This document shows, piece after piece, positions 1 through 64,000 of a DNA stretch of 64,000 nt. Each line of letters begins with the position of its first letter. Positions within the stretch are counted from its first letter, which is position 1. The stretch comes from Hymenobacter sp. H14-R3 (GTDB taxonomy: Bacteria > Bacteroidota > Bacteroidia > Cytophagales > Hymenobacteraceae), in assembly GCF_030063445.1 (NCBI RefSeq), contig NZ_JASITD010000011.1:1-64000 (forward strand), in the 5' to 3' direction. Below the pieces are notes generated by a model, which saw nothing but the letters and a program-made list of their open reading frames with translations, was not told the origin of the DNA and made no database searches. Both the position numbers and the translations under genes were made by a program.

Positions 1-92
1 ACGCAGTGAAGCATCTTAATCAGAAGAGCAATCTTCACGTTTAGAGCTGGTTACGCGACTAAGATGCTTCACTGCGTTCAGCATGACATTAT
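1..92. repeat. Inverted repeat of the dispersed GTCATGCTGA family, cut by the window edge
   Basis: Perfect 18-bp arms lie at 1-18 and 60-77 (arm core TGAAGCATCTTA and its complement), separated by 41 nt. They are followed by the family signature CAGCATGAC at 80-88. The same TGCTTC/CAGCATGAC motif recurs at 327-438, 8502-8606 and 34449-34548. No transposase is nearby, so this looks like a REP/MITE-type non-autonomous repeat. The left part may extend outside the window. Confidence 0.75.
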
Positions 93-96
93 TTTT

Positions 97-291
97 TTAA
101 CATAAACTATTTGCTAATGGGTACTTAATCTGGGGCGGTAATTGTAATTCCAGGCTGGCTTCGGCCCGCTCGATAGCCGCCAGGCTCTCGCCGGTGCAAT
201 TGATGTCGCGGGCCTCCAAATGCTGCCGAAATTTAGCTGCCCAGTCGGGCTCACCGATGCGGGTAATGGGAAATTGAAATGCTTTTTTCAC
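97..291 (-). pseudogene. Truncated SMI1/KNR4-like protein (N-terminal stump)
   Basis: Reading from a GTG at 291, with AGGA just upstream, gives 64 residues: VKKAFQFPITRIGEPDWAA at the start, then AAIERAEASLELQLPPQ. The pattern of an I-x-x-A/E-E-x-x-L helix followed by LPP is typical of the beginning of SMI1/KNR4-superfamily domains, which normally run to 120-180 residues. Here the frame ends eight residues after IK at a TAA that lies in repeat-derived DNA: 97-129 resembles the flank of another repeat copy at 34410-34444. I infer a gene truncated by repeat insertion or recombination. A longer open frame continues upstream to 507, but that part reads through an inverted repeat and is unlikely to be protein. 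Family call is moderate, truncation fairly likely. Confidence 0.5.
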
Positions 292-321
292 GTTCCTGAA
301 AGTAAGTGCTTGTTTAGAATT

Positions 322-444
322 AAACAGGTCAAAAGAACGGTCATGCTGAGCTTGCCGAAGCAGCTTACTTGCACCGCTAAATAATTGATTTAGTGGGCAA
401 ACTGCTTCAGCAAGCTCAGTATGACCGTTCTTTTGACCCGTTTG
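322..444. repeat. Inverted repeat, dispersed GTCATGCTGA family
   Basis: Arms at about 327-363 and 402-438 pair almost perfectly over 37 bp, with core GGTCATGCTGAGCTTGCCGA and its near-complement. Weaker pairing continues outwards to 322 and 444. The 38-nt loop is AT-richer. The repeat lies between the truncated SMI1-like gene and the 3' end of the monooxygenase gene, where it could also act as a transcript end. Confidence 0.8.
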
Positions 445-458
445 TTGGCTAAGTTGCC

Positions 459-1601
459 TCAATACGCCAGCCGGTACACGCTGCAAAACTGCTGCTCGCT
501 GACCCACTGCGGCGCGGCCCGCATGGCCGCGTTGCGCAGCGCGCCCAGCGGCCCATCCAGGTAGCCCACGTGGCCCATGAGGCGCGAGGTGCGCACAATG
601 CGGCCGGCCCGGGCGTGGCGCAGGCGGTGCAGGGCCGTGAAGGCGGCGGGTGGGTCGTGGGGGTTTTGGGAGAGGCTAAGGGCCAGGGCGTAAGCATCTT
701 CCACGGCCTGGCAGCCGCCCTGGCCCATGTAGGGCGTGGCGGCGTGGGCAGCATCGCCGATTAGGCACACCCGGCCCCGGTGCCAGCGCGGCAGCGGGGC
801 AATATCGAGTACCTCGTTTTTGATAATGGCCGCCTCGGTGGCCGCCGCCAGAATGGCCGGTACCGGGTAGGCAAAGCCCGCAAATGCGGCTTGTAGCCGC
901 GCCAGTAGTCCCTCGCGCGCGCCGCCGAAGCGGCCCGGCACGGCGGCAAACCAATCGACCACGCCATCCTCAATCTCCGAAAAGCCAAACCGCAGGCCGC
1001 CCGCCCAGGCCTCCCGAATGGCGCGCTTGAAATGCGGCGTGAGCTGCACCGCCGACATGCCGCGCCACACCAGGTGCCCCGTGCCGGCGGGCCGCACCCC
1101 CGGAAACAGCTGCGCGCGAATGGGCGAGCGCAGGCCATCGGCCGCCACCACGAAGGCGGCTCGCACCGCGCTGCCATCGGCAAAGGTGGCCGTGACGCCG
1201 GCCGCGTCCTCGGCCAGCGCGGTGCACACTTTGCCCAGCTGCACGTGGGCCGGGCCCACCTCGGCCAGCAGCAGGCTTTGCAGCGTGGCCCGCCGAATGG
1301 CCGTGGTGCCGTGCCCAAATTGCGCCCGAATGCGGCCCTGGTCGGTGCGCAGAATGGGCCGCATCTGGCCATCCACAATTTCGATGGCTTGCAGGGGCAC
1401 CCCGCCCGCGTCGATGCGGTCGGCCAGGCCCAGGCGGCCGAATACCTGCATGGCGTTGGGGGCCATCCAGATGCCCGCGCCTAGCGGCAGTATTTGCGGG
1501 GCGGCCTCGCACACAATGGCCGCCAGGTCGCGCTGCCGCAGCGCCAGGGCTGCCGTGAGGCCGGCAATGCCGCCGCCAATGATGAGGCCGGGAAGCTGCA
1601 T
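459..1601 (-). CDS. FAD-dependent monooxygenase (UbiH / salicylate-hydroxylase type)
   Basis: 380 residues, the usual length for group A aromatic hydroxylases. It has the FAD-binding GxGxxG near the N-terminus (LIIGGGIAGLTAA, about 6-18), the central DG motif (VVAADGLRSPIR, about residue 155) that contacts FAD and NAD(P)H, and the GD motif (VCLIGDAAHAATPYMGQGG, about 278-297) that binds the FAD ribityl chain. Family members hydroxylate aromatic or other small substrates using NAD(P)H and O2. The substrate cannot be told from sequence. The gene stands alone, divergent from an AraC regulator about 360 bp away, which could control it. The ATG at 1601 is chosen because the Rossmann fold begins five residues later. 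Confidence 0.85.
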   Translation of the reverse strand: MQLPGLIIGGGIAGLTAALALRQRDLAAIVCEAAPQILPLGAGIWMAPNAMQVFGRLGLADRIDAGGVPLQAIEIVDGQMRPILRTDQGRIRAQFGHGTTAIRRATLQSLLLAEVGPAHVQLGKVCTALAEDAAGVTATFADGSAVRAAFVVAADGLRSPIRAQLFPGVRPAGTGHLVWRGMSAVQLTPHFKRAIREAWAGGLRFGFSEIEDGVVDWFAAVPGRFGGAREGLLARLQAAFAGFAYPVPAILAAATEAAIIKNEVLDIAPLPRWHRGRVCLIGDAAHAATPYMGQGGCQAVEDAYALALSLSQNPHDPPAAFTALHRLRHARAGRIVRTSRLMGHVGYLDGPLGALRNAAMRAAPQWVSEQQFCSVYRLAY

Positions 1602-1963
1602 GGGAAGGAGGAGTAGGAGTCAGATACCGCGTTCTGGCAGTTGCCAAAATGCGCTGGGCGGCCGGTGTTGCGCCGGCGCCGGTTTACGCAGCGAATGTAG
1701 CGCCCATACGCCGGCCCCTGCCTCTGGGACCAGCCAGGGTCGTTGCGAGCTGCCGCTGGGTGCGGGGCTTTTGCTGCAAGCAGCCGCGCTGGCTATCAGG
1801 CCAAAAGGTTTTTTTATTGGATAACTAGTTGTTGAATAGTATTTTATATTTTATTTTTTTTGACTGACGCGGGCCGTAAGCAGAGTTAGTGGGTGCCTGG
1901 TAGCGGCCGGCGGCAAATAGCCCGCGCCTAACCATTCCGGGCCTCGCCGTGTTACCCGGTGCG
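1602..1963. other. Divergent intergenic region
   Basis: No gene seen in these 362 bp between the monooxygenase and the AraC gene. The stretch 1805-1860 is strikingly AT-rich with long T runs and is the likely promoter/operator zone for both genes. I found no exact TAnnTTTG box. Confidence 0.5.
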
Positions 1964-2860
1964 ATGCCCGCTACTACTACCGCTTCCTATACTTATACTT
2001 CCGAGCTATACGAGCGCCCGGCCCTGGCCAGCAGTGCCGCGCTGGCGTGGCCGGGGGTGCGCGTCGAGCGCTACCAGCTGGAGGCGATGACGCTGCCCGC
2101 GCACTTTCACGCGCAGCACCTGCTGCTGGTGCACCAAGGGGCCCAGCCGCTGGTGGCCACCCGCCGCACCGGGCCCCGCGTGGAGGCCGACCAGTTCCGG
2201 GCCGGGGATGTGGGCCTGTACCCCAGCGGCGAATACGGCCCGTTTGGCTGGGACGGCCCCGCCGATATCATTCACGTGCACTTGGATGCCGAGGCTTTGG
2301 AAAACCGCGCCCGCCACGACCTGGACCTAGCGCGCTTTGCCCTGCGCGAGCGGTTTCGCTGCGACGATGGCCTGCTGGCGCAGCTGGGGCAGCAGCTGCT
2401 GGCGGCCACCGGCCGGCCGCACGCGCTGGGGCAGCTCTATACCGAATCGCTGGTGATGATGCTCTGCTACCACCTCATCGAGCATCACGCCACCTTCGAG
2501 CGGCGGCTGGCCGCCGGGGCCGGCGGGCAACTGCCCGCGGCGGTGCTGGCCCGCCTCGATGCTTACCTGGAGGCCCACGCCGAGCTGCCCGTGACGCTGG
2601 CCGTGCTGGCCGACCTGGCCAATCTGAGCGTGTTTCACTTTGCCCGCCGCTTCAAGCATACCACCGGCCGCTCGCCCTACCAGTACGTGCTGGACTGGAA
2701 AATGCGGCGCGCGCGGGTGCTGCTGCAAGCTGGCGAGCTGCCGGTGGCCGCCATTGGCGATGCGCTGGGCTTTGCCTCGCCGGCGCACTTTGCGGCGGCC
2801 TTCAAGCGGGCCGTGGGTCAGGGGCCCCTGTCGTTTCGGCAGGGTGGCGCGGGGCGCTAA
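1964..2860 (+). CDS. AraC-family transcriptional regulator
   Basis: 298 residues from the ATG at 1964. An in-frame GTG at 1949 would add five residues. The N-terminal half (about 1-170) contains cupin-like sensor sequence with an early HFHAQHLLLVHQG stretch. The C-terminal 100 residues form two AraC HTH motifs: LADLANLSVFHFARRFK, then AIGDALGFASPAHFAAAFKR, preceded by the characteristic R-SPYQYVLDWKMRRA linker. AraC regulators with a sensor domain usually activate adjacent genes in response to a small ligand. Downstream on the same strand, 120 bp away, are an NmrA-like reductase and an alpha/beta hydrolase, the likely targets together with the divergent monooxygenase. Confidence 0.85.
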   Translation: MPATTTASYTYTSELYERPALASSAALAWPGVRVERYQLEAMTLPAHFHAQHLLLVHQGAQPLVATRRTGPRVEADQFRAGDVGLYPSGEYGPFGWDGPADIIHVHLDAEALENRARHDLDLARFALRERFRCDDGLLAQLGQQLLAATGRPHALGQLYTESLVMMLCYHLIEHHATFERRLAAGAGGQLPAAVLARLDAYLEAHAELPVTLAVLADLANLSVFHFARRFKHTTGRSPYQYVLDWKMRRARVLLQAGELPVAAIGDALGFASPAHFAAAFKRAVGQGPLSFRQGGAGR

Positions 2861-2980
2861 AAGCGCAAGAATTCGTAAGAAGCGCGCAAGAATCGGGCGC
2901 CCGGCCGGGTGGGGGTAGGGGACCTTTGTGGTCGTTACAGCAGCCGCAAAAAGCGGTTGCGCCACGCTTATTTCCCTCCC

Positions 2981-3865
2981 ATGAATCCTGTTATTTTGGT
3001 GGCTGGCGCCACCGGCAACCTGGGCGGCCGCCTGGTGGCGGCCCTGCTTCAGCGCGGGGCGACCGTGCGGGCGCTGGTGCGCCCCGAAACCGACCCTGCC
3101 AAGGTAGCCCACCTGACCCAGTTGGGCGTAGTAGTGCTGCCCGTGGCCTTTGCCGACCACGCGGCCCTCACCCATGCCTGCCAAGGGGTGAGCTGTGTGG
3201 TATCGGTGCTGGCGGGCCTGCGTGAGGTTATTGTGGATGCCCAGGCGCAGCTGCTGGCGGCGGCCGTGGCCGCGGGCGTGCCCCGCTTTATCCCCTCCGA
3301 CTTTGCCAGCGACTACACCCAGCAGGCCCCCGGCCTGAACCGCAACTTCGACCTGCGGCGCGCATTTCGGGCCCAGCTCGACCAGGCGCCCATTGCGGCT
3401 ACATCTGTGCTCAACGGGGCCTTTGCCGAAGTGCTCGCCTACAACATTGCGCTGCTCGACTTCAAGCGCCAGCAGGTGGGCTACTGGGAAGATGCCGACT
3501 GGCAGATTGACTTCACCACGATGGACGACACGGCCGCTTACACGGCCGCCGCCGCCCTGGACCCGGCCCCGCCCCGCTTCCTGCGCATTGCCAGCTTTCA
3601 ACCCAGCCCCCGCGAGCTGGCCGGCATTGCCGAGGCGGCCGGGCGGGGCCAGTTTGCGCTGGTGCGCCTGGGTGCCCGCGCCGACCTGGCGGCCCACGTG
3701 CAGCAGGCGCGCGCCGCCAACCCCGCCGGCGAGCAGCAGCTCTACACCGACTGGCAGCAGCTGCAATACATGCTGAGCATGTTCAGCGTGCAAAACCGCC
3801 CGCTCGATAACGCCCGCTACGCCGACCTCACCTGGACCGCTGCCCGTACCTTCTTAACTGCCTAA
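2981..3865 (+). CDS. NmrA / isoflavone-reductase-like NAD(P)-binding protein
   Basis: 294 residues from the ATG at 2981, which places the dinucleotide motif VAGATGNLGGRL (GxxGxxG) at residues 7-18 as expected for atypical short-chain dehydrogenases. The segment RFIPSDFASDYTQQ around residue 105 matches the FIPS-[ED]-F signature of the PCBER/isoflavone reductase group. These proteins are either NADPH reductases or NAD(P)-sensing regulators. The sequence alone does not decide, and no substrate can be named. A near-consensus promoter box (GACCTTTG, 2921-2928) lies 53 nt upstream. The stop is 4 bp before the alpha/beta hydrolase start, so the two are surely co-transcribed. Confidence 0.8.
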   Translation: MNPVILVAGATGNLGGRLVAALLQRGATVRALVRPETDPAKVAHLTQLGVVVLPVAFADHAALTHACQGVSCVVSVLAGLREVIVDAQAQLLAAAVAAGVPRFIPSDFASDYTQQAPGLNRNFDLRRAFRAQLDQAPIAATSVLNGAFAEVLAYNIALLDFKRQQVGYWEDADWQIDFTTMDDTAAYTAAAALDPAPPRFLRIASFQPSPRELAGIAEAAGRGQFALVRLGARADLAAHVQQARAANPAGEQQLYTDWQQLQYMLSMFSVQNRPLDNARYADLTWTAARTFLTA

Positions 3866-3869
3866 TACT

Positions 3870-4796
3870 ATGCAACCTATGCCTGCTGATTTTTTAGGTG
3901 AGTATTCCGACGAGGCGCTCATCAGCCACCTGCCCGGCTTCACCAACCACTACGCCACCGTGAACGGGGTGCGCCTGCACTACGTGGCGGGCGGCAGCGG
4001 CCCGGTGCTGGTCTGCCTGCCGGGCTGGCCCCAAACGTGGTTTTCCTACCATCCCATTGCCGCCGGCCTGGCCCGGCACTACCGCGTGCTTATCGTGGAC
4101 ATTCGCGGCATGGGCAGCTCCGACAAGCCCGCCACCGGCTACGACAAAAGGACGATGGCCCAGGACGTGTTGGCGCTGCTGCGCCACCTGGGCATCGAAA
4201 AAGCGTCGCTGCTGGGCCACGACATTGGGGGCATGGTGGCCAGCAGCCTGGCCTTCAACCACCCCGAGGCCGTGGATAAGCTTATTCTGGCCGATGGCGC
4301 GCACCCCAGCCCAGGCCTCCTGCACATGCCGCTGCTGCCCGCCCCTGGCGCGTTTGGCAACAAAATGGACGGGCAGCAGCCCTACGTGTGGTGGATGGCC
4401 TTCAACCAGGTGAAGGGCCTGCCCGAGCAGCTGCTGGCCGGCCGCTTCCAGTACCTGCTCGATTACCTGTTTGCCTACGTGATGCTCGACGAAAGCAAGA
4501 TGTCGGCCTTCGACCGGGCTACCTACGCGGCCGTGTACAACCAGCCCGAGAATATTCGGGCGGCCAACGCCTGGTACCAGGCCTTGGACCAGGACATTGC
4601 CGACGCCAACACCTACGGCCGCCTCGCCATGCCGGTGCTAGGCATCGGCAGCCACGTTTCCCACCGCTACTTGCAAATGAGCCTGCCCCACGTGGCCGAC
4701 AACGTGCAGGTAATCGGGCTCTTAGATAGCGGCCACTACATGTTTGAGGAAAAGCCGGCTGAGGTGCTGGAAGCCGTGTTGGGCTTCCTGGGCTAG
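3870..4796 (+). CDS. Alpha/beta hydrolase (epoxide hydrolase / haloalkane dehalogenase type)
   Basis: 308 residues of alpha/beta-hydrolase fold. Visible are the oxyanion-hole segment LPGWPQTWFSY after the first core strands, DIRGMGSSDKP, and the nucleophile elbow GHDIGGM, where the nucleophile is Asp as in epoxide hydrolases and dehalogenases rather than Ser. The catalytic His lies near the C-terminus in LLDSGHYMFEEKP. Cytoplasmic, no signal peptide. It sits directly behind the NmrA-like gene in one transcript under the AraC gene. A role in modifying a small xenobiotic or secondary metabolite is inferred from this pairing only. Confidence 0.85.
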   Translation: MQPMPADFLGEYSDEALISHLPGFTNHYATVNGVRLHYVAGGSGPVLVCLPGWPQTWFSYHPIAAGLARHYRVLIVDIRGMGSSDKPATGYDKRTMAQDVLALLRHLGIEKASLLGHDIGGMVASSLAFNHPEAVDKLILADGAHPSPGLLHMPLLPAPGAFGNKMDGQQPYVWWMAFNQVKGLPEQLLAGRFQYLLDYLFAYVMLDESKMSAFDRATYAAVYNQPENIRAANAWYQALDQDIADANTYGRLAMPVLGIGSHVSHRYLQMSLPHVADNVQVIGLLDSGHYMFEEKPAEVLEAVLGFLG

Positions 4797-4842
4797 GGGG
4801 CTGCGTAAAGGAATTCTCAGGTTAGGATGCCGCGTTGCGGCT

Positions 4843-4917
4843 TAGGCAAACGCTAACGGCCAATGGTTAAAGTGCAGTAAATATGCACTTTAACCATTGG
4901 CCGTTAGCGTTTGCCTA
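4843..4917. repeat. Perfect 34-bp inverted repeat between convergent genes
   Basis: Arms 4843-4876 and 4884-4917 are exact reverse complements (outer end TAGGCAAACGCTAACGGC) around a 7-nt loop. It lies between the 3' ends of the alpha/beta hydrolase (+) and the DUF1963 gene (-). No T tract follows, so it is not a standard intrinsic terminator, but such a long stem could end or protect both transcripts. Its sequence differs from the GTCATGCTGA family. Confidence 0.8.
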
Positions 4918-5032
4918 CCCACATCAACTTCGAAGCTGCGCTAAAGTCGGCGCGTGCCGGGTTGCCCTGCCGCGCCTGGCAAGCGCCGCCGGCTGCAAAA
5001 GTCGCCTGGTGCCGCGCAGTGCCTGGCTAGCG

Positions 5033-5908
5033 TTAGTAGCACTGCAAGAACTGGCGCACCTGGCTGAAATCGCGGCGGGCCAGGTCGGCCCGCTTTATCC
5101 AGAAGTAGAGGCGGCCCATGTCGCCCCACATCATGCCGGCTTCGGCTTCGTGGCTGTCGAGCTGCAAGAGCAGCTCCCACTCGCCAGCGGCTTGCTGCGC
5201 AAGCGCAGTCGCTTGGTCGCGGCTAAGATTTTGATTTTCAATACTAATGCCGCTCTGGCTAGCCAGCACGCACTGCGCGCGCATGGGGCCCTGGAGGTTG
5301 TCCGAATTGCCGAGCAGGCGGCTGGTGCCGTCGCCGTGCTGGGTGAGCAGCAGGAAGCCGTAGGCGGCGCGCTGGTCTTCGGTAAAGGCTTCTTCTGGTA
5401 GGGGCAGGTCCTCGTCCCAGGGGTTGGGCAGGGTGAGCTCGGGGGCGAAGGCCAGGGCGGCGGCGGGGAAGGCGGAGTAGGCTTCGGCCGTTAAATCGGT
5501 GGGTAAGGGCCTGGTTACCAGTGCCTCCGCGGCGGGGTAGTACTGCACCACGGCCCGGCCGCGGTCGGCGGGGTCATGGCCCCAGGGCTGTTCCAGCGCA
5601 TCGTAGAAAAAGGCCAGCCGGCCGGTGGGAGGTAGCAGCCCGCGGGCATCGTGCGGGGCCACTTCGGCCAGGTTAAGTTGGGCGATGAAGCTGAGGCTGC
5701 GGCCCTGCCAGGTGGGCCAGGCGGCGGCGGCGGGCAGGTCGGGCGCGCCGCCCAGGCGCGAAGTGCCCAGGGCCAGCGGGGCCGCTGCCGGAGCCGCCGC
5801 CTGCGGCAGCACCCGAATGCTGGGCCGGCACAGCGGGGCCAGCAGCGGCCAGAACTCGCCCAGGTCTTTGCCAGTAACGAGGGCTTGTAAATCAGCTAGT
5901 TGCTGCAT
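5033..5908 (-). CDS. DUF1963 (YwqG-like) protein
   Basis: 291 residues. The body matches the DUF1963/YwqG pattern: SRLGGAPDLP, then W-P-x-W-Q-G-R-S-LSFIAQLNL, GRLAFFYDA, and near the end MMWGDMGRLYFWI. These are the conserved blocks of this two-sheet family, whose function is unknown. DUF1963 proteins often occur in polymorphic or accessory loci and may bind other proteins. The start codon is 2 bp from the stop of the DUF4132 gene, so it is the last gene of the large minus-strand operon. No signal peptide or membrane segment. Confidence 0.8.
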   Translation of the reverse strand: MQQLADLQALVTGKDLGEFWPLLAPLCRPSIRVLPQAAAPAAAPLALGTSRLGGAPDLPAAAAWPTWQGRSLSFIAQLNLAEVAPHDARGLLPPTGRLAFFYDALEQPWGHDPADRGRAVVQYYPAAEALVTRPLPTDLTAEAYSAFPAAALAFAPELTLPNPWDEDLPLPEEAFTEDQRAAYGFLLLTQHGDGTSRLLGNSDNLQGPMRAQCVLASQSGISIENQNLSRDQATALAQQAAGEWELLLQLDSHEAEAGMMWGDMGRLYFWIKRADLARRDFSQVRQFLQCY

Positions 5909-5910
5909 GG

Positions 5911-8463
5911 TTACTTGGTTTTGAGCTGGCGAATAATTGTCTCGTCCGTAATCTTATCATCGTCCATCAGTAGCAAGGCTTTGCTGAGGATGATGGAGAG
6001 CACGGCGTCGCCCTCGAAGGGCAGAAATACGCCGGCCGCGCTCGGGGCTTTGGCCGCGCGGTCGGGCACAATGCAGAGGTACTGGTCGTTGGGCTCCATC
6101 AGAATGTTGCCGCTGCCGAGGTGGATTTTGTAGGTGCGCAGCTTGCCCTGCACCACCAAAAACTTGTCGGTGAGGGTGCTGACTTTGCCGATTTTGAGGC
6201 GGGGCACCAGGCGCGCCAGGGCCAGGCGGCGGTTTTTGGCCACCTCGCTGAGCTCGCCGAAGCTGTAGCTTTCCCAGTAGGTGCGAAACTGGGTGAGGCC
6301 GCCGTTGTCGCGCCACTGCGGGTCGTTGCCCACGCTGGCCACGCCCACGAACAGGTCCACGTCGCGCATCACTTCGGAGAGGACCAGCGGCGGGATTTCG
6401 GGCAGCGGCACGGCCTCGCCGGCGCGGCTGAAGCGCACCTGGTCGGTGCTCACGTAGAGCCAGATGCCGGTGTCGTTGAAGGCCTCGTCGGCGTCTACTT
6501 CGCTCACCCAAAACTCGGCTTGCAGGCCGTGGGCGGGCAGCGGCAGGGTGGCCGTTTCGGTTTCGTAGCCCTTGTCGTAGGCGCCCAGCAGGCTGTATTT
6601 CCAGCCGCGTATCTTGGCTAACGAGCTGAATTGGTGCTGCTTGAGCAGGTGGGCCGCCATGCGGTTGGAGTAGGTGCGGGTGCGCTCCTCGGGCGGCGTG
6701 AGCAGGTACACTTCTCTAAATGCTTGTTTGATAGGCTGTTGTAGCTGCTGGGCTTCGAGCAGGCCCCGCCAGGCCAGCACCTCGGCGGCGGGGGCCAGCA
6801 CGGGGTGCCACAGCTCCACCAGGTCATCGTCGGTGGGCGGGGCCACGGGCTGATGCTTAGCATCGCGCCAGCCGTTGGCCAGCCAAATGGCGTCGGTGTG
6901 GGTGCCGTCGGGGTGGTGAAAGCGCCAGATGAGCGGGCGCGTGAGCAGGCCCAGCAGGCCGTGTTCGGCGTAGTGCTGCCGAAACCACGGGGCCGCCATG
7001 CGGCGGCCGGCCACAAAGCTGCGGTCGAGGCGCTCGCGCTGGGCGGTGTAAGTTTGCTGAAGCTGCAAAGCATTGTTCTTTAGCTTTTTAAGCTCGGCGG
7101 CGTGGGTGGCTTTGAGGGCGGCGGGCGCGGCTTTGAGGGGCTTGCCGGCCTTGGCCCAGTGCACCTCGGCCTTGCCGTGTTCGAGCAGCAGCGTGGCGGT
7201 GTAGTCGGCGAAGGTTTCAACCAGTTGGCCGTCTTCCAGGCCAAAATCGGGCACGGCCATGTCCTCAATCTCATCGGGGCTCACGCCCAGCTCGGCCGAA
7301 ACCTGGAGGATATACTTGGCAATGAGCGCCTGGGTATTGGTTTGCTTGATGCGGGGGCGCACCCGCGCCAGGGCCGCCACGCCGGGCAGGCCGCTTTGCG
7401 AAAGCGTGAGCAGGCAGGCGTTGCCCAGGGCCATGGCCGCCGGCCCCTGGCCCGGAATCTTGCGGTAGCACTTGGCGGCCAGGGCACTCAGCTGCTGCAA
7501 GATGCCGGCATCGGCCAGCGGCTGCACGGCCCACGCCAACCCTTTGGCTACGATGGCATTAGGCTCTAATAAATAGGTGTAGGACGAGTAAGTGCGGGTG
7601 CGGCCATCACCGTAGTCCACGGTTTGGGTTTCCTCCACAATGGGCGTGGTGGCCAGTAATTCGAGCCAGGCGAGGGCCTGCGGGCGCACGGCATCGGGGC
7701 CCACGGCGGCGGTGGCGGCGGCCAGCTCCTTGCGAAACTTAGCGGTGGGCTGGCCGCCGCTGGTTTTTTGCCACAGGTGCAGCAGGCGCAGCCAGGGCAG
7801 GGTGGTGGGCGCGTCGTCGGGCAGGCCGTCGGCAAACTGCGCCAGTTCCCGTCCGAAGGCATCGCCCGCGGGGAAGCTGACGACGGGCCGCCCTTCGGCG
7901 TTGCCCAGGCTCAGGATGCCCTGGAGGCGGCGCTGCATCTTGGTTACTTCGTCGGCCCGCCAGCCCGTTAGCTCCAGGTGCGTCGCGGCCAGAAATTTGG
8001 CTAGATACGCGGCCAGCGGCTCCGTGAGGCCGTTTTTCTTCGCCGATTTTTCTAATTGCCCCAGCGTCAGGCCCACCGGAAAAATGCCCAGCGCCTCGCG
8101 GATGGCTTCGGCATTGGGTGTGTCGAAGCGCAGGCCGTAGCCGTGAAAAAGCTGGATGAACTCGGGGTTGCTGAGCGCCAGGGTGGTGCGCATCAGCCCT
8201 TCCAGCAGCCGCAGCAGGGTGGTGCGCAGCCGGCCCCCGTTGGCCCGCAGCGCCACCAGGGCGGCCAGCGCCAGGCGGCCCCGGTAGGCGGCATCCTGCG
8301 CCTTGGCGGCCTGGTAAACGGGCAGCTCGGTGATGGTGCTGTGCCAGTTGGCCGTGCTACCGGCCTCTTTAATAAGCTGTTGCAGCACCGGCTGCATTTC
8401 CCGCGACGCGGGGCTGGCATCGGCGGGAAGGTCGGCCAGGGTGAATTTTTCGGAAGTAGGCAT
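5911..8463 (-). CDS. DUF4132-domain protein (MolR/YehI-like)
   Basis: 850 residues. The N-terminal 400 residues are helical repeat-like. The C-terminal half carries the DUF4132 core: RMAAPWFRQHYAEHGLL, RPLIWRFHH, DDDLVELWHPVLA, QPIKQAFREVYLLTPPE. A final domain includes YKIHLGSGNILMEPNDQYLCI and ends in an ...ALLLMDDDKITDETI helix. E. coli YehI/MolR shares this architecture and lies in a locus with a MoxR ATPase, a VWA protein and a SWIM protein; its biochemical function is not established. Here it is separated from the upstream small beta-grasp-like gene by 182 bp containing a long inverted repeat, and is nearly fused to the DUF1963 gene (2 bp). Cytoplasmic by sequence. Confidence 0.8.
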   Translation of the reverse strand: MPTSEKFTLADLPADASPASREMQPVLQQLIKEAGSTANWHSTITELPVYQAAKAQDAAYRGRLALAALVALRANGGRLRTTLLRLLEGLMRTTLALSNPEFIQLFHGYGLRFDTPNAEAIREALGIFPVGLTLGQLEKSAKKNGLTEPLAAYLAKFLAATHLELTGWRADEVTKMQRRLQGILSLGNAEGRPVVSFPAGDAFGRELAQFADGLPDDAPTTLPWLRLLHLWQKTSGGQPTAKFRKELAAATAAVGPDAVRPQALAWLELLATTPIVEETQTVDYGDGRTRTYSSYTYLLEPNAIVAKGLAWAVQPLADAGILQQLSALAAKCYRKIPGQGPAAMALGNACLLTLSQSGLPGVAALARVRPRIKQTNTQALIAKYILQVSAELGVSPDEIEDMAVPDFGLEDGQLVETFADYTATLLLEHGKAEVHWAKAGKPLKAAPAALKATHAAELKKLKNNALQLQQTYTAQRERLDRSFVAGRRMAAPWFRQHYAEHGLLGLLTRPLIWRFHHPDGTHTDAIWLANGWRDAKHQPVAPPTDDDLVELWHPVLAPAAEVLAWRGLLEAQQLQQPIKQAFREVYLLTPPEERTRTYSNRMAAHLLKQHQFSSLAKIRGWKYSLLGAYDKGYETETATLPLPAHGLQAEFWVSEVDADEAFNDTGIWLYVSTDQVRFSRAGEAVPLPEIPPLVLSEVMRDVDLFVGVASVGNDPQWRDNGGLTQFRTYWESYSFGELSEVAKNRRLALARLVPRLKIGKVSTLTDKFLVVQGKLRTYKIHLGSGNILMEPNDQYLCIVPDRAAKAPSAAGVFLPFEGDAVLSIILSKALLLMDDDKITDETIIRQLKTK

Positions 8464-8501
8464 AAAATTCTGATTATTAGGGGGGAGCGTTTGGGGCCCT
8501 T

Positions 8502-8606
8502 TTGAACGTCATGCTGAGCTTGCCGAAGCATCTCTACCGCGGCATTGGAGTCAGTAATCCTAACGGCGCGGTAGAGATGCTTCGGCAAGCTCAGCATGAC
8601 GTTCAA
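8502..8606. repeat. Perfect 40-bp inverted repeat, dispersed GTCATGCTGA family, inside the operon
   Basis: Arms 8502-8541 and 8567-8606 are exact reverse complements over 40 bp, with a 25-nt loop. Each arm holds the family core (GTCATGCTGAGCTTGCCGAA in the left arm) extended by TCTCTACCGCG. It lies between the small beta-grasp-like gene and the DUF4132 gene, so transcripts of the operon must contain a very stable hairpin here. That could reduce or uncouple expression of the last two genes. This is the most perfect copy of the family in the window. Confidence 0.9.
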
Positions 8607-8645
8607 ATAAAATTTCATAAAATACTGAAAATCAATAATTTATCC

Positions 8646-9044
8646 TCAGACGCCCACCAGCGGCGTGAGCTTGATGAAGCTGGCCGTGGCCCCGGCCCCA
8701 AGCCAGATTTCCTCGTCGAGGGTTTCGGCCTGGCGGTCGTTCACGAGCAGAAAAAAGCCGTTGTTCTGAAACGCTTCGAGGGCGTGGTACACCTGCTGCT
8801 CGGCGTCGATGGCCTTGGCGGGGCGCAGGCGGTAGGTGTCGCCGTTGAGCAGGCGCTCGGAGTCGGTGGGCTGGATGAGGCCCTGGAAAACGCCAGTCTG
8901 GTGGCCGTTGTAGGCGGCTACCTCGTCGTGCACGCGGCGGGCAATCAACTCGCGCACGGTGAGCATTTCCTGGGCTATTTCGAGCTCCAGGCGGGTGAGG
9001 ACGCTGCCGGTGGCGGTTTCATCCTGAATGGTGAGGAGGGCCAT
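8646..9044 (-). CDS. Small beta-grasp (MoaD/ubiquitin-like) candidate protein
   Basis: 132 residues, no signal peptide. It begins with a likely beta hairpin (MALLTIQDETATG, then LTRLELEI), followed by a TVRELIARRVHDEVAAY helix, as in beta-grasp proteins where 'T-V-x-E-L' opens helix 1. The last 35 residues run FFLLVNDRQAETLDEE, then IWLGAGATASFIKLTPLVGV. This closely parallels the MoaD/ThiS C-terminus: an 'NxR-x-x-x-LD' strand, a 'L-x-x-G-x-x-V' turn and a 'P-x-x-G-G' end. Here the end is GV rather than GG, so adenylation or thiolation of a terminal glycine is doubtful. It sits between DUF6493-like gene D (37 bp) and the DUF4132 gene. Fold assignment is my inference; as a real conserved gene it is secure. 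Confidence 0.75.
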   Translation of the reverse strand: MALLTIQDETATGSVLTRLELEIAQEMLTVRELIARRVHDEVAAYNGHQTGVFQGLIQPTDSERLLNGDTYRLRPAKAIDAEQQVYHALEAFQNNGFFLLVNDRQAETLDEEIWLGAGATASFIKLTPLVGV

Positions 9045-9081
9045 GGTCGTGAATTTGGAAGGTAGAAGGAAGAATTTTGAA

Positions 9082-12000
9082 TTAGCAGGGCCTCACGCCA
9101 GCAGCAGGGCGGCGGCTTTTTTTGAGGGAAGCCGTAGCCTGCCACTCGCGCAGGCGGGCTTGCACGGGGGGCGGCGTGGGCTGCCGGGTGCGGCTTTGGA
9201 GGTCGGCGTAGGTGTCGAGCAGCTTGCGGGTGTTGCGCAGGGGCTCGGCGGGCAGGGCAGGCAGCAGCGCGTCGAGGGTTTGGTGCAGGGCCGCGTCGGT
9301 AAGGGCGTCGATGGCGCGCAGCTCGGCCAGGCCGTCGGCGAGGCGCTGCATGGGCACGAAGCCGCCGCCCAGCAGGCGGCCCAGCGCCGCGCCCAGGGCG
9401 GCGGGTAGCAGGCGGCGCTCGGCCACGGCGGCCAGCAGCGCTTCCAGCGCCAGCGCCCGGCAGGCGGGGGCGTTGTAAGTCAGGCCGATAGCCAATAGTA
9501 ATGTGGTGGGCTCATCAAAGAGCGGGCCAGGGCCCAGCAGGCTGCGCAGGGCCTGCAAAAGCACCTCGCGGTTGGTCGAGTCTACGGTGTCGCGGGTGGC
9601 AGCCAGGCCCAGTACGTGCCAGTAGAGCGGGGCCGGGTACTGCGGCAGCAGCGCCACCAGAAAGGGAAAATCAGTAGCCAGGGCCTGGAGGCAACGCCAC
9701 TGATGAGGTGCTCCGATATTTACAAGATTATTGTGTAAAGAATAGATTAACAGCTTACTAGGGGCTGGTGAGCGCGTGGTTTTATCCAGAATGAGCAGCT
9801 CCAGCCAGTGCTCGGTTACTTCGGGCTCGCCGGGCCGCCACCGCTCCACGTAGGTGTTCGACTTGGGGAGTAGCTCCCACACGGGCTGCCAGGGTTGCGC
9901 CACGTTGGGGCACGGGTTGTCCGTGAGGCTGGCCAGCGCCGGGAAGTGGCCCGCCGGCTGGCGGGTGCGAGCGGCCACGGCCCAGAGCCAGGGCAACGCC
10001 TCGGCCAGCGGCGTGGCCCCGGCTTCGGCGGGGGCGGGCAGGGCGGGCAGCGGCTCCTCGGTGGGGGCCAGTAGCCAGGCCAGCAGCGCCCGCAAGCCGA
10101 TATGCTGCAACTGCGGCAGCAGCTGCCGGGCGGCCTCGGCGCTGGCCGGGGCCTGCCAGGCGGTGCGGGCCAGCGCCACGGCCAGGTCGGCGGGGTTGGG
10201 CGCCTGCTGCGCGGTTTGGTAAGCCAAGAGATTCTCTAACAGCTTACTAGGCGCGACCCAGCAGGGCGCGTGGGTGGGCGTGCTGAGCAGCGGCAACTCG
10301 GGCCCGGCCACCAATAAGGCCTCGGCAAAGGCCAGCCGCTGCTGGGCCACGGCCACCAGCGGGTCGGGCACAAAGTAGGTATCGGCGATGGTGGTGCGCG
10401 CCACAAAGGGCTCGGCAAAGCCATTGGCCCAGCTCAGTAGCAGTAGCTGGGGCAGCAGGGCGTGGCCCCCCGCCCGGCCGCCCGCCGCATCTTGCATAAC
10501 GGCCGCCGCCCGCTCGGCCGCCGGGCCCGACAGGTAGGGGTGCACCTGCCCCACGTAGGGCTGCAACAAGTCGGCATAACCGGCCGGAAACTGGCCGCGC
10601 AGGCGCAGCAGGCCATCGAGCCAGCGCTCCAGGGCCAGCGCGTCGTCGTGCTTGAGCACCTGCCCGGTGAGGAAGAGCAGCTCGTGCCAGTCGGCCACCG
10701 GCACGATGGCCGTGGCGGCCGACAGGTCGGGCACAAGCTCAGTAAGTGACTCATAGTGAGCCGGCTCAGCTTCGGTATCCGGCAGGGCCGCCGCGCCGAC
10801 CGCCGCCAGCCAGGGGGCCAGCACCGCGCGGGTGGCCGGGGCCAGCAAGTCGGCGTAGGCCAGTATGGTGGCGGTGGTTTCGGCGATTTCGGCGGGCGCG
10901 AGCAGCGGCTTTTTGGCGCTCAGCAGCTCGGCCAGGCCCTTGGCGGCGCGCTCCTGCACGGCGCTATCGGCGTGGGCCAGGGCAGCGGCGTGGAGCCGCG
11001 CCAGCGGCAGCGCCTGGGCCGGCTGGGTCTTCAGGAGCTTGCCAAAGCCCACCAGCAGGGTTTTGAGGCCGGTTTTGAGGTCTTGCCGGGTCATCAGGCC
11101 ATCGGCGGCGCGCAGCAGCGCATCCAGCTCAAAAGCGGGCATCAGCCACAGGTCCTTGAGCTGGTCGAGGGCGAAATTGACGACCAGCGGCAGTGGGTGG
11201 GCCAGCAGCTCGGTAAGCTCGGTTTGGCGGGCCAGGCACTCGGCCGGAGTAGGGTTGAGGCTGCTAAACAGGTTCTTAAACCAGGTGAGCAGGGGCCGGC
11301 GGAAGTCGCGGCGCAGCGCCAGCAGGCAGCGGGTGAGCAGGTCTTCGCGCCCAAGGTGGCCCGAGGTCACCAGCTCGGGCAGCAGCGTGAGCCACGAAAC
11401 GGTGGTGCGCGCCTTGCCCGAATATGTGGAGGCCGAATCGGCCATCGTGTCGAAGTCGAACAGCAGCAATACGTCGCGCTCCAGCAGCGTGGTATTAGTG
11501 CGCAAATCACGGAGGATAAGTTGGTCATACTCCTCAATGTCGCCTCCTTCTACGTCGTTGCGCTGCCCGTTGTACTCCGACGGCAGGTGGGCCACCGACT
11601 GCGCAAACAGCCACGGCTCGTGGGCCAGCAGCGCGCGCGTTTCTAGGGTGCGCAGCACTTGGTAGGGCGGGGCGGCCCACAGGTTGGCCCGGGTGCGGCG
11701 CGTCAGCCACTCGGCCAGCCAGTCGGGACGAGTGTACTCCAATACTTTCAGTGCCAGCGAGTTGTCGGCGGTTGGGCTGTTGGGGCTGTCCCAGTCGAGC
11801 GACCACCGAATATCGAAGCCCCGCCCCAGCGCCTCCTTGCGCGAATAGGTAGCCAGGCCGGCCAGAAACAGCATTTTGCCTTGCTCAGGTGTCATCAGGC
11901 AAGTCCATTGCAGCTGGCCGGGCTTCACCTCGCGCTCCTGGTATTCTTCCAGCTCCTTCTTGAGGCGCAGCGTTTTTTGCCGCACGGGCACCACGTCTTT

Positions 12001-12087
12001 TTTGTCCAGACTCAGCAAAAAGGGTAGAAGCTGCTGCGCGGTCTGGTGGCGGATAAGGTGCTCGAACGTGTCGGTGGGAGTCGTCAT
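9082..12087 (-). CDS. DUF6493-like alpha-solenoid protein, paralogue D
   Basis: About 1,001 residues from the ATG at 12087; a TTG two codons upstream is also in frame. The N-terminal block FEHLIRHQTAQQLLPFLLSL and the LDKKD segment are shared by all four tandem paralogues. Around 255-320 is the best conserved region (LLALRRDFRRPLLTWFKNLF, then LPLVVNFALDQLKDL). HEAT-like repeats follow (SAVQERAAKGLAELL), then VPVADWHELLFLTGQVLK. No catalytic motif, signal peptide or membrane segment is visible. The C-terminus departs from paralogue C: a run of seven T at 9117-9123 (six in C at 12163-12168) shifts the frame, so the ending AAALLLA becomes SRRPAAGVRPC. In the ancestral frame the stop would be at 9093-9095. 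Family name from memory; role unknown. Confidence 0.8.
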   Translation of the reverse strand: MTTPTDTFEHLIRHQTAQQLLPFLLSLDKKDVVPVRQKTLRLKKELEEYQEREVKPGQLQWTCLMTPEQGKMLFLAGLATYSRKEALGRGFDIRWSLDWDSPNSPTADNSLALKVLEYTRPDWLAEWLTRRTRANLWAAPPYQVLRTLETRALLAHEPWLFAQSVAHLPSEYNGQRNDVEGGDIEEYDQLILRDLRTNTTLLERDVLLLFDFDTMADSASTYSGKARTTVSWLTLLPELVTSGHLGREDLLTRCLLALRRDFRRPLLTWFKNLFSSLNPTPAECLARQTELTELLAHPLPLVVNFALDQLKDLWLMPAFELDALLRAADGLMTRQDLKTGLKTLLVGFGKLLKTQPAQALPLARLHAAALAHADSAVQERAAKGLAELLSAKKPLLAPAEIAETTATILAYADLLAPATRAVLAPWLAAVGAAALPDTEAEPAHYESLTELVPDLSAATAIVPVADWHELLFLTGQVLKHDDALALERWLDGLLRLRGQFPAGYADLLQPYVGQVHPYLSGPAAERAAAVMQDAAGGRAGGHALLPQLLLLSWANGFAEPFVARTTIADTYFVPDPLVAVAQQRLAFAEALLVAGPELPLLSTPTHAPCWVAPSKLLENLLAYQTAQQAPNPADLAVALARTAWQAPASAEAARQLLPQLQHIGLRALLAWLLAPTEEPLPALPAPAEAGATPLAEALPWLWAVAARTRQPAGHFPALASLTDNPCPNVAQPWQPVWELLPKSNTYVERWRPGEPEVTEHWLELLILDKTTRSPAPSKLLIYSLHNNLVNIGAPHQWRCLQALATDFPFLVALLPQYPAPLYWHVLGLAATRDTVDSTNREVLLQALRSLLGPGPLFDEPTTLLLAIGLTYNAPACRALALEALLAAVAERRLLPAALGAALGRLLGGGFVPMQRLADGLAELRAIDALTDAALHQTLDALLPALPAEPLRNTRKLLDTYADLQSRTRQPTPPPVQARLREWQATASLKKSRRPAAGVRPC

Positions 12088-12138
12088 AAACAAAATACTC
12101 TTCAGCTGTAAAAACTACTTACTCAAGCGATTACTACC

Positions 12139-15100
12139 TCACGCCAGCAGCAGGGCGGCGGCTTTTTTGAGCGATGCCGTGGCCTGCCACTCGCGCAGGC
12201 GGGCCTGCACGGGGGCGGGCACGGGCTGGTGGGTGCGGCCTAGCAGGTCGGCGTAGGCGTCGAGCAGCTTGCGGGTGTTGCGCGGGGGCTCGGCGGGGAG
12301 CTCGGGCAGCAGGGCGGCCAGGGTTTGGGTGAGCACGTCGTCGGTGGCCGGGTCGATGGCGCGCAGCTGGGCCAGGCCGTCGGCGAGGCGCTGCACGGGT
12401 ACAAAGCTGGCGGCCAGCAGCTTGCCCAGCGTCGCGCCCAATACTTCGGGCACCAGGCGGCGCTGGGCCACGGCGGCCAGCAGCACTTCGCGGGCCAGCG
12501 CCCGGCAGGTGGGCGCGGCGTGCGTGAGGCCCACGGCCAGCAGCACGGTGGTGCTTTCGGGGAAGCGCGGGCCGGCCCCCAGCAGCGTCGCCAGCACCTG
12601 CTCTACCACAGTGCGGCCCTCCGAGCCGGTGCTGTCGGTGCGGCAGGCGGTGCGCAGCAGGTGCCAGTGCAGCGGGGCGGGGTTGCCAGGCACCAGGGCG
12701 AGCAGAAAAGGCAGGCCGGAGCCCAGCGACTGCAGGTAATATTGCTCTTTCTGCGGCAGGCGGGCGTGCAGCGAGTAGAGCGCCAGGGGCGACGGGGGCC
12801 GCTGGCCGGGGTGCTCGGTGGCCACGGTTAGCTCAGTCCAGGTTTCGGTGATGGCGGGTTGCTCTTTGTCCCAAGGGTACGTATAGGTACGCGACTTTGC
12901 TTCGACATGCCAGGCGGGCTGCCAGGGTGCGGCCACGCCGGGGTAGTCGGCCAGGGCGCGCAGCGCGGGCAGCTCGGCGGTGGGGTAGCGGGTGCGGGCG
13001 GCCACGGCCCACAGCCAGGGCAGAACTTCGGTAAAAGACACCGACAACTCGCTGTACCTAAGTGGGATAAGCTTGCTGAGGCGCTCGCTGAAAGCCTTGA
13101 CAATCGACTTGTTTTCGGGGGCGAAGCTGGGCAGGGCTTCGGCCAGGGCCGTGGGCGATAAAAACCAGTCGAGCAGCGCCCGCAACTCGGCGTGCGCCAG
13201 CTGGGGCAGCAGCAGCCGGGCGGCGGCGGCATCGGTTTCGGCGGCAAAGGCGGTGCGGGCCAGGGCCACCACCAGGTCGGCCGAATCGGGTGCCTGGCCG
13301 GCGGCTTCGTGGGCCAACAGCCTCGTTACCAGCACAGTGGGGGCTATCCAATTCGGGGCGTGGCTGGGCGTGCTCAGCAGCGGCAGGGGGGCGGGGGCGG
13401 CGGGGTGCAGGCGGGCCTCCGCCCCGGCCAGGCGCTGGCGCTCCAGGGGCAGCAGCGGGTCGGGGTGGTGGTACTGCTGGTCGGCCAGGTTGATTTTGGC
13501 GAGCCGGGGATACTCAAAATCAGCGAACCAGCTGGCCAGTAGGGCCCGGATAAAATTGCGGTACCCCACGTGGCTGCCGCCAAACCCGAGGTTGCGCAGG
13601 GTGAGGGCCTGCTCCGCCTCGGTCTGGTCCTCCAGTTCCCACGAGAAAACCTGCTGAATGTAGGGCCGCAGCTGCTGGGCGTAGCCCGCCGGAAACTGCT
13701 CCCGCAGGCGCAGCAGCCCATCGAGCCAGCGCTCAAAATCGGCCGGCTCAGCATCCTGCAACACCGGCCCGGTGAGAAACAGCAGCTCGTGCCAGTCGGC
13801 CACCGGCACGATGGCGGTGGCGGCCGAAAGGTCGGGCATAAAATCCATGATTATCTCATAATTATCATTTTTACTGGTAGTTATGTTTGCATCGGTAGTT
13901 TTCAGCCACGGCCCCAGCACGGCGCGGGCGGCCGGGGCCAGCAAGTCGGCGTAGGTAGCGATGGCGGCCGTTGCTTCGGCCGTTTCAGTGGCCGTGAGCA
14001 GGTTTTTTTTGGGAGTCAGTAGCTCGGCCAGGCCCTTGGCGGCGCGCTCCTGCACGGTGGCATCGGCCTGGGCGAGGGCGGCGGCGTAGAGCGGGGCCAG
14101 CGTGGGGGCAAGGCCGGGGCTGACTTTCAGCAACTTGCCAAAGCCCGCCAGCAGCGTTTTGAGGCCCGTTTTGAGGTCCTGGCGCGTGAGTAGGCCGTCG
14201 GCGTAGCGCAGCAGCAGCGCGGGCGCAAAGGCCGGGTCGGCCCAGAGGTCCTTGAGCTGGTCGAGGGCGAAATTAACGACCAGCGGCAGCGGGTGGGCCA
14301 GCAGCTCGGTGAGCTCGCTCTGGCGGGCCAGGCGCTCGGCCGGGGTAGGTTCGAGGCTGCTAAACAGGTTCTTAAACCAGGTGAGCAGGGGCCGCCGGAA
14401 GTCGCGGCGCAGCGCCAGCAGGCTGCGCGTGAGCAGGTCGGCCCGCTCCACGTGGCCCGAGGCCACCAGCTGCGGCAGCAGCGTGAGCCAGGTGATGGAC
14501 CCCAGCTTTTCGCCCAGGTAAACGGCCGCCGAGTCGGCCGGCGTGTCGTAGTCGAATAGCAGCGGCAGGTCGCGCGCCAGCAGGGTGGCATCGGCTTGCA
14601 GCTGGCTTAGCAGGAAGGCCGCCAGGCCCTTGCCCCGCTCCTTGTTGGTGTGGTTGTAATGATTGGGGCGGTTGGCCAGGCTTTGGGCAAACAGCCAGGG
14701 GTCGTAGCCGACCAGCCCCTCGGCCTCCAGCTCGCGCAGCAGGGTGTAGCGCTGGTTTTGCCCGGCGCGCGACTGGCGCACCAGCAAGTCGGTGAACCAG
14801 GTGGGCCGGCTGTGGCGCATTATGGTCATAAAGTGCTCTTTATAACCCCGGTTATCCTTGCCATTGTCGAGGTCAATGTTCCAAGGCAGGTCGAAGCTGC
14901 GGCCCATTGCCTCCTGCTTGGAGTAGGTGGCCAGCCCGGCCAAAAAGAGCTGGGTTTCCCGGTGGCGCAGCTTCTTCGCCTCCGGGCTGTCGTTGCGCCA
15001 GTCGTTTATTTCCTTGTAGAGCGCCTTGTTTTGGAGGCGCACCGCCACCAGGTCTTTCTTATCGAGGTGCAGCAAAAAGTCGATGAGCGCCGGCATGGGC

Positions 15101-15150
15101 TGGTGGCGCACGAGCTGGTCAAAGGTTTCCACAACGGAGGCAGGAGTCAT
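12139..15150 (-). CDS. DUF6493-like alpha-solenoid protein, paralogue C
   Basis: 1,003 residues. Same order of blocks as its three neighbours: an N-terminal ETFDQLVRHQPMPALIDFLL segment with LDKKDLVAVR, the LLALRRDFRRPLLTWFKNLF block and LVVNFALDQLKDLW, HEAT-like TVQERAAKGLAELL, then VPVADWHELLFLTGPVLQ, and a C-terminal RKLLDAYADLLGRTHQPVP helix ending ...KKAAALLLA. It is closest to paralogue D over the RRDFRRP region: 69 of 70 nucleotides match (14353-14422 versus 11257-11326). The gap to paralogue D is about 50 bp without a terminator, so they are co-transcribed. Large helical repeat proteins of this sort are usually scaffolds; that is inference. Confidence 0.8.
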   Translation of the reverse strand: MTPASVVETFDQLVRHQPMPALIDFLLHLDKKDLVAVRLQNKALYKEINDWRNDSPEAKKLRHRETQLFLAGLATYSKQEAMGRSFDLPWNIDLDNGKDNRGYKEHFMTIMRHSRPTWFTDLLVRQSRAGQNQRYTLLRELEAEGLVGYDPWLFAQSLANRPNHYNHTNKERGKGLAAFLLSQLQADATLLARDLPLLFDYDTPADSAAVYLGEKLGSITWLTLLPQLVASGHVERADLLTRSLLALRRDFRRPLLTWFKNLFSSLEPTPAERLARQSELTELLAHPLPLVVNFALDQLKDLWADPAFAPALLLRYADGLLTRQDLKTGLKTLLAGFGKLLKVSPGLAPTLAPLYAAALAQADATVQERAAKGLAELLTPKKNLLTATETAEATAAIATYADLLAPAARAVLGPWLKTTDANITTSKNDNYEIIMDFMPDLSAATAIVPVADWHELLFLTGPVLQDAEPADFERWLDGLLRLREQFPAGYAQQLRPYIQQVFSWELEDQTEAEQALTLRNLGFGGSHVGYRNFIRALLASWFADFEYPRLAKINLADQQYHHPDPLLPLERQRLAGAEARLHPAAPAPLPLLSTPSHAPNWIAPTVLVTRLLAHEAAGQAPDSADLVVALARTAFAAETDAAAARLLLPQLAHAELRALLDWFLSPTALAEALPSFAPENKSIVKAFSERLSKLIPLRYSELSVSFTEVLPWLWAVAARTRYPTAELPALRALADYPGVAAPWQPAWHVEAKSRTYTYPWDKEQPAITETWTELTVATEHPGQRPPSPLALYSLHARLPQKEQYYLQSLGSGLPFLLALVPGNPAPLHWHLLRTACRTDSTGSEGRTVVEQVLATLLGAGPRFPESTTVLLAVGLTHAAPTCRALAREVLLAAVAQRRLVPEVLGATLGKLLAASFVPVQRLADGLAQLRAIDPATDDVLTQTLAALLPELPAEPPRNTRKLLDAYADLLGRTHQPVPAPVQARLREWQATASLKKAAALLLA

Positions 15151-15251
15151 AGCAGGTATTTAAAATGCTGATTATAAATAAATTAGCCTGGAAGTAGCAA
15201 GCGGCGCGAATAGCGAGCGGACAGTCCGCAGCCCGCCCCTGCGCATTGCCG

Positions 15252-18227
15252 CTAAGCCGCGTGCTGGGCCAGCAGCGTCCGGCTGATTTTGCGCAGACTC
15301 GCCGTGGCTTGCCACGCGCCGAGCTGGGCCTGCACCGGCGCGGGCACGGGCTGCTGGGTGCGGGCCAGCAGGTCGGCGTAGGTTTCGAGCAGCAGGCGCA
15401 GCTTGGGGAGCGGGGTGGCGGGCAGCTCGGCCAGCAGGGTGGCAAAAAGCTGGCTCAGCACGGCATCGGCGGCGGGGCTGCTGGCGCGGGTCTGGGCCAG
15501 GTTTTTGGCCAGGTGGCCGGCATCCGCAAAGTCGCCGGCCAGCATTTTGCCCAGCACCCGGCCCAGCGCGGCGGGCACCAGGCGGCGGTGCTTGGTGGCC
15601 GCCAGCAGCACTTCCACGGCCAGCGCATTCTGGTAGCCCAGGGTGCGGGCCAGCAGCAGCGTGGCCGCCTCCTCGAAGCATGGCCCCGGCCCCAATAAGC
15701 TGGTAAGCGTGGCCGCCGACAGGGTATCCGTATTGCTTATGCGCAGCGTGTGCCAGTGCAGCGGGGCGGGGTACTGGGGCAGCAGCGCTCCCAAAAAGGG
15801 GTAATCATCGGCCAGCGCTCCTGCATAATTATCGAGGTTTACGAAGGGCTCAGCTGCTTCCAGCGGTACGGTGGCGGCCAGCGAATATAGGAGCGTGGGG
15901 GGCACGGGGGCCGGCGTGAGGGGCAGCGCCAGCAGCACCGCCGTCCAGTGCTGGGTTATGTCGGGCTGGTCGGGTCCCCACGGCTGCTTGTACGTGCGCG
16001 ACTGCACGCCCACCCACCAGCTGGGCTGCCAGGGATGGACTACGCCCGGCACCCCAGCCGCCGCCACGCCCGCCAGGCCCGGAAACTCGCCGGCCGGCTG
16101 CTTGGTGCGGGCGGCCACGGCCCACAGCTGCGGCAGCGCCGCGGCCAGGGCCGCCGCGCCGGCCCCTGGCGCGGGCGCGGCGGTAGGGTCAGCTAGGTCA
16201 GCTACGCCCGCCGGCAAGGGCTCGGCCACGGGGCCCAATAGCCAGGCCAGCAGGGCGCGCAGCCCGGCGTGGCGCAAGCGGGGCAGCTGAGCCAGGGCCG
16301 CGGCGGCCTCGGTGGGGTGGGCGTGGGCGGTGCGGGCCAGGGCCACGGCCAGGTCAACGGGGTGCGGCGACTGCCCAGTAGCTTCGTAGGTTAATAACCT
16401 GGTTATCAAGGCATTGGGCGATACCCAGTGCGGGGCGTGGCTGGGCGTGCTCAGCAGCGGCAGGGCGCGCTGCTCGCGCAGCAGGGTTTCGGCAAAGGCC
16501 AGGCGCTGCTGCTCGGCGGCCACCAGCGGGTCGGCTATTATCGTAAAGAGGTCTTTATAGGGATAACCCAGGCTGGAGTCGTAGCGCAGGTGGATGCCGG
16601 GCACCAGCGGGGCCGCAAAGCCCCGCGCCCAGCTCAGCAGCAGCGCCTGCACCAGGCCCGCGTGCCCCACGGCCAGCGCGGGCTCGCGGAGCAGCTCCTC
16701 GGTTTCCGCCTCGGTTTTGCCTTTGAGCTTGGGCCACAGCTGCTGCAAGTAGGGCCGCAGGGCCGGGGCGTAGTGCGGCGGCAGCCGGCTGCGCAGGCGC
16801 AGCAGGCCATCGAGCCAGCGCTCCAGGGCCAGCGCGTCGTCGTGCTTGAGCACCTGCCCGGTGAGGAAAAGCAGCTCGGGCCAGTCGGCCACTGGCACCA
16901 CGGCCGTGGTGGCCGACAAGTCGGGCACGAAGTCCAGCAGCGGGGCGTAGTCGGCCGCCGTTGCCGCGCCGGCCGCCGGCGGTGCCGCCAGCCAGGGGGC
17001 CAGCAGGGCCCGCGCCGTGGCCCCCAGCTGCCCGGCTGCGTCGCCGAGGGCGGCGATAACCGCTTGTCTATCAGGGCTTGATAAAGAAGATTTTGTGGCA
17101 GCCAGCAGCGCGGCCAGGCCCTTGGCGGCGCGGTCTTGCACGGCGGCGGCGGGGTGGGCGAGGGCGGCCGCGTAGAGCCGCGCCACGGTGGGGGCCTGCG
17201 CGGGCGCGCTGCGCAGCACCCGGCCCAGGCTGGTGAGCAGCGCGACCAGGCTGGCGGCCACGTCGGGGCGCGCCAGCAGGCTTTCGGCGGGCAGCAGCAG
17301 GGCCGCCAGCCGAAAGCCGGGGTCCAGGCACAGGTCCTTGAGCTGGCCGAGGGCAAAGTTGACGACCAGTGGCAGGCTGTGCTCCACCAGCGCCAGCAGC
17401 TCGGCCTGGTGGGCCAGCTGCTCGGCTCGGGTGGGTTGGAGGCTGAGGTACAGGTTCTTAAACCACGTGAGCAGGGCGCGGTGAAAATCGCGGCGCAGCG
17501 CCAGCAGGCAGCGCGTGAGGATGTCGGCCCGGTGGAGGTGGCCGCTGGCGATGAGCTCGGGAATCAGCGTCAGCCAGGTGATGGACTCGCGGTAGGTGGG
17601 GCCCATCATCTCGGCTTCCTCGGCGCGGGTGTCGTAGTCGAAGAGCAGGGGCAGGTCGCGCGTCAGCAGCAGCGCATCGGCCCGAAACTGCGCCAGCAGG
17701 TAGTCCGTCAGGTTAGGGCGGTCGTTTTCGGCGGCGTTGCGGTAGTCGAGCCGGCGGGCCAGCGCCTGGGCAAACAGCCAGGGGTCGTAGGTTATCAGCC
17801 CTTCATCGGCCAGCGTCCGCAGCTGGGTATACGGCAGTACCTGCCCGGTAAAAGTGCGGGCCAGGCCCAGCAGCCAGTCGGTGAGCCAGGGGGGGCGGGC
17901 GTGGCGCAGCACGGTCAGCAGCGGCTCGCAGGGCCCCTGGTAGCGCTTCTGGCCGAAGGCAGCTTCCAGAAAATCGCCGTTCCAGTAGCTGCTGAAGCTG
18001 CGCTGCAACGCTTCCTGCCGCGCGTAGCTAGCCAGCCCCGCCATAAACAGCAGCGCCCAGGTTTCAGGCACGTTACCGGTGTCAAATTTCTTAGCTAACT
18101 GTTTGGTTTTCTTGCGAATGGCCACGATATCCTTGGGGTCTAAGCCCAGCAAAAAAGTGGCCATCTCGGGCAGCGGGGCCGGCAGGCGCACCAGCTGCTC
18201 AAAGATTTCGACAACGGAATCAGCCAT
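15252..18227 (-). CDS. DUF6493-like alpha-solenoid protein, paralogue B
   Basis: 991 residues, more diverged. It starts MADSVVEIFEQLVRL with LDPKDIVAIRKK. The conserved block is LLALRRDFHRALLTWFKNLY with LPLVVNFALGQLKDL. AAVQDRAAKGLAALL is HEAT-like, and VPVADWPELLFLTGQVLK follows. Over that last region it shares a tract of 78 identical nucleotides with paralogue D (16791-16868 versus 10597-10674), although elsewhere D resembles C more. The C-terminal part ends RKISRTLLAQHAA. There are 101 bp to paralogue C and 67 bp from paralogue A. No enzymatic motif seen. Confidence 0.8.
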   Translation of the reverse strand: MADSVVEIFEQLVRLPAPLPEMATFLLGLDPKDIVAIRKKTKQLAKKFDTGNVPETWALLFMAGLASYARQEALQRSFSSYWNGDFLEAAFGQKRYQGPCEPLLTVLRHARPPWLTDWLLGLARTFTGQVLPYTQLRTLADEGLITYDPWLFAQALARRLDYRNAAENDRPNLTDYLLAQFRADALLLTRDLPLLFDYDTRAEEAEMMGPTYRESITWLTLIPELIASGHLHRADILTRCLLALRRDFHRALLTWFKNLYLSLQPTRAEQLAHQAELLALVEHSLPLVVNFALGQLKDLCLDPGFRLAALLLPAESLLARPDVAASLVALLTSLGRVLRSAPAQAPTVARLYAAALAHPAAAVQDRAAKGLAALLAATKSSLSSPDRQAVIAALGDAAGQLGATARALLAPWLAAPPAAGAATAADYAPLLDFVPDLSATTAVVPVADWPELLFLTGQVLKHDDALALERWLDGLLRLRSRLPPHYAPALRPYLQQLWPKLKGKTEAETEELLREPALAVGHAGLVQALLLSWARGFAAPLVPGIHLRYDSSLGYPYKDLFTIIADPLVAAEQQRLAFAETLLREQRALPLLSTPSHAPHWVSPNALITRLLTYEATGQSPHPVDLAVALARTAHAHPTEAAAALAQLPRLRHAGLRALLAWLLGPVAEPLPAGVADLADPTAAPAPGAGAAALAAALPQLWAVAARTKQPAGEFPGLAGVAAAGVPGVVHPWQPSWWVGVQSRTYKQPWGPDQPDITQHWTAVLLALPLTPAPVPPTLLYSLAATVPLEAAEPFVNLDNYAGALADDYPFLGALLPQYPAPLHWHTLRISNTDTLSAATLTSLLGPGPCFEEAATLLLARTLGYQNALAVEVLLAATKHRRLVPAALGRVLGKMLAGDFADAGHLAKNLAQTRASSPAADAVLSQLFATLLAELPATPLPKLRLLLETYADLLARTQQPVPAPVQAQLGAWQATASLRKISRTLLAQHAA

Positions 18228-18294
18228 GAGAAAAGGCAGGAAAAGCGAGGAAATGGTATTTTATAACGTACTGTTATAAAGCAACTTGCTATAA

Positions 18295-21225
18295 TCAATC
18301 GGCCAGCGCTAGCAGCGCCTTGGCCCCCGCCTTGAGGCTGGCCACTTGCTGCCAGGCCAGTAGGTTGGGCTGGGCGGCGGGCGGCACGGGGCGGCGGGTG
18401 CGGGCCAGCAGGTCAGCGTAGGCGTCGAGCAGGGGGCGCAGGTTGCGGGGCGGGGCGGCGGGTAGCTCGGGCAGCAGGGCGTCGAGGGTTTGGCGCAGGG
18501 CGTCGTCGGTCAGTGCATCGAGGGCGCGGCCCGCGGCCAGCTGCTCGGTGAGGCGCAGGATGGGCGCCAGACCAGCGGCTAGTATGCGGCCCAGGGCATA
18601 GCCCAGCATGGCGGGCGCCAGGCGGCGCTGGGCCACGGCCGTCAGCAGTACTTCCAGCGCCAGGGCCCGGCAAATGGGCGCGTAGTGCGTGAGGCCCACG
18701 GCCAGCAGGGTGCTGGTGGCCTCGCTAAAGCGGGCGCTGGCGGGCAGCAGCGCGCGCAAGGCTTGCTGCATAACGTCGCGCCCCTCGCTGCCCACATCGC
18801 CCGTGTGGCAGATGGTGCCGATGAGGTGCCAGTGCAGCGAAGTGGGGCACTGGGGCAGCAGCGTCAGCAAAAACGGTAGGTTGGGCTTTAGCATCCATAG
18901 GTAATACCGGCGGTCGTCGAGCAAGCCCGCGTGCAGTGAGTAAAGCAGCAGCGGCGAGGGGGGCGGACCGGCCGCAGCAGGCCCCAGGCGCAGCCCATCG
19001 TCGGCCTGTGTGCTGAGCGGGCACCACGGGGCCGTCACGCCGGGGTAGTCGGCCAGGGGCGCCAGCTCGGGGAGGTTGGCCTCGGGGTAGCGGGTGCGGG
19101 CGGCCACGGCCCACAGCCACGGCAGGGCATCGGCGAGCGGCAAGCCGGGGCTGGCAGTGGCGGCAAGCTGGCCGAGGGGCACCGGGTGGCGGCTCGCGGC
19201 GGCGGCTTCGGCAGGAGCCAGAAACCAGGTGAGGAGCGCCCGCAAACCGGGGTGCTGCAAGGCGGCCAGGGCCGTGCGCGCCAGGGCGGCATCTGGGGTG
19301 GCCTGCCAGGCCGTGCGGGCCAGGGCCAGGACCAGGTCGGCTGGGCAGGGCGGCACGCCGTGGTGCTGGTAAGCTAACAGCTTCTCTACCAATGCCGTGG
19401 GCGCCAGCCAGTGCGGGGCATGGCTGGGGGTGCTGAGCAAGGGCAGCGGCGCACTGGCGCGGCCAAGCTGGGTTTCTACCCACCCGAGCCGCTGCTGCTC
19501 CAGCAGCAGCAGGGGGTCGGGCAGCTGGTAGCGCTGCAACAAGGAGACATTGGCCAGCGTGGGCTGCTGAAACCCGGTGAACCAACCGGCGAGCAAGGCT
19601 TGCAGCATTTCGGCCCGGCCATTTTCGCCCCGCCCATACGCGTAGCCCAGCACGGTGGCGGGCACTTCGGCCGCCGGTTTATCTTTCAACACCCAGCCAA
19701 ATACTTGCTGCACATAGGGGAGGAGCTGGGCCGCGTAGCCGGCCGGCAGCTGCCCGCGCAGGCGCAGCAGGCCGTCGAGCCAGCGCTCGGTGGCGGCGGG
19801 GTCGTCGTCTTGCTTCAGCACCTGCCCGGTGAGGAAGAGCAGCTCGTGCCAGCCGGCCACCGGCGCGATGGCCGTGGCGGCCGAAATATCGGGGACGAAC
19901 TGCGCGTTAGCCTGGTAAGTAACAGTGGCAGTGATACTTACCCCAGAATTTGCCGCCAGCCACGGCGCCAGCGCCGGGCGCGCCGCCGCGCCCAGCAACT
20001 CGGCTTGCTGGCCGATGGTGGCAGTGAGGGCGGCGATTTCGGCGGCGGCAAGCAGGGGCTTTTGGGCGCTCAGCAGCGCGGCCAGGCCCTTGGCGGCGCG
20101 CTCCTGCACGGCGGCATCGGGGTGGGCGAGGGCGGTGGCCAGCAGCCGGGCCACGGCTGGGGCGTGGGCGGGGTGTTGCGGGGGCAGCTTGACCAGGCCG
20201 GCCAGCAGGGTGCGCAGGCCGGTTTTAAGGTCGGGCCTAACCAGCAGGCTATCAGCCACAAGCAGCAAGGGAGCCAGGCTAAAGCCTGGCTCCGGCAGCA
20301 GGTCTTTGAGCTGGCCGAGGGCGAAGTTGACGACGGTGGCCTGGGTTTGCGCCAGCAGCTCCGTGAGTTCGGCTTGCCGGGCCAGGCGCTCGGCCAGGGT
20401 GGGCTTGAGGGCCAGAAAAAGCTCCTTAAACCAAATCAGGAAGGGGCGGCGGAAATCGCGGCGCAGCGCCAGCAGGCAGCGCGTGAGCAGGTCGGCCCGC
20501 TCCAGGTGGCCCGACTCGACAAGGGCGGGCAGCAGCGTGAGCCAGGTAAACGTTTCCCCGTTTTTGCCTCCGTAGAAATAAGCTGCCTGCGCCGGCGTTT
20601 CGTAGTCAAAAAACAGCAGCAGGTCGCGGCGCAGGCGCGGAAAATCGGCCCGCAGGCTTTGCAAAAAGTAGTGCGCGCAGCTTTCCCGGTCCTCCGCTTC
20701 GTCAGTATCCTGCGCGTTGTAAGTGGTGAGCAAATGCGCCGCCGCCTGCGCAAACAGCCACGGCTCATGGGGTATCAGGCCCCGGTCGAGCAGCTCGTGC
20801 AGCAGCCAGTACGGGGCCGAACGCTGCTCCCAGTCTGCCTGGCGCGCCAGGCCCACCAGCCAATCCGTGAGCCAGGGCGGCCGGGCGTGCGCCAGCACGG
20901 TCAGGAAGGCTGACTGCCCTGCCGCTGCCGCCGGGGGCCACTTATCGGCCCATTGGCTTTCAAAGCCCCGGCCCAGCGCCTCCTTGCGCGAGTAGGTAGC
21001 CAGGCCCGCCACGTACAGCATCTCGCTCTGGGCCAGGGTGATGGGCACTATCCAACTGGTTTGGTCAGGGGCCTGGTAGGCTTCCGTTAGCTCCGCTTTG
21101 AGCCGTAGTAGCTTTTGCCGCACGGGTACGATATCGGCCGGGGCCAGTTGCAGCAGAAAAGGTCCCAGTTCGGCTAGGCTTTGGTGACGAATGAGGTGCT
21201 CGAAAGTTTCGCTAGCGGTAGTCAT
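18295..21225 (-). CDS. DUF6493-like alpha-solenoid protein, paralogue A
   Basis: 976 residues, the first solenoid gene of the operon. The start MTTASETFEHLIRHQSLAEL with LAPADIVPVRQK matches paralogue D best. The core block is LLALRRDFRRPFLIWFKELF with VVNFALGQLKDLL. AAVQERAAKGLAALL is HEAT-like, and APVAGWHELLFLTGQVLK follows. The C-terminal third is shorter than in the others, which accounts for the smaller size, and it ends KAGAKALLALAD. It begins 48 bp after the SWIM gene stop. It is cytoplasmic by sequence. As with the others, scaffold or adaptor function is only an inference from the helical-repeat character. Confidence 0.8.
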   Translation of the reverse strand: MTTASETFEHLIRHQSLAELGPFLLQLAPADIVPVRQKLLRLKAELTEAYQAPDQTSWIVPITLAQSEMLYVAGLATYSRKEALGRGFESQWADKWPPAAAAGQSAFLTVLAHARPPWLTDWLVGLARQADWEQRSAPYWLLHELLDRGLIPHEPWLFAQAAAHLLTTYNAQDTDEAEDRESCAHYFLQSLRADFPRLRRDLLLFFDYETPAQAAYFYGGKNGETFTWLTLLPALVESGHLERADLLTRCLLALRRDFRRPFLIWFKELFLALKPTLAERLARQAELTELLAQTQATVVNFALGQLKDLLPEPGFSLAPLLLVADSLLVRPDLKTGLRTLLAGLVKLPPQHPAHAPAVARLLATALAHPDAAVQERAAKGLAALLSAQKPLLAAAEIAALTATIGQQAELLGAAARPALAPWLAANSGVSITATVTYQANAQFVPDISAATAIAPVAGWHELLFLTGQVLKQDDDPAATERWLDGLLRLRGQLPAGYAAQLLPYVQQVFGWVLKDKPAAEVPATVLGYAYGRGENGRAEMLQALLAGWFTGFQQPTLANVSLLQRYQLPDPLLLLEQQRLGWVETQLGRASAPLPLLSTPSHAPHWLAPTALVEKLLAYQHHGVPPCPADLVLALARTAWQATPDAALARTALAALQHPGLRALLTWFLAPAEAAAASRHPVPLGQLAATASPGLPLADALPWLWAVAARTRYPEANLPELAPLADYPGVTAPWCPLSTQADDGLRLGPAAAGPPPSPLLLYSLHAGLLDDRRYYLWMLKPNLPFLLTLLPQCPTSLHWHLIGTICHTGDVGSEGRDVMQQALRALLPASARFSEATSTLLAVGLTHYAPICRALALEVLLTAVAQRRLAPAMLGYALGRILAAGLAPILRLTEQLAAGRALDALTDDALRQTLDALLPELPAAPPRNLRPLLDAYADLLARTRRPVPPAAQPNLLAWQQVASLKAGAKALLALAD

Positions 21226-21273
21226 GTGCTTAATGATGAGCTAATTATTTCAACACAGAGAGTTCCAGACCCG

Positions 21274-22614
21274 CTACCCAAACCGCAGCTGCGCGGCCAG
21301 AATATGCTTGCAGGGCCCGCGCTGGCCCTGGTTGCTCGTAAACCACTGGCAGGTGCAGCGCGCGGGCTCGGGGCCGCCCACCAGCACGGTGTGCCACACG
21401 TCGGTGCCGCGCACGCGGGCCTCGGTGCGGCCGCCGGCCCCCACGCCCACCAGCTGCACATCGTCGGCCGAGTCGAGCAGGGCGCGGGCGTTTTTGAGGC
21501 GCGGGTTGAGCTTGAGAATGCGGTCGGTTTTGAAGGGCAGGCGGCGGTAGAAGTAGTGGTTTTCGGCCAGGTCGAAGCCCAGCAGGCCCATCGCCGAAAG
21601 GCTGGCGCACAGCCGGTCCACGGTGCCGGGGGCCAGGTCGTGCGCCATCGCAAAAAGCGTGGGGTTAAAGGTTTCGTTGCCCCGAAACAGGTTGTTGGCC
21701 CCCGCCAGCCACTCGGCGGGCAGGTCCTCCAGCAGCGTGTCGAGCTGGTTGCCCTCGCCCGAAAAGCCCCGGTTCACGGCCGCCGACAGCGTGAGCACGA
21801 ATTCGTGGCCGCCGCCCAGGGCCAGCACAAAGGCGCTGGCCTGGCCGTCGGGCGTGGCAAACACGCGCAGGCTTTCGCAGAGGGGCAGCAGGCCGTCGAG
21901 CAGCCGCAGCCGGTGCACGCCGCCCACCCGCACCGCGCCCGCGCTGGCCACCGGCGCAAAGCTGGGCCGCGGCCCACGCAGCACCAGAAAAAAGTCGCCC
22001 TTGGCCGTGCCCGCCGGCATGCTTTGCACCAGCTGCGTGGCCTGCACGCGGGTGAGGGTCATTTTTTCCTCCATCAGGGCCAGGTAGCCCTGCACGGCGG
22101 TGAGGCCCTTTATCCAGCGCTCGGGCAGCGTCACCTTGCGCTCGGTCACCTGGCCGGCGGCGCGCTCCAGGGTCACTTCCGTTTGGCCCACGGTGAGGCG
22201 CACGGGCTCGGCGCGGGCCACCCGGCTGAGGGCGTTTACCATGGGCTCGTTGAAATCGACGTTGGTGGTGCCGCTGCTCAAAAACTCGCCCTCCAGCGCG
22301 GCCGGGCCCAGGTCGAGGCGGGCGTACACGCCGTTGCACGACGAAAACGCCTCGAAGCGCAGCAGCCCCGCGCCGGCCGTCACGATGGGGTCGCGCAGGG
22401 CGGCGCTCTGCGGCACGAAGCGCGAGGCCACCACTTTGGCTAACGTGGTTAGCCCGCGGGCAGCCAGCCACGAATCGCGCAGCCGGCCCTGAAAAAAACA
22501 AGCCGCGCCGCTGGCGGGTGCGTTCTCGGCGTAGGCGGCAAGTTGCAATGCAGCGCCTTCCGGGGCGTGCGTGAGGGCCGAGGGCTGAGCGTAGGCGTAG
22601 GTGAGGTCGGACAT
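21274..22614 (-). CDS. SWIM zinc-finger protein (YehQ-like)
   Basis: 446 residues. The last 27 residues hold a canonical SWIM zinc site CxC-x12-CxH: C420-T-C422, then C435-K-H437, in the context ARCTCQWF...GPCKHILAAQL. SWIM domains bind DNA or proteins through one zinc ion. The N-terminal 400 residues have no recognised domain but include a conserved-looking SSCNGVYARLDLG segment and strands around residues 90-160. E. coli YehQ and many actinobacterial proteins pair a SWIM finger with DUF4132 or solenoid neighbours. It is the first gene of the minus-strand operon; a TAnnTTTG box lies at 22688-22695, 74 nt upstream of the ATG. Confidence 0.85.
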   Translation of the reverse strand: MSDLTYAYAQPSALTHAPEGAALQLAAYAENAPASGAACFFQGRLRDSWLAARGLTTLAKVVASRFVPQSAALRDPIVTAGAGLLRFEAFSSCNGVYARLDLGPAALEGEFLSSGTTNVDFNEPMVNALSRVARAEPVRLTVGQTEVTLERAAGQVTERKVTLPERWIKGLTAVQGYLALMEEKMTLTRVQATQLVQSMPAGTAKGDFFLVLRGPRPSFAPVASAGAVRVGGVHRLRLLDGLLPLCESLRVFATPDGQASAFVLALGGGHEFVLTLSAAVNRGFSGEGNQLDTLLEDLPAEWLAGANNLFRGNETFNPTLFAMAHDLAPGTVDRLCASLSAMGLLGFDLAENHYFYRRLPFKTDRILKLNPRLKNARALLDSADDVQLVGVGAGGRTEARVRGTDVWHTVLVGGPEPARCTCQWFTSNQGQRGPCKHILAAQLRFG

Positions 22615-22687
22615 GGCAAAGGGAAAAAGGTGTTGCTTTCGTTTAGTAAAGGTGAGCTAAATTTTTTATAATTACTAAGAAATTTGG

Positions 22688-22695
22688 CAAAAATA
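22688..22695 (-). promoter_or_regulatory. Candidate promoter of the SWIM/DUF6493/DUF4132 operon
   Basis: On the minus strand this reads TATTTTTG, a full match to the Bacteroidetes -7 consensus TAnnTTTG, in an AT-rich gap 74 nt before the SWIM start codon. A convincing -33 TTTG at 19-21 bp spacing is not seen, so confidence is limited. Confidence 0.45.
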
Positions 22696-22785
22696 ATAAA
22701 AAACAATTAGGTGGCTAAGGCTGCGGCAAGCGGCATGCGCCGTGGGCGTTCGCGGGTTACTGCTGGTTGCTAGCCCAATAGCATT

Positions 22786-24690
22786 ATGCCGTTAGCCAGC
22801 CCACAAATGAAGTTCACAAAGCAGTACGCGGCCAATTACTCGCCCCGCCCGTTAAACGCGGGCGTGCCGGGCAACATATGGCACGCCGCTAGTACCTTGC
22901 GCGCGCCTGCTCACACCTATTTCATGCACCCTTCGGCCACCCTTCCCGAGCGCCACACCTGGGCCCGCGATGCCACGTTTCGCCTGAAAGTGCTGCTGCT
23001 TACCGGCTGGCGGCAGCTCCAGAACCTACGGCGGCCGGTGCCGCGCTTCCGCGCCTAGCCCGGCCCGCCGGCCGAAGCTGCTCCAGTACTGGCCACCTCG
23101 GCCAGCGCCCTGTGGAACCCCGACGATAACGCCGCCAACTGGCTGCTCACGGCCGGCAAGGTCGAAAACCTGCGCCGCGCCGCCCGCCGCCTGCACGGCC
23201 TGGCGGTGCCGGCCGGGGCCACGTTCAGCTTCTGGCGGCAGGTGGGCAACCCCAATTTTGGCCGCGGCTACGTGCTGGGCCGCGAAATACGGGAGGGCTG
23301 CGTGGTGCCCACCGTGGCCGGCGGCCTGTGCCAACTATCTAACGCTCTGTACGATGCGGCCCTGCGCGCCGGCTTCACCATTGTGGAGCGCCACCGGCAT
23401 ACCCAGGTTATCAAGGGCTCGCTGGCCGAGCAAGACCGCGACGCCACCGTGAAGTGGAACTACCTCGACCTGCGCTTCCGGGCTCCCGTGGCCTTTCGCC
23501 TCGAAGTGGAGCTGACGGCCGACCAGCTACTAGTGCGGTTTCGGGGCGAAAACCCGGCCCTCGCCGCCCCGCCGCTCCCCACCGAAGCCGCGCGCCCGGC
23601 CTCGGCGCTGCACGACTGCTACGCCTGCGGCAACGTGGGCTGCTTCCAGCACCCCGGCGAGGTGCCGCTGCGGCCCGCCACCACGCGCGCCACGTTTCTG
23701 CTCGACGAAAGCTGGCCCGAATTTGCCCAGTACGTGCGGGCCACTGCCGGCCCGGCCGATGTGGTGGTGGTGCCGCAGCCCCTCGGCCGGCCGAGGCGGG
23801 CCGGCGGACTGGCCGCCCTGCCGCTGGCGGTGGCCTTGCATAGCGCGGCCTGGCGGCGGCAGCTGGGGCAGCGGCTGGCTACTAAGCTGAGCCGCAACGT
23901 GTTTGCGCAGTCGTTGCGCGGCGATGCGCGGGTAGCGGCCGCCGCCGCCCGCCACCTGCGGCCCGACAGCACCCACCTGGTGGTGGCGCAGTCGCTGCTG
24001 CCGTTTTTGTGGCGGGCCGGGGTGTTGGGCGGCCGCACCTTCGACGTGCTGCTGACCCGCCTGCCCGCCGCGCTGCTGCACGCCCGCCTCGACGCGGCCC
24101 ACGCCCGCCACCCCAGCAGCCTCACGCTGCGCGACTTCCGCGCCCCCGCCGCTTTCGTTGCGGCCGAGAGCCGCGCCCTCACCCAGGCCCGCCGCCTGCT
24201 CACACCCCACCACGAGCTGGCTAACTTGTTCAACAACAAGGCGATACTATTGGAATGGGCGCGGCCGGAAGTTTCGCCCGGCGTTGTGCCGGGTACGCGC
24301 ATTCTGTTTCCGGCCTCGGCGCTGGCCCGCAAGGGAGCCTACGAAATGCGCCAGCTGGCCCAGGAGCTGCGCCTGCCGCTGGTGGTGGCCGGCCGCGCTA
24401 CCGAGGGCGCTGGCTTCTGGCAGGCCGTGGCCACTACGCCCGCCGGCCCCGAGGCGCTGGCTAGCATCGGGCTAGTGGTGTACCCGGCCTACGTGGAGCA
24501 CCAGCCCCGGCTGCTGCTGCGAGCGCTGGCGGCGGGCATTCCGGTGGTGGCGACGGCGGCCTGCGGCCTCGGGCCGCAGGCGGGCCTCACGCTGGTGCCG
24601 GTGGGCGACTACCCGGCGCTGCGCCGGGCGGTGCAGCAAGCGCTGGCGGGGCGTCCGGCAGCTGAAGTGAGGGGTATGATAACCGGTTGA
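22786..24690 (+). pseudogene. VanW-like protein fused to a glycosyltransferase-like domain, interrupted by an in-frame TAG
   Basis: One frame covers the whole gene. The first part (ATG at 22786, or more likely 22924) gives ERHTWARDATFRLKVLLLTG, then LQNLRRPVPRFRA, and a TAG at 23056-23058. Without any shift the frame continues with ALWNPDDNAANWLLTAGKV and the VanW core (AGATFSFWRQVGNP, then EGCVVPTVAGGLCQLSNALY). Both parts belong to the usual VanW layout, so the TAG is a nonsense change, readthrough or a sequencing error. After the VanW domain come about 300 residues with GT-B features (ILFPASALARKGAYEMRQLA, VVYPAYVEHQPRLLLRALAA, then GIPVVATAACGL). A protein starting at 23206 could survive but would lack the N-terminus. 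VanW domains are linked to cell-wall functions without known activity. Confidence 0.75.
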
Positions 24691-24791
24691 TTATTGGCTC
24701 AGTACGTTTTATTGGCTTGTCATACTTGGATGTTTAGCCTTGTAAATCCGTATCCAGGGCCGGCCGCTACGCAGCGCGCCTGTGGATAATT

Positions 24792-27344
24792 ATGACAAAT
24801 ACCCCTTCTGACCCGGCTGGTTTTACTGGCTTCGTGCGCGTGCGCGGGGCCCGCGAGCACAACCTCCAAAACGTGGATGTGGACATTCCGCGCGATGCCT
24901 TGGTCGTGTTCACCGGCGTATCGGGCTCGGGCAAATCGAGCCTGGCCTTTGGCACGCTCTACGCCGAGGCCCAGCGCCGCTACCTCGAATCGGTGTCGCC
25001 CTACGCCCGCCGGTTGTTTCATCAACTATCAGTGCCCGAGGTAGATAGCATTGAGGGCCTGCCGCCGGCCGTGGCCTTGCAGCAGCAGCGCGGCGCGCCT
25101 ACCACGCGCTCGTCGGTGGGCTCGGTCACCACGCTTGCCAACCTGCTGCGCATGCTGTATTCGCGGGCGGGTGATTATCCTGAAGGTCAGGGCATTATCT
25201 ACGCCGAGGCGTTTTCGTCCAACACGCCCGAGGGCGCTTGCCCGCGCTGCCACGGCCTGGGCCGGGTGTACGAGGTAACCGAAGCCTCGATGGTACCCGA
25301 CCCCTCGCTCACTATCCGCGAGCGGGCTATTGCGGCCTGGCCCCAAGCCTGGGGTGGCCAGAATCAGCGCGACATCCTCGTCACGCTGGGCTACGACGTG
25401 GACCTTCCCTGGCGTGACCTACCCCAAAAGGACCGCGACTGGATTCTGTTTACCGATGAGCAGCCCGTAGTGCCGGTGTATCCCGGCTACTCGCCCCAGG
25501 AAACGCAGCGCGCCGTAAAGCGCAGGGAGTCACCCAATTACATGGGCACATTTAGCAGCGCCCGGCGGCACGTGCTCTATACATTTGGCAACACCCAGAG
25601 CGCGCTCATGAAAAAGCGGGTGTTGCAGTACATGCTCAGCCAGGCGTGCCCGCTGTGCCACGGCAAGCGCCTGCGGCCCGAGTCGCTCAGCGTCACGTTT
25701 GCTGGCCTCGACATTGCCGACATGGCGCGGCTGCCCTTGCAGCAGGTGGCCGCCCGCCTGCGGCCCTTTGCCGAGGGCACGGCCGGCGCGCAAAACCACG
25801 ACGCCGCCCACCCCGAGCAGGCCGAAGTAACCCGCCGCATCACCCAGGACCTGGTGGCCCGCCTGGCCGTGCTCCTCGACCTGGGCCTCGGCTACCTGGC
25901 CCTGGAGCGCAGCACGCCCACGCTCTCGCCCGGCGAGCTGCAACGCCTGCGCCTGGCTACCCAGCTGTATTCCAACCTGTTTGGGGTAGTGTACGTGCTC
26001 GATGAGCCCTCGGCCGGCCTGCACCCCTCCGATACCCAGGCGCTGCTGGCGGCCCTGGCCAGCCTCAAAAAAGCCGGCAACTCGCTCTTCGTAGTCGAGC
26101 ACAACCTCGACGTGGTGCGCCAGGCCGATTGGCTGGTCGATGTCGGCCCCGCCGCCGGCGAGCAGGGCGGCCACATCCTCTACAGCGGCCCGCCCGCCGG
26201 CCTGGCGCAAGTCGAAAATTCCCAAACCCGTACCTATCTGCTTGAGCAGGAGCCGCTTGAAAAACGCATGTTGCGTGAGCCCGTGGGCTGGCTGAAGCTC
26301 ACCGGGGCCACCCGCCACAACCTGCGCGGCCTCGATGTGGCCTTCCCGCTGGGCGTGTTTACCACTGTAACGGGCGTATCGGGCTCGGGCAAATCGACGC
26401 TGGTAAGCCAGGTGCTGGTCGAATTGGTGAGCGAAGCGCTGGGCCTGAAAACCGGCGAAGCCGAAGCCAGCGCCCCCGAAGCCGCCGAAGAAATCCTGGA
26501 ATTAGCTGACCAGGATTCGGCTATCCAAGGCAAAATCACGGCTGGGCTGGACGTGGTGAAGCGCCTTGTGCGCGTCGACCAGCAGCCCATCGGCCGCACG
26601 CCACGCTCCAATATGGCCACCTACACGGGCTTGTTCGACCACGTGCGCAAGCTGTTTGCGGCCACGCCGGAAGCCAAAAAGCGCCGCTACGACGCCGGCC
26701 GCTTCTCCTTCAACGTGGCCAAAGGCCGCTGCGAAACCTGCCAGGGCGAGGGCTTCGTGATGGTCGAGCTGCTGTTTTTGCCCAGCGTGTACTCGCCGTG
26801 CCCCACCTGCCACGGCGCGCGCTACAATGCCAAAACGCTCGAAATCAACTACCAGGGTAAAAACGTGGCCGACGTGCTGCGCCTGACCGTGGACGAGGCC
26901 TGGGCCTTCTTCGCCGACGAGCCCAGCGTGCGCCGCGCCCTCACCGTGCTGCGCGAAGTGGGCCTGGGCTACCTGCGCCTGGGCCAGTCGGCCACCGAGC
27001 TGAGCGGCGGCGAGGCCCAGCGCATCAAGCTGGCCACTGAGTTGCAGCGCCAAGCCCGCGCCCACACCCTCTACGTGCTCGACGAGCCCACCACCGGCCT
27101 GCACCCCGCCGACGTCGAAAAGCTGCTCACCCAGCTCAACGGCCTGGTCGAAGCCGGCCACTCGGTGCTGGTGGTGGAGCACGATATGCGCGTGGTCGCC
27201 GGCTCCGACTGGGTGCTCGACATTGGCCCCGGTGCCGGCGACGAGGGCGGCCAGGTAGTGGCCCAGGGCCCGCCCGCCGAGGTGGCGCAGGCCACCGGCA
27301 GCCGCACCGCCCCCTATCTGGCGCGCTTTCTACAAGGCCAGTAG
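24792..27344 (+). CDS. UvrA2-type excinuclease ATPase paralogue
   Basis: 850 residues against about 940 for canonical UvrA. Two ABC ATPase modules are visible: Walker A GVSGSGKSSL (about 48) and GVSGSGKSTL (about 530), signatures LSPGELQRLRLA and LSGGEAQRIKLA, and zinc-binding CPRCHGLG, CPLCHGKRL and CETCQGEG/CPTCHGARY. Between RAGDYPEGQG and AFSSNTPEGACP the roughly 130-residue UvrB-interaction domain of UvrA is missing, as in UvrA2 proteins linked to drug or DNA-adduct tolerance in other bacteria. It likely binds damaged or intercalated DNA but does not recruit UvrB in the standard way. It stands alone, with an inverted repeat bridging its stop and that of the convergent DUF2809 gene. Confidence 0.85.
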   Translation: MTNTPSDPAGFTGFVRVRGAREHNLQNVDVDIPRDALVVFTGVSGSGKSSLAFGTLYAEAQRRYLESVSPYARRLFHQLSVPEVDSIEGLPPAVALQQQRGAPTTRSSVGSVTTLANLLRMLYSRAGDYPEGQGIIYAEAFSSNTPEGACPRCHGLGRVYEVTEASMVPDPSLTIRERAIAAWPQAWGGQNQRDILVTLGYDVDLPWRDLPQKDRDWILFTDEQPVVPVYPGYSPQETQRAVKRRESPNYMGTFSSARRHVLYTFGNTQSALMKKRVLQYMLSQACPLCHGKRLRPESLSVTFAGLDIADMARLPLQQVAARLRPFAEGTAGAQNHDAAHPEQAEVTRRITQDLVARLAVLLDLGLGYLALERSTPTLSPGELQRLRLATQLYSNLFGVVYVLDEPSAGLHPSDTQALLAALASLKKAGNSLFVVEHNLDVVRQADWLVDVGPAAGEQGGHILYSGPPAGLAQVENSQTRTYLLEQEPLEKRMLREPVGWLKLTGATRHNLRGLDVAFPLGVFTTVTGVSGSGKSTLVSQVLVELVSEALGLKTGEAEASAPEAAEEILELADQDSAIQGKITAGLDVVKRLVRVDQQPIGRTPRSNMATYTGLFDHVRKLFAATPEAKKRRYDAGRFSFNVAKGRCETCQGEGFVMVELLFLPSVYSPCPTCHGARYNAKTLEINYQGKNVADVLRLTVDEAWAFFADEPSVRRALTVLREVGLGYLRLGQSATELSGGEAQRIKLATELQRQARAHTLYVLDEPTTGLHPADVEKLLTQLNGLVEAGHSVLVVEHDMRVVAGSDWVLDIGPGAGDEGGQVVAQGPPAEVAQATGSRTAPYLARFLQGQ

Positions 27345-27437
27345 CCCCGGTCCGCCGGCGCCAGCCGGCCGACCGGTTGTCGTTGCGCATAGCCGGCCGG
27401 CCACAGGATTACCGAAGCGTGCCGGCCGACCGGGGCT
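27343..27437. terminator. Inverted repeat joining two convergent stops
   Basis: Arms 27343-27359 and 27421-27437 (outer end AGCCCCGGTC) pair at 16 of 17 positions. The left arm starts within the TAG of the UvrA2 gene and the right arm ends next to the TAA of the DUF2809 gene. Further GCCGGCC palindromes fill the loop. Probably a bidirectional transcript end; no long T tract. Confidence 0.55.
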
Positions 27438-27830
27438 TTAGCCGAGAGCCGCGCCAGTAGGCGTAGTGCGAAACCCCCGCTCCACGGCCAGCACCAGTAG
27501 CGCGCCCAGCGTGTAGGCCAGCATGTCGGCCCAGGCAAAGGAGGTGCCCAGCACGATGCGCACCACGCGCCACTGGCCCAGCCCCAGGCGGTCTACCAAA
27601 TGGAAATACTGCCCTGTTTCCACCAGGTAAGAAAACAGCAGCACGCCCCCCAGCACGCGCCCGCCCGGCAGCTGGCACAAGCCCCTCACCAGGCAATACA
27701 AAAGGATGGTGACCAAAAAGTCGCCCACGTAGGGCCGCACCAACTGGTCATTCACAAATGTGCCAATGAAAATCTCCAGCCCCAGTAAGAGCGCCGCGCA
27801 GCCTAGGTAACCTTTGTTGAAACCCAACAT
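27438..27830 (-). CDS. DUF2809 membrane protein
   Basis: 130 residues with four hydrophobic segments. It shows the family pattern VRPYVGDFLVTILLYCLVR, SYLVETGQYFHLVDR and SFAWADMLAYTLGALLVL, all typical of DUF2809 inner-membrane proteins. Their function is unknown; related VanZ-like proteins have similar topology. It is a stand-alone gene, convergent with the UvrA2 gene and about 70 bp downstream of the MpaB-like gene on the same strand. Confidence 0.8.
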   Translation of the reverse strand: MLGFNKGYLGCAALLLGLEIFIGTFVNDQLVRPYVGDFLVTILLYCLVRGLCQLPGGRVLGGVLLFSYLVETGQYFHLVDRLGLGQWRVVRIVLGTSFAWADMLAYTLGALLVLAVERGFRTTPTGAALG

Positions 27831-27899
27831 ACAGTTGTTATTTATATTTGTTAGTTAACTTGCTTTCAGTCTGATACGCTACCCGGACGTAAGCATCGC

Positions 27900-28679
27900 T
27901 TACGCCGCTCGGTAGGCCGCGGGGACTTCATCCAGCGCTTTTATGCGGGCCGCGTACTCGGTAGGAAGCAGCGTATTTTTCAGCCATTGGCTGGCGGCCA
28001 GCTGCTTGGTGCGGCGGTAAAAACCCACCGCCGGGCGCAGCCACGCGCCGTTGCCCAGCGCCAATTGTGCGGCCACCGGGGGCGGCACTACCAGGCCCTG
28101 CACGCCGCGCAGCATCGCGTAGCGTACCCCGCCCAGGTGCTTGCGATATTGTAAATAGAGGTCGGCCGTGAAGCGGCTCGGGGCCAGGTTGGCGGCCAGG
28201 TGCCGGGCGCGGTCGGCGAGCCAGGCGGCGTAGGAAGTGGGCAAATCGGGCACGCCCATGCGCCGCCCGAGGCGGCAGAAAACGTCCACTATCTCCTCGC
28301 ACTCGGCCGGCGTGAGGGGCCGCTCCAGCACCTCAAACGCCCGGATGGAGTAGGCGATGAGCAGGTACAGCACGTCGCGGTACGCCCAGGCCGGAATGGC
28401 CTGGCCCCGGCTGGCCTCTACCGCGCCGTGAATGGCGGCGATGCTGTCGATGGCCTTTTCGGCCCCAACCCGGTCGGCAAACACGATGCGGCGGGCGTAA
28501 TCAACGGTCGAAAAGAGCCGGCCCAGCGGGTCGGCCGGCAGCCGCCCGGTGAAATACAGCCAGTCCACGGCCTTGTTGAGCGCAAACTCGGCGGCCGCCC
28601 CGGCAAAAATGAACAGCACCGTATCGGAGGTGCCCCAGATGCGGCGCACAATGGAGTTTTGGGCAACGAAGGTTTCCAT
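27900..28679 (-). CDS. MpaB/DUF2236-like oxygenase family protein
   Basis: 259 residues, soluble and mostly helical. The N-terminal SIVRRIWGTSDTVLFIFAGA segment, followed by a helix where the family usually has HPxVA, the IAAIHGAVEASRG block near residue 85, and the DVLYLLIAYSIRAFEVLERP helix match the ER-bound oxygenase MpaB / rubber-oxygenase fold (DUF2236). Characterised relatives are haem enzymes that cleave polyisoprene or long chains; most bacterial members are untested. A histidine near residue 85 is the visible candidate ligand. The family fit is good but not perfect, and no function can be assigned. Confidence 0.65.
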   Translation of the reverse strand: METFVAQNSIVRRIWGTSDTVLFIFAGAAAEFALNKAVDWLYFTGRLPADPLGRLFSTVDYARRIVFADRVGAEKAIDSIAAIHGAVEASRGQAIPAWAYRDVLYLLIAYSIRAFEVLERPLTPAECEEIVDVFCRLGRRMGVPDLPTSYAAWLADRARHLAANLAPSRFTADLYLQYRKHLGGVRYAMLRGVQGLVVPPPVAAQLALGNGAWLRPAVGFYRRTKQLAASQWLKNTLLPTEYAARIKALDEVPAAYRAA

Positions 28680-28772
28680 AGAACTGGGCTGACAAGCAGG
28701 GGCTGGCGAACGCGGTGGGTTTTGTGGCTCAGTGTACTTTGAATTGCAAAGCTAAGCGTAAAAAAACAACGA

Positions 28773-28790
28773 GCTACCCGGCCGGCCGGG
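28773..28790 (-). terminator. Hairpin after the LytTR regulator gene
   Basis: The 16-bp palindrome ACCCGGCCGGCCGGGT is followed, in the minus direction, by CTCGTTGTTTTTTT, giving an intrinsic-terminator layout just after the LytTR stop. Confidence 0.6.
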
Positions 28791-28793
28791 TGC

Positions 28794-29591
28794 TCAGCCT
28801 TCAAGCCAGCGGCGGCAGGCGGCGGTTTGGGCAGTGCTGGTGGTGAGGTCGCCGCCGTGCTTGAGCTTGATAAGCAGGCGGTTGTTGAAATAAGGCTCGG
28901 CTTTGGCTACGGCGTTGAGGTGCAGCAGCTCGCTGCGGTTGAGCCGAAAAAAACGGGCGGGGTCGAGCTGCTGCTCCCAGTCGGTGAGGGTGCCGGCCAG
29001 TGGGTGGCGGGTGCCGCGCTGGTCAATGGCGAACACCACGCCCTCCTCGGCTTGCAGGTAGGCCACCTCCTCCACGGGCAGCAGGTAGAAGCCGTTGTTG
29101 GGCTGGCGCACGGTGAGGCGCTGGCGGTAGCTGGGGGTGGCCGGGCGCAGGGCGGCCCGCAGCTGCTCGACGAGCGCCGCCGACAGGCCGGGCGGGGCGG
29201 CCGCCCCGGCATTGGCGGGGGCGAAGCTGGCGCGCAGGGCCTCGTACTTGGCCAGGGCCGCGGCAAACTGCTCGTAGCTAAAGGGTTTGAGCAGGTAGCC
29301 GATGCCGTTGGCCTGGAAAGCGGCCAGTAAAAACTGGTCGTAGGCAGTGAGAAAAATAACCGGGCAGGCCACGGGCACCTGCTCGTAGAGGCTGAACACG
29401 TTGCCATCGAGCAGCTCGATGTCGGAGAAGATGAGGGCCGGCGGCTCGGCGGCGTGGGCGGCAAACCAGGCCAGCCCCTTTTTGATGCTGCGCACCTCGT
29501 GCACATCAGCGGTGGGCAGGCCGTAGCGGGCCGCAAAGTCGCGAATCTGGGCGGCCGTGGGGGCCTCGTCTTCTATAATGAGTAAGCGCAA
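28794..29591 (-). CDS. LytTR-family response regulator
   Basis: 265 residues. Receiver domain about 1-120: LLIIEDEAP acidic pocket, phospho-acceptor Asp in IFSDIELLDGNVF (about 57), T in FLTAYDQF and K in YLLKPFSYEQF. The C-terminal LytTR DNA-binding domain (about 165-262) has YLLPVEEVAYLQAEEGVVF and FFRLNRSELLHLNAV. Partner of the LytS-type kinase encoded upstream on the same strand, with a GIN-domain gene in between. In Bacteroidota such pairs often control nearby membrane or envelope genes; here the adjacent outer-membrane receptor is the natural candidate target. Confidence 0.9.
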   Translation of the reverse strand: MRLLIIEDEAPTAAQIRDFAARYGLPTADVHEVRSIKKGLAWFAAHAAEPPALIFSDIELLDGNVFSLYEQVPVACPVIFLTAYDQFLLAAFQANGIGYLLKPFSYEQFAAALAKYEALRASFAPANAGAAAPPGLSAALVEQLRAALRPATPSYRQRLTVRQPNNGFYLLPVEEVAYLQAEEGVVFAIDQRGTRHPLAGTLTDWEQQLDPARFFRLNRSELLHLNAVAKAEPYFNNRLLIKLKHGGDLTTSTAQTAACRRWLEG

Positions 29592-29737
29592 AGTGTTGAT
29601 AATAAATAGGTTATGTTACTGAGTTCTGGGTCGGGGTGCCCTATGCCGAAGCAGCATTGGTAAATGTGGGGTTTACGTAATCTGGACTGCCCACCCACCC
29701 GGCCGGGGCTTGCGAATAAATAAACCCAGTGATAGGC

Positions 29738-29756
29738 GGCCCCTGCTGAGGGGGCC
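29738..29756. terminator. Short GC hairpin between the GIN and LytTR genes
   Basis: GGCCCC at 29738-29743 pairs with GGGGCC at 29751-29756, a few bases beyond the GIN gene stop in the direction of transcription. No T tract, so it may only attenuate read-through into the regulator gene. Confidence 0.3.
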
Positions 29757-29780
29757 TGTGGTAGCCGGGGCCCAGCTCCC

Positions 29781-30521
29781 TCACTGGCTTGCCCGCACGC
29801 TGCCCAACCCATTGGCGTGCAGTGCCGTAGTGGCCGGCCGGCCCCGGTAGCGGATGGTGCCGATGCCAGCTGCCGTGGCTGCCAACGCCTGGGTTGCCGT
29901 TACTTCTTCGGTGCCGGTGCCCCGTAGGCTGGCCGTCGTTACCTTACTCAGCAAGCCGAAGCCATGGTAGGTGCCAACGCCCCGGATGCTCACCTGCTGC
30001 GTAGTGGTGGTGCCGCCCATGGTCACGGTGCCCGCCCCACTGATGGCCACGCTGGTACGGGTATTGGCGACCCGCAAAGTCAAGCTGCCCACGCCGGCTA
30101 GCTCCACGGCCGGGGTAGGGGCGGTGAAGGGCGTCAGCCCGGCCAGGGAACTGGTTCCGGCCAGGTGCAGCCGCGTTAGCTTAGGCAAGGTGATGGTGAG
30201 CTGAAGCCGCTCAGCGGGCTGCCAGGGCTGCCACCAGCCGGCCTTGTCGGCGGGCGAGTGAAGACGGAGGATGCCCCCCCGCGTGCGCGCCGTTAGGTGG
30301 TTGAGCTGGCGGGGCGACCCCGCCGCCACAATGCGCTGGGGGCTGCCTTCGGCCACCGTAACATCGGCAGCCCCCTCAATAAAGAGGCCCTCAGCGGTAG
30401 GCAAGGTAAGCAACCGGCTTTGGGGGCGGTCCCCGGCTAGTGCCCCTGGTGCCACTAGGCGGCCGGCCCCGGTTATGCCCAAACCGAGAACCAGGAGAAA
30501 GGGGAGGAGAAGGGTTTTCAT
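29781..30521 (-). CDS. Exported GIN-domain (DUF2807) protein
   Basis: 246 residues from the ATG at 30521, chosen because it gives a clean signal peptide (MKTLLLPFLLVLGLGITGAG); the frame is open 20 codons further upstream. The mature part is a beta-helix-like DUF2807 'head GIN' domain: EGAADVTVAEG near the start, then recurring rungs LHLAGTSSL, ELAGVGSL, AISGAGTVTMGG, IRGVGTY. Such proteins are envelope-located in Bacteroidota; function is unknown. It lies between the kinase and regulator genes of one two-component system, suggesting a role in sensing or as an output. Confidence 0.8.
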   Translation of the reverse strand: MKTLLLPFLLVLGLGITGAGRLVAPGALAGDRPQSRLLTLPTAEGLFIEGAADVTVAEGSPQRIVAAGSPRQLNHLTARTRGGILRLHSPADKAGWWQPWQPAERLQLTITLPKLTRLHLAGTSSLAGLTPFTAPTPAVELAGVGSLTLRVANTRTSVAISGAGTVTMGGTTTTQQVSIRGVGTYHGFGLLSKVTTASLRGTGTEEVTATQALAATAAGIGTIRYRGRPATTALHANGLGSVRASQ

Positions 30522-30614
30522 AAAGGAGGGAGTAGTTGACAGGCAGCAGGGCACCTCACTAAGCAACGAGGCTCGTGCCAAGAAGAAGAGCGCCGGACGA
30601 GTGTTCTTGCAGTG

Positions 30615-31637
30615 CTACTGGCCCGGCACCTGGTGCAGTAGCGGCACCGTGACGGCAAAGCTGGCCGCTGAATTGTCGATTTGCACGGGCTGGCCGGCCA
30701 GCAGGCGGTAGCGCTCCTGCAGGTTGCGCAGGCCGGTGCCGCCGGGTTCGGGGCGGGTGTGCTTGGGGCGCTGGGGGTTGCGCACCCGCAGGCTTTGGGG
30801 GCTCACAAAGAGCGAGATAGCCAGCGGGTCGTCGTCGTCGCCGCTGTTGTGCTTGAGGGCGTTTTCGATTAAAATCTGGAGCGTGCCGGGCACGGTGTGC
30901 AGCCGGGCGGGGTCGAGGCCAGGGGCCAGGGTAGTTTCAAACGCGTAGGCCGCCCCGAAGCGGTGGCGCAGCAGGTACACGTAATCATCCAAAAATTGCA
31001 GCTCCTCGGCCAGGGTCACAAAATCGGCGTCGCGGTGGCGCAGCAGGTAGCGGTAGAGGTTGGCGAAGCAGCCCAGGTAGTGGCCCGCCACGGCGGCATC
31101 CTGCCCGATGAGCATGTGCAGCACGTGCAGGTTGTTGAACAGAAAGTGCGGGTCGAGCTGGGCTTTGAGGGCGCGCAGCTCGCTCTCGGTTTGGGCCTTT
31201 TGCAGCAGCAGCACCCGGTTCTGGGCCTCGAAGTAGCGCTTGCCGGTGAGCAGCACCGCCAGCAGGCCGTAGCTCTGGGCATGCTGCACGGCCGCGAATA
31301 AGATTCGCCCGGCGGAGATAGCGTGGGGTTTGCCGATTAAGTAGTCGTACAGGTAGAAGTAAGCCGCGCCGCTGAGCCCCACAAATACCGGTAGCAGCGC
31401 TAGCCCCAGCCCGCGCCGCCGGCCCAGCAACAGGGGCAGCAGGCCACCCAGCAGCAGGGCCACGGTAGCGGTGTCGAGCACTACCGTGCCCGCCACTTCG
31501 GGTAGCACCTGCCAGGCGCTGGCGTGGTTCTCGGCCCGGTATTGCACCAGTAGAATGGGGGCGACCACCAGCCAGTAGGCGGCCACAAAAACCAGGTCGG
31601 AGCGCGAGGGCCGCTGGGCGGCGAAGGGAGAATCCAT
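30615..31637 (-). CDS. LytS-type sensor histidine kinase
   Basis: 340 residues. Several N-terminal hydrophobic helices (about 15-135) make a membrane anchor. The His_kinase core has the phospho-acceptor motif LDPHFLFNNLHVLHML (about residue 180), a shortened ATPase with ILIENALKHN (N box) and GGTGLRNLQERYRLL (G box). This is the class that works with LytTR regulators such as the one at 28794-29591. It starts 38 bp after the outer-membrane receptor stop, so receptor, kinase, GIN protein and regulator probably form one transcript. Confidence 0.9.
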   Translation of the reverse strand: MDSPFAAQRPSRSDLVFVAAYWLVVAPILLVQYRAENHASAWQVLPEVAGTVVLDTATVALLLGGLLPLLLGRRRGLGLALLPVFVGLSGAAYFYLYDYLIGKPHAISAGRILFAAVQHAQSYGLLAVLLTGKRYFEAQNRVLLLQKAQTESELRALKAQLDPHFLFNNLHVLHMLIGQDAAVAGHYLGCFANLYRYLLRHRDADFVTLAEELQFLDDYVYLLRHRFGAAYAFETTLAPGLDPARLHTVPGTLQILIENALKHNSGDDDDPLAISLFVSPQSLRVRNPQRPKHTRPEPGGTGLRNLQERYRLLAGQPVQIDNSAASFAVTVPLLHQVPGQ

Positions 31638-31674
31638 GGCGTAAAGAAGGGGCAGGATGCGGGCGAACGGCCGG

Positions 31675-34077
31675 TTATTCGCGGTCCGTCTTTACGCGGC
31701 TGCGCTCGTCGTCGAGGCCAGTGGCGTGCTTACGGGCGGCAGTTAGCTTCTGATTACCAAAGGAGTAGGCCAAGCTAAGGCGCAGCTGGCGGGTTTCGCT
31801 CTGGGTAAGAAAGCGCAGGTCCATATTCTGGTAGCGCACGGTGCCGCGCTGCTGGTTGGTGAAAAACACATCGGTGGCCGCCAGGCGCAGCTGCAGCTGG
31901 TCGTGGCAAAAAGCCTTTTGCAGCCCCAATGAGGCCGAGCCGAAGGGCCGGAAGGCAATCAGTCCGTTGACCCCGCCCGAGTGGTAGAAGCCCGACACCT
32001 CCAGGCGCACGCCTTGGGGCAGGCGCACGGTGCTTTGCAGGTACACGATGGCCGAGAGCCGCCCGCCCCGGTACTCGCCGCCCAAATACTGGCCGTTATA
32101 CTGGTTGTAAATGGTATTGACGCCCCCGTAGCCGCTCACGCGCTGGCCCAGGCTGAGCGGAAAGTTGAGGGTGGCGCTGTAATTATCGAGCCGGCCCAGG
32201 TTGGTAGTAGTCGAGTACAAGATGCTGTCTGGCTGGGCCGTAACGAGGCTGATGGCGTCGCTGGTGCGGTTGTAGGCGAGCGAGAGCACGGGCTGCTGCT
32301 GGTAGGTGAGGGCGGCGCGGTAGGCGCTGGTGAGCTCGGGCTTGAGAAAGGGGTTGCCCTGCTGGCGGCTGTAGGGGTCGAGGTAGATGATGCTGGGGTT
32401 CAAATCCTGGTAGCCGGGCCGGTCGATGCGCCGGCCGTAGCTGAGGTTGGCCCCCAGCTTTTTGGTTAGCTCCTTGGTTACCGAGAGGCTCGGGAAAAGC
32501 TGAAAATAGTCGCGGGCCACTGTGCGGGCCAGCGCCACTGACGTAGCCGCCGAGTGCGTTTGCTCGCCCCGCAGGCCGGCCTCCAGCTGCACGCCGCCCC
32601 ACTGCCGGGCGAGGCTGAGGTAGCCGGCCGCCAGCCGCTCGGCATACTGAAACTGGTCGGAGCGGCCGGGTACGGGCTGCCAGCCGCCGGCCGCCAGCTC
32701 TGCAAAATCGAGTTGGCTGCTGATGGTGGCCGCGCTGATTTTGGCCCCCGCCGCCAGCTTGGCCCGGCCCAGCGGCTGGTGGTAATCGGCCTTAGCCGAG
32801 CGCAGCCCAATGGCCGTTTGCTGGTTGAAGCGCAGCTGCTGAATAGTACTATTGCTCAAATTATTAACCAGAATATTGCCGGTGCCCGCGCGGTAGCGGG
32901 AATAGTCGGCATCGAGGAGCAGCTCGCGGCCGGCTGAGTCCAGCGCCAGCTTGTAGTGCAGGTTGGCGGCGTAGCTGGTGGTGCGGCGCTGGTTGTCGTT
33001 GCGGGTGGTGGTGGCCAGCAGCTTATCGGCGCTGGTCACGTCGATGCGGTTCTCATACTCGACCTGCGTGCCGGCCGCGTAGCCACTCAGCAGCACGCCC
33101 AGCGTTTGGCGGCGGGTCAGGGGCAGGTCGGCCCCCACGCGGGCGGTGTGGGCGCCCACGGTGCGCGGCTGGTAGCTGCGCTGGGCGTAGGTCACCGCCT
33201 GGCCGGCCTCGGTAGTCAGGCGGTCGGTGTTGAGCTGCTCGTAGGTGCGGCGGTAGTTGTAGCCGTAGTTGCCAAACACGTTCAGGCCTTGGCGAGTGCG
33301 GTGGTTGAGGTCGAGCGCCGCGCCGGCCTTGCCAAAGCGGCCGTAGCCGGCCGTGCCCGTTACCGTGCCGTTGGTGCCCAGGTTGGCGTTTTTCTTCAGA
33401 ATAATGTTGAGGATGCCCGCGCTGCCGGCCGCCTCGTAGGCCGCGCCGGGCTGGGTGAGCACCTCCACCCGGTCGATGCTGCTGCCCGGAAAGTCCCGGA
33501 GCACGCTCACCACGTCGGTGTAGTGGGTGGTGCGGCCGTCGAGCAAAATAGTGAGGCCCTCGCGCCCGGCCAGGCTCAGGCGGTTATTCTGCAGCACCAG
33601 GCCGGGTATTTTCTGCAGAATTTCGAGGGCGGTAGCCCCGGCGGCGGTGGGGCTGGCGGCCACGTTGAGCACCATTTTGCCGGGCTGCATTTCCAGCAGC
33701 GGCTTCTGGCCCACTACCTCCACGCCCTTGAGCTGCCGGGTGGCCGGGGCCAGGTAAATGGCGGGCAGCTGCCCGCCGGGCGCGGCACCCGGCAGCGCCA
33801 GCGGGGCCGAGCGGTACGGCTGGTAGCCCAGCAAAACAACGGTGAGCCGGTACTGGCCGGGCCCCACGCCACCAAATGTGAAGCGGCCATCGGCCTGCGC
33901 CACTACGTCGCGCACCCAGGTAGTGTCGCGCACCTGCCGCAGCAGCACCGTGGCAAAGGGCACGGGGTGCTGCTGCGCATCGAGCAGGCGGCCGGTGAGC
34001 GGGCCCGGGGTTTGAGCGCGGGAAAGCAAGGCTAGGGCCAATAGCGGCAGGAGTAGGCAGCGGCGCAGGACAGTCAT
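31675..34077 (-). CDS. TonB-dependent-receptor-like outer-membrane beta-barrel protein
   Basis: 800 residues from the ATG at 34077, which starts a signal peptide (MTVLRRCLLLPLLALALLSR). Next is a carboxypeptidase-regulatory-like Ig fold (GRLLDAQQHPVPFATVLLRQ, about 25-105), a plug domain (LEILQKIPGLVLQNNRLSL, LTILLDGRTTHYTDV, SIDRVEVLTQPGAAYEAAG), then a barrel of the 'outer membrane beta-barrel family' (OMP_b-brl_3) ending in QLRLSLAYSFGN. No clear TonB box and no SusD partner, so ligand uptake is uncertain. Barrels of this group are often placed beside LytS/LytTR genes, as here. Confidence 0.85.
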   Translation of the reverse strand: MTVLRRCLLLPLLALALLSRAQTPGPLTGRLLDAQQHPVPFATVLLRQVRDTTWVRDVVAQADGRFTFGGVGPGQYRLTVVLLGYQPYRSAPLALPGAAPGGQLPAIYLAPATRQLKGVEVVGQKPLLEMQPGKMVLNVAASPTAAGATALEILQKIPGLVLQNNRLSLAGREGLTILLDGRTTHYTDVVSVLRDFPGSSIDRVEVLTQPGAAYEAAGSAGILNIILKKNANLGTNGTVTGTAGYGRFGKAGAALDLNHRTRQGLNVFGNYGYNYRRTYEQLNTDRLTTEAGQAVTYAQRSYQPRTVGAHTARVGADLPLTRRQTLGVLLSGYAAGTQVEYENRIDVTSADKLLATTTRNDNQRRTTSYAANLHYKLALDSAGRELLLDADYSRYRAGTGNILVNNLSNSTIQQLRFNQQTAIGLRSAKADYHQPLGRAKLAAGAKISAATISSQLDFAELAAGGWQPVPGRSDQFQYAERLAAGYLSLARQWGGVQLEAGLRGEQTHSAATSVALARTVARDYFQLFPSLSVTKELTKKLGANLSYGRRIDRPGYQDLNPSIIYLDPYSRQQGNPFLKPELTSAYRAALTYQQQPVLSLAYNRTSDAISLVTAQPDSILYSTTTNLGRLDNYSATLNFPLSLGQRVSGYGGVNTIYNQYNGQYLGGEYRGGRLSAIVYLQSTVRLPQGVRLEVSGFYHSGGVNGLIAFRPFGSASLGLQKAFCHDQLQLRLAATDVFFTNQQRGTVRYQNMDLRFLTQSETRQLRLSLAYSFGNQKLTAARKHATGLDDERSRVKTDRE

Positions 34078-34588
34078 GGCGTTTGGGAGAAAGATGAAAC
34101 TTTCCCCAAAGCACTCCGCCCGCCCTGCCCGCCGCCAGCACCCACCATTGAACCAGGGGAAAAAGCTGCCGAATCCCCTGGAAAACCCCGCGAGTTGGCC
34201 GCTGCTGGCCGAAGCTGGCGCGAGTTTAGCGCAGCGTAACGCGTGCCCGGTATGGCAGGGAAGCCCCGCCTTCACTGCCGCGCCAGCGGCAAACGCGCGG
34301 TAGGCTCGTTGCAGCCGGTCGTTCGGATGCGAGGCCCGGCCGCGCCCGAATGAACGGCACGCGTTACGCTGCGCTGGGCTCGCGCCAGCAGCGGCCGAGC
34401 AGCGAACCCATTAAGTATTCGTTGGCAAATAATTTAGGTTAAAACAGACGGTCATGCTGACCTTGCCGAAGTGTATCTGCCGCGTAGCTATCTCTAGATG
34501 CTGAGATTACACTCGTGGTGAAGATGCTTCGGCAAGCTCAGCATGACGCTCTTACTAGCACACTAATTAGCAACGGGCGCGCACCGCC
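34078..34588. other. Repeat-rich intergenic region
   Basis: No gene seen. It holds an imperfect inverted repeat (34215-34247 with 34356-34388; 30 of 33 positions pair, the mismatch being TTT against CCC; core GCGCAGCGTAACGCGTGCC) and then a copy of the GTCATGCTGA family. The stretch 34410-34444 matches the flank of the first copy near position 97-129. Confidence 0.7.
34449..34548. repeat. Degenerate inverted repeat, dispersed GTCATGCTGA family
   Basis: The left arm starts GGTCATGCTGACCTTGCCGA (34450 onwards) and the right arm is the well-preserved GATGCTTCGGCAAGCTCAGC then ATGACG, ending near 34548. The left arm has several changes, so this copy is older than the one at 8502. Located between the MMPL exporter 3' end and the outer-membrane receptor promoter region. 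Confidence 0.75.
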
Positions 34589-36940
34589 TCACTTGCCCAC
34601 CAGCGCCGGCGCGGCCCCCACCTTCTTGCGCCGCCGCCCATAAATGCCCAGTATCAGCAGCGGCAGCAGCGTGAGCTCGGCCACCACGCCAAACAGCAGC
34701 GTGAGGCCAATGAGCAGCCCCACGTAAAACGTGCCGTCGAACGACGAGAACAGCAGCGTGCCGAAGCCGCCCACCAAAATGAGCGAGGTCACGATAACCG
34801 CCTGCCCGGCCAGGATGTAGGTGCGCCGCACGGCCTTGAATAAGTCGGGCTCGTGGCCCATGGTGAGGCGCAACTTGCTGATAAAGTGAATAGTATCATC
34901 CACGGCAATGCCGAAGGCAATGGTAAAGATGATGCTCGTGCTCACCTTCATATTCACGCCAGCCAGGCCCATTACGCCCGCCACCACCAAAATGGGCAGC
35001 AGGTTGGGGATGAGCACCACGATGGTCATGCGCACCGACTTAAACAGCACCAGCACGATAAGCGTAACCATGGCCACGTCGATGGCCATGCCCTGTATCA
35101 TGTTGAGCGTTAGGTTCTCGTTGTTTTTGTCGATGAGGTTAGACGAGCCCGTGAGGCGCGTGCGTAAAACCGTGGTGTCGATGCCCGTGCGCAGAAACTG
35201 CCGCAGCGCCCCGTTGAGCGCGTCGGCCCGGATGCTGCCCACGTCCACCATGCGGCCGGTGAGGCGGCCGGCGCTGCCGTCGGGCAGGGCCAGGGCCCGA
35301 AACTCGGGCCGCTTGCGAAACTGACGCAGCGGCCCGCGCAGCCGCGCCAGCCCGGCCGAATCGGCCGGCAGGCGGTACTCGGCCAGCCCGCCGCCGTGCA
35401 GGGCCTGGTGCACGGTACGCACCAGCGTAGCCGGCGAGGCCGAGAATTTGAGGCCGTAGGTGGCGGCCAGGTAGCGCTCTATTTTCTCGGTTTGGGCCAG
35501 CACGGTGGGGTCAAATATTTTGCGTCCGCCGGCCGGTTTCAGCTCCAGCTCGAAGGGCCGCACGCCGGCAAAGTGGGTGTTGAAAAAGGCGAAGTCCTGC
35601 CGCACCGGGTCGCTCTTCGACAAGTCATCGAGCAGCGACGAGTTGATGCGCACCCGCGTGGCCAGCCCGATGCTGGCCACCAGAACGAGCCCGCTGAGCA
35701 TAAACACCAGCCGCCGCCGCCGCAGCACGCCCATAAACAGGCGGCCCAGCACGCCGTCCCAGTCGTGGCCGTGCTTGCGCGGCTCGCGCAGGGCCGGCTT
35801 GTTGAGCAGCACTAGCATGGCCGGCAACAGCGTGAAGCTCAGCAGGAAAGCCAGAATAACGGCGATGCCCGTAAACAGCCCGAAGTTGTGAATGGGTCGG
35901 ATGGTGCTCGTCATGAGCGTAAAAAAGCCGATGCTGGTCGTCAGCGCCGACAGCCCCGAGCCGAAGCCCGACTCCTTCATGGTGGTGCGCAGCGCGTGGC
36001 GCTTGCCCGCGCCGTAGCCCAGCTCGCTCACGTAGCGGCTGATAATGTGGATGGTATCCGACATGCCCACCACAAAGAGCATGAGCGGCAGCAGGGCCGT
36101 CATCAGGTCGATGCTGATGCCGCAGGCCCCCATCACGCCCAGGCCCCAGATGATGGCGCCCACTACCACCACCAGCGGCAGAATAACGCCCCACCAGGTG
36201 CGAAACGTGAGCCACAATAGCCCCATTACCAGCAGGAAAGACAGCGACATAAAGATAATCATCTCCCGCTGCAGGCGGTCCACAAACACGGACTGCGCCA
36301 CCGCCTTGCCCGCAAAGTGCACCCGCGCCGCTGGCAGCCCGGCCCGCGCCAGGCCGGCGCGCAGCTGGGTCAGCAGCGAGTCGCCGGGCGGCTTCTTGAG
36401 GTCGGGCGTGGTTTGGATAACCAGCGCCACGGCCCGCGCATCGGGGCTGAATACGTTGCCCACCAGGCCGGGCGTTTGGTAAATCAGCGTCGAGTCGGCG
36501 GCGCGGCGGCTGGGGTCGGCGTGGTACTCGCCGGGGTGCAGGTAGGGCAGGGTGTAGGCCCCAATGCCCTCCACCACGGTTTGGCTGAGCGTGGTGGGGG
36601 AGGTGACGTGCAGCACGTTGCGCTGCCGCCGCGCCACGCGCGTGAGGCTATCCACCTGCACCAAAAAGGCGGGCGAAAAGGCCGTTTGGCCTGGCCCGGC
36701 CTCCAGGGCCAGCAGCAGGTAGTCGTTGTCGTTGCCGAAGCGCTGGGTGTAGCCCTGGTAGTAATCCAGGTCGGGGTCGCCGGCGGGATAAAAGTCGTTG
36801 AAATTGTAGTTGAAGCGCAGCTGGGCGGCAAAGTAGCCGGCCAGTCCCGTGAGCAGGGCCAGCACGAGCAGCGTGAGGTAGGCGGTTCGGCGAAGGGGCA
36901 TAAAAGCAAGTAGCGCGGGCTTTGTAGTCCGCGTAGACAT
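34589..36940 (-). CDS. RND-superfamily (MMPL-type) exporter
   Basis: 783 residues from the ATG at 36940; an ATG at 36901 (MPLRRTAYL) is also possible. Two repeats of the RND layout: one N-terminal helix, a periplasmic loop, then a five- to six-helix block, repeated. The first membrane block has ALLPLMLFVVGMSDTIHII and the second ISIIFTIAFGIAVDDTIHFI-like sequence, with the conserved D in 'xxDTIHxI' in both, the proton-relay position of MMPL proteins. Such proteins move lipids or hydrophobic molecules across the inner membrane. No adaptor or outer-membrane partner adjoins it, so the cargo is unknown. Confidence 0.85.
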   Translation of the reverse strand: MSTRTTKPALLAFMPLRRTAYLTLLVLALLTGLAGYFAAQLRFNYNFNDFYPAGDPDLDYYQGYTQRFGNDNDYLLLALEAGPGQTAFSPAFLVQVDSLTRVARRQRNVLHVTSPTTLSQTVVEGIGAYTLPYLHPGEYHADPSRRAADSTLIYQTPGLVGNVFSPDARAVALVIQTTPDLKKPPGDSLLTQLRAGLARAGLPAARVHFAGKAVAQSVFVDRLQREMIIFMSLSFLLVMGLLWLTFRTWWGVILPLVVVVGAIIWGLGVMGACGISIDLMTALLPLMLFVVGMSDTIHIISRYVSELGYGAGKRHALRTTMKESGFGSGLSALTTSIGFFTLMTSTIRPIHNFGLFTGIAVILAFLLSFTLLPAMLVLLNKPALREPRKHGHDWDGVLGRLFMGVLRRRRLVFMLSGLVLVASIGLATRVRINSSLLDDLSKSDPVRQDFAFFNTHFAGVRPFELELKPAGGRKIFDPTVLAQTEKIERYLAATYGLKFSASPATLVRTVHQALHGGGLAEYRLPADSAGLARLRGPLRQFRKRPEFRALALPDGSAGRLTGRMVDVGSIRADALNGALRQFLRTGIDTTVLRTRLTGSSNLIDKNNENLTLNMIQGMAIDVAMVTLIVLVLFKSVRMTIVVLIPNLLPILVVAGVMGLAGVNMKVSTSIIFTIAFGIAVDDTIHFISKLRLTMGHEPDLFKAVRRTYILAGQAVIVTSLILVGGFGTLLFSSFDGTFYVGLLIGLTLLFGVVAELTLLPLLILGIYGRRRKKVGAAPALVGK

Positions 36941-37042
36941 TGGGCAACCGCACCCGCTTCGGCATTTCCGAAACGCTTTGTACTTTAGAAGCCGCAACTA
37001 CCAGCAACCCCCCGATTTCCCCAATTGTTTCTGCCTAAGCTC

Positions 37043-37297
37043 ATGAAAAAGTCCCTGCTCGCCTTTGCCCTGCTGGCCTCGGCCGCCACTGCCTCCTTCG
37101 CCCACGACGGCGACAAGCCCGCCAAAGGCAAAAAAGCCGACCACTGCACCGGCGTAGCCGCCGCCAAGTGCGAGAAAGGCATGGCCGGCACCAGCATGGC
37201 CGGCATGCCCGCCTGCTGCCGCGCCAAAATGGCCACCGCCAAGGTTGCCGCGCCCGCTGCCGCCGAAGCAAAGCTGCCGGCCGTGAAGTCGATGTAA
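37043..37297 (+). CDS. Small exported Cys/His/Met-rich protein
   Basis: 84 residues from the ATG at 37043. Signal peptide MKKSLLAFALLASAATASFA, cleaved before HDGDKPAK. The mature part is rich in possible metal ligands: an initial H, DHCTGVAAAKCEKGM, five Met residues in a short span, and PACCRAKM. This composition suggests periplasmic metal (Cu or other soft metal) binding, but no family is recognised and there is no metal transporter next to it. A good terminator follows at 37321-37351, so it is a one-gene transcript divergent from the MMPL exporter. Confidence 0.65.
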   Translation: MKKSLLAFALLASAATASFAHDGDKPAKGKKADHCTGVAAAKCEKGMAGTSMAGMPACCRAKMATAKVAAPAAAEAKLPAVKSM

Positions 37298-37320
37298 GTT
37301 ATTGATTAATAGGTATTTAT

Positions 37321-37351
37321 AAAAAAGCTGCCTAGCCCGGCGGCTTTTTTT
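37321..37351 (+). terminator. Intrinsic terminator after the Cys/His/Met-rich gene
   Basis: AAAAAAGCTGCC at 37321-37332 pairs with GGCGGCTTTTTTT, with one G-T pair, around a short loop and ends in a T run. Confidence 0.8.
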
Positions 37352-37375
37352 GTTTGCTATTTCTAACGGTAACTA

Positions 37376-37876
37376 ATGGCAACTATTGAAATTGTTACGC
37401 GCATCGATGCACCGCAGGAACGCTGCTTCTACCTGGCGTTAAGCGTTGATTTACACGCGGTTTCGGCTCGGCAAACAAATGAAGAAATAATAGCTGGGGT
37501 GCGCAGCGGCATCTTGCAGCTCCACGATTCCGTTACGTTTCGGGCGCGTCATTTTGGCGTTTGGCAAACGCTAACCAGCAAAGTGACGGCGCTCCGGGCA
37601 CCTGCTTATTTTCGGGATGACATGCAGCAAGGGGCCTTCAAAAGCATGTGGCACGCGCATTACTTTGAGCCAGAAGGTGCTACCACGCTTATGCGCGACG
37701 TTTTTGTGTTTGCCTCGCCGCTGGGTTGGCTAGGCAAGCTGGTAGATGCCCTGGTGCTGAAACGCTACATGCGGCAGTTTTTGCAGCAGCGCGGCGCCGT
37801 GGTAAAACAGTACGCCGAGTCAGATGCCTGGCAGTCAGTTCTGCCCGTCGATTTGCCGGGTGCTAGGCCCACGTGA
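37376..37876 (+). CDS. SRPBCC-family (cyclase/dehydrase-like) protein
   Basis: 166 residues. It starts with the strand [20 protein letters not shown], the typical 'I-x-APxExVF' opening of START/SRPBCC folds. [19 protein letters not shown] and a [20 protein letters not shown] segment follow, then the C-terminal long helix [19 protein letters not shown]. Members bind hydrophobic ligands; this sub-type (about 150-170 aa) is common and uncharacterised. The thymidylate synthase ATG lies 54 bp after its stop, so they may be co-transcribed. Confidence 0.8.
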
Positions 37877-37929
37877 GGCGCTTGCTACCGCGGCCGGTTG
37901 CTGGGGCTGTGCGCTATTTTTACCCCACT

Positions 37930-38724
37930 ATGCGCCAATACCAAGCCCTCCTCCGCGAAATCCTCGACCACGGCACCCTCAAAACCGACCGCACAGGCAC
38001 GGGCACCCTGTCCATCTTTGGCCCGCAGATGCGGTTTAGCCTGGCCGAGGGCTTCCCGCTGGTAACCACCAAAAAGGTGCACCTCAAGAGTATTATCCAC
38101 GAGCTGCTGTGGTTTTTGAAGGGCGACACCAACATTGCCTACCTCCAGGAGCACGGCGTGAAAATATGGGATGAGTGGGCCGACGAAAACGGCGACCTCG
38201 GCCCCGTGTACGGCCACCAGTGGCGCAGCTGGCCCGATGGCCAGGGCGGCCACATTGACCAGATTTCGCAGCTTATCAACCAGTTGAAAACGCAGCCCGA
38301 CTCGCGCCGCCTGGTGGTGAGCGCCTGGAACGTGGCCGACCTGCCGGCCATGAAGCTGCCCGCCTGCCACGCCCTGTTTCAGTTTTACGTGGCCGATGGC
38401 CGCCTCAGCTGCCAGCTCTACCAGCGTTCGGCCGACGTGTTTCTGGGCGTGCCCTTCAACATTGCCTCCTACGCGCTGCTCACGCTCCTGGTGGCCCAGG
38501 TAACGGGCCTGCAACCCGGCGAATTCATCTGGACCGGCGGCGATACCCACCTCTACAGCAACCACTTGGAGCAGGCCCGCCAGCAGCTGGAGCGCGCGCC
38601 GCGCCCGCTGCCCACCATGCGCCTCAATCCGGCCGTGACGGATATTTTCGGCTTCCGGTTCGAAGATTTTCAGCTGGAAAGCTACGACCCCTGGCCTGCC
38701 ATTAAAGCGCCCGTTGCGGTGTAA
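37930..38724 (+). CDS. thyA: Thymidylate synthase
   Basis: 264 residues from the ATG at 37930, exactly the length of E. coli ThyA. An upstream in-frame extension to 37873 overlaps the previous gene and is not used. The enzyme makes dTMP from dUMP with methylene-tetrahydrofolate. Motifs: [16 protein letters not shown] (dUMP phosphate Arg), [20 protein letters not shown], the catalytic Cys in [32 protein letters not shown] and the distal [11 protein letters not shown]. Complete and without anomalies. A TonB-like gene follows 23 bp downstream. Confidence 0.97.
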
Positions 38725-38747
38725 CTTGGCGGCATGAGAACCGCCGC

Positions 38748-39260
38748 ATGCTAACTCGAAACCTGGCCCTGCTGGGCGCGCTGCTGCTGGCCGGCGGGGG
38801 CGCCCACGCCCAGTACGCGGCCCCCGGCTTCCCGATGTTGCCCCACCGCCGCCCGCTGCCGCCCGTGGTAGAGCCGCCCAAGCTGCTCTCGCCGGTGCTC
38901 CCGCGCTTCTGGCACGAAACCGACGCCACCCGGCAGGCGGCGGGCCGCGACCAGTTTTTTGAGTTTGTGTCGCAGCAGGCCCACTACCCGCCCGCCGCCC
39001 GCCCGGCCCCCGGCCAGCCCAACGACCTCATGCCCACCGGCCGCATCCTGGTGAGCGTGCGCATTCGGGCCAACGGCTCGGTGCGCCAGCCCCCGCGCAT
39101 CACCCGCCGCGAACTCAGTCGCCCCGAGGCCGAGTACCCGCCCGCCGCCATCCGCGCCCTCGACGCCGAGGCCCTGCGCGTGCTGGGTGCCCTGCGCTTC
39201 GTGCGCTCCCCGGCTGCCCTCGATTCGCTGGTGGTGCCCATGCGCTTTATTGCGGAGTGA
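38748..39260 (+). CDS. Exported TonB-C-like protein
   Basis: 170 residues with a signal peptide (MLTRNLALLGALLLAGGGAHA). The rest resembles a lone TonB C-terminal domain: FVSQQAHYPPAARPAP, then GRILVSVRIRANGSVRQPP, and ALDAEALRVLGALRFV. The pattern 'xYPxxA...G.v.v.f.v..dG.v....v....L..ea.r.l' is that of energy-transducer C-termini. With no TM anchor or proline spacer it is probably a periplasmic relative rather than a working TonB. It follows thyA closely. Confidence 0.65.
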   Translation: MLTRNLALLGALLLAGGGAHAQYAAPGFPMLPHRRPLPPVVEPPKLLSPVLPRFWHETDATRQAAGRDQFFEFVSQQAHYPPAARPAPGQPNDLMPTGRILVSVRIRANGSVRQPPRITRRELSRPEAEYPPAAIRALDAEALRVLGALRFVRSPAALDSLVVPMRFIAE

Positions 39261-39306
39261 GGCGCCACCCGAGGGAGTAGGAGCGGGAGCCGGCCGGCCG
39301 CCGTAA

Positions 39307-39314
39307 TACCTTCG
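39307..39314 (+). promoter_or_regulatory. Candidate promoter of the amidohydrolase gene
   Basis: TACCTTCG, one base from the TAnnTTTG consensus, 36 nt before the ATG at 39351. Confidence 0.4.
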
Positions 39315-39350
39315 TGCCGGGCTGGCGGCAGCCCGCTTCAGCCCCCACTC

Positions 39351-40748
39351 ATGCGCTTTATTCCTACGCTGCTCTTTGCTCTTTGCCTGGCGGGCCCCAC
39401 GGCCCAGGCGCAGCAGCTCACCTTTGTGCACGCCAACGTGGTGGACGTGGCCACGGGCGCCATCCGGCCCGACCAGACCGTGGTGATACAAGGCCCGCGC
39501 ATTGTGCGGGTGGAGGCCTCGGGCCGCGCCGCGCCGCCCGCGGGGCGCGTGGTGGATGCCACCGGGCAGTACCTGCTGCCGGGCCTCTGGGACATGCACA
39601 CCCACGTGTATTTTGATGGCACGGCCCGCGCCGGTACTGACCTGATTTTGCCCCTGCTGCTGGCCAGCGGCATCACCGGCATCCGCGACATGGGCAGCCA
39701 GCTCGATTCCATTCTGCGGGCCCGCGCCGAGGTGGCGGCCCACCGCTGGCTGGGGCCGCGCCTCGTGGTGTCGGGCCCCATGCTCGACGGGGCCAAGTCG
39801 CCCTACCAGGCGGCCATTGCCATTGCCACCCCCGACGACGGCCGCCGGGCGGTGCGGCTGCTAAAGGCGCGGGGTGTCGATTTTATTAAAGTGCAGTCGT
39901 ACGTGCCGCGCGCCGCCTACTTCGCCATTGCCGACGAGGCGCGCAAGGTGGGCCTGCCGCTGGCCGGCCACGTGCCCGATGGCGTGCGCGCCACCGAGGC
40001 CATTGCCGCCGGCCAGCGCACGTTTGAGCACCTGATTGGCATTTTTGAGGCCAGCTCGCCCGTGGCGGATGAGGATACGTACGTGACGGGCAGCGCGAAG
40101 TCGCCGGGCCGGTTTTTGGCCACCTACGACCCCGCCCGGGAGGCGGCCATTATCCGGCGGGTGGCGGCGGCCCGCGTGTGGCAGTGCCCCACGCTGTTTT
40201 GGGAGCGCGGGCAGTGGCTGGTCGACGCCATTGATTGGCGGGCCGACTCGGCCGGGCTGGCCTACGCCGGCCGCAGTTGGGTAACCCAGCGCTGGCCCAA
40301 GGCGCAGCGCAGCATTGCCCAAACAATGGATACTGAGCCGCTGCCGGTGCGCGAAAAATTCGTGGCCCACGAGCTGGACCTCGTGCGCCGGCTGCATGCC
40401 GCGCACGTCGATTTTCTGGCCGGCACCGATGCGCCGGCCGGCGTCGACCTGGTGCCCGGCCTGAGCCTGCACCAGGAATTGCAACGGTTTGTCGAGGCGG
40501 GCTTCACGCCCCTGCAGGCCCTGCAAACGGCCACCCTCAACCCGGCGCGCTTCTACCAGCGCATCCAGGATTTTGGCTCCGTGCAGCCCGGCCGCCTTGC
40601 CGACCTGCTGCTGCTGCGGGCCAACCCGCTGGCCAACATCGCCAACACCCGCCAAATCGCCGGCGTGGTGGCCGATGGCCGCTACCTGTCGCGCCCTGCT
40701 CTCGACAGCCTCCAAGCCCACCTGCGGCAGGTGGCAGCTAGTAAGTAA
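39351..40748 (+). CDS. Exported metal-dependent amidohydrolase
   Basis: 465 residues. Signal peptide MRFIPTLLFALCLAGPTAQA. Composite-domain strands at both ends with the barrel between: LPGLWDMHTHVYFDG carries the HxH metal ligands (about 82-84), DFIKVQSYVP has the usual barrel Lys (about 181), LAGHVPDG gives a His ligand, and FLAGTDAPAG the Asp (about 363). The C-terminus has PLQALQTATLNPARFYQ and GSVQPGRLADLLLLRANPL, standard for imidazolonepropionase/prolidase-like amidohydrolases. Probably acts in the periplasm on peptides or cyclic amides; the substrate is not known. Preceded by a near-consensus promoter box at 39307. Confidence 0.88.
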   Translation: MRFIPTLLFALCLAGPTAQAQQLTFVHANVVDVATGAIRPDQTVVIQGPRIVRVEASGRAAPPAGRVVDATGQYLLPGLWDMHTHVYFDGTARAGTDLILPLLLASGITGIRDMGSQLDSILRARAEVAAHRWLGPRLVVSGPMLDGAKSPYQAAIAIATPDDGRRAVRLLKARGVDFIKVQSYVPRAAYFAIADEARKVGLPLAGHVPDGVRATEAIAAGQRTFEHLIGIFEASSPVADEDTYVTGSAKSPGRFLATYDPAREAAIIRRVAAARVWQCPTLFWERGQWLVDAIDWRADSAGLAYAGRSWVTQRWPKAQRSIAQTMDTEPLPVREKFVAHELDLVRRLHAAHVDFLAGTDAPAGVDLVPGLSLHQELQRFVEAGFTPLQALQTATLNPARFYQRIQDFGSVQPGRLADLLLLRANPLANIANTRQIAGVVADGRYLSRPALDSLQAHLRQVAASK

Positions 40749-40756
40749 CTGAGCTG

Positions 40757-41566
40757 CTATAGCCCGCTCAGCAGGCGTTGCCAGGGTGTAGGCAGTGGGT
40801 TAAATAGCTTATTATTAATGCTATGTATCGCCCGCACAGCCGCCACGTTAGCCGTGAAAACAGCTTCGGCGGCTATTAATTCTTTCCGTAGAAACAGCCC
40901 TTCGCGGCAGTCTATACCCTGCGCCCGCGCTACGCGCAATACCTCGGCGCGGCGCACGCCGGCCACGCAGCCGCTGGCCAGCGCGGGGGTGAACAACACG
41001 TTGGCCTTCACCCAAAAAATACCCGCCGCGCCCGCCTCCGCCACGTGCCCGGCCGCATCGCAGAGGATAATCTCGGCGAGCCCGCGCTGCTGGCGCTCGT
41101 GGGCGGCGCGCACGTAGAGCCACGCCTGCGGCCCCTTGCAAAAGCTGAGGGGGGAAAACAGCGAGTGCGTATCGTTTGCAAAATCAACTAGTTGCAGCGG
41201 CGCTTCGTCGGCCACAAAGGGCTCGGCGGTGGCCAGCCACTCGGCGGCAGCGGTGGGCGGGGTGTAGCGGCCGCCCCCAGCGCGCCACAGCTGCAAGCGT
41301 AGCCGGGCGGCGGGCAAGTGGTTGGCAGCCGCGAGGCGGGTCAGCGTAGTTTCCAGGGCCTCGGTAGTGGCCAGGGCGGCGGGCAGGGTGAGGTAGAGCG
41401 CGGTGGCGGCCCGCTGCATGCGGGCCAGGTGGCCAGCGGCATAGCGCAGGCGGCCACCAGTGGAAACCAGGGTTTCAAAAAAGCCGTCGCCGAAGGCCAG
41501 GCCGCGGTTTGGCAGGGGTAGTACAAAATTGGATGGGGCAAGCAGCTCGCCGTTGAAAAGTAGCAT
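40757..41566 (-). CDS. Class IV aminotransferase (aminodeoxychorismate-lyase-like)
   Basis: 269 residues. The fold-type IV PLP pattern is visible: FNGELLAPSNF, then NRGLAFGDGFFETLVSTGGR at the N-terminus, the Lys candidate in SFCKGPQAWLYVRA (about 145), and EIILCDAAGHVAEAGAAGIF before TPALASGCVAGVRR. These enzymes include PabC (aminodeoxychorismate lyase, folate synthesis), branched-chain aminotransferase and D-amino-acid aminotransferase. The short length and DGFFET motif favour PabC-like. Cytoplasmic, convergent with the amidohydrolase and 8 bp from its end. Confidence 0.8.
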   Translation of the reverse strand: MLLFNGELLAPSNFVLPLPNRGLAFGDGFFETLVSTGGRLRYAAGHLARMQRAATALYLTLPAALATTEALETTLTRLAAANHLPAARLRLQLWRAGGGRYTPPTAAAEWLATAEPFVADEAPLQLVDFANDTHSLFSPLSFCKGPQAWLYVRAAHERQQRGLAEIILCDAAGHVAEAGAAGIFWVKANVLFTPALASGCVAGVRRAEVLRVARAQGIDCREGLFLRKELIAAEAVFTANVAAVRAIHSINNKLFNPLPTPWQRLLSGL

Positions 41567-41913
41567 TGGCCGAAACTACTGCCGCCGGGCCCCCGCACTG
41601 GGAGCGGTACGTTGGGAGCGGGGGCCCGCGGACTGCGGCCCGGTCTTTGGGTGGCTGTGGTAACCTGCCGAGCCAGGGCAGCTGGAGCCACTAGCTTACC
41701 TATGCTGATGCCAGTGGTAAGGCATGCCTGCTGTTAAATCAGAATAATTGCAATTATTAGTAAAATAAATAGCCAACTTAGCTGTAGCAGCGCTAACAGC
41801 AGGGGTGAACAGCCGTAACCTGTTGCAGAGAGCAATTGGCCCACCTTTGCTTTTATACGGAAATCAGCAGGCAGAAATTAGGTCGTCATAATGGTACTTT
41901 ACTAATAATAAAA
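41567..41913. other. Divergent intergenic region
   Basis: No gene in 347 bp. A GC hairpin (GCCCCCGC at 41589 and GCGGGGGC about 20 nt later) lies near the aminotransferase start. The rest is AT-rich. A CACCTTTG, close to TAnnTTTG, near 41842 could serve the AraC-type gene. Confidence 0.5.
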
Positions 41914-42471
41914 ATGAAGTTGTACATAAAATACATGGTTAGCGTGCGCTGCAAAAAGGCTGTGCAAGATAAGCTCGATAAGCTCGATAAGCTCGGGCTG
42001 CACTACGGCACGGTGGATTTGGGGGAGGTGGTATTCAAGCAGAGCATTACGCCGCAGCAGCATGACCAACTGAAGGTCGAGCTACAGGAACTGGGCGTAG
42101 AGCTGCTCGACCAGCATCAGGGCAAGGTAATAGAGCAGGTAAAGAAAGTTATCGAAAAAATGGTCTATCATGCTGATAGTCTGCCCAAAATAAAGAATTC
42201 GGAGTACATTAGTCAGCAGCTAAAGCGTGATTATACCTACCTGGCTACCCTGTTTTCGGAGGCTACCGGGGTCACCATTGAGCAGTCCATTATCAACCAC
42301 AAAATCGAGCGCGTGAAGGAATTGCTCCTCTACGATGAGCTGACGCTGACCGAAATTGCCTATAAGCTCAACTACTGCAGCGTGGCCCATCTGTCGGGGC
42401 AGTTCAAGAAAACAACGGGTTTGACGCCCACTTTTTTCAAGCAGATGAAGCATAAAATGCGGCATTTATAG
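41914..42471 (+). CDS. AraC-type regulator without a sensor domain
   Basis: 185 residues from the ATG at 41914. The N-terminal 90 residues are a small alpha/beta segment (MKLYIKYMVSVRCKKAV, then YGTVDLGEVVFKQSITPQQ), unlike a cupin. The C-terminal 100 residues are the AraC double HTH: YISQQLKRDYTYLATLFSEA and LTEIAYKLNYCSVAHLSGQF, ending KKTTGLTPTFFKQMK. A triple 9-bp repeat GATAAGCTC at about 41968-41994 encodes DKLDKLDKL. Members with this shape are frequent in Cytophagales. It lies 112 bp upstream of the ice-binding-like gene and may regulate it. Confidence 0.8.
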   Translation: MKLYIKYMVSVRCKKAVQDKLDKLDKLGLHYGTVDLGEVVFKQSITPQQHDQLKVELQELGVELLDQHQGKVIEQVKKVIEKMVYHADSLPKIKNSEYISQQLKRDYTYLATLFSEATGVTIEQSIINHKIERVKELLLYDELTLTEIAYKLNYCSVAHLSGQFKKTTGLTPTFFKQMKHKMRHL

Positions 42472-42472
42472 C

Positions 42473-42548
42473 GGGTAGGAATAATGCAAATTTTTTAAAC
42501 AATAGCGTAAGATAGCCGGGTAGGAATAAGGGGAAATTTGCAGCGTAA
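42473..42548 (+). promoter_or_regulatory. Duplicated upstream module and promoter of the ice-binding-like gene
   Basis: GGGTAGGAATAA occurs twice, at 42473-42484 and 42518-42529, 45 bp apart. Each is followed by AGCGTAA (42504-42510 and 42542-42548). GAAATTTG at 42533-42540 is one base from the TAnnTTTG promoter box. The repeats could be binding sites for the neighbouring AraC-type protein. Confidence 0.45.
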
Positions 42549-42583
42549 AATTTATTCTGCCACTTACCTCTCATTCCTCCTCC

Positions 42584-45301
42584 ATGAAAATTTTCTTACT
42601 CTTTGTGTCCACGGCTGCCGTGCTGCTGCACGCGCCGCAATCGGCCTGGGGGCAGGCGGCGCCACCGCTGGGCGCGGCGGCTAGCTTCGCGCTGTTTACG
42701 GCTGTGGGCGAAGTCAAAAACGCCGGCCCTACCATCGTCACGGGCAATATTGGCACCAACGCGGGCGCCTTCACCGGGTTTCCGCCGGGTGTGGTCAACA
42801 ACGGTGCTATCTACGTAGCGACCACCTTCTCGACGCAGGCGGCTACCGACGTGCAAACGGCCTACCAGTATTTCTCGGACCATATTCCGTGCGCTACGCC
42901 GCTGGCTATTTACGGTGGCACGCCGGCCGTGACGCTGATTCCCGGCTCGTACTGCGTAACCGGGGCTACCACCCTGGCCGGCACGCTGATTCTGGATGCG
43001 GGCGGCGTGGCCAACGCCAAGTTTTACCTGCGCGTAATTGGTGGGGCCCTGACGACGGCCGCCAACTCGACGGTGGTGCTGGCCGGCGGGGCCACTGCCG
43101 ACAATGTATACTGGCAGATATCGGGCGGGGCGGCCAACCTGGGCCAAAACTCCACCATGCAGGGCACGCTGCTCGTGGATGGTGCCATTAGTATGGACGA
43201 AGGAACGACGCTGATTGGCCGGGGGCTGTCGCGGGCAGGGGCTATTTTGCCTACTTCGACCCCCACGTTCATCAGCCGGTTCAGCTTGCCGGTCGTCACC
43301 ACTACTTCGTGGCTGGGCACTGCCCAGGGCGGGGTCAGCACCGACTGGTACACGGCCGCCAACTGGTCGGCCGGCGTGCCTACCAGCGCGTTGGAGGCCA
43401 TTGTGCCCACCGGCACTACCCCTTACCCGGTGATTGCCAGCGGCAGCGCTGCGGCTAAAAGCCTGACCATCGGCCGCACGGCCAGCCTCACGCAGGCCGG
43501 CGGCACGCTCGACGTGAAAAATACTATTGACAACAGCGGCACCATCAGCGCCACGGGCGGCACGGTAACCCTGAGCGGCGCTACCGCGCAGGCCATTGGC
43601 GGCAGCGGCAGCACCCAGTTCTGGGGCCTGACCGTAGCCAACACGGCCGGGGCCAGCCAGACCAACGCCATCAGCATTCACGGCATTCTGGCCCTGGCCA
43701 GCGGCAGCCTCAGCACCAACGGGCAGCGGCTGACGCTGCTTTCCGATGTGCTGGGCACGGCCCTGGTGGTGCAGAGCGCCGGCAATGTGGTGAGCGGCAA
43801 CGCAACCGTGCAGCGCTACATCGACGCCAGCGGCAACATGGACGCCATCGGCTTTCGCCACTACAGCGCGCCGGTGAGCAACGCCACGGTGGCTAGCCTG
43901 AACACCCAATTGACTGGCGGCAGCTTCACGCCGGTAGTAAACGGGAGCTACAACGACGCGGCTATTTCTACCAGGGTAACGCCTTACCCCACGGCCTATA
44001 GCTACGACCAAAGCCGCCTGGCCGATGCCACGAAGGGCACCAACCTGTCGGCCTTCGACAAAGGCTACGCTTCGCCGGCGAGCCTGGCCGACCCGCTCGC
44101 CGTGGGCCTGGGCTACACCGTGCACATTGGCAATACCGAGAAGGTGCAGTTCACGGGTCCGCTCAACAACGGCAACCTCACCATTGGCGGGCTGCTGCGC
44201 GGCCCCCAGCCCGAAGCCGGCTGGCAGCTGGTGGGCAACCCGTATCCGGCCCCGCTCGACTGGAGCACGGTGAGCAACAGCCAACTCACGAACGTAGACC
44301 CCGCCGTATACGTGTTTCAGACCACCCAGGCCTACAAAGGGCGCTACTCATCCTTTACGAATAATGTGGGAGCCGGTACCGGCCTGCTTGCCACTGGCCA
44401 GGGCTTTTTCGTGCGCACCAGCACCGCCGGCGCTACCGGTAGCATCGCCCTCACCAACGCCAACCGCGCCACCACCTTCGCCGCCGAGCCCAAGTTTCAG
44501 CGCCTGGCGGCCGAAACCCGCCCCGTACTGCGCCTGAGCCTGGGCCTGGGCACCCAGGCCGCTACCACGGCCACGGCCCAGGATGAGGCATTTGTGTACT
44601 ACGAGGCCGGCGCTACGGCGGGCTACGACGGCAAGTTCGATGCCTACAAGCTGCCCAACCCCAGCGGCTACTACCTGGGCACGGCCGCCCAGGTGCCCGC
44701 CGGCACCCCCGAGCTGGGCCTGAGCATCAGTGGCCGCGCGCCGCTGGCCAGCGCCTCGGCCACCGATGTGGTGCCCGTGTGGCTGAGCGTGCCGGCTGGC
44801 CGCTACAGCCTGACGGCTACCTCCCTGGTCAACTTTGCGGCCATGGCGGGCGGTACCGGCGTGCAGCTGCGCGATGCCCTCACGGGTACGCTCACTAACC
44901 TGGCTACCACGCCCAGCTACAGCTTCGAGGTGGACGCTAACGCCGCTAGCGCGGGCCGCTTCTCGCTCGTATTCGGGGCGGCCACGGCTTTGGCTACGGC
45001 GCCCAGCGCCGCGCTGAGCCAGTCGCTGGCCACGCTCTACCCTAACCCCACCGAGGCGGGGGAGGTAACGCTGGCCGTAACCGGCCTGCCCGCCGATGTG
45101 CGCAACGTGGAAGCCACGCTGGTCAACACCGTGGGCCAGGTACTGCGCCACTACACGTTGGCCGCTGCCCAGGGCGCGGCGCGCACCAGCTTGCCCACTA
45201 CGGGCCTGGCCGGTGGCGTATACCTGGTGCGCCTGCGGGCGCAGAACGCCCAGGGCCAGCCAGTGGGCAACCTGCCCGCCCAGCGCCTCAGCCTGCGCTA
45301 G
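42584..45301 (+). CDS. Ice-binding-like (DUF3494) adhesin-type protein with T9SS C-terminal domain
   Basis: 905 residues. Signal peptide MKIFLLFVSTAAVLLHAPQS(A). Residues about 27-230 match DUF3494: LGAAASFALFTAVGEVKNAG, GNIGTNAGAFTGFPPG, IPGSYCVTGATTLAGTLILD, NVYWQISGGAANLGQNSTM, a beta-solenoid that in some bacteria binds ice and in others acts as a surface adhesin. About 240-700 is repetitive beta sequence (DWYTAANWSAGVP, GWQLVGNPYPAPLDW). The end (LATLYPNPTEAGEVTLAV to VYLVRLRAQ) is a type A T9SS sorting domain. It would be secreted by type IX secretion and attached to the cell surface. Ice binding itself is not shown by the sequence. Confidence 0.85.
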   Translation: MKIFLLFVSTAAVLLHAPQSAWGQAAPPLGAAASFALFTAVGEVKNAGPTIVTGNIGTNAGAFTGFPPGVVNNGAIYVATTFSTQAATDVQTAYQYFSDHIPCATPLAIYGGTPAVTLIPGSYCVTGATTLAGTLILDAGGVANAKFYLRVIGGALTTAANSTVVLAGGATADNVYWQISGGAANLGQNSTMQGTLLVDGAISMDEGTTLIGRGLSRAGAILPTSTPTFISRFSLPVVTTTSWLGTAQGGVSTDWYTAANWSAGVPTSALEAIVPTGTTPYPVIASGSAAAKSLTIGRTASLTQAGGTLDVKNTIDNSGTISATGGTVTLSGATAQAIGGSGSTQFWGLTVANTAGASQTNAISIHGILALASGSLSTNGQRLTLLSDVLGTALVVQSAGNVVSGNATVQRYIDASGNMDAIGFRHYSAPVSNATVASLNTQLTGGSFTPVVNGSYNDAAISTRVTPYPTAYSYDQSRLADATKGTNLSAFDKGYASPASLADPLAVGLGYTVHIGNTEKVQFTGPLNNGNLTIGGLLRGPQPEAGWQLVGNPYPAPLDWSTVSNSQLTNVDPAVYVFQTTQAYKGRYSSFTNNVGAGTGLLATGQGFFVRTSTAGATGSIALTNANRATTFAAEPKFQRLAAETRPVLRLSLGLGTQAATTATAQDEAFVYYEAGATAGYDGKFDAYKLPNPSGYYLGTAAQVPAGTPELGLSISGRAPLASASATDVVPVWLSVPAGRYSLTATSLVNFAAMAGGTGVQLRDALTGTLTNLATTPSYSFEVDANAASAGRFSLVFGAATALATAPSAALSQSLATLYPNPTEAGEVTLAVTGLPADVRNVEATLVNTVGQVLRHYTLAAAQGAARTSLPTTGLAGGVYLVRLRAQNAQGQPVGNLPAQRLSLR

Positions 45302-45388
45302 ACCACTGGGCTAGCTGCACAATTAGCTTACCCGATTGCTCAGCCAGCCTGGTATCACTTTCCTTCCTCCTATATCACTCATTAGCTG

Positions 45389-45622
45389 ATGCATAACTCT
45401 TTGTTTTCCTTGCGCCGCTTAGTCCTGCCGGCCTTGTTACTGGCCGGTGCCCTGGCTGGCCACGCCCAACCTGGCAACGGTGGCGGTACCGGCGGCGTGC
45501 CCGCGCCCGAGCCCCAGGCCGACCCCACGGCCGTGCCTATCGACGGCGGCGCCTCGCTGCTGCTAGCCAGCGGTGTAGCCTTCGGCCTAAAAAAACTCCG
45601 CGACCGTCGCCGCGCCCGCTAG
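45389..45622 (+). CDS. PID-CTERM sorting-domain protein
   Basis: 77 residues. Signal peptide MHNSLFSLRRLVLPALLLAG, a low-complexity PGNGGGTGGVPAPEPQADP linker, and a tail VPIDGGASLLLASGVAFG with a KKLRDRRRAR basic end. This is the PID-CTERM arrangement of Bacteroidota: a PIDGG motif, a short hydrophobic helix and a basic tail, thought to be a membrane-sorting signal. The mature protein is nearly nothing but linker, so it may be a small envelope peptide. It follows the T9SS gene by 87 bp and is closed by a terminator. Confidence 0.75.
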   Translation: MHNSLFSLRRLVLPALLLAGALAGHAQPGNGGGTGGVPAPEPQADPTAVPIDGGASLLLASGVAFGLKKLRDRRRAR

Positions 45623-45630
45623 CGGGCGCG
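45611..45630. repeat. 20-bp perfect palindrome over the stop codon
   Basis: CGCGCCCGCTAGCGGGCGCG is self-complementary and contains the TAG stop of the PID-CTERM gene. It could form a hairpin at the transcript 3' end just ahead of the terminator at 45650. Confidence 0.6.
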
Positions 45631-45649
45631 CCTGGCAAAATAAGTAGCT

Positions 45650-45686
45650 AAAAAGCTGGCTCTTCCTTTTGGAAGAGCCGGCTTTT
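45650..45686 (+). terminator. Intrinsic terminator after the PID-CTERM gene
   Basis: AAAAAGCTGGCTCTTCC pairs with GGAAGAGCCGGCTTTT around a TTTT loop, followed by TG. A near-perfect stem with A and T flanks, which could work in both directions. Confidence 0.85.
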
Positions 45687-45771
45687 GTGCGTTCGGCCCA
45701 CTCACCCGCCCCGCCGTAACGGCGCAAGAAGGCCCACCCCCAAAATCCGATTAATCCGAAAAATCCGCGGT

Positions 45772-46896
45772 CTAAACCAGCCCGAACCGCTTGCCCGGCA
45801 GCGCCCGCACCACGCCCCGAAACTCCAGCGTCAGCAGCAGCGCGGCCACGGCATGGATGGGCTGCTGGGCTTTCCAGGCCAGGTTGTCCATGTGCTCTTC
45901 GCGGCCCGCGGCGGCGGCCAGCACGGTGATGAGGGCAAATTCCTCGGCCGAAAAATCGGCGGCCGAGTAGGAGGGAGGCGGCTGAAACTTGCCGGTTTGG
46001 AACAGGGCGGCGTCCCAGTTGAGGAGCTGCTCCAGGTCGCGGGGCTCCTGGTAGAGGGCGGCCTTGTTGCTTTTAATGAGCGCGTTGCAGCCTTCGGAAG
46101 ACGGTGCGCCCAGCGGGCCGGGCACGGCCAGCACGTCGCGGTCGTAGCTCAGGGCCAGCTCGGCCGTAATGAGCGCGCCGCCCTTGGCGGCGGCCTCCAC
46201 CACCACCGTACCATCGGCGAGGCCCGCGATGATGCGGTTGCGCTGCGGAAAGTTGTAGCGGTCGGGTTGCGTGCCGAAGGCGAATTCGGTGAGCAGGCCG
46301 CCCGTTTCGCGCATTTTCTCGGCGGTTTTGCGGTGAGCGGCGGGATAAATAACGTCGAGGCCGGTGGCCATAACGCCCACCGTGAGCAGGCCCTCCTGCA
46401 AGGCGGCGCGGTGGGCCATAATGTCGATGCCGTAGGCCAGGCCGCTAACGATAAGGGGGTTGTGCGGCAGCACGCCCTTGAGGATGCGCTCGGTTTGCTC
46501 GCGGCCGTACTCGGTGGCCTGGCGCGTGCCCACCAGCGCCAGCACCTTGGGCGCGTTCAGGTCGGCGGGCCCCTGGTAGTAGAGCAGCGCGGGCGCGTCG
46601 GGGATGAGCTTGAGGCGGGTCGGGAACCGCTTATTCGTATAAAACAGAATTTCGACGCCCTCTTTTTCGGCCTTGCGCAGGCTGGTTTCGGCCTGGGCCA
46701 GCGCCTGGCCGCGCGCGGCCCCGGTAATAATTTTAACCGTGGCGTCGCCCACGCCCGGAATGCGCCGCAGCTTGCCGGGCGGCAGCAGAAACACGTTTTT
46801 GGCCGACGAGCCGTAGCTCATCAATTGCCGCGTGAGCTGCGGGCCGATGCCGGGCAGCAGCGTCAGGGCTAGCTCGTGGTAGAGGTCGTCGGTCAT
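45772..46896 (-). CDS. dprA: DNA-processing protein DprA
   Basis: 374 residues, normal length. An N-terminal helix-hairpin-helix region (LPGIGPQLTRQL and IPGVGDATVKII) precedes the Rossmann core: VLALVGTRQATEYGREQTER, SGLAYGIDIMAHRAALQ, GVMATGLDVIYPAAH, NFPQRNRIIAGLADGTVVVE, GGALITAELA and VPGPLGAPSSEGCNALI. A C-terminal winged-helix-like segment follows (about 310-374). DprA loads RecA on incoming single-stranded DNA in natural transformation. The gene stands alone; its start lies next to a long inverted repeat (46925-47074) separating it from the MerR gene. Confidence 0.93.
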   Translation of the reverse strand: MTDDLYHELALTLLPGIGPQLTRQLMSYGSSAKNVFLLPPGKLRRIPGVGDATVKIITGAARGQALAQAETSLRKAEKEGVEILFYTNKRFPTRLKLIPDAPALLYYQGPADLNAPKVLALVGTRQATEYGREQTERILKGVLPHNPLIVSGLAYGIDIMAHRAALQEGLLTVGVMATGLDVIYPAAHRKTAEKMRETGGLLTEFAFGTQPDRYNFPQRNRIIAGLADGTVVVEAAAKGGALITAELALSYDRDVLAVPGPLGAPSSEGCNALIKSNKAALYQEPRDLEQLLNWDAALFQTGKFQPPPSYSAADFSAEEFALITVLAAAAGREEHMDNLAWKAQQPIHAVAALLLTLEFRGVVRALPGKRFGLV

Positions 46897-46924
46897 GGAG
46901 CGCGAACTAGGGGGCGTCAGTCAG

Positions 46925-47074
46925 GTAGCGCGAACTTTCCAGTTCGTGCGCGAGCGCAGCGAGTAGCCACGCGTGCGCGCCGTGGGGGAGGTAATTAACT
47001 TTAAAATAAGGGTAGGCGGCACGCACGCGTGGCTACTCGCTGCGCTCGTGCACGAACTGGAAAGTTCGCGCTAC
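46925..47074. repeat. 53-bp inverted repeat between the dprA and MerR genes
   Basis: Arms 46925-46977 and 47022-47074 match at 52 of 53 positions (inner end CACGCGTGCG, outer end GTAGCGCGAACTTTCCAG), with a 44-nt AT-rich loop. The outer right end supplies the TAG stop (47071-47073) of the MerR gene. The sequence is unrelated to the GTCATGCTGA family and is likely a separate MITE/REP-type element. Confidence 0.85.
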
Positions 47075-47427
47075 TCCGCCTTTTGCGCGGCGTCGATTTC
47101 CTTTTTTAGATTAGCCAGGAAGCCGCGCACTTTCTCCAGCGATTGAATTACGTCAATCTTATCCTTGAGCTGGCCGCCCTTCTGCTTGAGCATTTCGCGG
47201 GCTCCGGCAATGGTGTAGCCGCGCTCCTTAACCAGGTGATAGATAGTGCGAAAGATATCCACGTCGGCCTGGGTAAAGAGGCGGTTGCCCTTCTTGCTCT
47301 TGCGCGGGTTGAGCTCTTCAAACTCCGTTTCCCAGAAGCGGATGAGCGAAGTGGCCACGCCGAACTGCTCGGCCACCTCGCCAATGGTGAAGTACTGCTT
47401 GGTAATGTCGCGTTCTTTATAAGGCAT
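47071..47427 (-). CDS. MerR-family regulator
   Basis: 118 residues. The N-terminal winged helix is clear: KQYFTIGEVAEQFGVATSLI, RFWETEFEEL, RLFTQADVDIFRTIYHLV, then a GYTIAGAREMLKQ helix. A short coiled coil follows (KIDVIQSLEKVRGFLANLKK). No Cys metal or drug-binding domain, so the effector is unknown; this short type is conserved beside alaS or cell-division genes in Bacteroidota. It is divergent from alaS with 151 bp between, including a 22-bp inverted repeat. Its last codons abut a long inverted repeat whose arm provides the stop. Confidence 0.85.
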   Translation of the reverse strand: MPYKERDITKQYFTIGEVAEQFGVATSLIRFWETEFEELNPRKSKKGNRLFTQADVDIFRTIYHLVKERGYTIAGAREMLKQKGGQLKDKIDVIQSLEKVRGFLANLKKEIDAAQKAE

Positions 47428-47433
47428 AGCAAT

Positions 47434-47520
47434 GTAGGGTAAGCTTTAGCTTGCCGGGGGTAGGAAGGTGCGGTAAGCCAACGCTTATCGGCGCGGCTGG
47501 CAAGCTAAAGCTTACCCTAC
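47434..47520. repeat. 22-bp perfect inverted repeat in the MerR-alaS gap
   Basis: Arms 47434-47455 and 47499-47520 are exact complements (outer end GTAGGGTAAGCTTTAGCTTG), loop 43 nt. The right arm ends 5 bp before the alaS promoter box. It could be an operator-like or mobile element; the arm carries its own AAGCTTTAGCTT near-palindrome. Confidence 0.8.
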
Positions 47521-47524
47521 TTCC

Positions 47525-47532
47525 TACCTTTG
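47525..47532 (+). promoter_or_regulatory. Promoter of alaS
   Basis: TACCTTTG, an exact TAnnTTTG box, 46 nt before the alaS ATG. No good -33 TTTG is seen; the inverted-repeat arm occupies that region. Confidence 0.6.
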
Positions 47533-47578
47533 TACTTGCAAAGCAACGCCAAAAATAGGTGTATTTGCCTCTTGTCCC

Positions 47579-50260
47579 ATGTCTCTTCCTACCGCCGCGC
47601 ACGTTCGCCAGCAGTTTCTTGATTTTTTTGCCTCCAAGGGCCACCACATCGTGCCGTCGGCCCCGCTCGTGGTGAAGGACGACCCCACGCTGCTGTTTAT
47701 CAACAGTGGCATGGCCCCGTTCAAAGACTATTTCCTGGGCAACCGGCCCGCGCCCTACAAGCGCATTGCCGATACCCAGAAGTGCTTGCGCGTGAGCGGC
47801 AAGCACAACGACCTGGAGGAGGTGGGCTACGACACCTACCACCACACCATGTTTGAGATGCTGGGCAACTGGAGCTTTGGCGACTACTTCAAAAAGGACG
47901 CCATCAACTGGGCCTGGGAGCTGCTCACCGACGTGTATAAGCTGGAGAAGGACCGCCTGTACGTTACTTATTTTGAGGGCGATGCCGGCGACGGCACCGG
48001 CCCCGACACCGAGACGCAGGACCTGTGGCGACAGTACACCACCGACGACCGCATTTTGCCCGGCAACAAGAAGGACAACTTCTGGGAGATGGGCGACACC
48101 GGCCCCTGCGGCCCGTGCACCGAAATCCACATCGACCTGCGCTCGGCCGAGGAGCGCGCCGCCAAATCGGGCCGCGAGCTGGTGAACGCCGACCACCCGC
48201 AGGTGGTGGAAGTGTGGAACAACGTGTTCATGGAATTCCAGCGCCTGGCCGACAAGTCGCTCATCAAGCTGCCCGCCCAAAGCGTGGATACCGGCATGGG
48301 CTTCGAGCGCCTGATGATGGCCGTGTCGGGCGTGAAATCTAACTACGATACCGACGTTTTCCAGCCGCTTATCCAGTTCATTGCCCAGGAGGTAGGCGTG
48401 GCGTACCACGGCACCGCGCCGGCCACGGTCACCGACCTGCCCACTACTGAAAACGAGAAAACCGACATCGCCATCCGGGTCATTGCCGACCACATCCGGG
48501 CCATTGCCTTCACCATTGCCGATGGCCAACTGCCCAGCAACGTGAAGGCCGGTTACGTCATCCGGCGCATCCTGCGCCGGGCCGTGCGCTACGCTTTTTC
48601 GTCGCTCAACCAGAAGCAGCCCTTCCTCTACAAGCTCGTGCCCGTGCTGGCCGACCAGATGGCTGGCATCTTCCCCGAGCTGAAAGCTCAGCAGGCGTTC
48701 GTGACGCGGGTAATTGAGGAAGAGGAGATTAGCTTCTTGAAAACGCTGGAAACCGGCCTGCGCCGCCTCGACGCGCTGGAGGAAGCAGCCCGCGCCAACG
48801 GCGGCGTTATCGACGGCAACACGGCCTTCGAATTGTCCGATACGTTCGGTTTTCCCTTCGACCTGACTGCTCTCATTGCTCGCGAAAAGGGCCTGACCGT
48901 GGACGAGGAAGGCTTCAAAAAGGCGCTGGCCGCCCAGAAAGGCCGCAGCCGCGGCGACCAGGAAACCGAGCAGTCGGACTGGGTAACCGTGACCGACACC
49001 GACGCGCCCAACGTGTTTGTGGGCTACGACCACGACGAGGCCACCGCCCGCCTGCTGCGCTACCGCAAAATCGAGAAGAAGGGCAAGGCCGAGTACCAGC
49101 TGGTGCTCAGCGAAACGCCCTTCTACGCCGAAAGCGGCGGCCAGATTGGCGACACCGGCTACCTGGAAAGCACTTTTGACAAGGTGCGCGTACTCGACAC
49201 GCGCAAAGAAAACGACTTGCTCATCCACACCACCCTGGAGCTGCCGCAGGACCTGACGGCCGAGTTTATCGCGCGGCCCGACGCAGCGCGGCGCGCGCTT
49301 ATTCGCAACAACCACACCGCCACGCACTTGCTGCAAGCCGCCCTGCGCCAGGTGTTGGGCAGCCACGTGCAGCAAAAGGGCTCGCTGGTGAACGAGAAGC
49401 TGCTGCGCTTCGACTTCTCGCACTTCACGAAGGTAACCGACGCGCAATTGCGCGAGATTGAGCAGCTGATAAACGAGCGCATTCGCCAGCAGATTCCGCT
49501 GGTTGAGCGCCGCAACGTGCCCATTGCCGAGGCTAAAACGCTGGGCGCCATGGCGTTGTTTGGCGAGAAGTACGGCGAGTTTGTGCGCGTCATCACCTTC
49601 GACAAAGACTACTCGGTGGAGCTGTGCGGCGGCCTGCACGTGGCCAACACGGGCAGCATCGGCTACTTCAAAATAACGACCGAAACCGCCGTGGGCGCGG
49701 GCCTGCGCCGCATCGAGGCCGTAACGGCCGGCGCGGCTGAAGCCTTTGTAGACCAGCAGCTTGACTTGCTGAGCGAGGTGCGCGAAACCCTCGGCAACCC
49801 CCAGCATTTGCTGACGTCGCTGGAAAAGCAAACCGAGGAAATCGCCGTCCTGCGCAAGCAGCTGGAGCAGTTTGCCCAGCAGAGCCTCAACCAGCAGAAA
49901 ACCCAGCTCGTGGGCCAGGTGAAGGACCTGGGCGGCGTGAAGTTCCTGGCCGCCCAGGTGCAGGCCACCAGCGCCGACGACCTCAAAAAGCTGGCCTACG
50001 ACCTGCGCCAGGCCGTGCCCGGCCTCGTGCTGGTGCTGGGCACCGAAATCGACGGCAAGCCCCAGCTGGCCGTGATGCTCGACGACGAGCTGGCCAAAGC
50101 CGGCAAGCTCAACGCCACCACCCTGGTGCGCGAGCTGGCCAAGGAGATTCAGGGCGGCGGTGGCGGGCAGCCGTTCTTCGCCACCGCCGGCGGCAAAAAC
50201 GCCGCCGGCCTGGGGGCCGCCATTGCCAAGGCCGAGGCGCTGGTAGCTAAATATCTGTAA
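47579..50260 (+). CDS. alaS: Alanyl-tRNA synthetase
   Basis: 893 residues, full length. Class II catalytic domain: LLFINSGMAPFKDYFLG, HHTMFEMLGNWSFGDYF, SVDTGMGFERLMMAV. Editing domain with the zinc/hydrolysis motif HTATHLL (about 578) and its partner CGGLHV (about 682). A long coiled coil and DHHA1-like C-terminal domain end with GGGGQPFFATAGGKNAAG. It charges tRNA-Ala and edits mischarged Ser/Gly. Complete with no odd features. A TAnnTTTG promoter precedes it, and a strong hairpin (50299-50332) lies 40 nt after its stop. Confidence 0.97.
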   Translation: MSLPTAAHVRQQFLDFFASKGHHIVPSAPLVVKDDPTLLFINSGMAPFKDYFLGNRPAPYKRIADTQKCLRVSGKHNDLEEVGYDTYHHTMFEMLGNWSFGDYFKKDAINWAWELLTDVYKLEKDRLYVTYFEGDAGDGTGPDTETQDLWRQYTTDDRILPGNKKDNFWEMGDTGPCGPCTEIHIDLRSAEERAAKSGRELVNADHPQVVEVWNNVFMEFQRLADKSLIKLPAQSVDTGMGFERLMMAVSGVKSNYDTDVFQPLIQFIAQEVGVAYHGTAPATVTDLPTTENEKTDIAIRVIADHIRAIAFTIADGQLPSNVKAGYVIRRILRRAVRYAFSSLNQKQPFLYKLVPVLADQMAGIFPELKAQQAFVTRVIEEEEISFLKTLETGLRRLDALEEAARANGGVIDGNTAFELSDTFGFPFDLTALIAREKGLTVDEEGFKKALAAQKGRSRGDQETEQSDWVTVTDTDAPNVFVGYDHDEATARLLRYRKIEKKGKAEYQLVLSETPFYAESGGQIGDTGYLESTFDKVRVLDTRKENDLLIHTTLELPQDLTAEFIARPDAARRALIRNNHTATHLLQAALRQVLGSHVQQKGSLVNEKLLRFDFSHFTKVTDAQLREIEQLINERIRQQIPLVERRNVPIAEAKTLGAMALFGEKYGEFVRVITFDKDYSVELCGGLHVANTGSIGYFKITTETAVGAGLRRIEAVTAGAAEAFVDQQLDLLSEVRETLGNPQHLLTSLEKQTEEIAVLRKQLEQFAQQSLNQQKTQLVGQVKDLGGVKFLAAQVQATSADDLKKLAYDLRQAVPGLVLVLGTEIDGKPQLAVMLDDELAKAGKLNATTLVRELAKEIQGGGGGQPFFATAGGKNAAGLGAAIAKAEALVAKYL

Positions 50261-50269
50261 AACAAGCAT

Positions 50270-50944
50270 ATGCGCTTAGTAGCGTGGGTTAAGCAGGTAA
50301 GGGGGGCCGGGGCGCAAGCGCCGGCCCCCCTTGCGTTGGGGCCCGCGGCGCCGGCCGGCACCTACCTGGCGGCCGACCAGTTGCCGGGCCCCACGGCGGC
50401 CGGGGCCGCCTACTGCGTGGAGGTGCACCAGCAAGCCGGCCTCACCGAGCGGCGGCGCTACAACCTGCTCGACGGCCCCGCCTGGCTGGAGGAGCTGCTC
50501 GAAACCGGCCCTAATGCCCAGGGCCAGCCGCTGCACCGCCGCACCGCCGTACCCTGGGGCCAGGTAAGCAAGGAAATTGCGCGCTGCGGCGACCACCTCG
50601 GCTACCGCCGCTACTTTGCCAACGGTGACCTGGAGCTGAGCAAGCAGGCCCCCGCCGGCCGCGGCGATAGGAAGCAGATAGTCAGCGCTATCCAGCGGGC
50701 CTTCGTGTACCCGGCCCTGGCCCTGCGCAACCAGGAAGCCGCCCGGCTGGTGCTGGGCTTCACCGTGTCGGCTACGGGCCTTGTTATGGGTATTGCGGTG
50801 GTGGAAAGCGTGTCGGCCAGCCTGGACGAGGCCGGGCGGCAAGCCGTGGCCAGCATTGGCGGGCAGCGCTGGCGGCCCGGTTTTCAAAATCGCCGGGCCG
50901 TGGCGGTGCGCTATAAAGTGCCCATTACCAGCACTACCAGGTAG
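50270..50944 (+). CDS. TonB-C-like protein of uncertain start
   Basis: 224 residues from the ATG at 50270, 9 bp after alaS. The C-terminal 80 residues fit a TonB C-terminal domain: AIQRAFVYPALALRNQEAAR, LVLGFTVSATGLVMGIAVVE, then SLDEAGRQAVASIGGQRWRP. No signal peptide or membrane anchor is visible at this start. Codons 10-21 coincide with a strong GC stem-loop (50299-50332) that looks like the alaS terminator. Either the true start is further in, or the ORF has lost its original 5' end. Function not assignable. Confidence 0.55.
   Translation: MRLVAWVKQVRGAGAQAPAPLALGPAAPAGTYLAADQLPGPTAAGAAYCVEVHQQAGLTERRRYNLLDGPAWLEELLETGPNAQGQPLHRRTAVPWGQVSKEIARCGDHLGYRRYFANGDLELSKQAPAGRGDRKQIVSAIQRAFVYPALALRNQEAARLVLGFTVSATGLVMGIAVVESVSASLDEAGRQAVASIGGQRWRPGFQNRRAVAVRYKVPITSTTR
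50299..50332 (+). terminator. GC-rich hairpin after alaS, inside the next ORF
   Basis: AAGGGGGGCCGG (50299-50310) and CCGGCCCCCCTT (50321-50332) are exact complements around a GGCGCAAGCG loop. Strong stem but no T run beyond TT, so termination is possible rather than sure. Confidence 0.45.
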
Positions 50945-51123
50945 GCCAGCGCGCGTGGTTGCCTTGTGGGGGCCGGGGCTAGGCTGCCCACCCTGGTGGC
51001 TATTCTGCGTAAAGGGTACCCGGCGGGATTTAACTGAGTAGTTTGGCCGCCAACTCTTGTTCATAGGCGGTAGCTCCGGCGGCGAGCCGCTCAGATTTCC
51101 TGCCGCCTTTTCCTTCGTTAATA

Positions 51124-53211
51124 ATGCCCGACCCTACTTCTACTAATACCGACGAGGAGCTGAATACCGCCAAGCAGGTGCAGCTCGAAAACGTGGGTGC
51201 CCTCAACCGCCAGCAGCTCACGCCCGCCGCCGCTGCCGAACGCCAGGGCCACGACGTGCCCGGCCACGACCACGCGGACCACGACCACGCCTGGCACTCG
51301 CACGACGACCTGGGCGACGACGACGGCCACAGCCACGGCCCGGCCGGGGCCAACCCCTACCTGCTGCCCGGCCTCAGCCTGGCGCTGCTGCTGGCGGGGC
51401 TGGCGCTGGACTACTTCCACGCGGGCTTTTTTGCGGGCCTTGTGCGGCCGCTGTGGTACGGGCTGGCCTTCGGGCTGGTGGGCTGGAACGTGGTGAAGGC
51501 CGCCGTGCTCAGCATTCCGAGCGGTAATATTTTCAACGAATTCCTGCTGATGAGCATTGCCACCATCGGGGCCTTCGCCATTGGCGAATACCCGGAGGGC
51601 GTGGCCGTGATGCTGTTCTACACCGTGGGCGAGCTGTTTCAGGACGCGGCCGTGAACCGGGCCAAGCGCAGCATCAAGGCGCTGCTCGAAATTCAGGCCA
51701 CCGAGGTAACGGTGCTGCGCGCCGGCCAGCCGCTGGTAATCGACCCCAAGGCCGTGCAAGTGGGCGACGTGATGGAAGTGCGCCCCGGCGAAAAAGTGGC
51801 CCTCGACGGTACCCTCAACGCCCGGGCGGCCAGCTTCAACACGGCCGCCCTCACCGGCGAGTCGGCCCCGCAAACCAAGCAGCCCGGCGAGGCCGTGCTG
51901 GCCGGCATGATTAACCTGGAGAGCCTGGTGCAAATCACCGTCACGGCCGCTTTTCAGGATACCAAGCTCGCCAAAATTCTGGCGATGGTGCAAACTGCGG
52001 TGGGCCGCAAGGCCAAAACGCAGCAGTTTATTACCAAGTTTGCGAAAGTGTACACGCCCATTGTGGTGGGGCTGGCTACGCTGCTGGTGCTGGTGCCCTA
52101 CTTTGTGGTGAGCGACTACGTGTTTCGCGACTGGCTCTACCGGGCGCTGGTGTTCCTGGTTATTTCGTGCCCCTGCGCGCTGGTTATCAGCATTCCGCTG
52201 GGCTACTTCGGCGGCATCGGGGCCGCCTCGCGGGCCGGCATCCTGTTCAAGGGCTCCAACTTTCTCGACGTGCTGCGCGAGATTGACACCGTGGTAATGG
52301 ATAAAACCGGTACCCTCACCCAGGGCGTGTTTGCCGTGCAGCAGGTGCAACCCGCGCCCGGCACCGAGGCCGCGCAACTGCTGCGGCTGGTAGGCGCCCT
52401 CGAAGCCAAATCGACGCACCCCATTGCCAAGGCGGTAGTAACCCACGTGGGCCCCGCCGCCACCGGCGTGCCGGTCGAAAACGTGGAGGAAATTGCCGGC
52501 CACGGCCTGCGCGGCCGCGTGGATGGCCGCCAGGTACTGGCCGGCAACACCAAGCTGCTCAGCAAGTTCGCTATCAGCTACCCCGCCGAGGTAGACGAGG
52601 TAGTCGATAGCATTGTGGTGGCCGCCATCGACGGGCAGTACGCCGGCTACCTCACCGTGGCCGATGCCCCCAAAGCCGACGCCGCCCAGGCCGTGCGCGA
52701 GCTGCGCGCCGATGGCATTACCCGCCTGGTCATGCTCTCGGGCGATAAGGGCAGCATCGTGCAGCGCGTAGCCAAAGAGCTGGGTATCAGCGAGGCGCAC
52801 GGCGACTTGCTGCCCGAAGACAAGGCCCGCTTCGTGCAGCAGTTCCTGGACGAGGGCCGCAAGCTGGCCTTCGTGGGCGACGGCGTGAACGACGCCCCCG
52901 TGGTGGCCCTGGCCAACGTGGGCATCGCCATGGGCGGCCTCGGCTCCGACGCCACCATTGAAACGGCCGACGTCGTTATCCAGACCGACCACCCCAGCAA
53001 AATCGCCACCGCCCGCCGCATCGCCCGCGCCACCCACCGCGTAGTGTGGCAGAATATCTGGCTGGCCTTTGCCGTAAAAGCCGTGGTGCTGGCCCTCGGC
53101 GCGGGCGGCCTGGCCACCATGTGGGAAGCCGTCTTTGCCGACGTAGGTGTGGCGCTACTGGCCATTCTCAACGCCGTGCGCATTCAGCGCATGGATTTCA
53201 CGAAGCCGTAG
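51124..53211 (+). CDS. Heavy-metal P1B-type ATPase, Zn/Cd/Pb class
   Basis: 695 residues. A His/Asp-rich N-terminal tail (GHDHADHDHAWHSHDD, then GHSHG, about 43-80) replaces the usual CxxC metal-binding domain. Then the P-type set: TGES in the actuator, the membrane motif SCPCALVISIPLGYFG (CPC), phosphorylation site DKTGTLTQG, HP in KSTHPIAKAV, and GDGVNDAPVVALANVGIAMG. The CPC context with I/P-L-G-Y-F-G matches P1B-2 pumps such as ZntA and CadA, which export Zn2+, Cd2+ and Pb2+ with ATP. About eight membrane helices. No regulator adjoins; the His tail may sense or buffer metal. Confidence 0.9.
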   Translation: MPDPTSTNTDEELNTAKQVQLENVGALNRQQLTPAAAAERQGHDVPGHDHADHDHAWHSHDDLGDDDGHSHGPAGANPYLLPGLSLALLLAGLALDYFHAGFFAGLVRPLWYGLAFGLVGWNVVKAAVLSIPSGNIFNEFLLMSIATIGAFAIGEYPEGVAVMLFYTVGELFQDAAVNRAKRSIKALLEIQATEVTVLRAGQPLVIDPKAVQVGDVMEVRPGEKVALDGTLNARAASFNTAALTGESAPQTKQPGEAVLAGMINLESLVQITVTAAFQDTKLAKILAMVQTAVGRKAKTQQFITKFAKVYTPIVVGLATLLVLVPYFVVSDYVFRDWLYRALVFLVISCPCALVISIPLGYFGGIGAASRAGILFKGSNFLDVLREIDTVVMDKTGTLTQGVFAVQQVQPAPGTEAAQLLRLVGALEAKSTHPIAKAVVTHVGPAATGVPVENVEEIAGHGLRGRVDGRQVLAGNTKLLSKFAISYPAEVDEVVDSIVVAAIDGQYAGYLTVADAPKADAAQAVRELRADGITRLVMLSGDKGSIVQRVAKELGISEAHGDLLPEDKARFVQQFLDEGRKLAFVGDGVNDAPVVALANVGIAMGGLGSDATIETADVVIQTDHPSKIATARRIARATHRVVWQNIWLAFAVKAVVLALGAGGLATMWEAVFADVGVALLAILNAVRIQRMDFTKP

Positions 53212-53307
53212 GGACTGGCTGAGCGGCGGCTGAAGTTTAACCGTGTACGCTCCCGCTTTAGCCAATCTAGCTATCAAAAGCTAGGCGTAACGCGCGCTAT
53301 TTCAAGC

Positions 53308-53348
53308 AAAAAGGGCACCTTCCACGTTTGCGGAAGGTGCCCTTTTTT
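53308..53348. terminator. Terminator after tRNA-Thr (and facing the P-type ATPase)
   Basis: AAAAGGGCACCTTCC pairs with GGAAGGTGCCCTTTTTT around a 7-nt loop. In the minus direction it lies just past the tRNA 3' end; it also suits the ATPase transcript from the other side. Confidence 0.85.
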
Positions 53349-53357
53349 AGATAGCTG

Positions 53358-53430
53358 AGCCTCCTGTCGGACTCGAACCAACGACCCTCTGATTACAAGT
53401 CAGAAGCTCTACCAACTGAGCTAAGGAGGC
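53358..53430 (-). tRNA. tRNA-Thr (anticodon TGT)
   Basis: 73 nt. Acceptor stem GCCTCCT/AGGAGGC is perfect, D arm GCTC-AGTTGGTA-GAGC, anticodon stem TCTGA/TCAGA with loop CTTGTAA giving anticodon TGT (Thr, ACA codons), T arm GTTGG-TTCGAGT-CCGAC. CCA is not encoded: TCAG follows the acceptor stem. A consensus promoter lies directly upstream. Confidence 0.97.
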
Positions 53431-53442
53431 TTAATCGTAGGG

Positions 53443-53474
53443 CAAAAGTAAGCTGAAAAAGGTGGCCCGGCAAA
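53443..53474 (-). promoter_or_regulatory. Consensus Bacteroidetes promoter of tRNA-Thr
   Basis: On the minus strand TTTG (53471-53474), 20 bp, then TACTTTTG (53443-53450), an exact match to the TTTG-n19/21-TAnnTTTG consensus of the Bacteroidetes primary sigma factor. The tRNA 5' end is 12 nt beyond. Confidence 0.8.
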
Positions 53475-53487
53475 CTGGCCGGGCAAT

Positions 53488-53523
53488 AAAAAAGGGTCGT
53501 GCCAGCTGGCACGACCCTTTTTA
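53488..53523 (-). terminator. Intrinsic terminator of the DUF349 gene
   Basis: AAAAAAGGGTCGTGCCAG followed by its exact complement ending in TTTTTT: a fully symmetrical 36-bp hairpin 17 bp past the DUF349 stop. Confidence 0.9.
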
Positions 53524-53539
53524 CTACGTAATCAAGCAA

Positions 53540-55912
53540 TTAGCTGCGCAGCTGCTTGAGTTGCTTCTTGAGTTTTTCGATGCGCAGGCGCGCTTCCTCC
53601 ATGCGGCCCTGGTACTCCTGGCGCAGTTGGTCGGCGTTTTTGGAGCGGGCGAAGAAGTCGAGGTTGGTTTGCAGAGTGGATACATCGTTTTCCAGCTCCT
53701 GGATTTCGCGGCGCAGGCCGGTTTCCTTGCGCGTGAAGGCCTGCTGGGCCTGCGGGCGGGCTTTGAGGCGGGCAATTTCCAGCTGAAACAGCAGGTCCTC
53801 GCGGTCGGTGGGCGTGATGCCGGCCGTCTGGTCCAGGTACTTACCCGCGAGGGTCATAAACTGCTCCTCGCCGCGGTCGGAAGTACCGCCGCCTTCGCCA
53901 TCCAGGGTCTGCCAGTCGGCAGCCATCGCACGGAAGCCTTCGAGCGTGCCGGGCGCAGCGGGCGAGAGGGCGGCTACTTGCTGGCCCACGGTGTCGAGGC
54001 GGGTTACCTGCTCGGCGCTGGCGGCCGACTGGCGGTCCTCGCGGTGGCGGGTTTCCTGCTTGGGGCGCTCAAACACGCCGTCGCAGGCGGCCCGGAAGCG
54101 CTTCCAGATTTTGTCGGCCTGCTTCTCGGGCACGCGGCCCACGTCTTTCCACTCCTTCTGCACCCGGATGATGATGGTGCGGGCCTCGTCGAAGTCGGGC
54201 AGCTGCTGGGCGGCCTCGGCCTGCTCGATGAGGGCGTACTTGGCTTGCAGGTTGGTATTCTTCTCCGAGTCGAGGCTCTTAAAGAAGTCGTTTTTGCGGT
54301 TGAAAAACGCCTTGTAGGCGTTCCAGTACTGCTTGTTGAGGGCGTCGGCCTGGGCGCGGGGCACGGGGCCAGTGGCTTCCCACTCCTTCTTGATTTCCTG
54401 GAGCTCGTCGGTGCGCGAGCGCCACTCGTTCACGCGCTCGGTGGCGAACTCGGCGAAGGGCAGCACGCGCTCCAGCAGCGACTGCTTGGCGGTCAGGTTG
54501 TCTTTCTCCTGGGCCGAGCGCACATCCACAAACTCCTTGCGGCGCAGGTGCACGGCCTCGGAGGCGGCCAGGAAACGCTGCCACAGGGGCTCGCGCTGCT
54601 CACCGGGTACGGGGCCGATGTGCTTCCAGTCGTCGTGCAGCTTCTTGAGCTCGTCGAGGGCCTTGTTGATGCCGGGGGCGCCTTGCAGGGCTTCGGCGCG
54701 GGCCACGAGGGCCTCCTTGGCCTCCTGGTTGCGGCGGCGGTCCAGCTCCTTGAGCTCGTAGAAGCGGCCCTGGTTGGCGTAGTAGCGGTCGAGCAGGCCG
54801 TGGTAGCTGTTCCAGGTTTCCTGGCTGTCGGCCTGGGGCACGGGGCCGGTGCTTTTCCAGTCAGCCTGCAACTGCTTGAGCTTCTGCGAGCTGTCCTTGG
54901 TTTCGGCGTTCTCCACCAGCTGGCGCAGCTGGGCGAGCAGCTCCTGCTTGCGGGCCAGGTTCTGGCCGCGGTTCTGGTCCTCGGTCTTGGCATCGCGGGC
55001 GCGGCCTTCGCGGAACTCCTGGAGGGCCTTGTTCAGCTCGGCCTGGCTGGCGGGGGGCTGGAAGCTGAACTCCTGGGGCGCGTTGGCGTCTTCGGCCAGC
55101 TTCTGGCGCGAGGCGGCGCGGGCACTGGCTACGTTGGCCTCGTACTGGCGGCTGAGCTCAAAAATCTGCTGGCGGTTGCGGCGCGCGTCGGGCCGGCGCA
55201 GCAGGTCAATGAGGTGGGCAGCCTGGCTTTCGAGGTCGAGCGTGGCGAAGTCGGGGGCCGGGGTTTCGGGTACGTAGTCGTCGGCCTCCTCGCTGCCAGC
55301 ATCACCGGCCGTTTCGTGCTGGTGCGCCAGCTCGGCCTGGTGGGCTTCGGCGGCGGTGTCGGTGGCTGAGGTGGGCAGCGTGGCCACGCCTTCGGGCATA
55401 TTCTCGATATCCGCGGCGCTGGTCAGGGCCTGCACGGGGGCCGCCTCGTCAGCCGCGGGAGTTGCGGGCGACTGCTCCTCGGCCTCGGGGGCCGGGGCCA
55501 TGGCTTCGCCGTAGTGCGCCACGGCGCGGGCGGCGGGGGCCGAGAGGTGCTCGGCGGCTACGTCGGCGGGCACGTGCTGGGCCGTTTCGGCGGCCGCGGC
55601 GGCTTCGGGCGACGTGTCAGCTTCGGGCGCGGCCTCGGCGGCGCTCCCGGGCTCGGGCAGGCCCAGGGCTTCGGCCAGGCCGGGCTCCGAGCGGAGCGGG
55701 TCGACTTCGGTTTGGGTGGCACCGCCGCCGGGGGGCACGGCGGCCTCGGCCGGGGTGTCGCTGAGGGCGGGGGCGGCGGGCGTGGCTTCGGCCGGGTCGG
55801 CGGTGGGCGCATCGCCCTGCTGGGCGCGGATTTCGGCCAGGCGGGCTTCGAGGACGCTCATGCGGTCAGCGGGCGTGTCTTGGGCGGGGGTGGGGGTTTC
55901 TTCGGGCAGCAT
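53540..55912 (-). CDS. DUF349 repeat protein
   Basis: 790 residues. The first 230 are acidic, Ala/Pro/Glu-rich and disordered (many AEA and PEA runs). The rest is helical with repeated DUF349 units; four clear ones start DWKSTGPVPQADSQETW, DWKHIGPVPGEQREPLWQRF, EWEATGPVPRAQADALNKQY and EWKDVGRVPEKQADKIWKRF. The C-terminal 100 residues form a coiled coil. DUF349 proteins are abundant cytoplasmic proteins in Bacteroidota of unknown function. It is a single-gene transcript ended by the terminator at 53488. Confidence 0.9.
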   Translation of the reverse strand: MLPEETPTPAQDTPADRMSVLEARLAEIRAQQGDAPTADPAEATPAAPALSDTPAEAAVPPGGGATQTEVDPLRSEPGLAEALGLPEPGSAAEAAPEADTSPEAAAAAETAQHVPADVAAEHLSAPAARAVAHYGEAMAPAPEAEEQSPATPAADEAAPVQALTSAADIENMPEGVATLPTSATDTAAEAHQAELAHQHETAGDAGSEEADDYVPETPAPDFATLDLESQAAHLIDLLRRPDARRNRQQIFELSRQYEANVASARAASRQKLAEDANAPQEFSFQPPASQAELNKALQEFREGRARDAKTEDQNRGQNLARKQELLAQLRQLVENAETKDSSQKLKQLQADWKSTGPVPQADSQETWNSYHGLLDRYYANQGRFYELKELDRRRNQEAKEALVARAEALQGAPGINKALDELKKLHDDWKHIGPVPGEQREPLWQRFLAASEAVHLRRKEFVDVRSAQEKDNLTAKQSLLERVLPFAEFATERVNEWRSRTDELQEIKKEWEATGPVPRAQADALNKQYWNAYKAFFNRKNDFFKSLDSEKNTNLQAKYALIEQAEAAQQLPDFDEARTIIIRVQKEWKDVGRVPEKQADKIWKRFRAACDGVFERPKQETRHREDRQSAASAEQVTRLDTVGQQVAALSPAAPGTLEGFRAMAADWQTLDGEGGGTSDRGEEQFMTLAGKYLDQTAGITPTDREDLLFQLEIARLKARPQAQQAFTRKETGLRREIQELENDVSTLQTNLDFFARSKNADQLRQEYQGRMEEARLRIEKLKKQLKQLRS

Positions 55913-56005
55913 AAAGCAAAGCGAAAAGCGGGCGGCCGGCCGGGGCCGGAAAAAGGAGGTTGGTGAACCGCCAGCGCGGAGGGCAAAGGGTAAAGTTAGG
56001 TCGTA

Positions 56006-56554
56006 CTAGTTCAGGCGCGGGTCGAGCGGGTAGTTGGACAGGGCGCGGTAGCGGCCGCCTTTTTCGCGCAAAATGCCTTGCCAGAACGCATCAGACCTCA
56101 AAGTAAATACTTTCCCGGCACTAGCGGGCTGTCGAAACCAGGAGCCGCCCGTAATTTCCTGCTCCAGCTGCCCCGCCGACCAGCCCGAATAGCCGATAAA
56201 GCACCGCACGTCACCGGGTAGGATAACCCCGGTGTTTACCAGGGAGATAAGCAGGTCGAAGTCGCCGCCCCAGTACACGTCATCGCCCAGGCTGGTGGCC
56301 CCGGGCAGGGCGGCGTGGCGGTGCACAAAATGCAGCGTATCGAGCTGCACCGGGCCGCCTTCGTAGAGGAGCAGGGCGGCGGCGGGGCCGGGGGGCAGGG
56401 GCAGCGCGTCGCCGAGCACGGTGGCCGTGCGCCGCGTCAGCACCAGGCCAAACGCGCCTTCGGCGGGCTGGTGGCGGCACAGCAGCACTACGCTGCGCTC
56501 AAAGTGGGGGTCGCCCAGGAAGGGCTGCGAGATGAGGAGGGTTCCGGGCTTCAT
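56006..56554 (-). CDS. YqgE/AlgH-family protein
   Basis: 182 residues, standard size. MKPGTLLISQPFLGDPHFER, SVVLLCRHQPAEGAFGLVL, then LYEGGPVQLDTLHFVHR, DVRCFIGYSGWSAGQLEQEI and GSWFRQ are the conserved YqgE blocks. The family is widespread and linked to transcription or stress by indirect evidence only. It is the last gene before the DUF349 gene on the same strand, 93 bp away. Confidence 0.92.
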   Translation of the reverse strand: MKPGTLLISQPFLGDPHFERSVVLLCRHQPAEGAFGLVLTRRTATVLGDALPLPPGPAAALLLYEGGPVQLDTLHFVHRHAALPGATSLGDDVYWGGDFDLLISLVNTGVILPGDVRCFIGYSGWSAGQLEQEITGGSWFRQPASAGKVFTLRSDAFWQGILREKGGRYRALSNYPLDPRLN

Positions 56555-56594
56555 AGTAGAAGCAAGTACGCACGAACGGGCCGGATGGTGCCAT

Positions 56595-56602
56595 TACCTT
56601 TG
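56595..56602 (+). promoter_or_regulatory. Promoter box of the membrane protein at 56658
   Basis: TACCTTTG, an exact TAnnTTTG box 55 nt before the ATG; no clear -33 element. Confidence 0.5.
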
Positions 56603-56657
56603 CCTGGTAGGGGCTTAAGGCTGGTTGCCCCGCCACTACTAGTTTTTATTTCAACGC

Positions 56658-58625
56658 ATGAGCTTCTCTACTTCCGAAATGCCCGCCGTGCTGCCCGCTC
56701 GTCCCCCGCGCCAAGGATGGCGGCGCGGGAGCCTGCTGGTGCTGGCCGGGGGGCTGCTGCAGCTTGTGCTGCTGCTGGTTACCTATGGCAAGCTGCTGCT
56801 TCACCCCGGGCAGTATCTCCTTGTATCTCACTACGATGGGATTAAGAGCTACTACTCGCTGGCCACGTTTTTGCGCCAGCCCCTGCGCGAAGGCATGCTG
56901 CAGCACGGGCACAACTACCCGTTTGGCGAATACATCTACTACACCGATATCTCGCCCCTGGTGAGCGTGCCGCTGCACGTGCTGGTGCAGCTGGTGCCCG
57001 CCCTGGCCCCGTACGGGGTGTACCTGTACGACGTAGTTACGCTGGGGGGGCTGGTGGTAAGTACGCTGCTACTGGTGAGCATTTTACGCCGGCTGGCGCT
57101 GCCGGCCTGGCTGGCCCTGGTGCTGGCCCTGGTACTGCCCTGGCTGAGCCCGCAGGCGTTTCGCCTCAATGTGGGCCACATGTCCTTGTCGTACACGCCC
57201 GCCGTGCTGCTGCCGCTGTGGCTGCTGCAAGGGCTGTACGGGGCCTGGCGGGCGGGCCGGCCCACGGGGCGCTGGTGGGTGGGCCTGGGGCTGGCTACCA
57301 CGGCGGCCACGTGGCTGCATTTTTATTACCTGGGAATAGTGGGCGGCTGGCTGGGGGCCTTTTTCCTGGTCTGGATTGGCCGCGAAGCGCTGGCGCACCG
57401 CCCGTGGCGGCGGCTGGCCGGCCGGGCCGCGGCGCTGCTGAGCCTGGTGGCCGTTTTTACCTTTGGCCTGCTGCAAGTGCTGGATAAGCGCCACGGCGAG
57501 CGGCCCACGGGTAGTGGCGGGTACGACTGGATAGAGTGGAAGTTTCAGTTCGGCACGCTCTTTCACGGGCACGACTTTTATAAAATCCGCTTTTTTCTGG
57601 AGCGCACGGCGCCGGTGCCGTATGAGTCAACGGCTTACCTGGGGGCCTTTGTGCTCTACGGGCTGGTGGTGGTGGGCATCCTGGCCCTGGTGGCCCGGCA
57701 CCAGCGCCGCCAGGGCCTCGCCGAGCCCGGGCTGCTGCCCACGCTGCCCAGCGCCGCCACGGACGGCAACCGCGCTTTTCTGGGAATGCTGCTGCTGGCC
57801 GCTGTGCCGCTGGCCCTGGCGGCGCTGGGCGAGTCACTAGACGTGGATAACGGTAACTACTCGCTGCACAACTACTTAAACCCCTTTTTATGGGTGCACA
57901 AAGTCACCGACCGCATCACGCAGTTTCGGGCCCTGGGCCGTTTTATCTGGCCTTTTTGGTGGTCAGTGGTGCTGGGCTTTGCCTGGTACGCGGGCCAGGC
58001 CTGGCGGCTGGCCCAGGCCCGGCAGCTGCGCTGGCTACAAGGCCTGTGGGTGGTACTGGCCGGGCTGGGCGTAGTCGATATGCTTAATGCCCAGCACCAC
58101 TACACCACCGTTACGCAGGTGAGCAACCTGCTGGCCGCGCCCGCCACCGACGAGGTGCGCCAGCTGGTGGGCTGGCTCAAGCCCGGCTACTACCAGGCGC
58201 TGCTGCCGTTTCCGTTCTACCACTCGGGCAGCGAGCCCAAGGAAGGTGAGCTCTACTACAACGTGGACCCCGACGACCCGCACTGCAACCGCACCTATCA
58301 GCTGGGCATGGTCACGGGCTTGCCCCTGATGAGCCACAAGGCCACCCGCACACCCTACTACCAGGCCCGCGAGCTGATGACTATGTTCCAGGCCGGCGGC
58401 CCCGGCCCCGACCTGCTTGGCCGGCTCGATAAGCGGCCCATCCTGGTGTACCTGGATACCACCTATTATAATGGGGGCAACAACTACTACCGCGACCTGC
58501 TCAAGGACCGCCCCGAGATGCTGGGTCTTTTCAACCGGGCCCCCGATTTTATTCGGGAGCAGCACATGCGCCGCCTCACCCACCAAGGACCGTACTCGCT
58601 CTACGAGTGGCAGCCGGGAAAATAA
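56658..58625 (+). CDS. Large multi-pass membrane protein, GT-C-like
   Basis: 655 residues with about 11-12 hydrophobic helices through residue 490 and a soluble C-terminal part of about 150 residues. After the first helix is a luminal loop with HYDGIKSYYSLATFLR and HGHNYPFGEYIYYTD, whose acidic residue after helix 1 recalls GT-C glycosyltransferases (YfhO/PMT type). NYSLHNYLNPFLW is another conserved-looking segment. The substrate is unknown, probably lipid-linked sugar. Not obviously in an operon; the pdxH gene follows at 105 bp. Confidence 0.6.
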   Translation: MSFSTSEMPAVLPARPPRQGWRRGSLLVLAGGLLQLVLLLVTYGKLLLHPGQYLLVSHYDGIKSYYSLATFLRQPLREGMLQHGHNYPFGEYIYYTDISPLVSVPLHVLVQLVPALAPYGVYLYDVVTLGGLVVSTLLLVSILRRLALPAWLALVLALVLPWLSPQAFRLNVGHMSLSYTPAVLLPLWLLQGLYGAWRAGRPTGRWWVGLGLATTAATWLHFYYLGIVGGWLGAFFLVWIGREALAHRPWRRLAGRAAALLSLVAVFTFGLLQVLDKRHGERPTGSGGYDWIEWKFQFGTLFHGHDFYKIRFFLERTAPVPYESTAYLGAFVLYGLVVVGILALVARHQRRQGLAEPGLLPTLPSAATDGNRAFLGMLLLAAVPLALAALGESLDVDNGNYSLHNYLNPFLWVHKVTDRITQFRALGRFIWPFWWSVVLGFAWYAGQAWRLAQARQLRWLQGLWVVLAGLGVVDMLNAQHHYTTVTQVSNLLAAPATDEVRQLVGWLKPGYYQALLPFPFYHSGSEPKEGELYYNVDPDDPHCNRTYQLGMVTGLPLMSHKATRTPYYQARELMTMFQAGGPGPDLLGRLDKRPILVYLDTTYYNGGNNYYRDLLKDRPEMLGLFNRAPDFIREQHMRRLTHQGPYSLYEWQPGK

Positions 58626-58729
58626 AAGAACTACTAAGGGGGGTGGGTGTTGCTAGCCCGTTAGGCGGCTAGGGTAGGCAAAAATTGCCCGCACCTCTTG
58701 CCCGCACCTCTTGCTTATTTAATTTGTAA

Positions 58730-59389
58730 ATGACTGATTCCGAACTTGCCGACCTGCGCCAAAGCTACACCCAGCGCACCCTGCTGGAAACGGACGTGCT
58801 GCCCGACGCCGTGCGCCAGTTCCGGCAGTGGCTCGACGAAGCCGTGGCGGCCCAGCTGCCCGAGCCCGCCGCCCTTACCCTGGCCACCGTGGCCGCGGCC
58901 ACCGGCCAGCCCAGCCAGCGCGTGGTGCTGCTCAAGGGCCTGCCCGACGACGCGGGCTTCCTGTTTTATTCCAACTATGACTCGCAGAAGGGCCACGAGC
59001 TGGCCGCCCAGCCCCGGGCGGCGCTCAACTTCTTCTGGCCCGGGCTGGAGCGCCAGGTGCGGGTAGAGGGCGTGGTGGAAAAAGCGCCCGAAAACGTGTC
59101 CACCGAGTATTTTCAGAGCCGGCCGCGCAGCAGCCAGGTGGGGGCCTGGGCCTCGCCCCAGAGCGAGGTCATCGGCAGTCGCCAGGAGCTCGAAGCCCGC
59201 GAGCACGAGGTAGAAGCCCGCTTTGCCGACCAAAACCCCTTGCCCCGCCCGCCGCACTGGGGCGGCTACGTGCTGCGCCCCACCCGCGTCGAGTTCTGGC
59301 AGGGCCGCCCCAGCCGCCTGCACGACCGCCTGGTGTACGAGCGCGCCGCTGGCAGCGAGAGCTGGAAAATCAGCCGCCTGGCCCCGTGA
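58730..59389 (+). CDS. pdxH: Pyridoxamine 5'-phosphate oxidase
   Basis: 219 residues, standard length. It oxidises PNP/PMP to PLP with FMN. Motifs: [20 protein letters not shown] at the N-terminus, [20 protein letters not shown] and [20 protein letters not shown] (FMN site), [33 protein letters not shown], and the C-terminal [18 protein letters not shown], then [11 protein letters not shown]. The ATG at 58730 is preceded by TTAATTTG, close to a promoter box. A repeat-filled gap follows before the DUF1015 gene. Confidence 0.96.
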
Positions 59390-59392
59390 GGA

Positions 59393-59584
59393 GCGGTAAA
59401 TGAGTAAGGGAGTAAATGAGTAAATTACTGGCTTGTGGGGTAGATTGGCTTATTACGTATTGATTATCAATATTTTGCTTCTCCGCTCTTTCTGCCTGTA
59501 TCGCCAGCCAGCCCCTTACTCATTTACCCATTTACTCATTTACCGCCAGCCCCTTACTCATTTACCCATTTACTTATTTACCGC
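59393..59584. repeat. GAGTAAATGAGTAA repeats and 38-bp tandem duplication
   Basis: 59509-59546 and 59547-59584 are 38-bp direct copies with one difference (unit begins CAGCCCCTTACTCATTTACC). Their complement appears at about 59393-59424 (GCGGTAAATGAGTAAGGGAG), so the outer ends form an inverted repeat around 60 nt. The whole is built from a TTTACTCAT/ATGAGTAAA heptamer-like unit. The last copy touches the DUF1015 start codon. Confidence 0.75.
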
Positions 59585-60910
59585 TTGGCTGAGATTCAAC
59601 CCGTGCGCGGCTGGCGCTACAACCCAGCCCTGAGTGCCGAGATTGACGAGGTGGTGTCGCCGCTCTTCGACGTGGTGAGCGTGCGCCAGCGCGAGGCGCT
59701 TTATCGCAACCCCCTCAATTCCATTCACTTATCAGTGCCCCGGGCCGAGGGCGAGTTGTCGCCCACCCAGGCCGCCGCCCGCCGCCTGGCGCAGTGGCAG
59801 GCCGCGGGCGTGCTGCGGCAGGACGGCCTGCCCGGCATTTACGTGTACTACCAGTACTTCCGGCTGCCGGGCGAGGGGCGCGAGCGCTGCCGCAAGGGCT
59901 TTATGTGCCACATCCGGGCCACCGACTGGGCCGATAATGTGGTGCTGCGCCACGAAAACACGCTGCCCGCCGCCGTCAGCGACCGGGCCGAGCTGCTGGC
60001 CGAGCTTCAGTTTCAGACCAGCGCCACCCACGGCCTGTACCGCGACGAGGCTTTTGCGCTGGAAGCCCTGATGGACGAGGCCATTCAGGACCCGCTCTGC
60101 CAGACGGAGGAGGACTACCAGGGCGCGCGCGACGTGCTGGCCGTGATTCAGGACGCCGGGGTAATCCGGCGGTTTCAGGCCGTGCTGGCCAGCCGGCAGG
60201 TGATACTGGCCGATGGCCACCACCGCTACGAGGGCTCGCTGGCCTACCGGCAGGCCCGGCAGCTGGCCGCCGGCCCGGCCGGCAGCCTCGGCCACGAGCC
60301 CTGGAACTTCCACCTCATGTACCTCACCAACGCGGCCAGCGACGACGTGCGCATTCTGCCCACCCACCGGGTGCTGCGCGAGCTGCCCGGCAACCTCACC
60401 GATGCCGGGCTGCTGGCCCGGCTGGCCGCCTACTTCACGGTAGTGCCCCAGGCCGAGGCCCAGGACCTGCCCGAGCTGATGGCCGGCAAGCGCTGGGCCT
60501 TCGGCCTGGTGTTGCCCAGCGGGGCCTACAAGCTGCGCCTGCGCCCCGAGGTGCACGCCCAGCTCGACTGGCCCACCACACCCGAGGTGAAGGACCTCGA
60601 CCTGACGGTGCTGCACTACTTCGTGCTCGAAAAAGTGTTGGGTATTGTGGGCCCCGACGCCCAGCGCCGCTGGGCCGGCGTGGCCTACGTGCGCGGCCTG
60701 GCCGAGTGCCTGCAACAGGTGGACCGGGGCGAGGCCCGCGCCGCCTTTCTCACCAACGAGGTGACCATGGCCCAGGTCGAGGCCGTGTGCCACTCGGGGG
60801 CCGTGATGCCGGCCAAATCCACCTTCTTCTACCCCAAAACGCTGGCCGGCCTGCTCTTTGCCAGCCTGGCCGAGGAGCCCACCGTATTCGGGGCGGTGTT
60901 TGAGGGGTGA
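59585..60910 (+). CDS. DUF1015 family protein
   Basis: 441 residues. AEIQPVRGWRYNPALSAEID opens it, the standard DUF1015 beginning, followed by YYQYFRLPGEGRERCRKGFM, ILADGHHRYEGSLAYRQ, and the end FFYPKTLAGLLFASLAEE. Archaeal and some bacterial members act as ATP/ADP-dependent serine kinases (SerK); most are untested. The only possible start is TTG at 59585, directly after the tandem repeat: the repeat seems to have replaced sequence around the ATG. Cytoplasmic. The membrane-protein gene follows 19 bp on. Confidence 0.85.
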   Translation: MAEIQPVRGWRYNPALSAEIDEVVSPLFDVVSVRQREALYRNPLNSIHLSVPRAEGELSPTQAAARRLAQWQAAGVLRQDGLPGIYVYYQYFRLPGEGRERCRKGFMCHIRATDWADNVVLRHENTLPAAVSDRAELLAELQFQTSATHGLYRDEAFALEALMDEAIQDPLCQTEEDYQGARDVLAVIQDAGVIRRFQAVLASRQVILADGHHRYEGSLAYRQARQLAAGPAGSLGHEPWNFHLMYLTNAASDDVRILPTHRVLRELPGNLTDAGLLARLAAYFTVVPQAEAQDLPELMAGKRWAFGLVLPSGAYKLRLRPEVHAQLDWPTTPEVKDLDLTVLHYFVLEKVLGIVGPDAQRRWAGVAYVRGLAECLQQVDRGEARAAFLTNEVTMAQVEAVCHSGAVMPAKSTFFYPKTLAGLLFASLAEEPTVFGAVFEG

Positions 60911-60929
60911 GTCATTTTTATAAAATATT

Positions 60930-62750
60930 GTGCGTCAATTAGTTGTGTTAAACAGGAAGAAGGCCGCCCCGCCCGGCGCGCGGCCGGGACGCTTCTGGTT
61001 GCTGCTGGCGCTGGGCAGCGGGGCGCTGTGCGCGGGCTACGCCGCCCTGGTGCTGGGCACGGCGAGCTGGGCCGAGGCCCGGGCGCTGGACGGCCTCTAC
61101 GCGCTTGACGACAACTGGCATATCCGCGCCTTTAGCCCCGCCGGCTGGCAGCGGGCGCAGCGGCTGCTGGCGGGCCTGGCGGCCGGCCTGGGGGCGGCGT
61201 GGCTGGCCCTGGGCCCCGCCACGGGGCCCGGCCGGCACGAGCTGCGGGCCACGCTGGCCCAGGGCCAGCGGCTGGTGGGCCGGGAGTGGGGGCAGTGGGG
61301 GCGCTTGTCGCGCGCCCGGCGCTGGGTATTCGGCGCGCAGCTGGGCGCGCTCACGGCCGTGCGCCTCTACCTGGGCCTGACCACGCCCTGGAACGATGAC
61401 GCGGCCTCGTACGGCTTTTTTGTGCGGCACGGGCTACTGGCGGTGAGCGCCTACTACCCCATTCCCAACAACCACTTGCTGTCCAATACGATAGCCTGGG
61501 TATTTTACCAGCTGCAACCCGGTTTTTGGTGGACCATGCGCCTGCCCGTGCTGCTCATCAGCACGCTGGCCACGCTGGGCCTGTATATGGCCATGCGGCG
61601 GCGGCTGGGCTACTGGCCCGCGCTGCTGGCGGCCGGGGCCAGCAGCTGGGTGGCGCTAGGCCTGTACCAGGCCGCGGCCGGCCGCGCCTATTGGCTGACG
61701 ATAGGGCTGACGGTGGGGCTGTTTTGCGCCCTGCTGGCGCTGCTGCGCCCCGGCCCCGGGGCCCGGCGGCTGGCCTGGGTGAGCCTGGTGGCTACGGGGG
61801 TGCTGGGCTTGTACGCCGTGCCCACGTTTGCCTACGCGCTGGGCTCGGCCCTGACGTGGCTGGCGGGGCAGGCGCTGTGGCAGCGCCGGTGGGCGCTGCT
61901 GGCGCGGGCCGTGGCTGCGGGAGCCCTCATTGGGGGCGGGGCCGTGCTGCTCTACGTGCCCGCGCTGTTTGTATCGGGCCCGCAGGTGCTGCTGGCCAAC
62001 CCGTTTGTGCAGCCTTTGGCGGCCGCCGACTTCTGGCGGCAGCTGCCCGCCCACGCCTGGATTACGGAGGGCTTCCTGCTGGGCCAGCGCGGGCTGGGCG
62101 CGGCCGGCACACTGCTGGTTTTGGGGTTGTTTGGCTACCTGCTGTGGCGGTGGCGGGCGGGCCGGCTGGCCCCCGGCCTGGCCCGGCAAGTGCGCGAGGT
62201 GGGCCTGCCGGCGCTGTGGTTTGTGGGCTGGCCCTATGCGCTGCTGCTCGGGCAGCGCGTGCTGCCGCCCGAGCGCACGTGGCTCTATAAGGCGTGGTTT
62301 GGCTATTTGCTGGTGGCCCTGGTGCTGGCCGGCTGGCGGTGGCACCGCCCGGCGCGGCGCTGGCTGGTGGGCCTGGCGGCCGCGGTGTTTGTGCTCTACC
62401 AGGTAACGGCCCAGCTGCGCGACAACCGCCAGGCCCGCCGGCGGCTGGCCCCCGATGGGGACATGGCCGCCTGGCTGGCCCGGCACCCGCAGGCCCGGCC
62501 CGTGCTGGTGCCCGACGATGGCATCTGGAACTGGCAGACGCTGCAAGCCCACGTCAACGACCCCCGCCAGCCCTGGGCCGTGGACCGGGTGGCCTTGCCC
62601 GGCGTGCGCTACGGCTACGTGCTGACCCGGGCGGGCGCGCCCGCGCCCGCCGGCACCGGTTCCCTGGTATTCGCGGTGGGCACGCTGCGGCTCGCTCGCT
62701 ATAATGCCCCGCCGGTGGCCGGGCCGCCCACGGCGCGCAAGCACTATTGA
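60930..62750 (+). CDS. Membrane protein, GT39/PMT-like (GT-C)
   Basis: 606 residues from the GTG at 60930 (GTG at 60945 is also possible). The topology is GT-C-like: a helix at 20-45, another at 75-95, then a luminal loop with the acidic motif PWNDDAASYGFFVRHGLLAV (about 151-170), SAYYPIPNNHLLSNTIAWVF, and eight or more helices, with a short soluble tail. GT-C enzymes use lipid-phosphate sugars. A partial paralogue starts at 63494, after maf. Substrate unknown. Confidence 0.65.
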   Translation: MRQLVVLNRKKAAPPGARPGRFWLLLALGSGALCAGYAALVLGTASWAEARALDGLYALDDNWHIRAFSPAGWQRAQRLLAGLAAGLGAAWLALGPATGPGRHELRATLAQGQRLVGREWGQWGRLSRARRWVFGAQLGALTAVRLYLGLTTPWNDDAASYGFFVRHGLLAVSAYYPIPNNHLLSNTIAWVFYQLQPGFWWTMRLPVLLISTLATLGLYMAMRRRLGYWPALLAAGASSWVALGLYQAAAGRAYWLTIGLTVGLFCALLALLRPGPGARRLAWVSLVATGVLGLYAVPTFAYALGSALTWLAGQALWQRRWALLARAVAAGALIGGGAVLLYVPALFVSGPQVLLANPFVQPLAAADFWRQLPAHAWITEGFLLGQRGLGAAGTLLVLGLFGYLLWRWRAGRLAPGLARQVREVGLPALWFVGWPYALLLGQRVLPPERTWLYKAWFGYLLVALVLAGWRWHRPARRWLVGLAAAVFVLYQVTAQLRDNRQARRRLAPDGDMAAWLARHPQARPVLVPDDGIWNWQTLQAHVNDPRQPWAVDRVALPGVRYGYVLTRAGAPAPAGTGSLVFAVGTLRLARYNAPPVAGPPTARKHY

Positions 62751-62880
62751 GCCGTAGGCGGGAGCCAGTAAGCGACCCTTTGCTTTGGGTCTGATTAGCA
62801 AGGAGTTGTAAAATAAAAGTGCCCGGTTAATTTTCCTCGATTGCTTTGAGATAAGCTAACTATCTGTAAATGAAAAAGTT

Positions 62881-63453
62881 ATGAAATTGATTCTTGCCTC
62901 CGGCTCGCCCCGCCGCCGCCAGCTGCTCACCGACCTGGGCCTGGCCTACGAAATCCGGCTGCGCGAGGTGGACGAAAGCTACCCGCCCACGCTGCGCCGC
63001 GGGGCCGTGGCCGAGTACCTGGCCCGCCACAAGGCCGCGGCCTACCGCCCTGATTTAGCCCCGGACGAGTTGCTGCTCACGGCCGATACCATCGTGTGCC
63101 TGGCCGACGACGTGCTGAACAAGCCCGCCGATGCGGCCGCGGCCCGCGCCATGCTCACCCGCTTGCAGGGCCGCGCCCACCAAGTGTACACTGGCGTGTG
63201 CCTGCTGCCCGGCGACGGCCGCCCGCCGGTGGTGTTCTCCGACGAAACGACCGTGCACTTTCGCGCCCTGAGCCCCGCCGAGATAACTTTTTACGTGGAC
63301 CGCTACCAGCCCCTGGACAAGGCCGGGGCCTACGGCGCGCAGGACTGGCTGGGCCTGGTGGGCATCGAGCGCCTCGAAGGCTCCTATTTCAACGTAATGG
63401 GCCTGCCCACCCACCGCGTGTGGGCCGCCCTGCACGCGCTGGGGCAGCTGTAA
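62881..63453 (+). CDS. maf: Maf-family nucleoside-triphosphate pyrophosphatase
   Basis: 190 residues, typical length. MKLILASGSPRRRQLLTDLG with the SGSPRR phosphate motif, the catalytic TADTIV (about 67-72), the K-P of LNKPADAAAARAMLTRLQGR, HQVYTGVCL, and DKAGAYGAQDWLGLVGIERL. Maf removes modified or canonical NTPs (dTTP, UTP), yielding NMP and PPi. The gene lies between two paralogous GT-C-like genes. Confidence 0.95.
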   Translation: MKLILASGSPRRRQLLTDLGLAYEIRLREVDESYPPTLRRGAVAEYLARHKAAAYRPDLAPDELLLTADTIVCLADDVLNKPADAAAARAMLTRLQGRAHQVYTGVCLLPGDGRPPVVFSDETTVHFRALSPAEITFYVDRYQPLDKAGAYGAQDWLGLVGIERLEGSYFNVMGLPTHRVWAALHALGQL

Positions 63454-63493
63454 GCAAGGCGTGCTCTGCTGGTGATTAAGTAGGTGTTGGCCA

Positions 63494-64000
63494 ATGACTT
63501 ATTTTCAAAAAACTGGTATTAGCCACGTTCCGAAGCTCGGCCCGGGGCGCGGGCTACTGCTGCTGGCCTGCGTCGTGCTGGCGGCGTGCGCGGGCTACGC
63601 GGCGCTGGTGCTGTATTCGGCCAGCTGGCCCGAGGCGGCGGGGCTGCGCCAGTTTTACCACTGGGCACCAAGGGCGTACACGGTAGCCGAATTTCTGGGG
63701 CTGCGCCGGGGGCTGGCCGCCCTGGCGGGGGGGGCAACGCTGCTGGCCTGGGGCCTGGGCAGGGGCGGGCCCGCCCGGGCGGGCGGCGCGGCCCTGCGCC
63801 GGGAAGTGGGGGCGCTGTGCCGCCGGCTGGGCGCGGGGTGGGCCGAGCTCCGGCCTGGGCAGCGCTGGTTGGCCAGCGGCCTGCTGCTGGCGCTCACGGG
63901 GCTGCGCGTTTACTACAGCTTCGTACTTGTCCCCGGCGACGATGCCGTCTCGTACGAGGTGTTTGTGCGCGGGTCGCTGCTGCGGGTGAGCGCCGCCTAC
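63494..64000 (+). CDS. GT-C-like membrane protein, partial (runs off the window)
   Basis: ATG at 63494, 169 codons without a stop up to the window end. It is a paralogue of the gene at 60930: an initial helix (LLLLACVVLAACAGYAALVL followed by YSASWPEAAGL) aligned with LALGSGALCAGYAALVLGTA, and a loop PGDDAVSYEVFVRGSLLRVS aligned with PWNDDAASYGFFVRHGLLAV. The shared DDxxSYxxFVR motif supports one glycosyltransferase-like family. Confidence 0.7.
   Translation, partial: MTYFQKTGISHVPKLGPGRGLLLLACVVLAACAGYAALVLYSASWPEAAGLRQFYHWAPRAYTVAEFLGLRRGLAALAGGATLLAWGLGRGGPARAGGAALRREVGALCRRLGAGWAELRPGQRWLASGLLLALTGLRVYYSFVLVPGDDAVSYEVFVRGSLLRVSAAY

Follow-up and report, generated by a model that had tools for sequence, protein, structure and literature searches.

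The window analyzed here is a stretch of 64,000 nucleotides from Hymenobacter sp. H14-R3 (contig NZ_JASITD010000011.1, positions 1–64,000). Between positions 5033 and 22614 it carries eight minus-strand open reading frames (ORFs), all found where an initial annotation had placed them and separated by gaps of 48, 67, 101, 45, 37, 182, and 2 bp, in agreement with the 2–182 bp reported there. Above cut-offs, Pfam recognizes in the eight operon proteins SWIM, DUF4132+DUF7737, DUF1963, and four times DUF6493+DUF7824+DUF7825, which bears out the domains originally named; the 132-aa protein (p132) has no Pfam match. The maximum 19-residue hydropathy stays below 1.6 in all eight proteins, suggesting no membrane helix, as had been stated. 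A single promoter candidate had also been proposed and is less well supported, as the promoter-like match at 22690 reaches 9/12 and a better one inside the block at 15200 reaches 10/12; four such matches were observed vs. 1.4 expected in shuffles, and the one match in the window to a Bacteroidota-type promoter pattern lies at 53443, with none near the operon. The expectation that the genes belong together was partly sustained, in that the genes co-occur strongly, yet as two separable modules and not as one eight-gene unit. The operon consists of module A (SWIM protein and DUF6493 solenoids) and module B (p132 and DUF4132 protein), which also occur apart. Its features are the following:

21274–22614, minus strand: SWIM protein P0008, 446 aa, core of module A (Pfam SWIM, 1.4e-6; PADLOC SWIM_XIII, 6.4e-60)
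21772–22500, minus strand: predicted clamp region, residues 39–281 of P0008 (AF2 model, Foldseek, VIA-align)
21544–21723, minus strand: winged-helix-like region, about residues 298–357 of P0008 (AF2: helices, then two strands)
21292–21393, minus strand: SWIM zinc finger, residues 408–441 of P0008 (Pfam)
18295–21225, minus strand: DUF6493 copy a, P0007, 976 aa, without WGR (Pfam)
15252–18227, minus strand: DUF6493 copy b, P0006, 991 aa, without WGR (Pfam)
12139–15150, minus strand: DUF6493 copy c, P0005, 1003 aa, without WGR (Pfam)
9082–12093, minus strand: DUF6493 copy d, P0004, 1003 aa from TTG, without WGR (Pfam); an ATG two codons further in is the likelier start
8646–9044, minus strand: p132, 132-aa protein of predicted ubiquitin-like beta-grasp fold, first gene of module B (AF2, Foldseek, VIA-align)
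5911–8463, minus strand: DUF4132+DUF7737 protein, 850 aa, partner of p132 (Pfam)
5033–5908, minus strand: DUF1963 protein, 291 aa, optional tail gene of module B (Pfam)

By profile comparison, P0008 is homologous over its full length to the type XIII retron SWIM protein (hhalign against SWIM_XIII: probability 99.8%, E 1.9e-27, 436 columns), and an alignment of 22 SWIM sequences contains 33 invariant columns, including GTTN. SWIM_XIII, WGR_XIII, and RT_XIII are PADLOC models that we take to represent type XIII retrons, based on their names and gene neighborhoods. The protein begins with a predicted PCNA-like clamp, continues into the winged-helix-like region and ends in the SWIM zinc finger, whose motif CxC-x12-CxH spans residues 420–437. 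At the homologous place of the winged-helix-like region, one retron homologue gives weak Pfam matches to DprA_WH (0.003) and HTH_24 (0.05), both below cut-offs. Both the retron kinship and the predicted clamp had escaped the initial annotation.

The AF2 model of P0008 (pLDDT 83, pTM 0.83) retrieves sliding clamps from the PDB with Foldseek (best E 1.1e-9), and VIA-align superimposes the clamp model on 2izo_B with Z 16.8 and an rmsd of 3.1 Å over 217 aligned residues; residues 39–281 are thus predicted to adopt a PCNA-like sliding clamp fold. A sequence profile search of the PDB retrieved no clamps. In PCNA, four helices line the DNA channel. R53, K60, R166, K169, R235, and R237 of P0008 are basic in 90–100% of 30 SWIM sequences, and the mean net charge over these sequences is +4.8 for the inner four helices vs. 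−0.4 for the remaining clamp. The superposition on PCNA and the order in which the elements follow each other lead us to infer that the basic helices of P0008 face DNA. For the sole retron SWIM protein among the 30, the four helices sum to just +1, and a basic channel is therefore not established for retrons. Pfam identifies no clamp-loader-like ATPase among the eight operon proteins.

The DUF6493 proteins are presumed to be helical solenoids from their composition and by analogy; hhalign finds no homology between the DUF6493 body and DUF4132, and our literature search found no paper on DUF6493. The four copies in the window share 48.7–55.3% identity, and three of them resemble a copy from a different strain more than they do their neighbors, which together rule out a recent tandem duplication as their source. 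Copy number ranges from one to four per locus, the window having four. Median omega is 0.031 for SWIM vs. 0.109 for DUF6493 and is higher for DUF6493 in 20 of 20 pairs; at 0.11, DUF6493 is under purifying and not positive selection. A faster-evolving, duplicating DUF6493 protein beside a strongly conserved SWIM protein might act as a specificity subunit.

Of the 80 named Bacteroidota loci that match best, 79 have SWIM and DUF6493 together and in the same orientation. Within the genus the pair has an accessory distribution, being present in 13 of 37 genomes, and its plasmid copies lie near integrase genes and VapBC, Fic, or HEPN genes. Exceptions to the pairing are a plasmid SWIM gene (H6) with no DUF6493 neighbor, and the DUF6493 gene of L040 and a divergent one of L124, both without SWIM. 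Some genes elsewhere appear damaged or incomplete: SWIM is split in L196, it is interrupted in G341, and DUF6493 lies in pieces in L147, L156, and L174. Searches of viral contigs and of phage records retrieved no SWIM relatives.

By their sequence matches, the RT-linked SWIM homologues seem to belong to genuine type XIII retrons: RT_XIII scores above 510 bits at five of five same-order RT-linked loci (512–616 bits in three of the five, scanned with PADLOC), and the five long-SWIM loci of the phylum sample all carry RT and WGR_XIII. The partner proteins are connected through WGR. Pfam places this domain in 7 of 24 DUF6493 proteins and in none of the four window copies, and an HMM built from DUF6493 N-termini recovers the retron WGR in three of four retron partner proteins (2.9e-12, 1.1e-10, 5.4e-8). 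The same HMM marks 54 of the 82 solenoid ORFs longer than 800 aa at named loci, 25 of these 54 having been its training set; they comprise 54 of the 55 solenoids from genera whose solenoid gene precedes SWIM and none of the 27 from genera with SWIM in front. Beyond WGR, hhalign detects no homology of the DUF6493 body to WGR_XIII/HEAT-ARM_XIII (probability 11%, solely over the WGR edge), and the window copies have no PADLOC match, including to HEAT-ARM_XIII. Both kinds of locus can lie together: the gene order in L168 is RT_XIII-WGR_XIII-SWIM-DUF6493-SWIM, and in G341 a span of about 37 kb holds a type XIII retron, a SWIM + DUF6493 pair, and p132-DUF4132.

The genome itself contains no RT_XIII match at E ≤ 0.001, and there is none among window ORFs of at least 80 aa or in the 13 same-genus genomes with DUF6493. 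Rfam yields no RNA match in the 4–25 kb region, although type XIII RNA may be missing from Rfam. With neither RT_XIII in the genome nor an Rfam RNA in this region, the block is therefore not a retron. Searching the literature for retrons in connection with clamps, type XIII, SWIM, or WGR turned up no relevant title among the best 15 of 731 and 10 of 45 records, XIII, SWIM, and WGR are unmentioned in the main text of a 2025 paper on retrons (PMC12548924), and the action of the type XIII retron partner protein was not found in the literature searched.

In our favored reading, to which we give an even chance, module A is related to the protein pair of type XIII retrons but has no RT, and it probably acts against invaders via a DNA clamp; homology and pairing come from computation, the clamp from fold prediction, and the function is what we infer. 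The faster-evolving, duplicating solenoids would sense DNA structures or proteins specific to an invader (phage or plasmid) and would either release the conserved SWIM clamp or load it onto DNA, where it could stall replication or mark the DNA. No cutting is proposed because the Pfam scan contains no nuclease. These results support the original idea of giant, scaffold-like proteins accompanied by a finger that binds nucleic acid, which might form a conflict system.

In module B, the description of p132 as beta-grasp-like is backed by a moderately confident fold prediction (AF2 pLDDT 74.6): Foldseek reaches a best E of 8.7e-3, with no match at 0.001 or better, and VIA-align gives Z 8.0 to 5mpo_A and 6.6–7.3 to ubiquitins and UBLs, the structural matches comprising ubiquitins, ISG15, and MoaD. 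In an alignment of 15 sequences, p132 ends in GG in 11 and in AGSYW, the Flavobacterium type, in three; the window copy ends in GV. The gene adjoins DUF4132 at nine of the ten phylum-sample loci fetched and lies one gene away at the tenth. DUF1963 directly follows DUF4132 also in L145 and in L128, whose contig is identical to that of L030. Pfam detects no E1, E2, or JAB-type domain in any of the eight operon proteins. Module B is an independent accessory module, often beside module A, perhaps with a tagging or regulating role.

Clearly less probable than an anti-invader pair, yet the strongest competitor, is a DNA-damage or replication-stress module, in which the clamp, with WGR and zinc finger, would mark nicks or ends like a bacterial 9-1-1 checkpoint clamp and the solenoid would serve as a scaffold for repair proteins. 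The PCNA-like predicted fold, the basic inner helices, and the WGR domain of many relatives are consistent with this. In Deinococcus, an operon encoding a DUF4132 protein is strongly up on depletion of the damage-response repressor DdrO, according to PMC8533742, but this evidence touches module B alone. The patchy occurrence (13 of 37 genomes in the genus), the plasmid copies near integrase and toxin genes, the linkage to type XIII retrons, and the faster-changing, duplicating solenoids are all more in keeping with conflict than with housekeeping repair.

We consider it unlikely that the block proteins are clients or scaffolds of a MoxR-vWA chaperone encoded elsewhere in the genome, as the earlier comparison with the yeh locus would imply. 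MoxR-vWA-beta-propeller genes do adjoin the pair in L160, L168, L189, L193, L194, and L178, but this near-full set occurs at just 6 of the 80 named loci (with two more partial sets at a locus edge), the window operon has none of these genes, and YehQ is not a detectable homologue. In the phylum sample, bpMoxR exceeds 300 bits in five of ten genomes with the pair (the own genome included) vs. 5 of 385 others, and in three of those five a match lies less than 20 kb from the pair, but these counts ignore the kinship of genomes, and G391 and L193 are the same contig.

That all eight genes form one machine, with p132 conjugated to or docked on the clamp in parallel to eukaryotic PCNA ubiquitination, seems very improbable: the ubiquitin-like predicted fold, the C-terminal Gly-Gly of most p132 homologues, the joining of modules A and B in six of nine same-genus genomes having both, and their proximity in Flavobacterium (adjacent in L184 and L188) and in L175 (two genes apart) are countered by their separation in the other three of the nine, the presence of a single module in six more, an operon lacking E1, E2, and JAB-type domains, and p132 ends of Gly-Val in the window and AGSYW in Flavobacterium.

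A more far-reaching version of the anti-invader reading, which we regard as doubtful, would make the pair a mobile two-gene immune system in several phyla and a sister to type XIII retrons. Its effector would be a PCNA-like clamp, a ring that solenoid sensors, interchangeable and diversifying, would load onto the DNA of an invader to serve as decoy or roadblock; the retron SWIM protein would also be a clamp, and p132-DUF4132 would modify or regulate the clamp. If true, the "SWIM zinc finger" and "DUF6493" genes of several phyla would be one unrecognized system, and comparing the two would reveal how a protein pair can exist with or without a retron reverse transcriptase. In type XIII retrons, the partner protein would become a testable DNA clamp, giving these retrons an effector mechanism, and a bacterial immune effector that encircles DNA and leaves it uncut would represent a novel mode of action. 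Action of p132-DUF4132 on the clamp would constitute a bacterial parallel to PCNA ubiquitination.

Among known systems, the E. coli yehI-yehL-yehM-yehP-yehQ locus had been suggested as a parallel, and this holds for the DUF4132 domain common with YehI, but not for YehQ, which has a SWIM motif and is not a detectable relative of P0008 (hhalign probability 0.8%; hmmsearch E 0.069 with negative score; no PADLOC match). The MoxR, DUF5682, and VWA genes of the yeh locus are not seen among the eight operon proteins and the ten flanking window proteins scanned (within 459–34275), in line with the earlier remark that MoxR and VWA are missing, and the yeh region in turn has no DUF6493 annotated. The MoxR-vWA-beta-propeller (bpX) ternary systems of Kaur et al. 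2020 (PMC7159879) adjoin SWIM + DUF6493 in some Flavobacterium and Pedobacter loci, whereas no component is present in the window operon. With ubiquitin, MoaD, Urm1, and ISG15, p132 shares the predicted fold and, in most homologues, the C-terminal Gly-Gly; unlike them, it has a long insertion, is encoded beside DUF4132 without conjugation enzymes in the operon, and in the window lacks the final Gly (Gly-Val). P0008 resembles the sliding clamps PCNA and DnaN in a clamp fold, predicted across the entire length of PCNA, and in basic residues on the helices matching the inner ones, but has no sequence-level similarity to them and continues into the winged-helix-like region and SWIM finger. The type XIII retron (RT, WGR-HEAT/ARM protein, and SWIM protein) differs from the block, which is without RT_XIII and a recognized msr-msd RNA and whose partner is DUF6493-DUF7824-DUF7825, encoded by one to four genes and missing WGR in the window; the retron SWIM protein also carries a long insertion after the first clamp helix that P0008 lacks. 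Type XIII retrons and module A have in common a SWIM protein homologous over its entire length and a giant partner encoded side by side with it, which in many DUF6493 relatives bears an N-terminal WGR.

The eight-gene minus-strand block is present as the initial annotation described it, with its domain names confirmed by Pfam and no membrane helix suggested by hydropathy in any of the eight proteins. Transcription runs from SWIM through four DUF6493 solenoid genes (copies a to d) and p132, a 132-aa ubiquitin-like protein, to DUF4132 and DUF1963. Features of the window referred to here are (G-, L- and C-numbers below denote genomes of the comparison samples, loci and contigs):

5033-22614, minus strand, eight-gene block
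8646-9044, minus strand, p132
24792-27344, plus strand, 850-aa UvrA-like protein (Pfam ABC_tran and UvrA DNA-binding domains), second gene past the operon start

The proposed single promoter is a weak claim: a sigma-70-like match does lie at 22690, but a better-scoring one occurs within the block at 15200. The genes adjoin here, but they constitute two modules rather than one operon, joined in some genomes and separate or alone in others: module A, the pair of SWIM and DUF6493, and module B, p132 and DUF4132 with DUF1963 as an optional tail gene. In a set of 59 related genomes, of which 37 belong to the same genus (own genome counted), DUF6493 occurs in 13, all from that genus, and these 13 also carry the SWIM protein in its close form. 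p132 is found in 12 and DUF4132 in 14, the p132 genomes being a subset of the latter (G051 and G056 lack p132). Nine same-genus genomes carry both modules: six have them in one block (G000, G003, G021, G025, G026, G033), three at separate loci (G016, G018, G023); module A occurs without B in four (G002, G006, G017, G034) and B without A in two of the same genus (G009, G024). In the phylum sample (395 genomes), DUF6493 occurs in 11 and DUF4132 in 11, of which 10 lie above the cut-off; at the 10 DUF4132 loci retrieved from the nine other genomes above it, p132 adjoins at nine and is one gene off at one (G254).

Elsewhere in the own genome, a second p132, ending in Gly-Gly, heads three tandem DUF4132 genes (C44 268395-276828; L006, L007), a region where neither SWIM nor DUF6493 is matched, and a lone DUF4132 without p132 lies beside a 715-aa UvrD-like helicase gene (C90; L008:10832-15596). 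The Flavobacterium DUF4132 protein (L175, L184, L188) has about 1690 aa; at L184 it combines DUF5724, DUF4132 and DUF7737 in that order, and a p132-like gene of 144 aa lies upstream of it. AlphaFold2 models p132 as a beta-grasp (pLDDT 74.6), the tail being poorly predicted. The structures closest to it are those of ubiquitin variants, HOIL-1L UBL, MoaD and ISG15 (lowest Foldseek E 8.7e-3, with no match reaching 0.001; VIA-align Z 8.0 for 5mpo_A). Of the 15 aligned p132 sequences, three from Flavobacterium end in AGSYW and 11 in Gly-Gly; the latter are all the others of the type to which the window copy, with its Gly-Val end, belongs. No conjugation enzymes were found in the operon.

Module A is a near-strict pair. 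Scanning named genomes with the SWIM alignment gave at least 556 confirmed relatives, and the 80 best entered the comparison. Both genes are present at 79 of these 80 loci, L126 included; at the remaining one (L146) the sequence stops within SWIM and the pair cannot be judged. ORF calls place both on one strand at 78/80. Other ORFs lie between them at L157, SWIM is split in L196, and DUF6493 is fragmented in L147, L156 and L174. No other gene recurs beyond 4 of 12 genus-level groups. The genome samples overlap (e.g., G391 with L193, G025 with L128). The pair extends to other phyla: in a plasmid collection, seven records carry a SWIM relative, with a DUF6493-type ORF just downstream in six (Asticcacaulis, Diaphorobacter with two DUF6493 copies, three Streptomyces, and Nonomuraea, whose 11.9-Mb record must be a chromosome) and none in one. 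SWIM is visible only as a 106-residue piece at L254. Neighbours of these pairs include a site-specific integrase with VapBC, a Fic toxin and a HEPN gene. No SWIM relatives were found in viral contigs and phage records. The divergent DUF6493 of G254 (L124) has no SWIM beside it. An orphan DUF6493 without SWIM partner (L040:9769-12765, on the 156-kb contig C7 of G003) groups with window copy d, and in f24 genomes several unannotated same-strand genes, mostly of 120-190 aa, lie upstream of the pair (L123:12556-17139, L122:13409-18029).

The initial annotation had likened SWIM plus DUF4132 to the E. coli yehI-yehQ locus while noting the absence of MoxR. No MoxR gene was found in the scanned part of the window, as stated, but in some relatives MoxR-vWA-beta-propeller genes (Pfam bpX0-4, bpMoxR) do adjoin the pair, as nearly full sets at six loci (L160, L168, L189, L193, L194, L178) and partial sets at the edges of two (L158, L184), thus at 6 to 8 of 80. 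Above 300 bits, bpMoxR occurs in 10 of 395 phylum-sample genomes, and five of these belong to the 10 pair-bearing genomes (raw counts of related genomes), with the match within 20 kb of the pair in three (G391, G341, G266); weaker matches, in 384/395 genomes, were left out of the counts. In the own genome a 323-bit bpMoxR match (C44:169982-170593) and the DUF4132 array lie on one contig, some 98 kb apart.

PADLOC names the window SWIM protein SWIM_XIII (6.4e-60), a type XIII retron component. In five same-order genomes, distant SWIM homologues adjoin RT_XIII genes (>510 bits in all five) and a long partner; the three loci scanned match RT_XIII, SWIM_XIII and WGR_XIII/HEAT-ARM_XIII. Profile comparison joins the two SWIM groups over 436 columns (probability 99.8%, E 1.9e-27), with 33 invariant columns in 22 sequences. 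The SWIM profile matches 14 phylum-sample genomes, the long form occurring with RT_XIII and WGR_XIII at 5/5 loci and the short form accompanying DUF6493 in 10 genomes, the own one among them. Pfam finds a WGR domain in 7/24 DUF6493 proteins, and of two DUF6493 relatives (WGR-bearing or WGR-less) run through PADLOC one matches WGR_XIII (5.7e-5). An HMM built from DUF6493 N-terminal WGR sequences detects the retron WGR in 3/4 retron partner proteins. It also finds WGR in 54/55 solenoid ORFs >800 aa from genera with the solenoid gene before SWIM, the group that supplied 25 training sequences, and in 0/27 where SWIM precedes the solenoid, the window's own order. In Flavobacterium sp. ov086 (L168) the genes RT_XIII-WGR_XIII-SWIM-DUF6493-SWIM are consecutive, and G341 combines, inside about 37 kb, a complete type XIII retron, p132-DUF4132 and the pair, whose SWIM frame is interrupted by a stop.

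Constraint is far stronger on SWIM than on DUF6493. Median omega (Nei-Gojobori) is 0.031 vs. 0.109, and DUF6493 has the higher value in 20/20 independent same-genus pairs, thinned from 147 (SWIM dS 0.02-0.9, DUF6493 dS below 1.5). Mean distances within Hymenobacter are 0.20 and 0.50. The distance matrices correlate in three genera (r 0.62, 0.93, 0.85; 0/999 permutations as high), although this is also expected from shared descent alone. The window's DUF6493 copies share 48.7-55.3% identity and form no single clade: copy d groups with the orphan, which comes from a different strain, and copy c groups with L130's second copy (support 0.69 to 0.99 at the nodes in question). In Flavobacterium collinsii (L182), four or more copies stand in tandem, the first of them running off the end of the locus.

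The SWIM protein is predicted to contain a PCNA-like clamp. In its AlphaFold2 model (alignment of 30 sequences; pLDDT 83, pTM 0.83), all 50 Foldseek rows listed against the PDB are sliding clamps (PCNA, DnaN; best E 1.1e-9), and residues 39-279 match full-length archaeal PCNA (VIA-align Z 16.8, rmsd 3.1 Å, 217 residues aligned), followed by a winged-helix-like segment and then the SWIM finger. As a sequence profile did not detect clamps in the PDB and the structural matches have 8-10% identity, the assignment rests on fold prediction. The helices matching in order the four inner, DNA-facing helices of PCNA have a mean net charge of +4.8 vs. -0.4 for the rest of the clamp region (30 sequences); at R53, K60, R166, K169, R235 and R237 a basic residue stands in 90-100% of them, and the single retron SWIM in the set reaches only +1.

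Because the clamp module is constant and the solenoids are variable and multiplying, the latter may be sensor or specificity proteins feeding a single DNA-acting effector, the SWIM clamp. Pfam found no nuclease domain, so the simplest action would be clamp loading or holding, or sequestration: the clamp could be loaded or held on invading DNA, blocking replication, or alternatively the invader's replication proteins might be sequestered. A defence role is favoured for the pair, due to its patchy and plasmid-borne distribution, the retron linkage and its neighbouring toxin or integrase genes. A role in DNA damage is a less probable alternative; a published study describes a Deinococcus operon with DUF4132 whose expression rises on DdrO depletion (PMC8533742), a point that helps module B only. 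The literature search returned no paper with DUF6493, the words SWIM and WGR are absent from the main text of Kaur et al. 2020 (PMC7159879), and among the matches listed for retrons together with SWIM, WGR or clamps, no title deals with the pair.

RT_XIII has no match in the own genome, nor in any of the 13 pair-bearing genomes of the genus, so module A is not a retron. No homology was found between the solenoid bodies of DUF6493 and the retron partner by PADLOC or profile comparison. Judged from sequence, module A appears to be an RT-less relative of the protein pair of type XIII retrons, in which RT-DNA may add a further control layer. The retron SWIM should share the clamp fold because of its full-length homology to the window protein, and has an insertion after the first helix; the DUF6493 partner, in turn, carries a retron-type WGR domain in some relatives.
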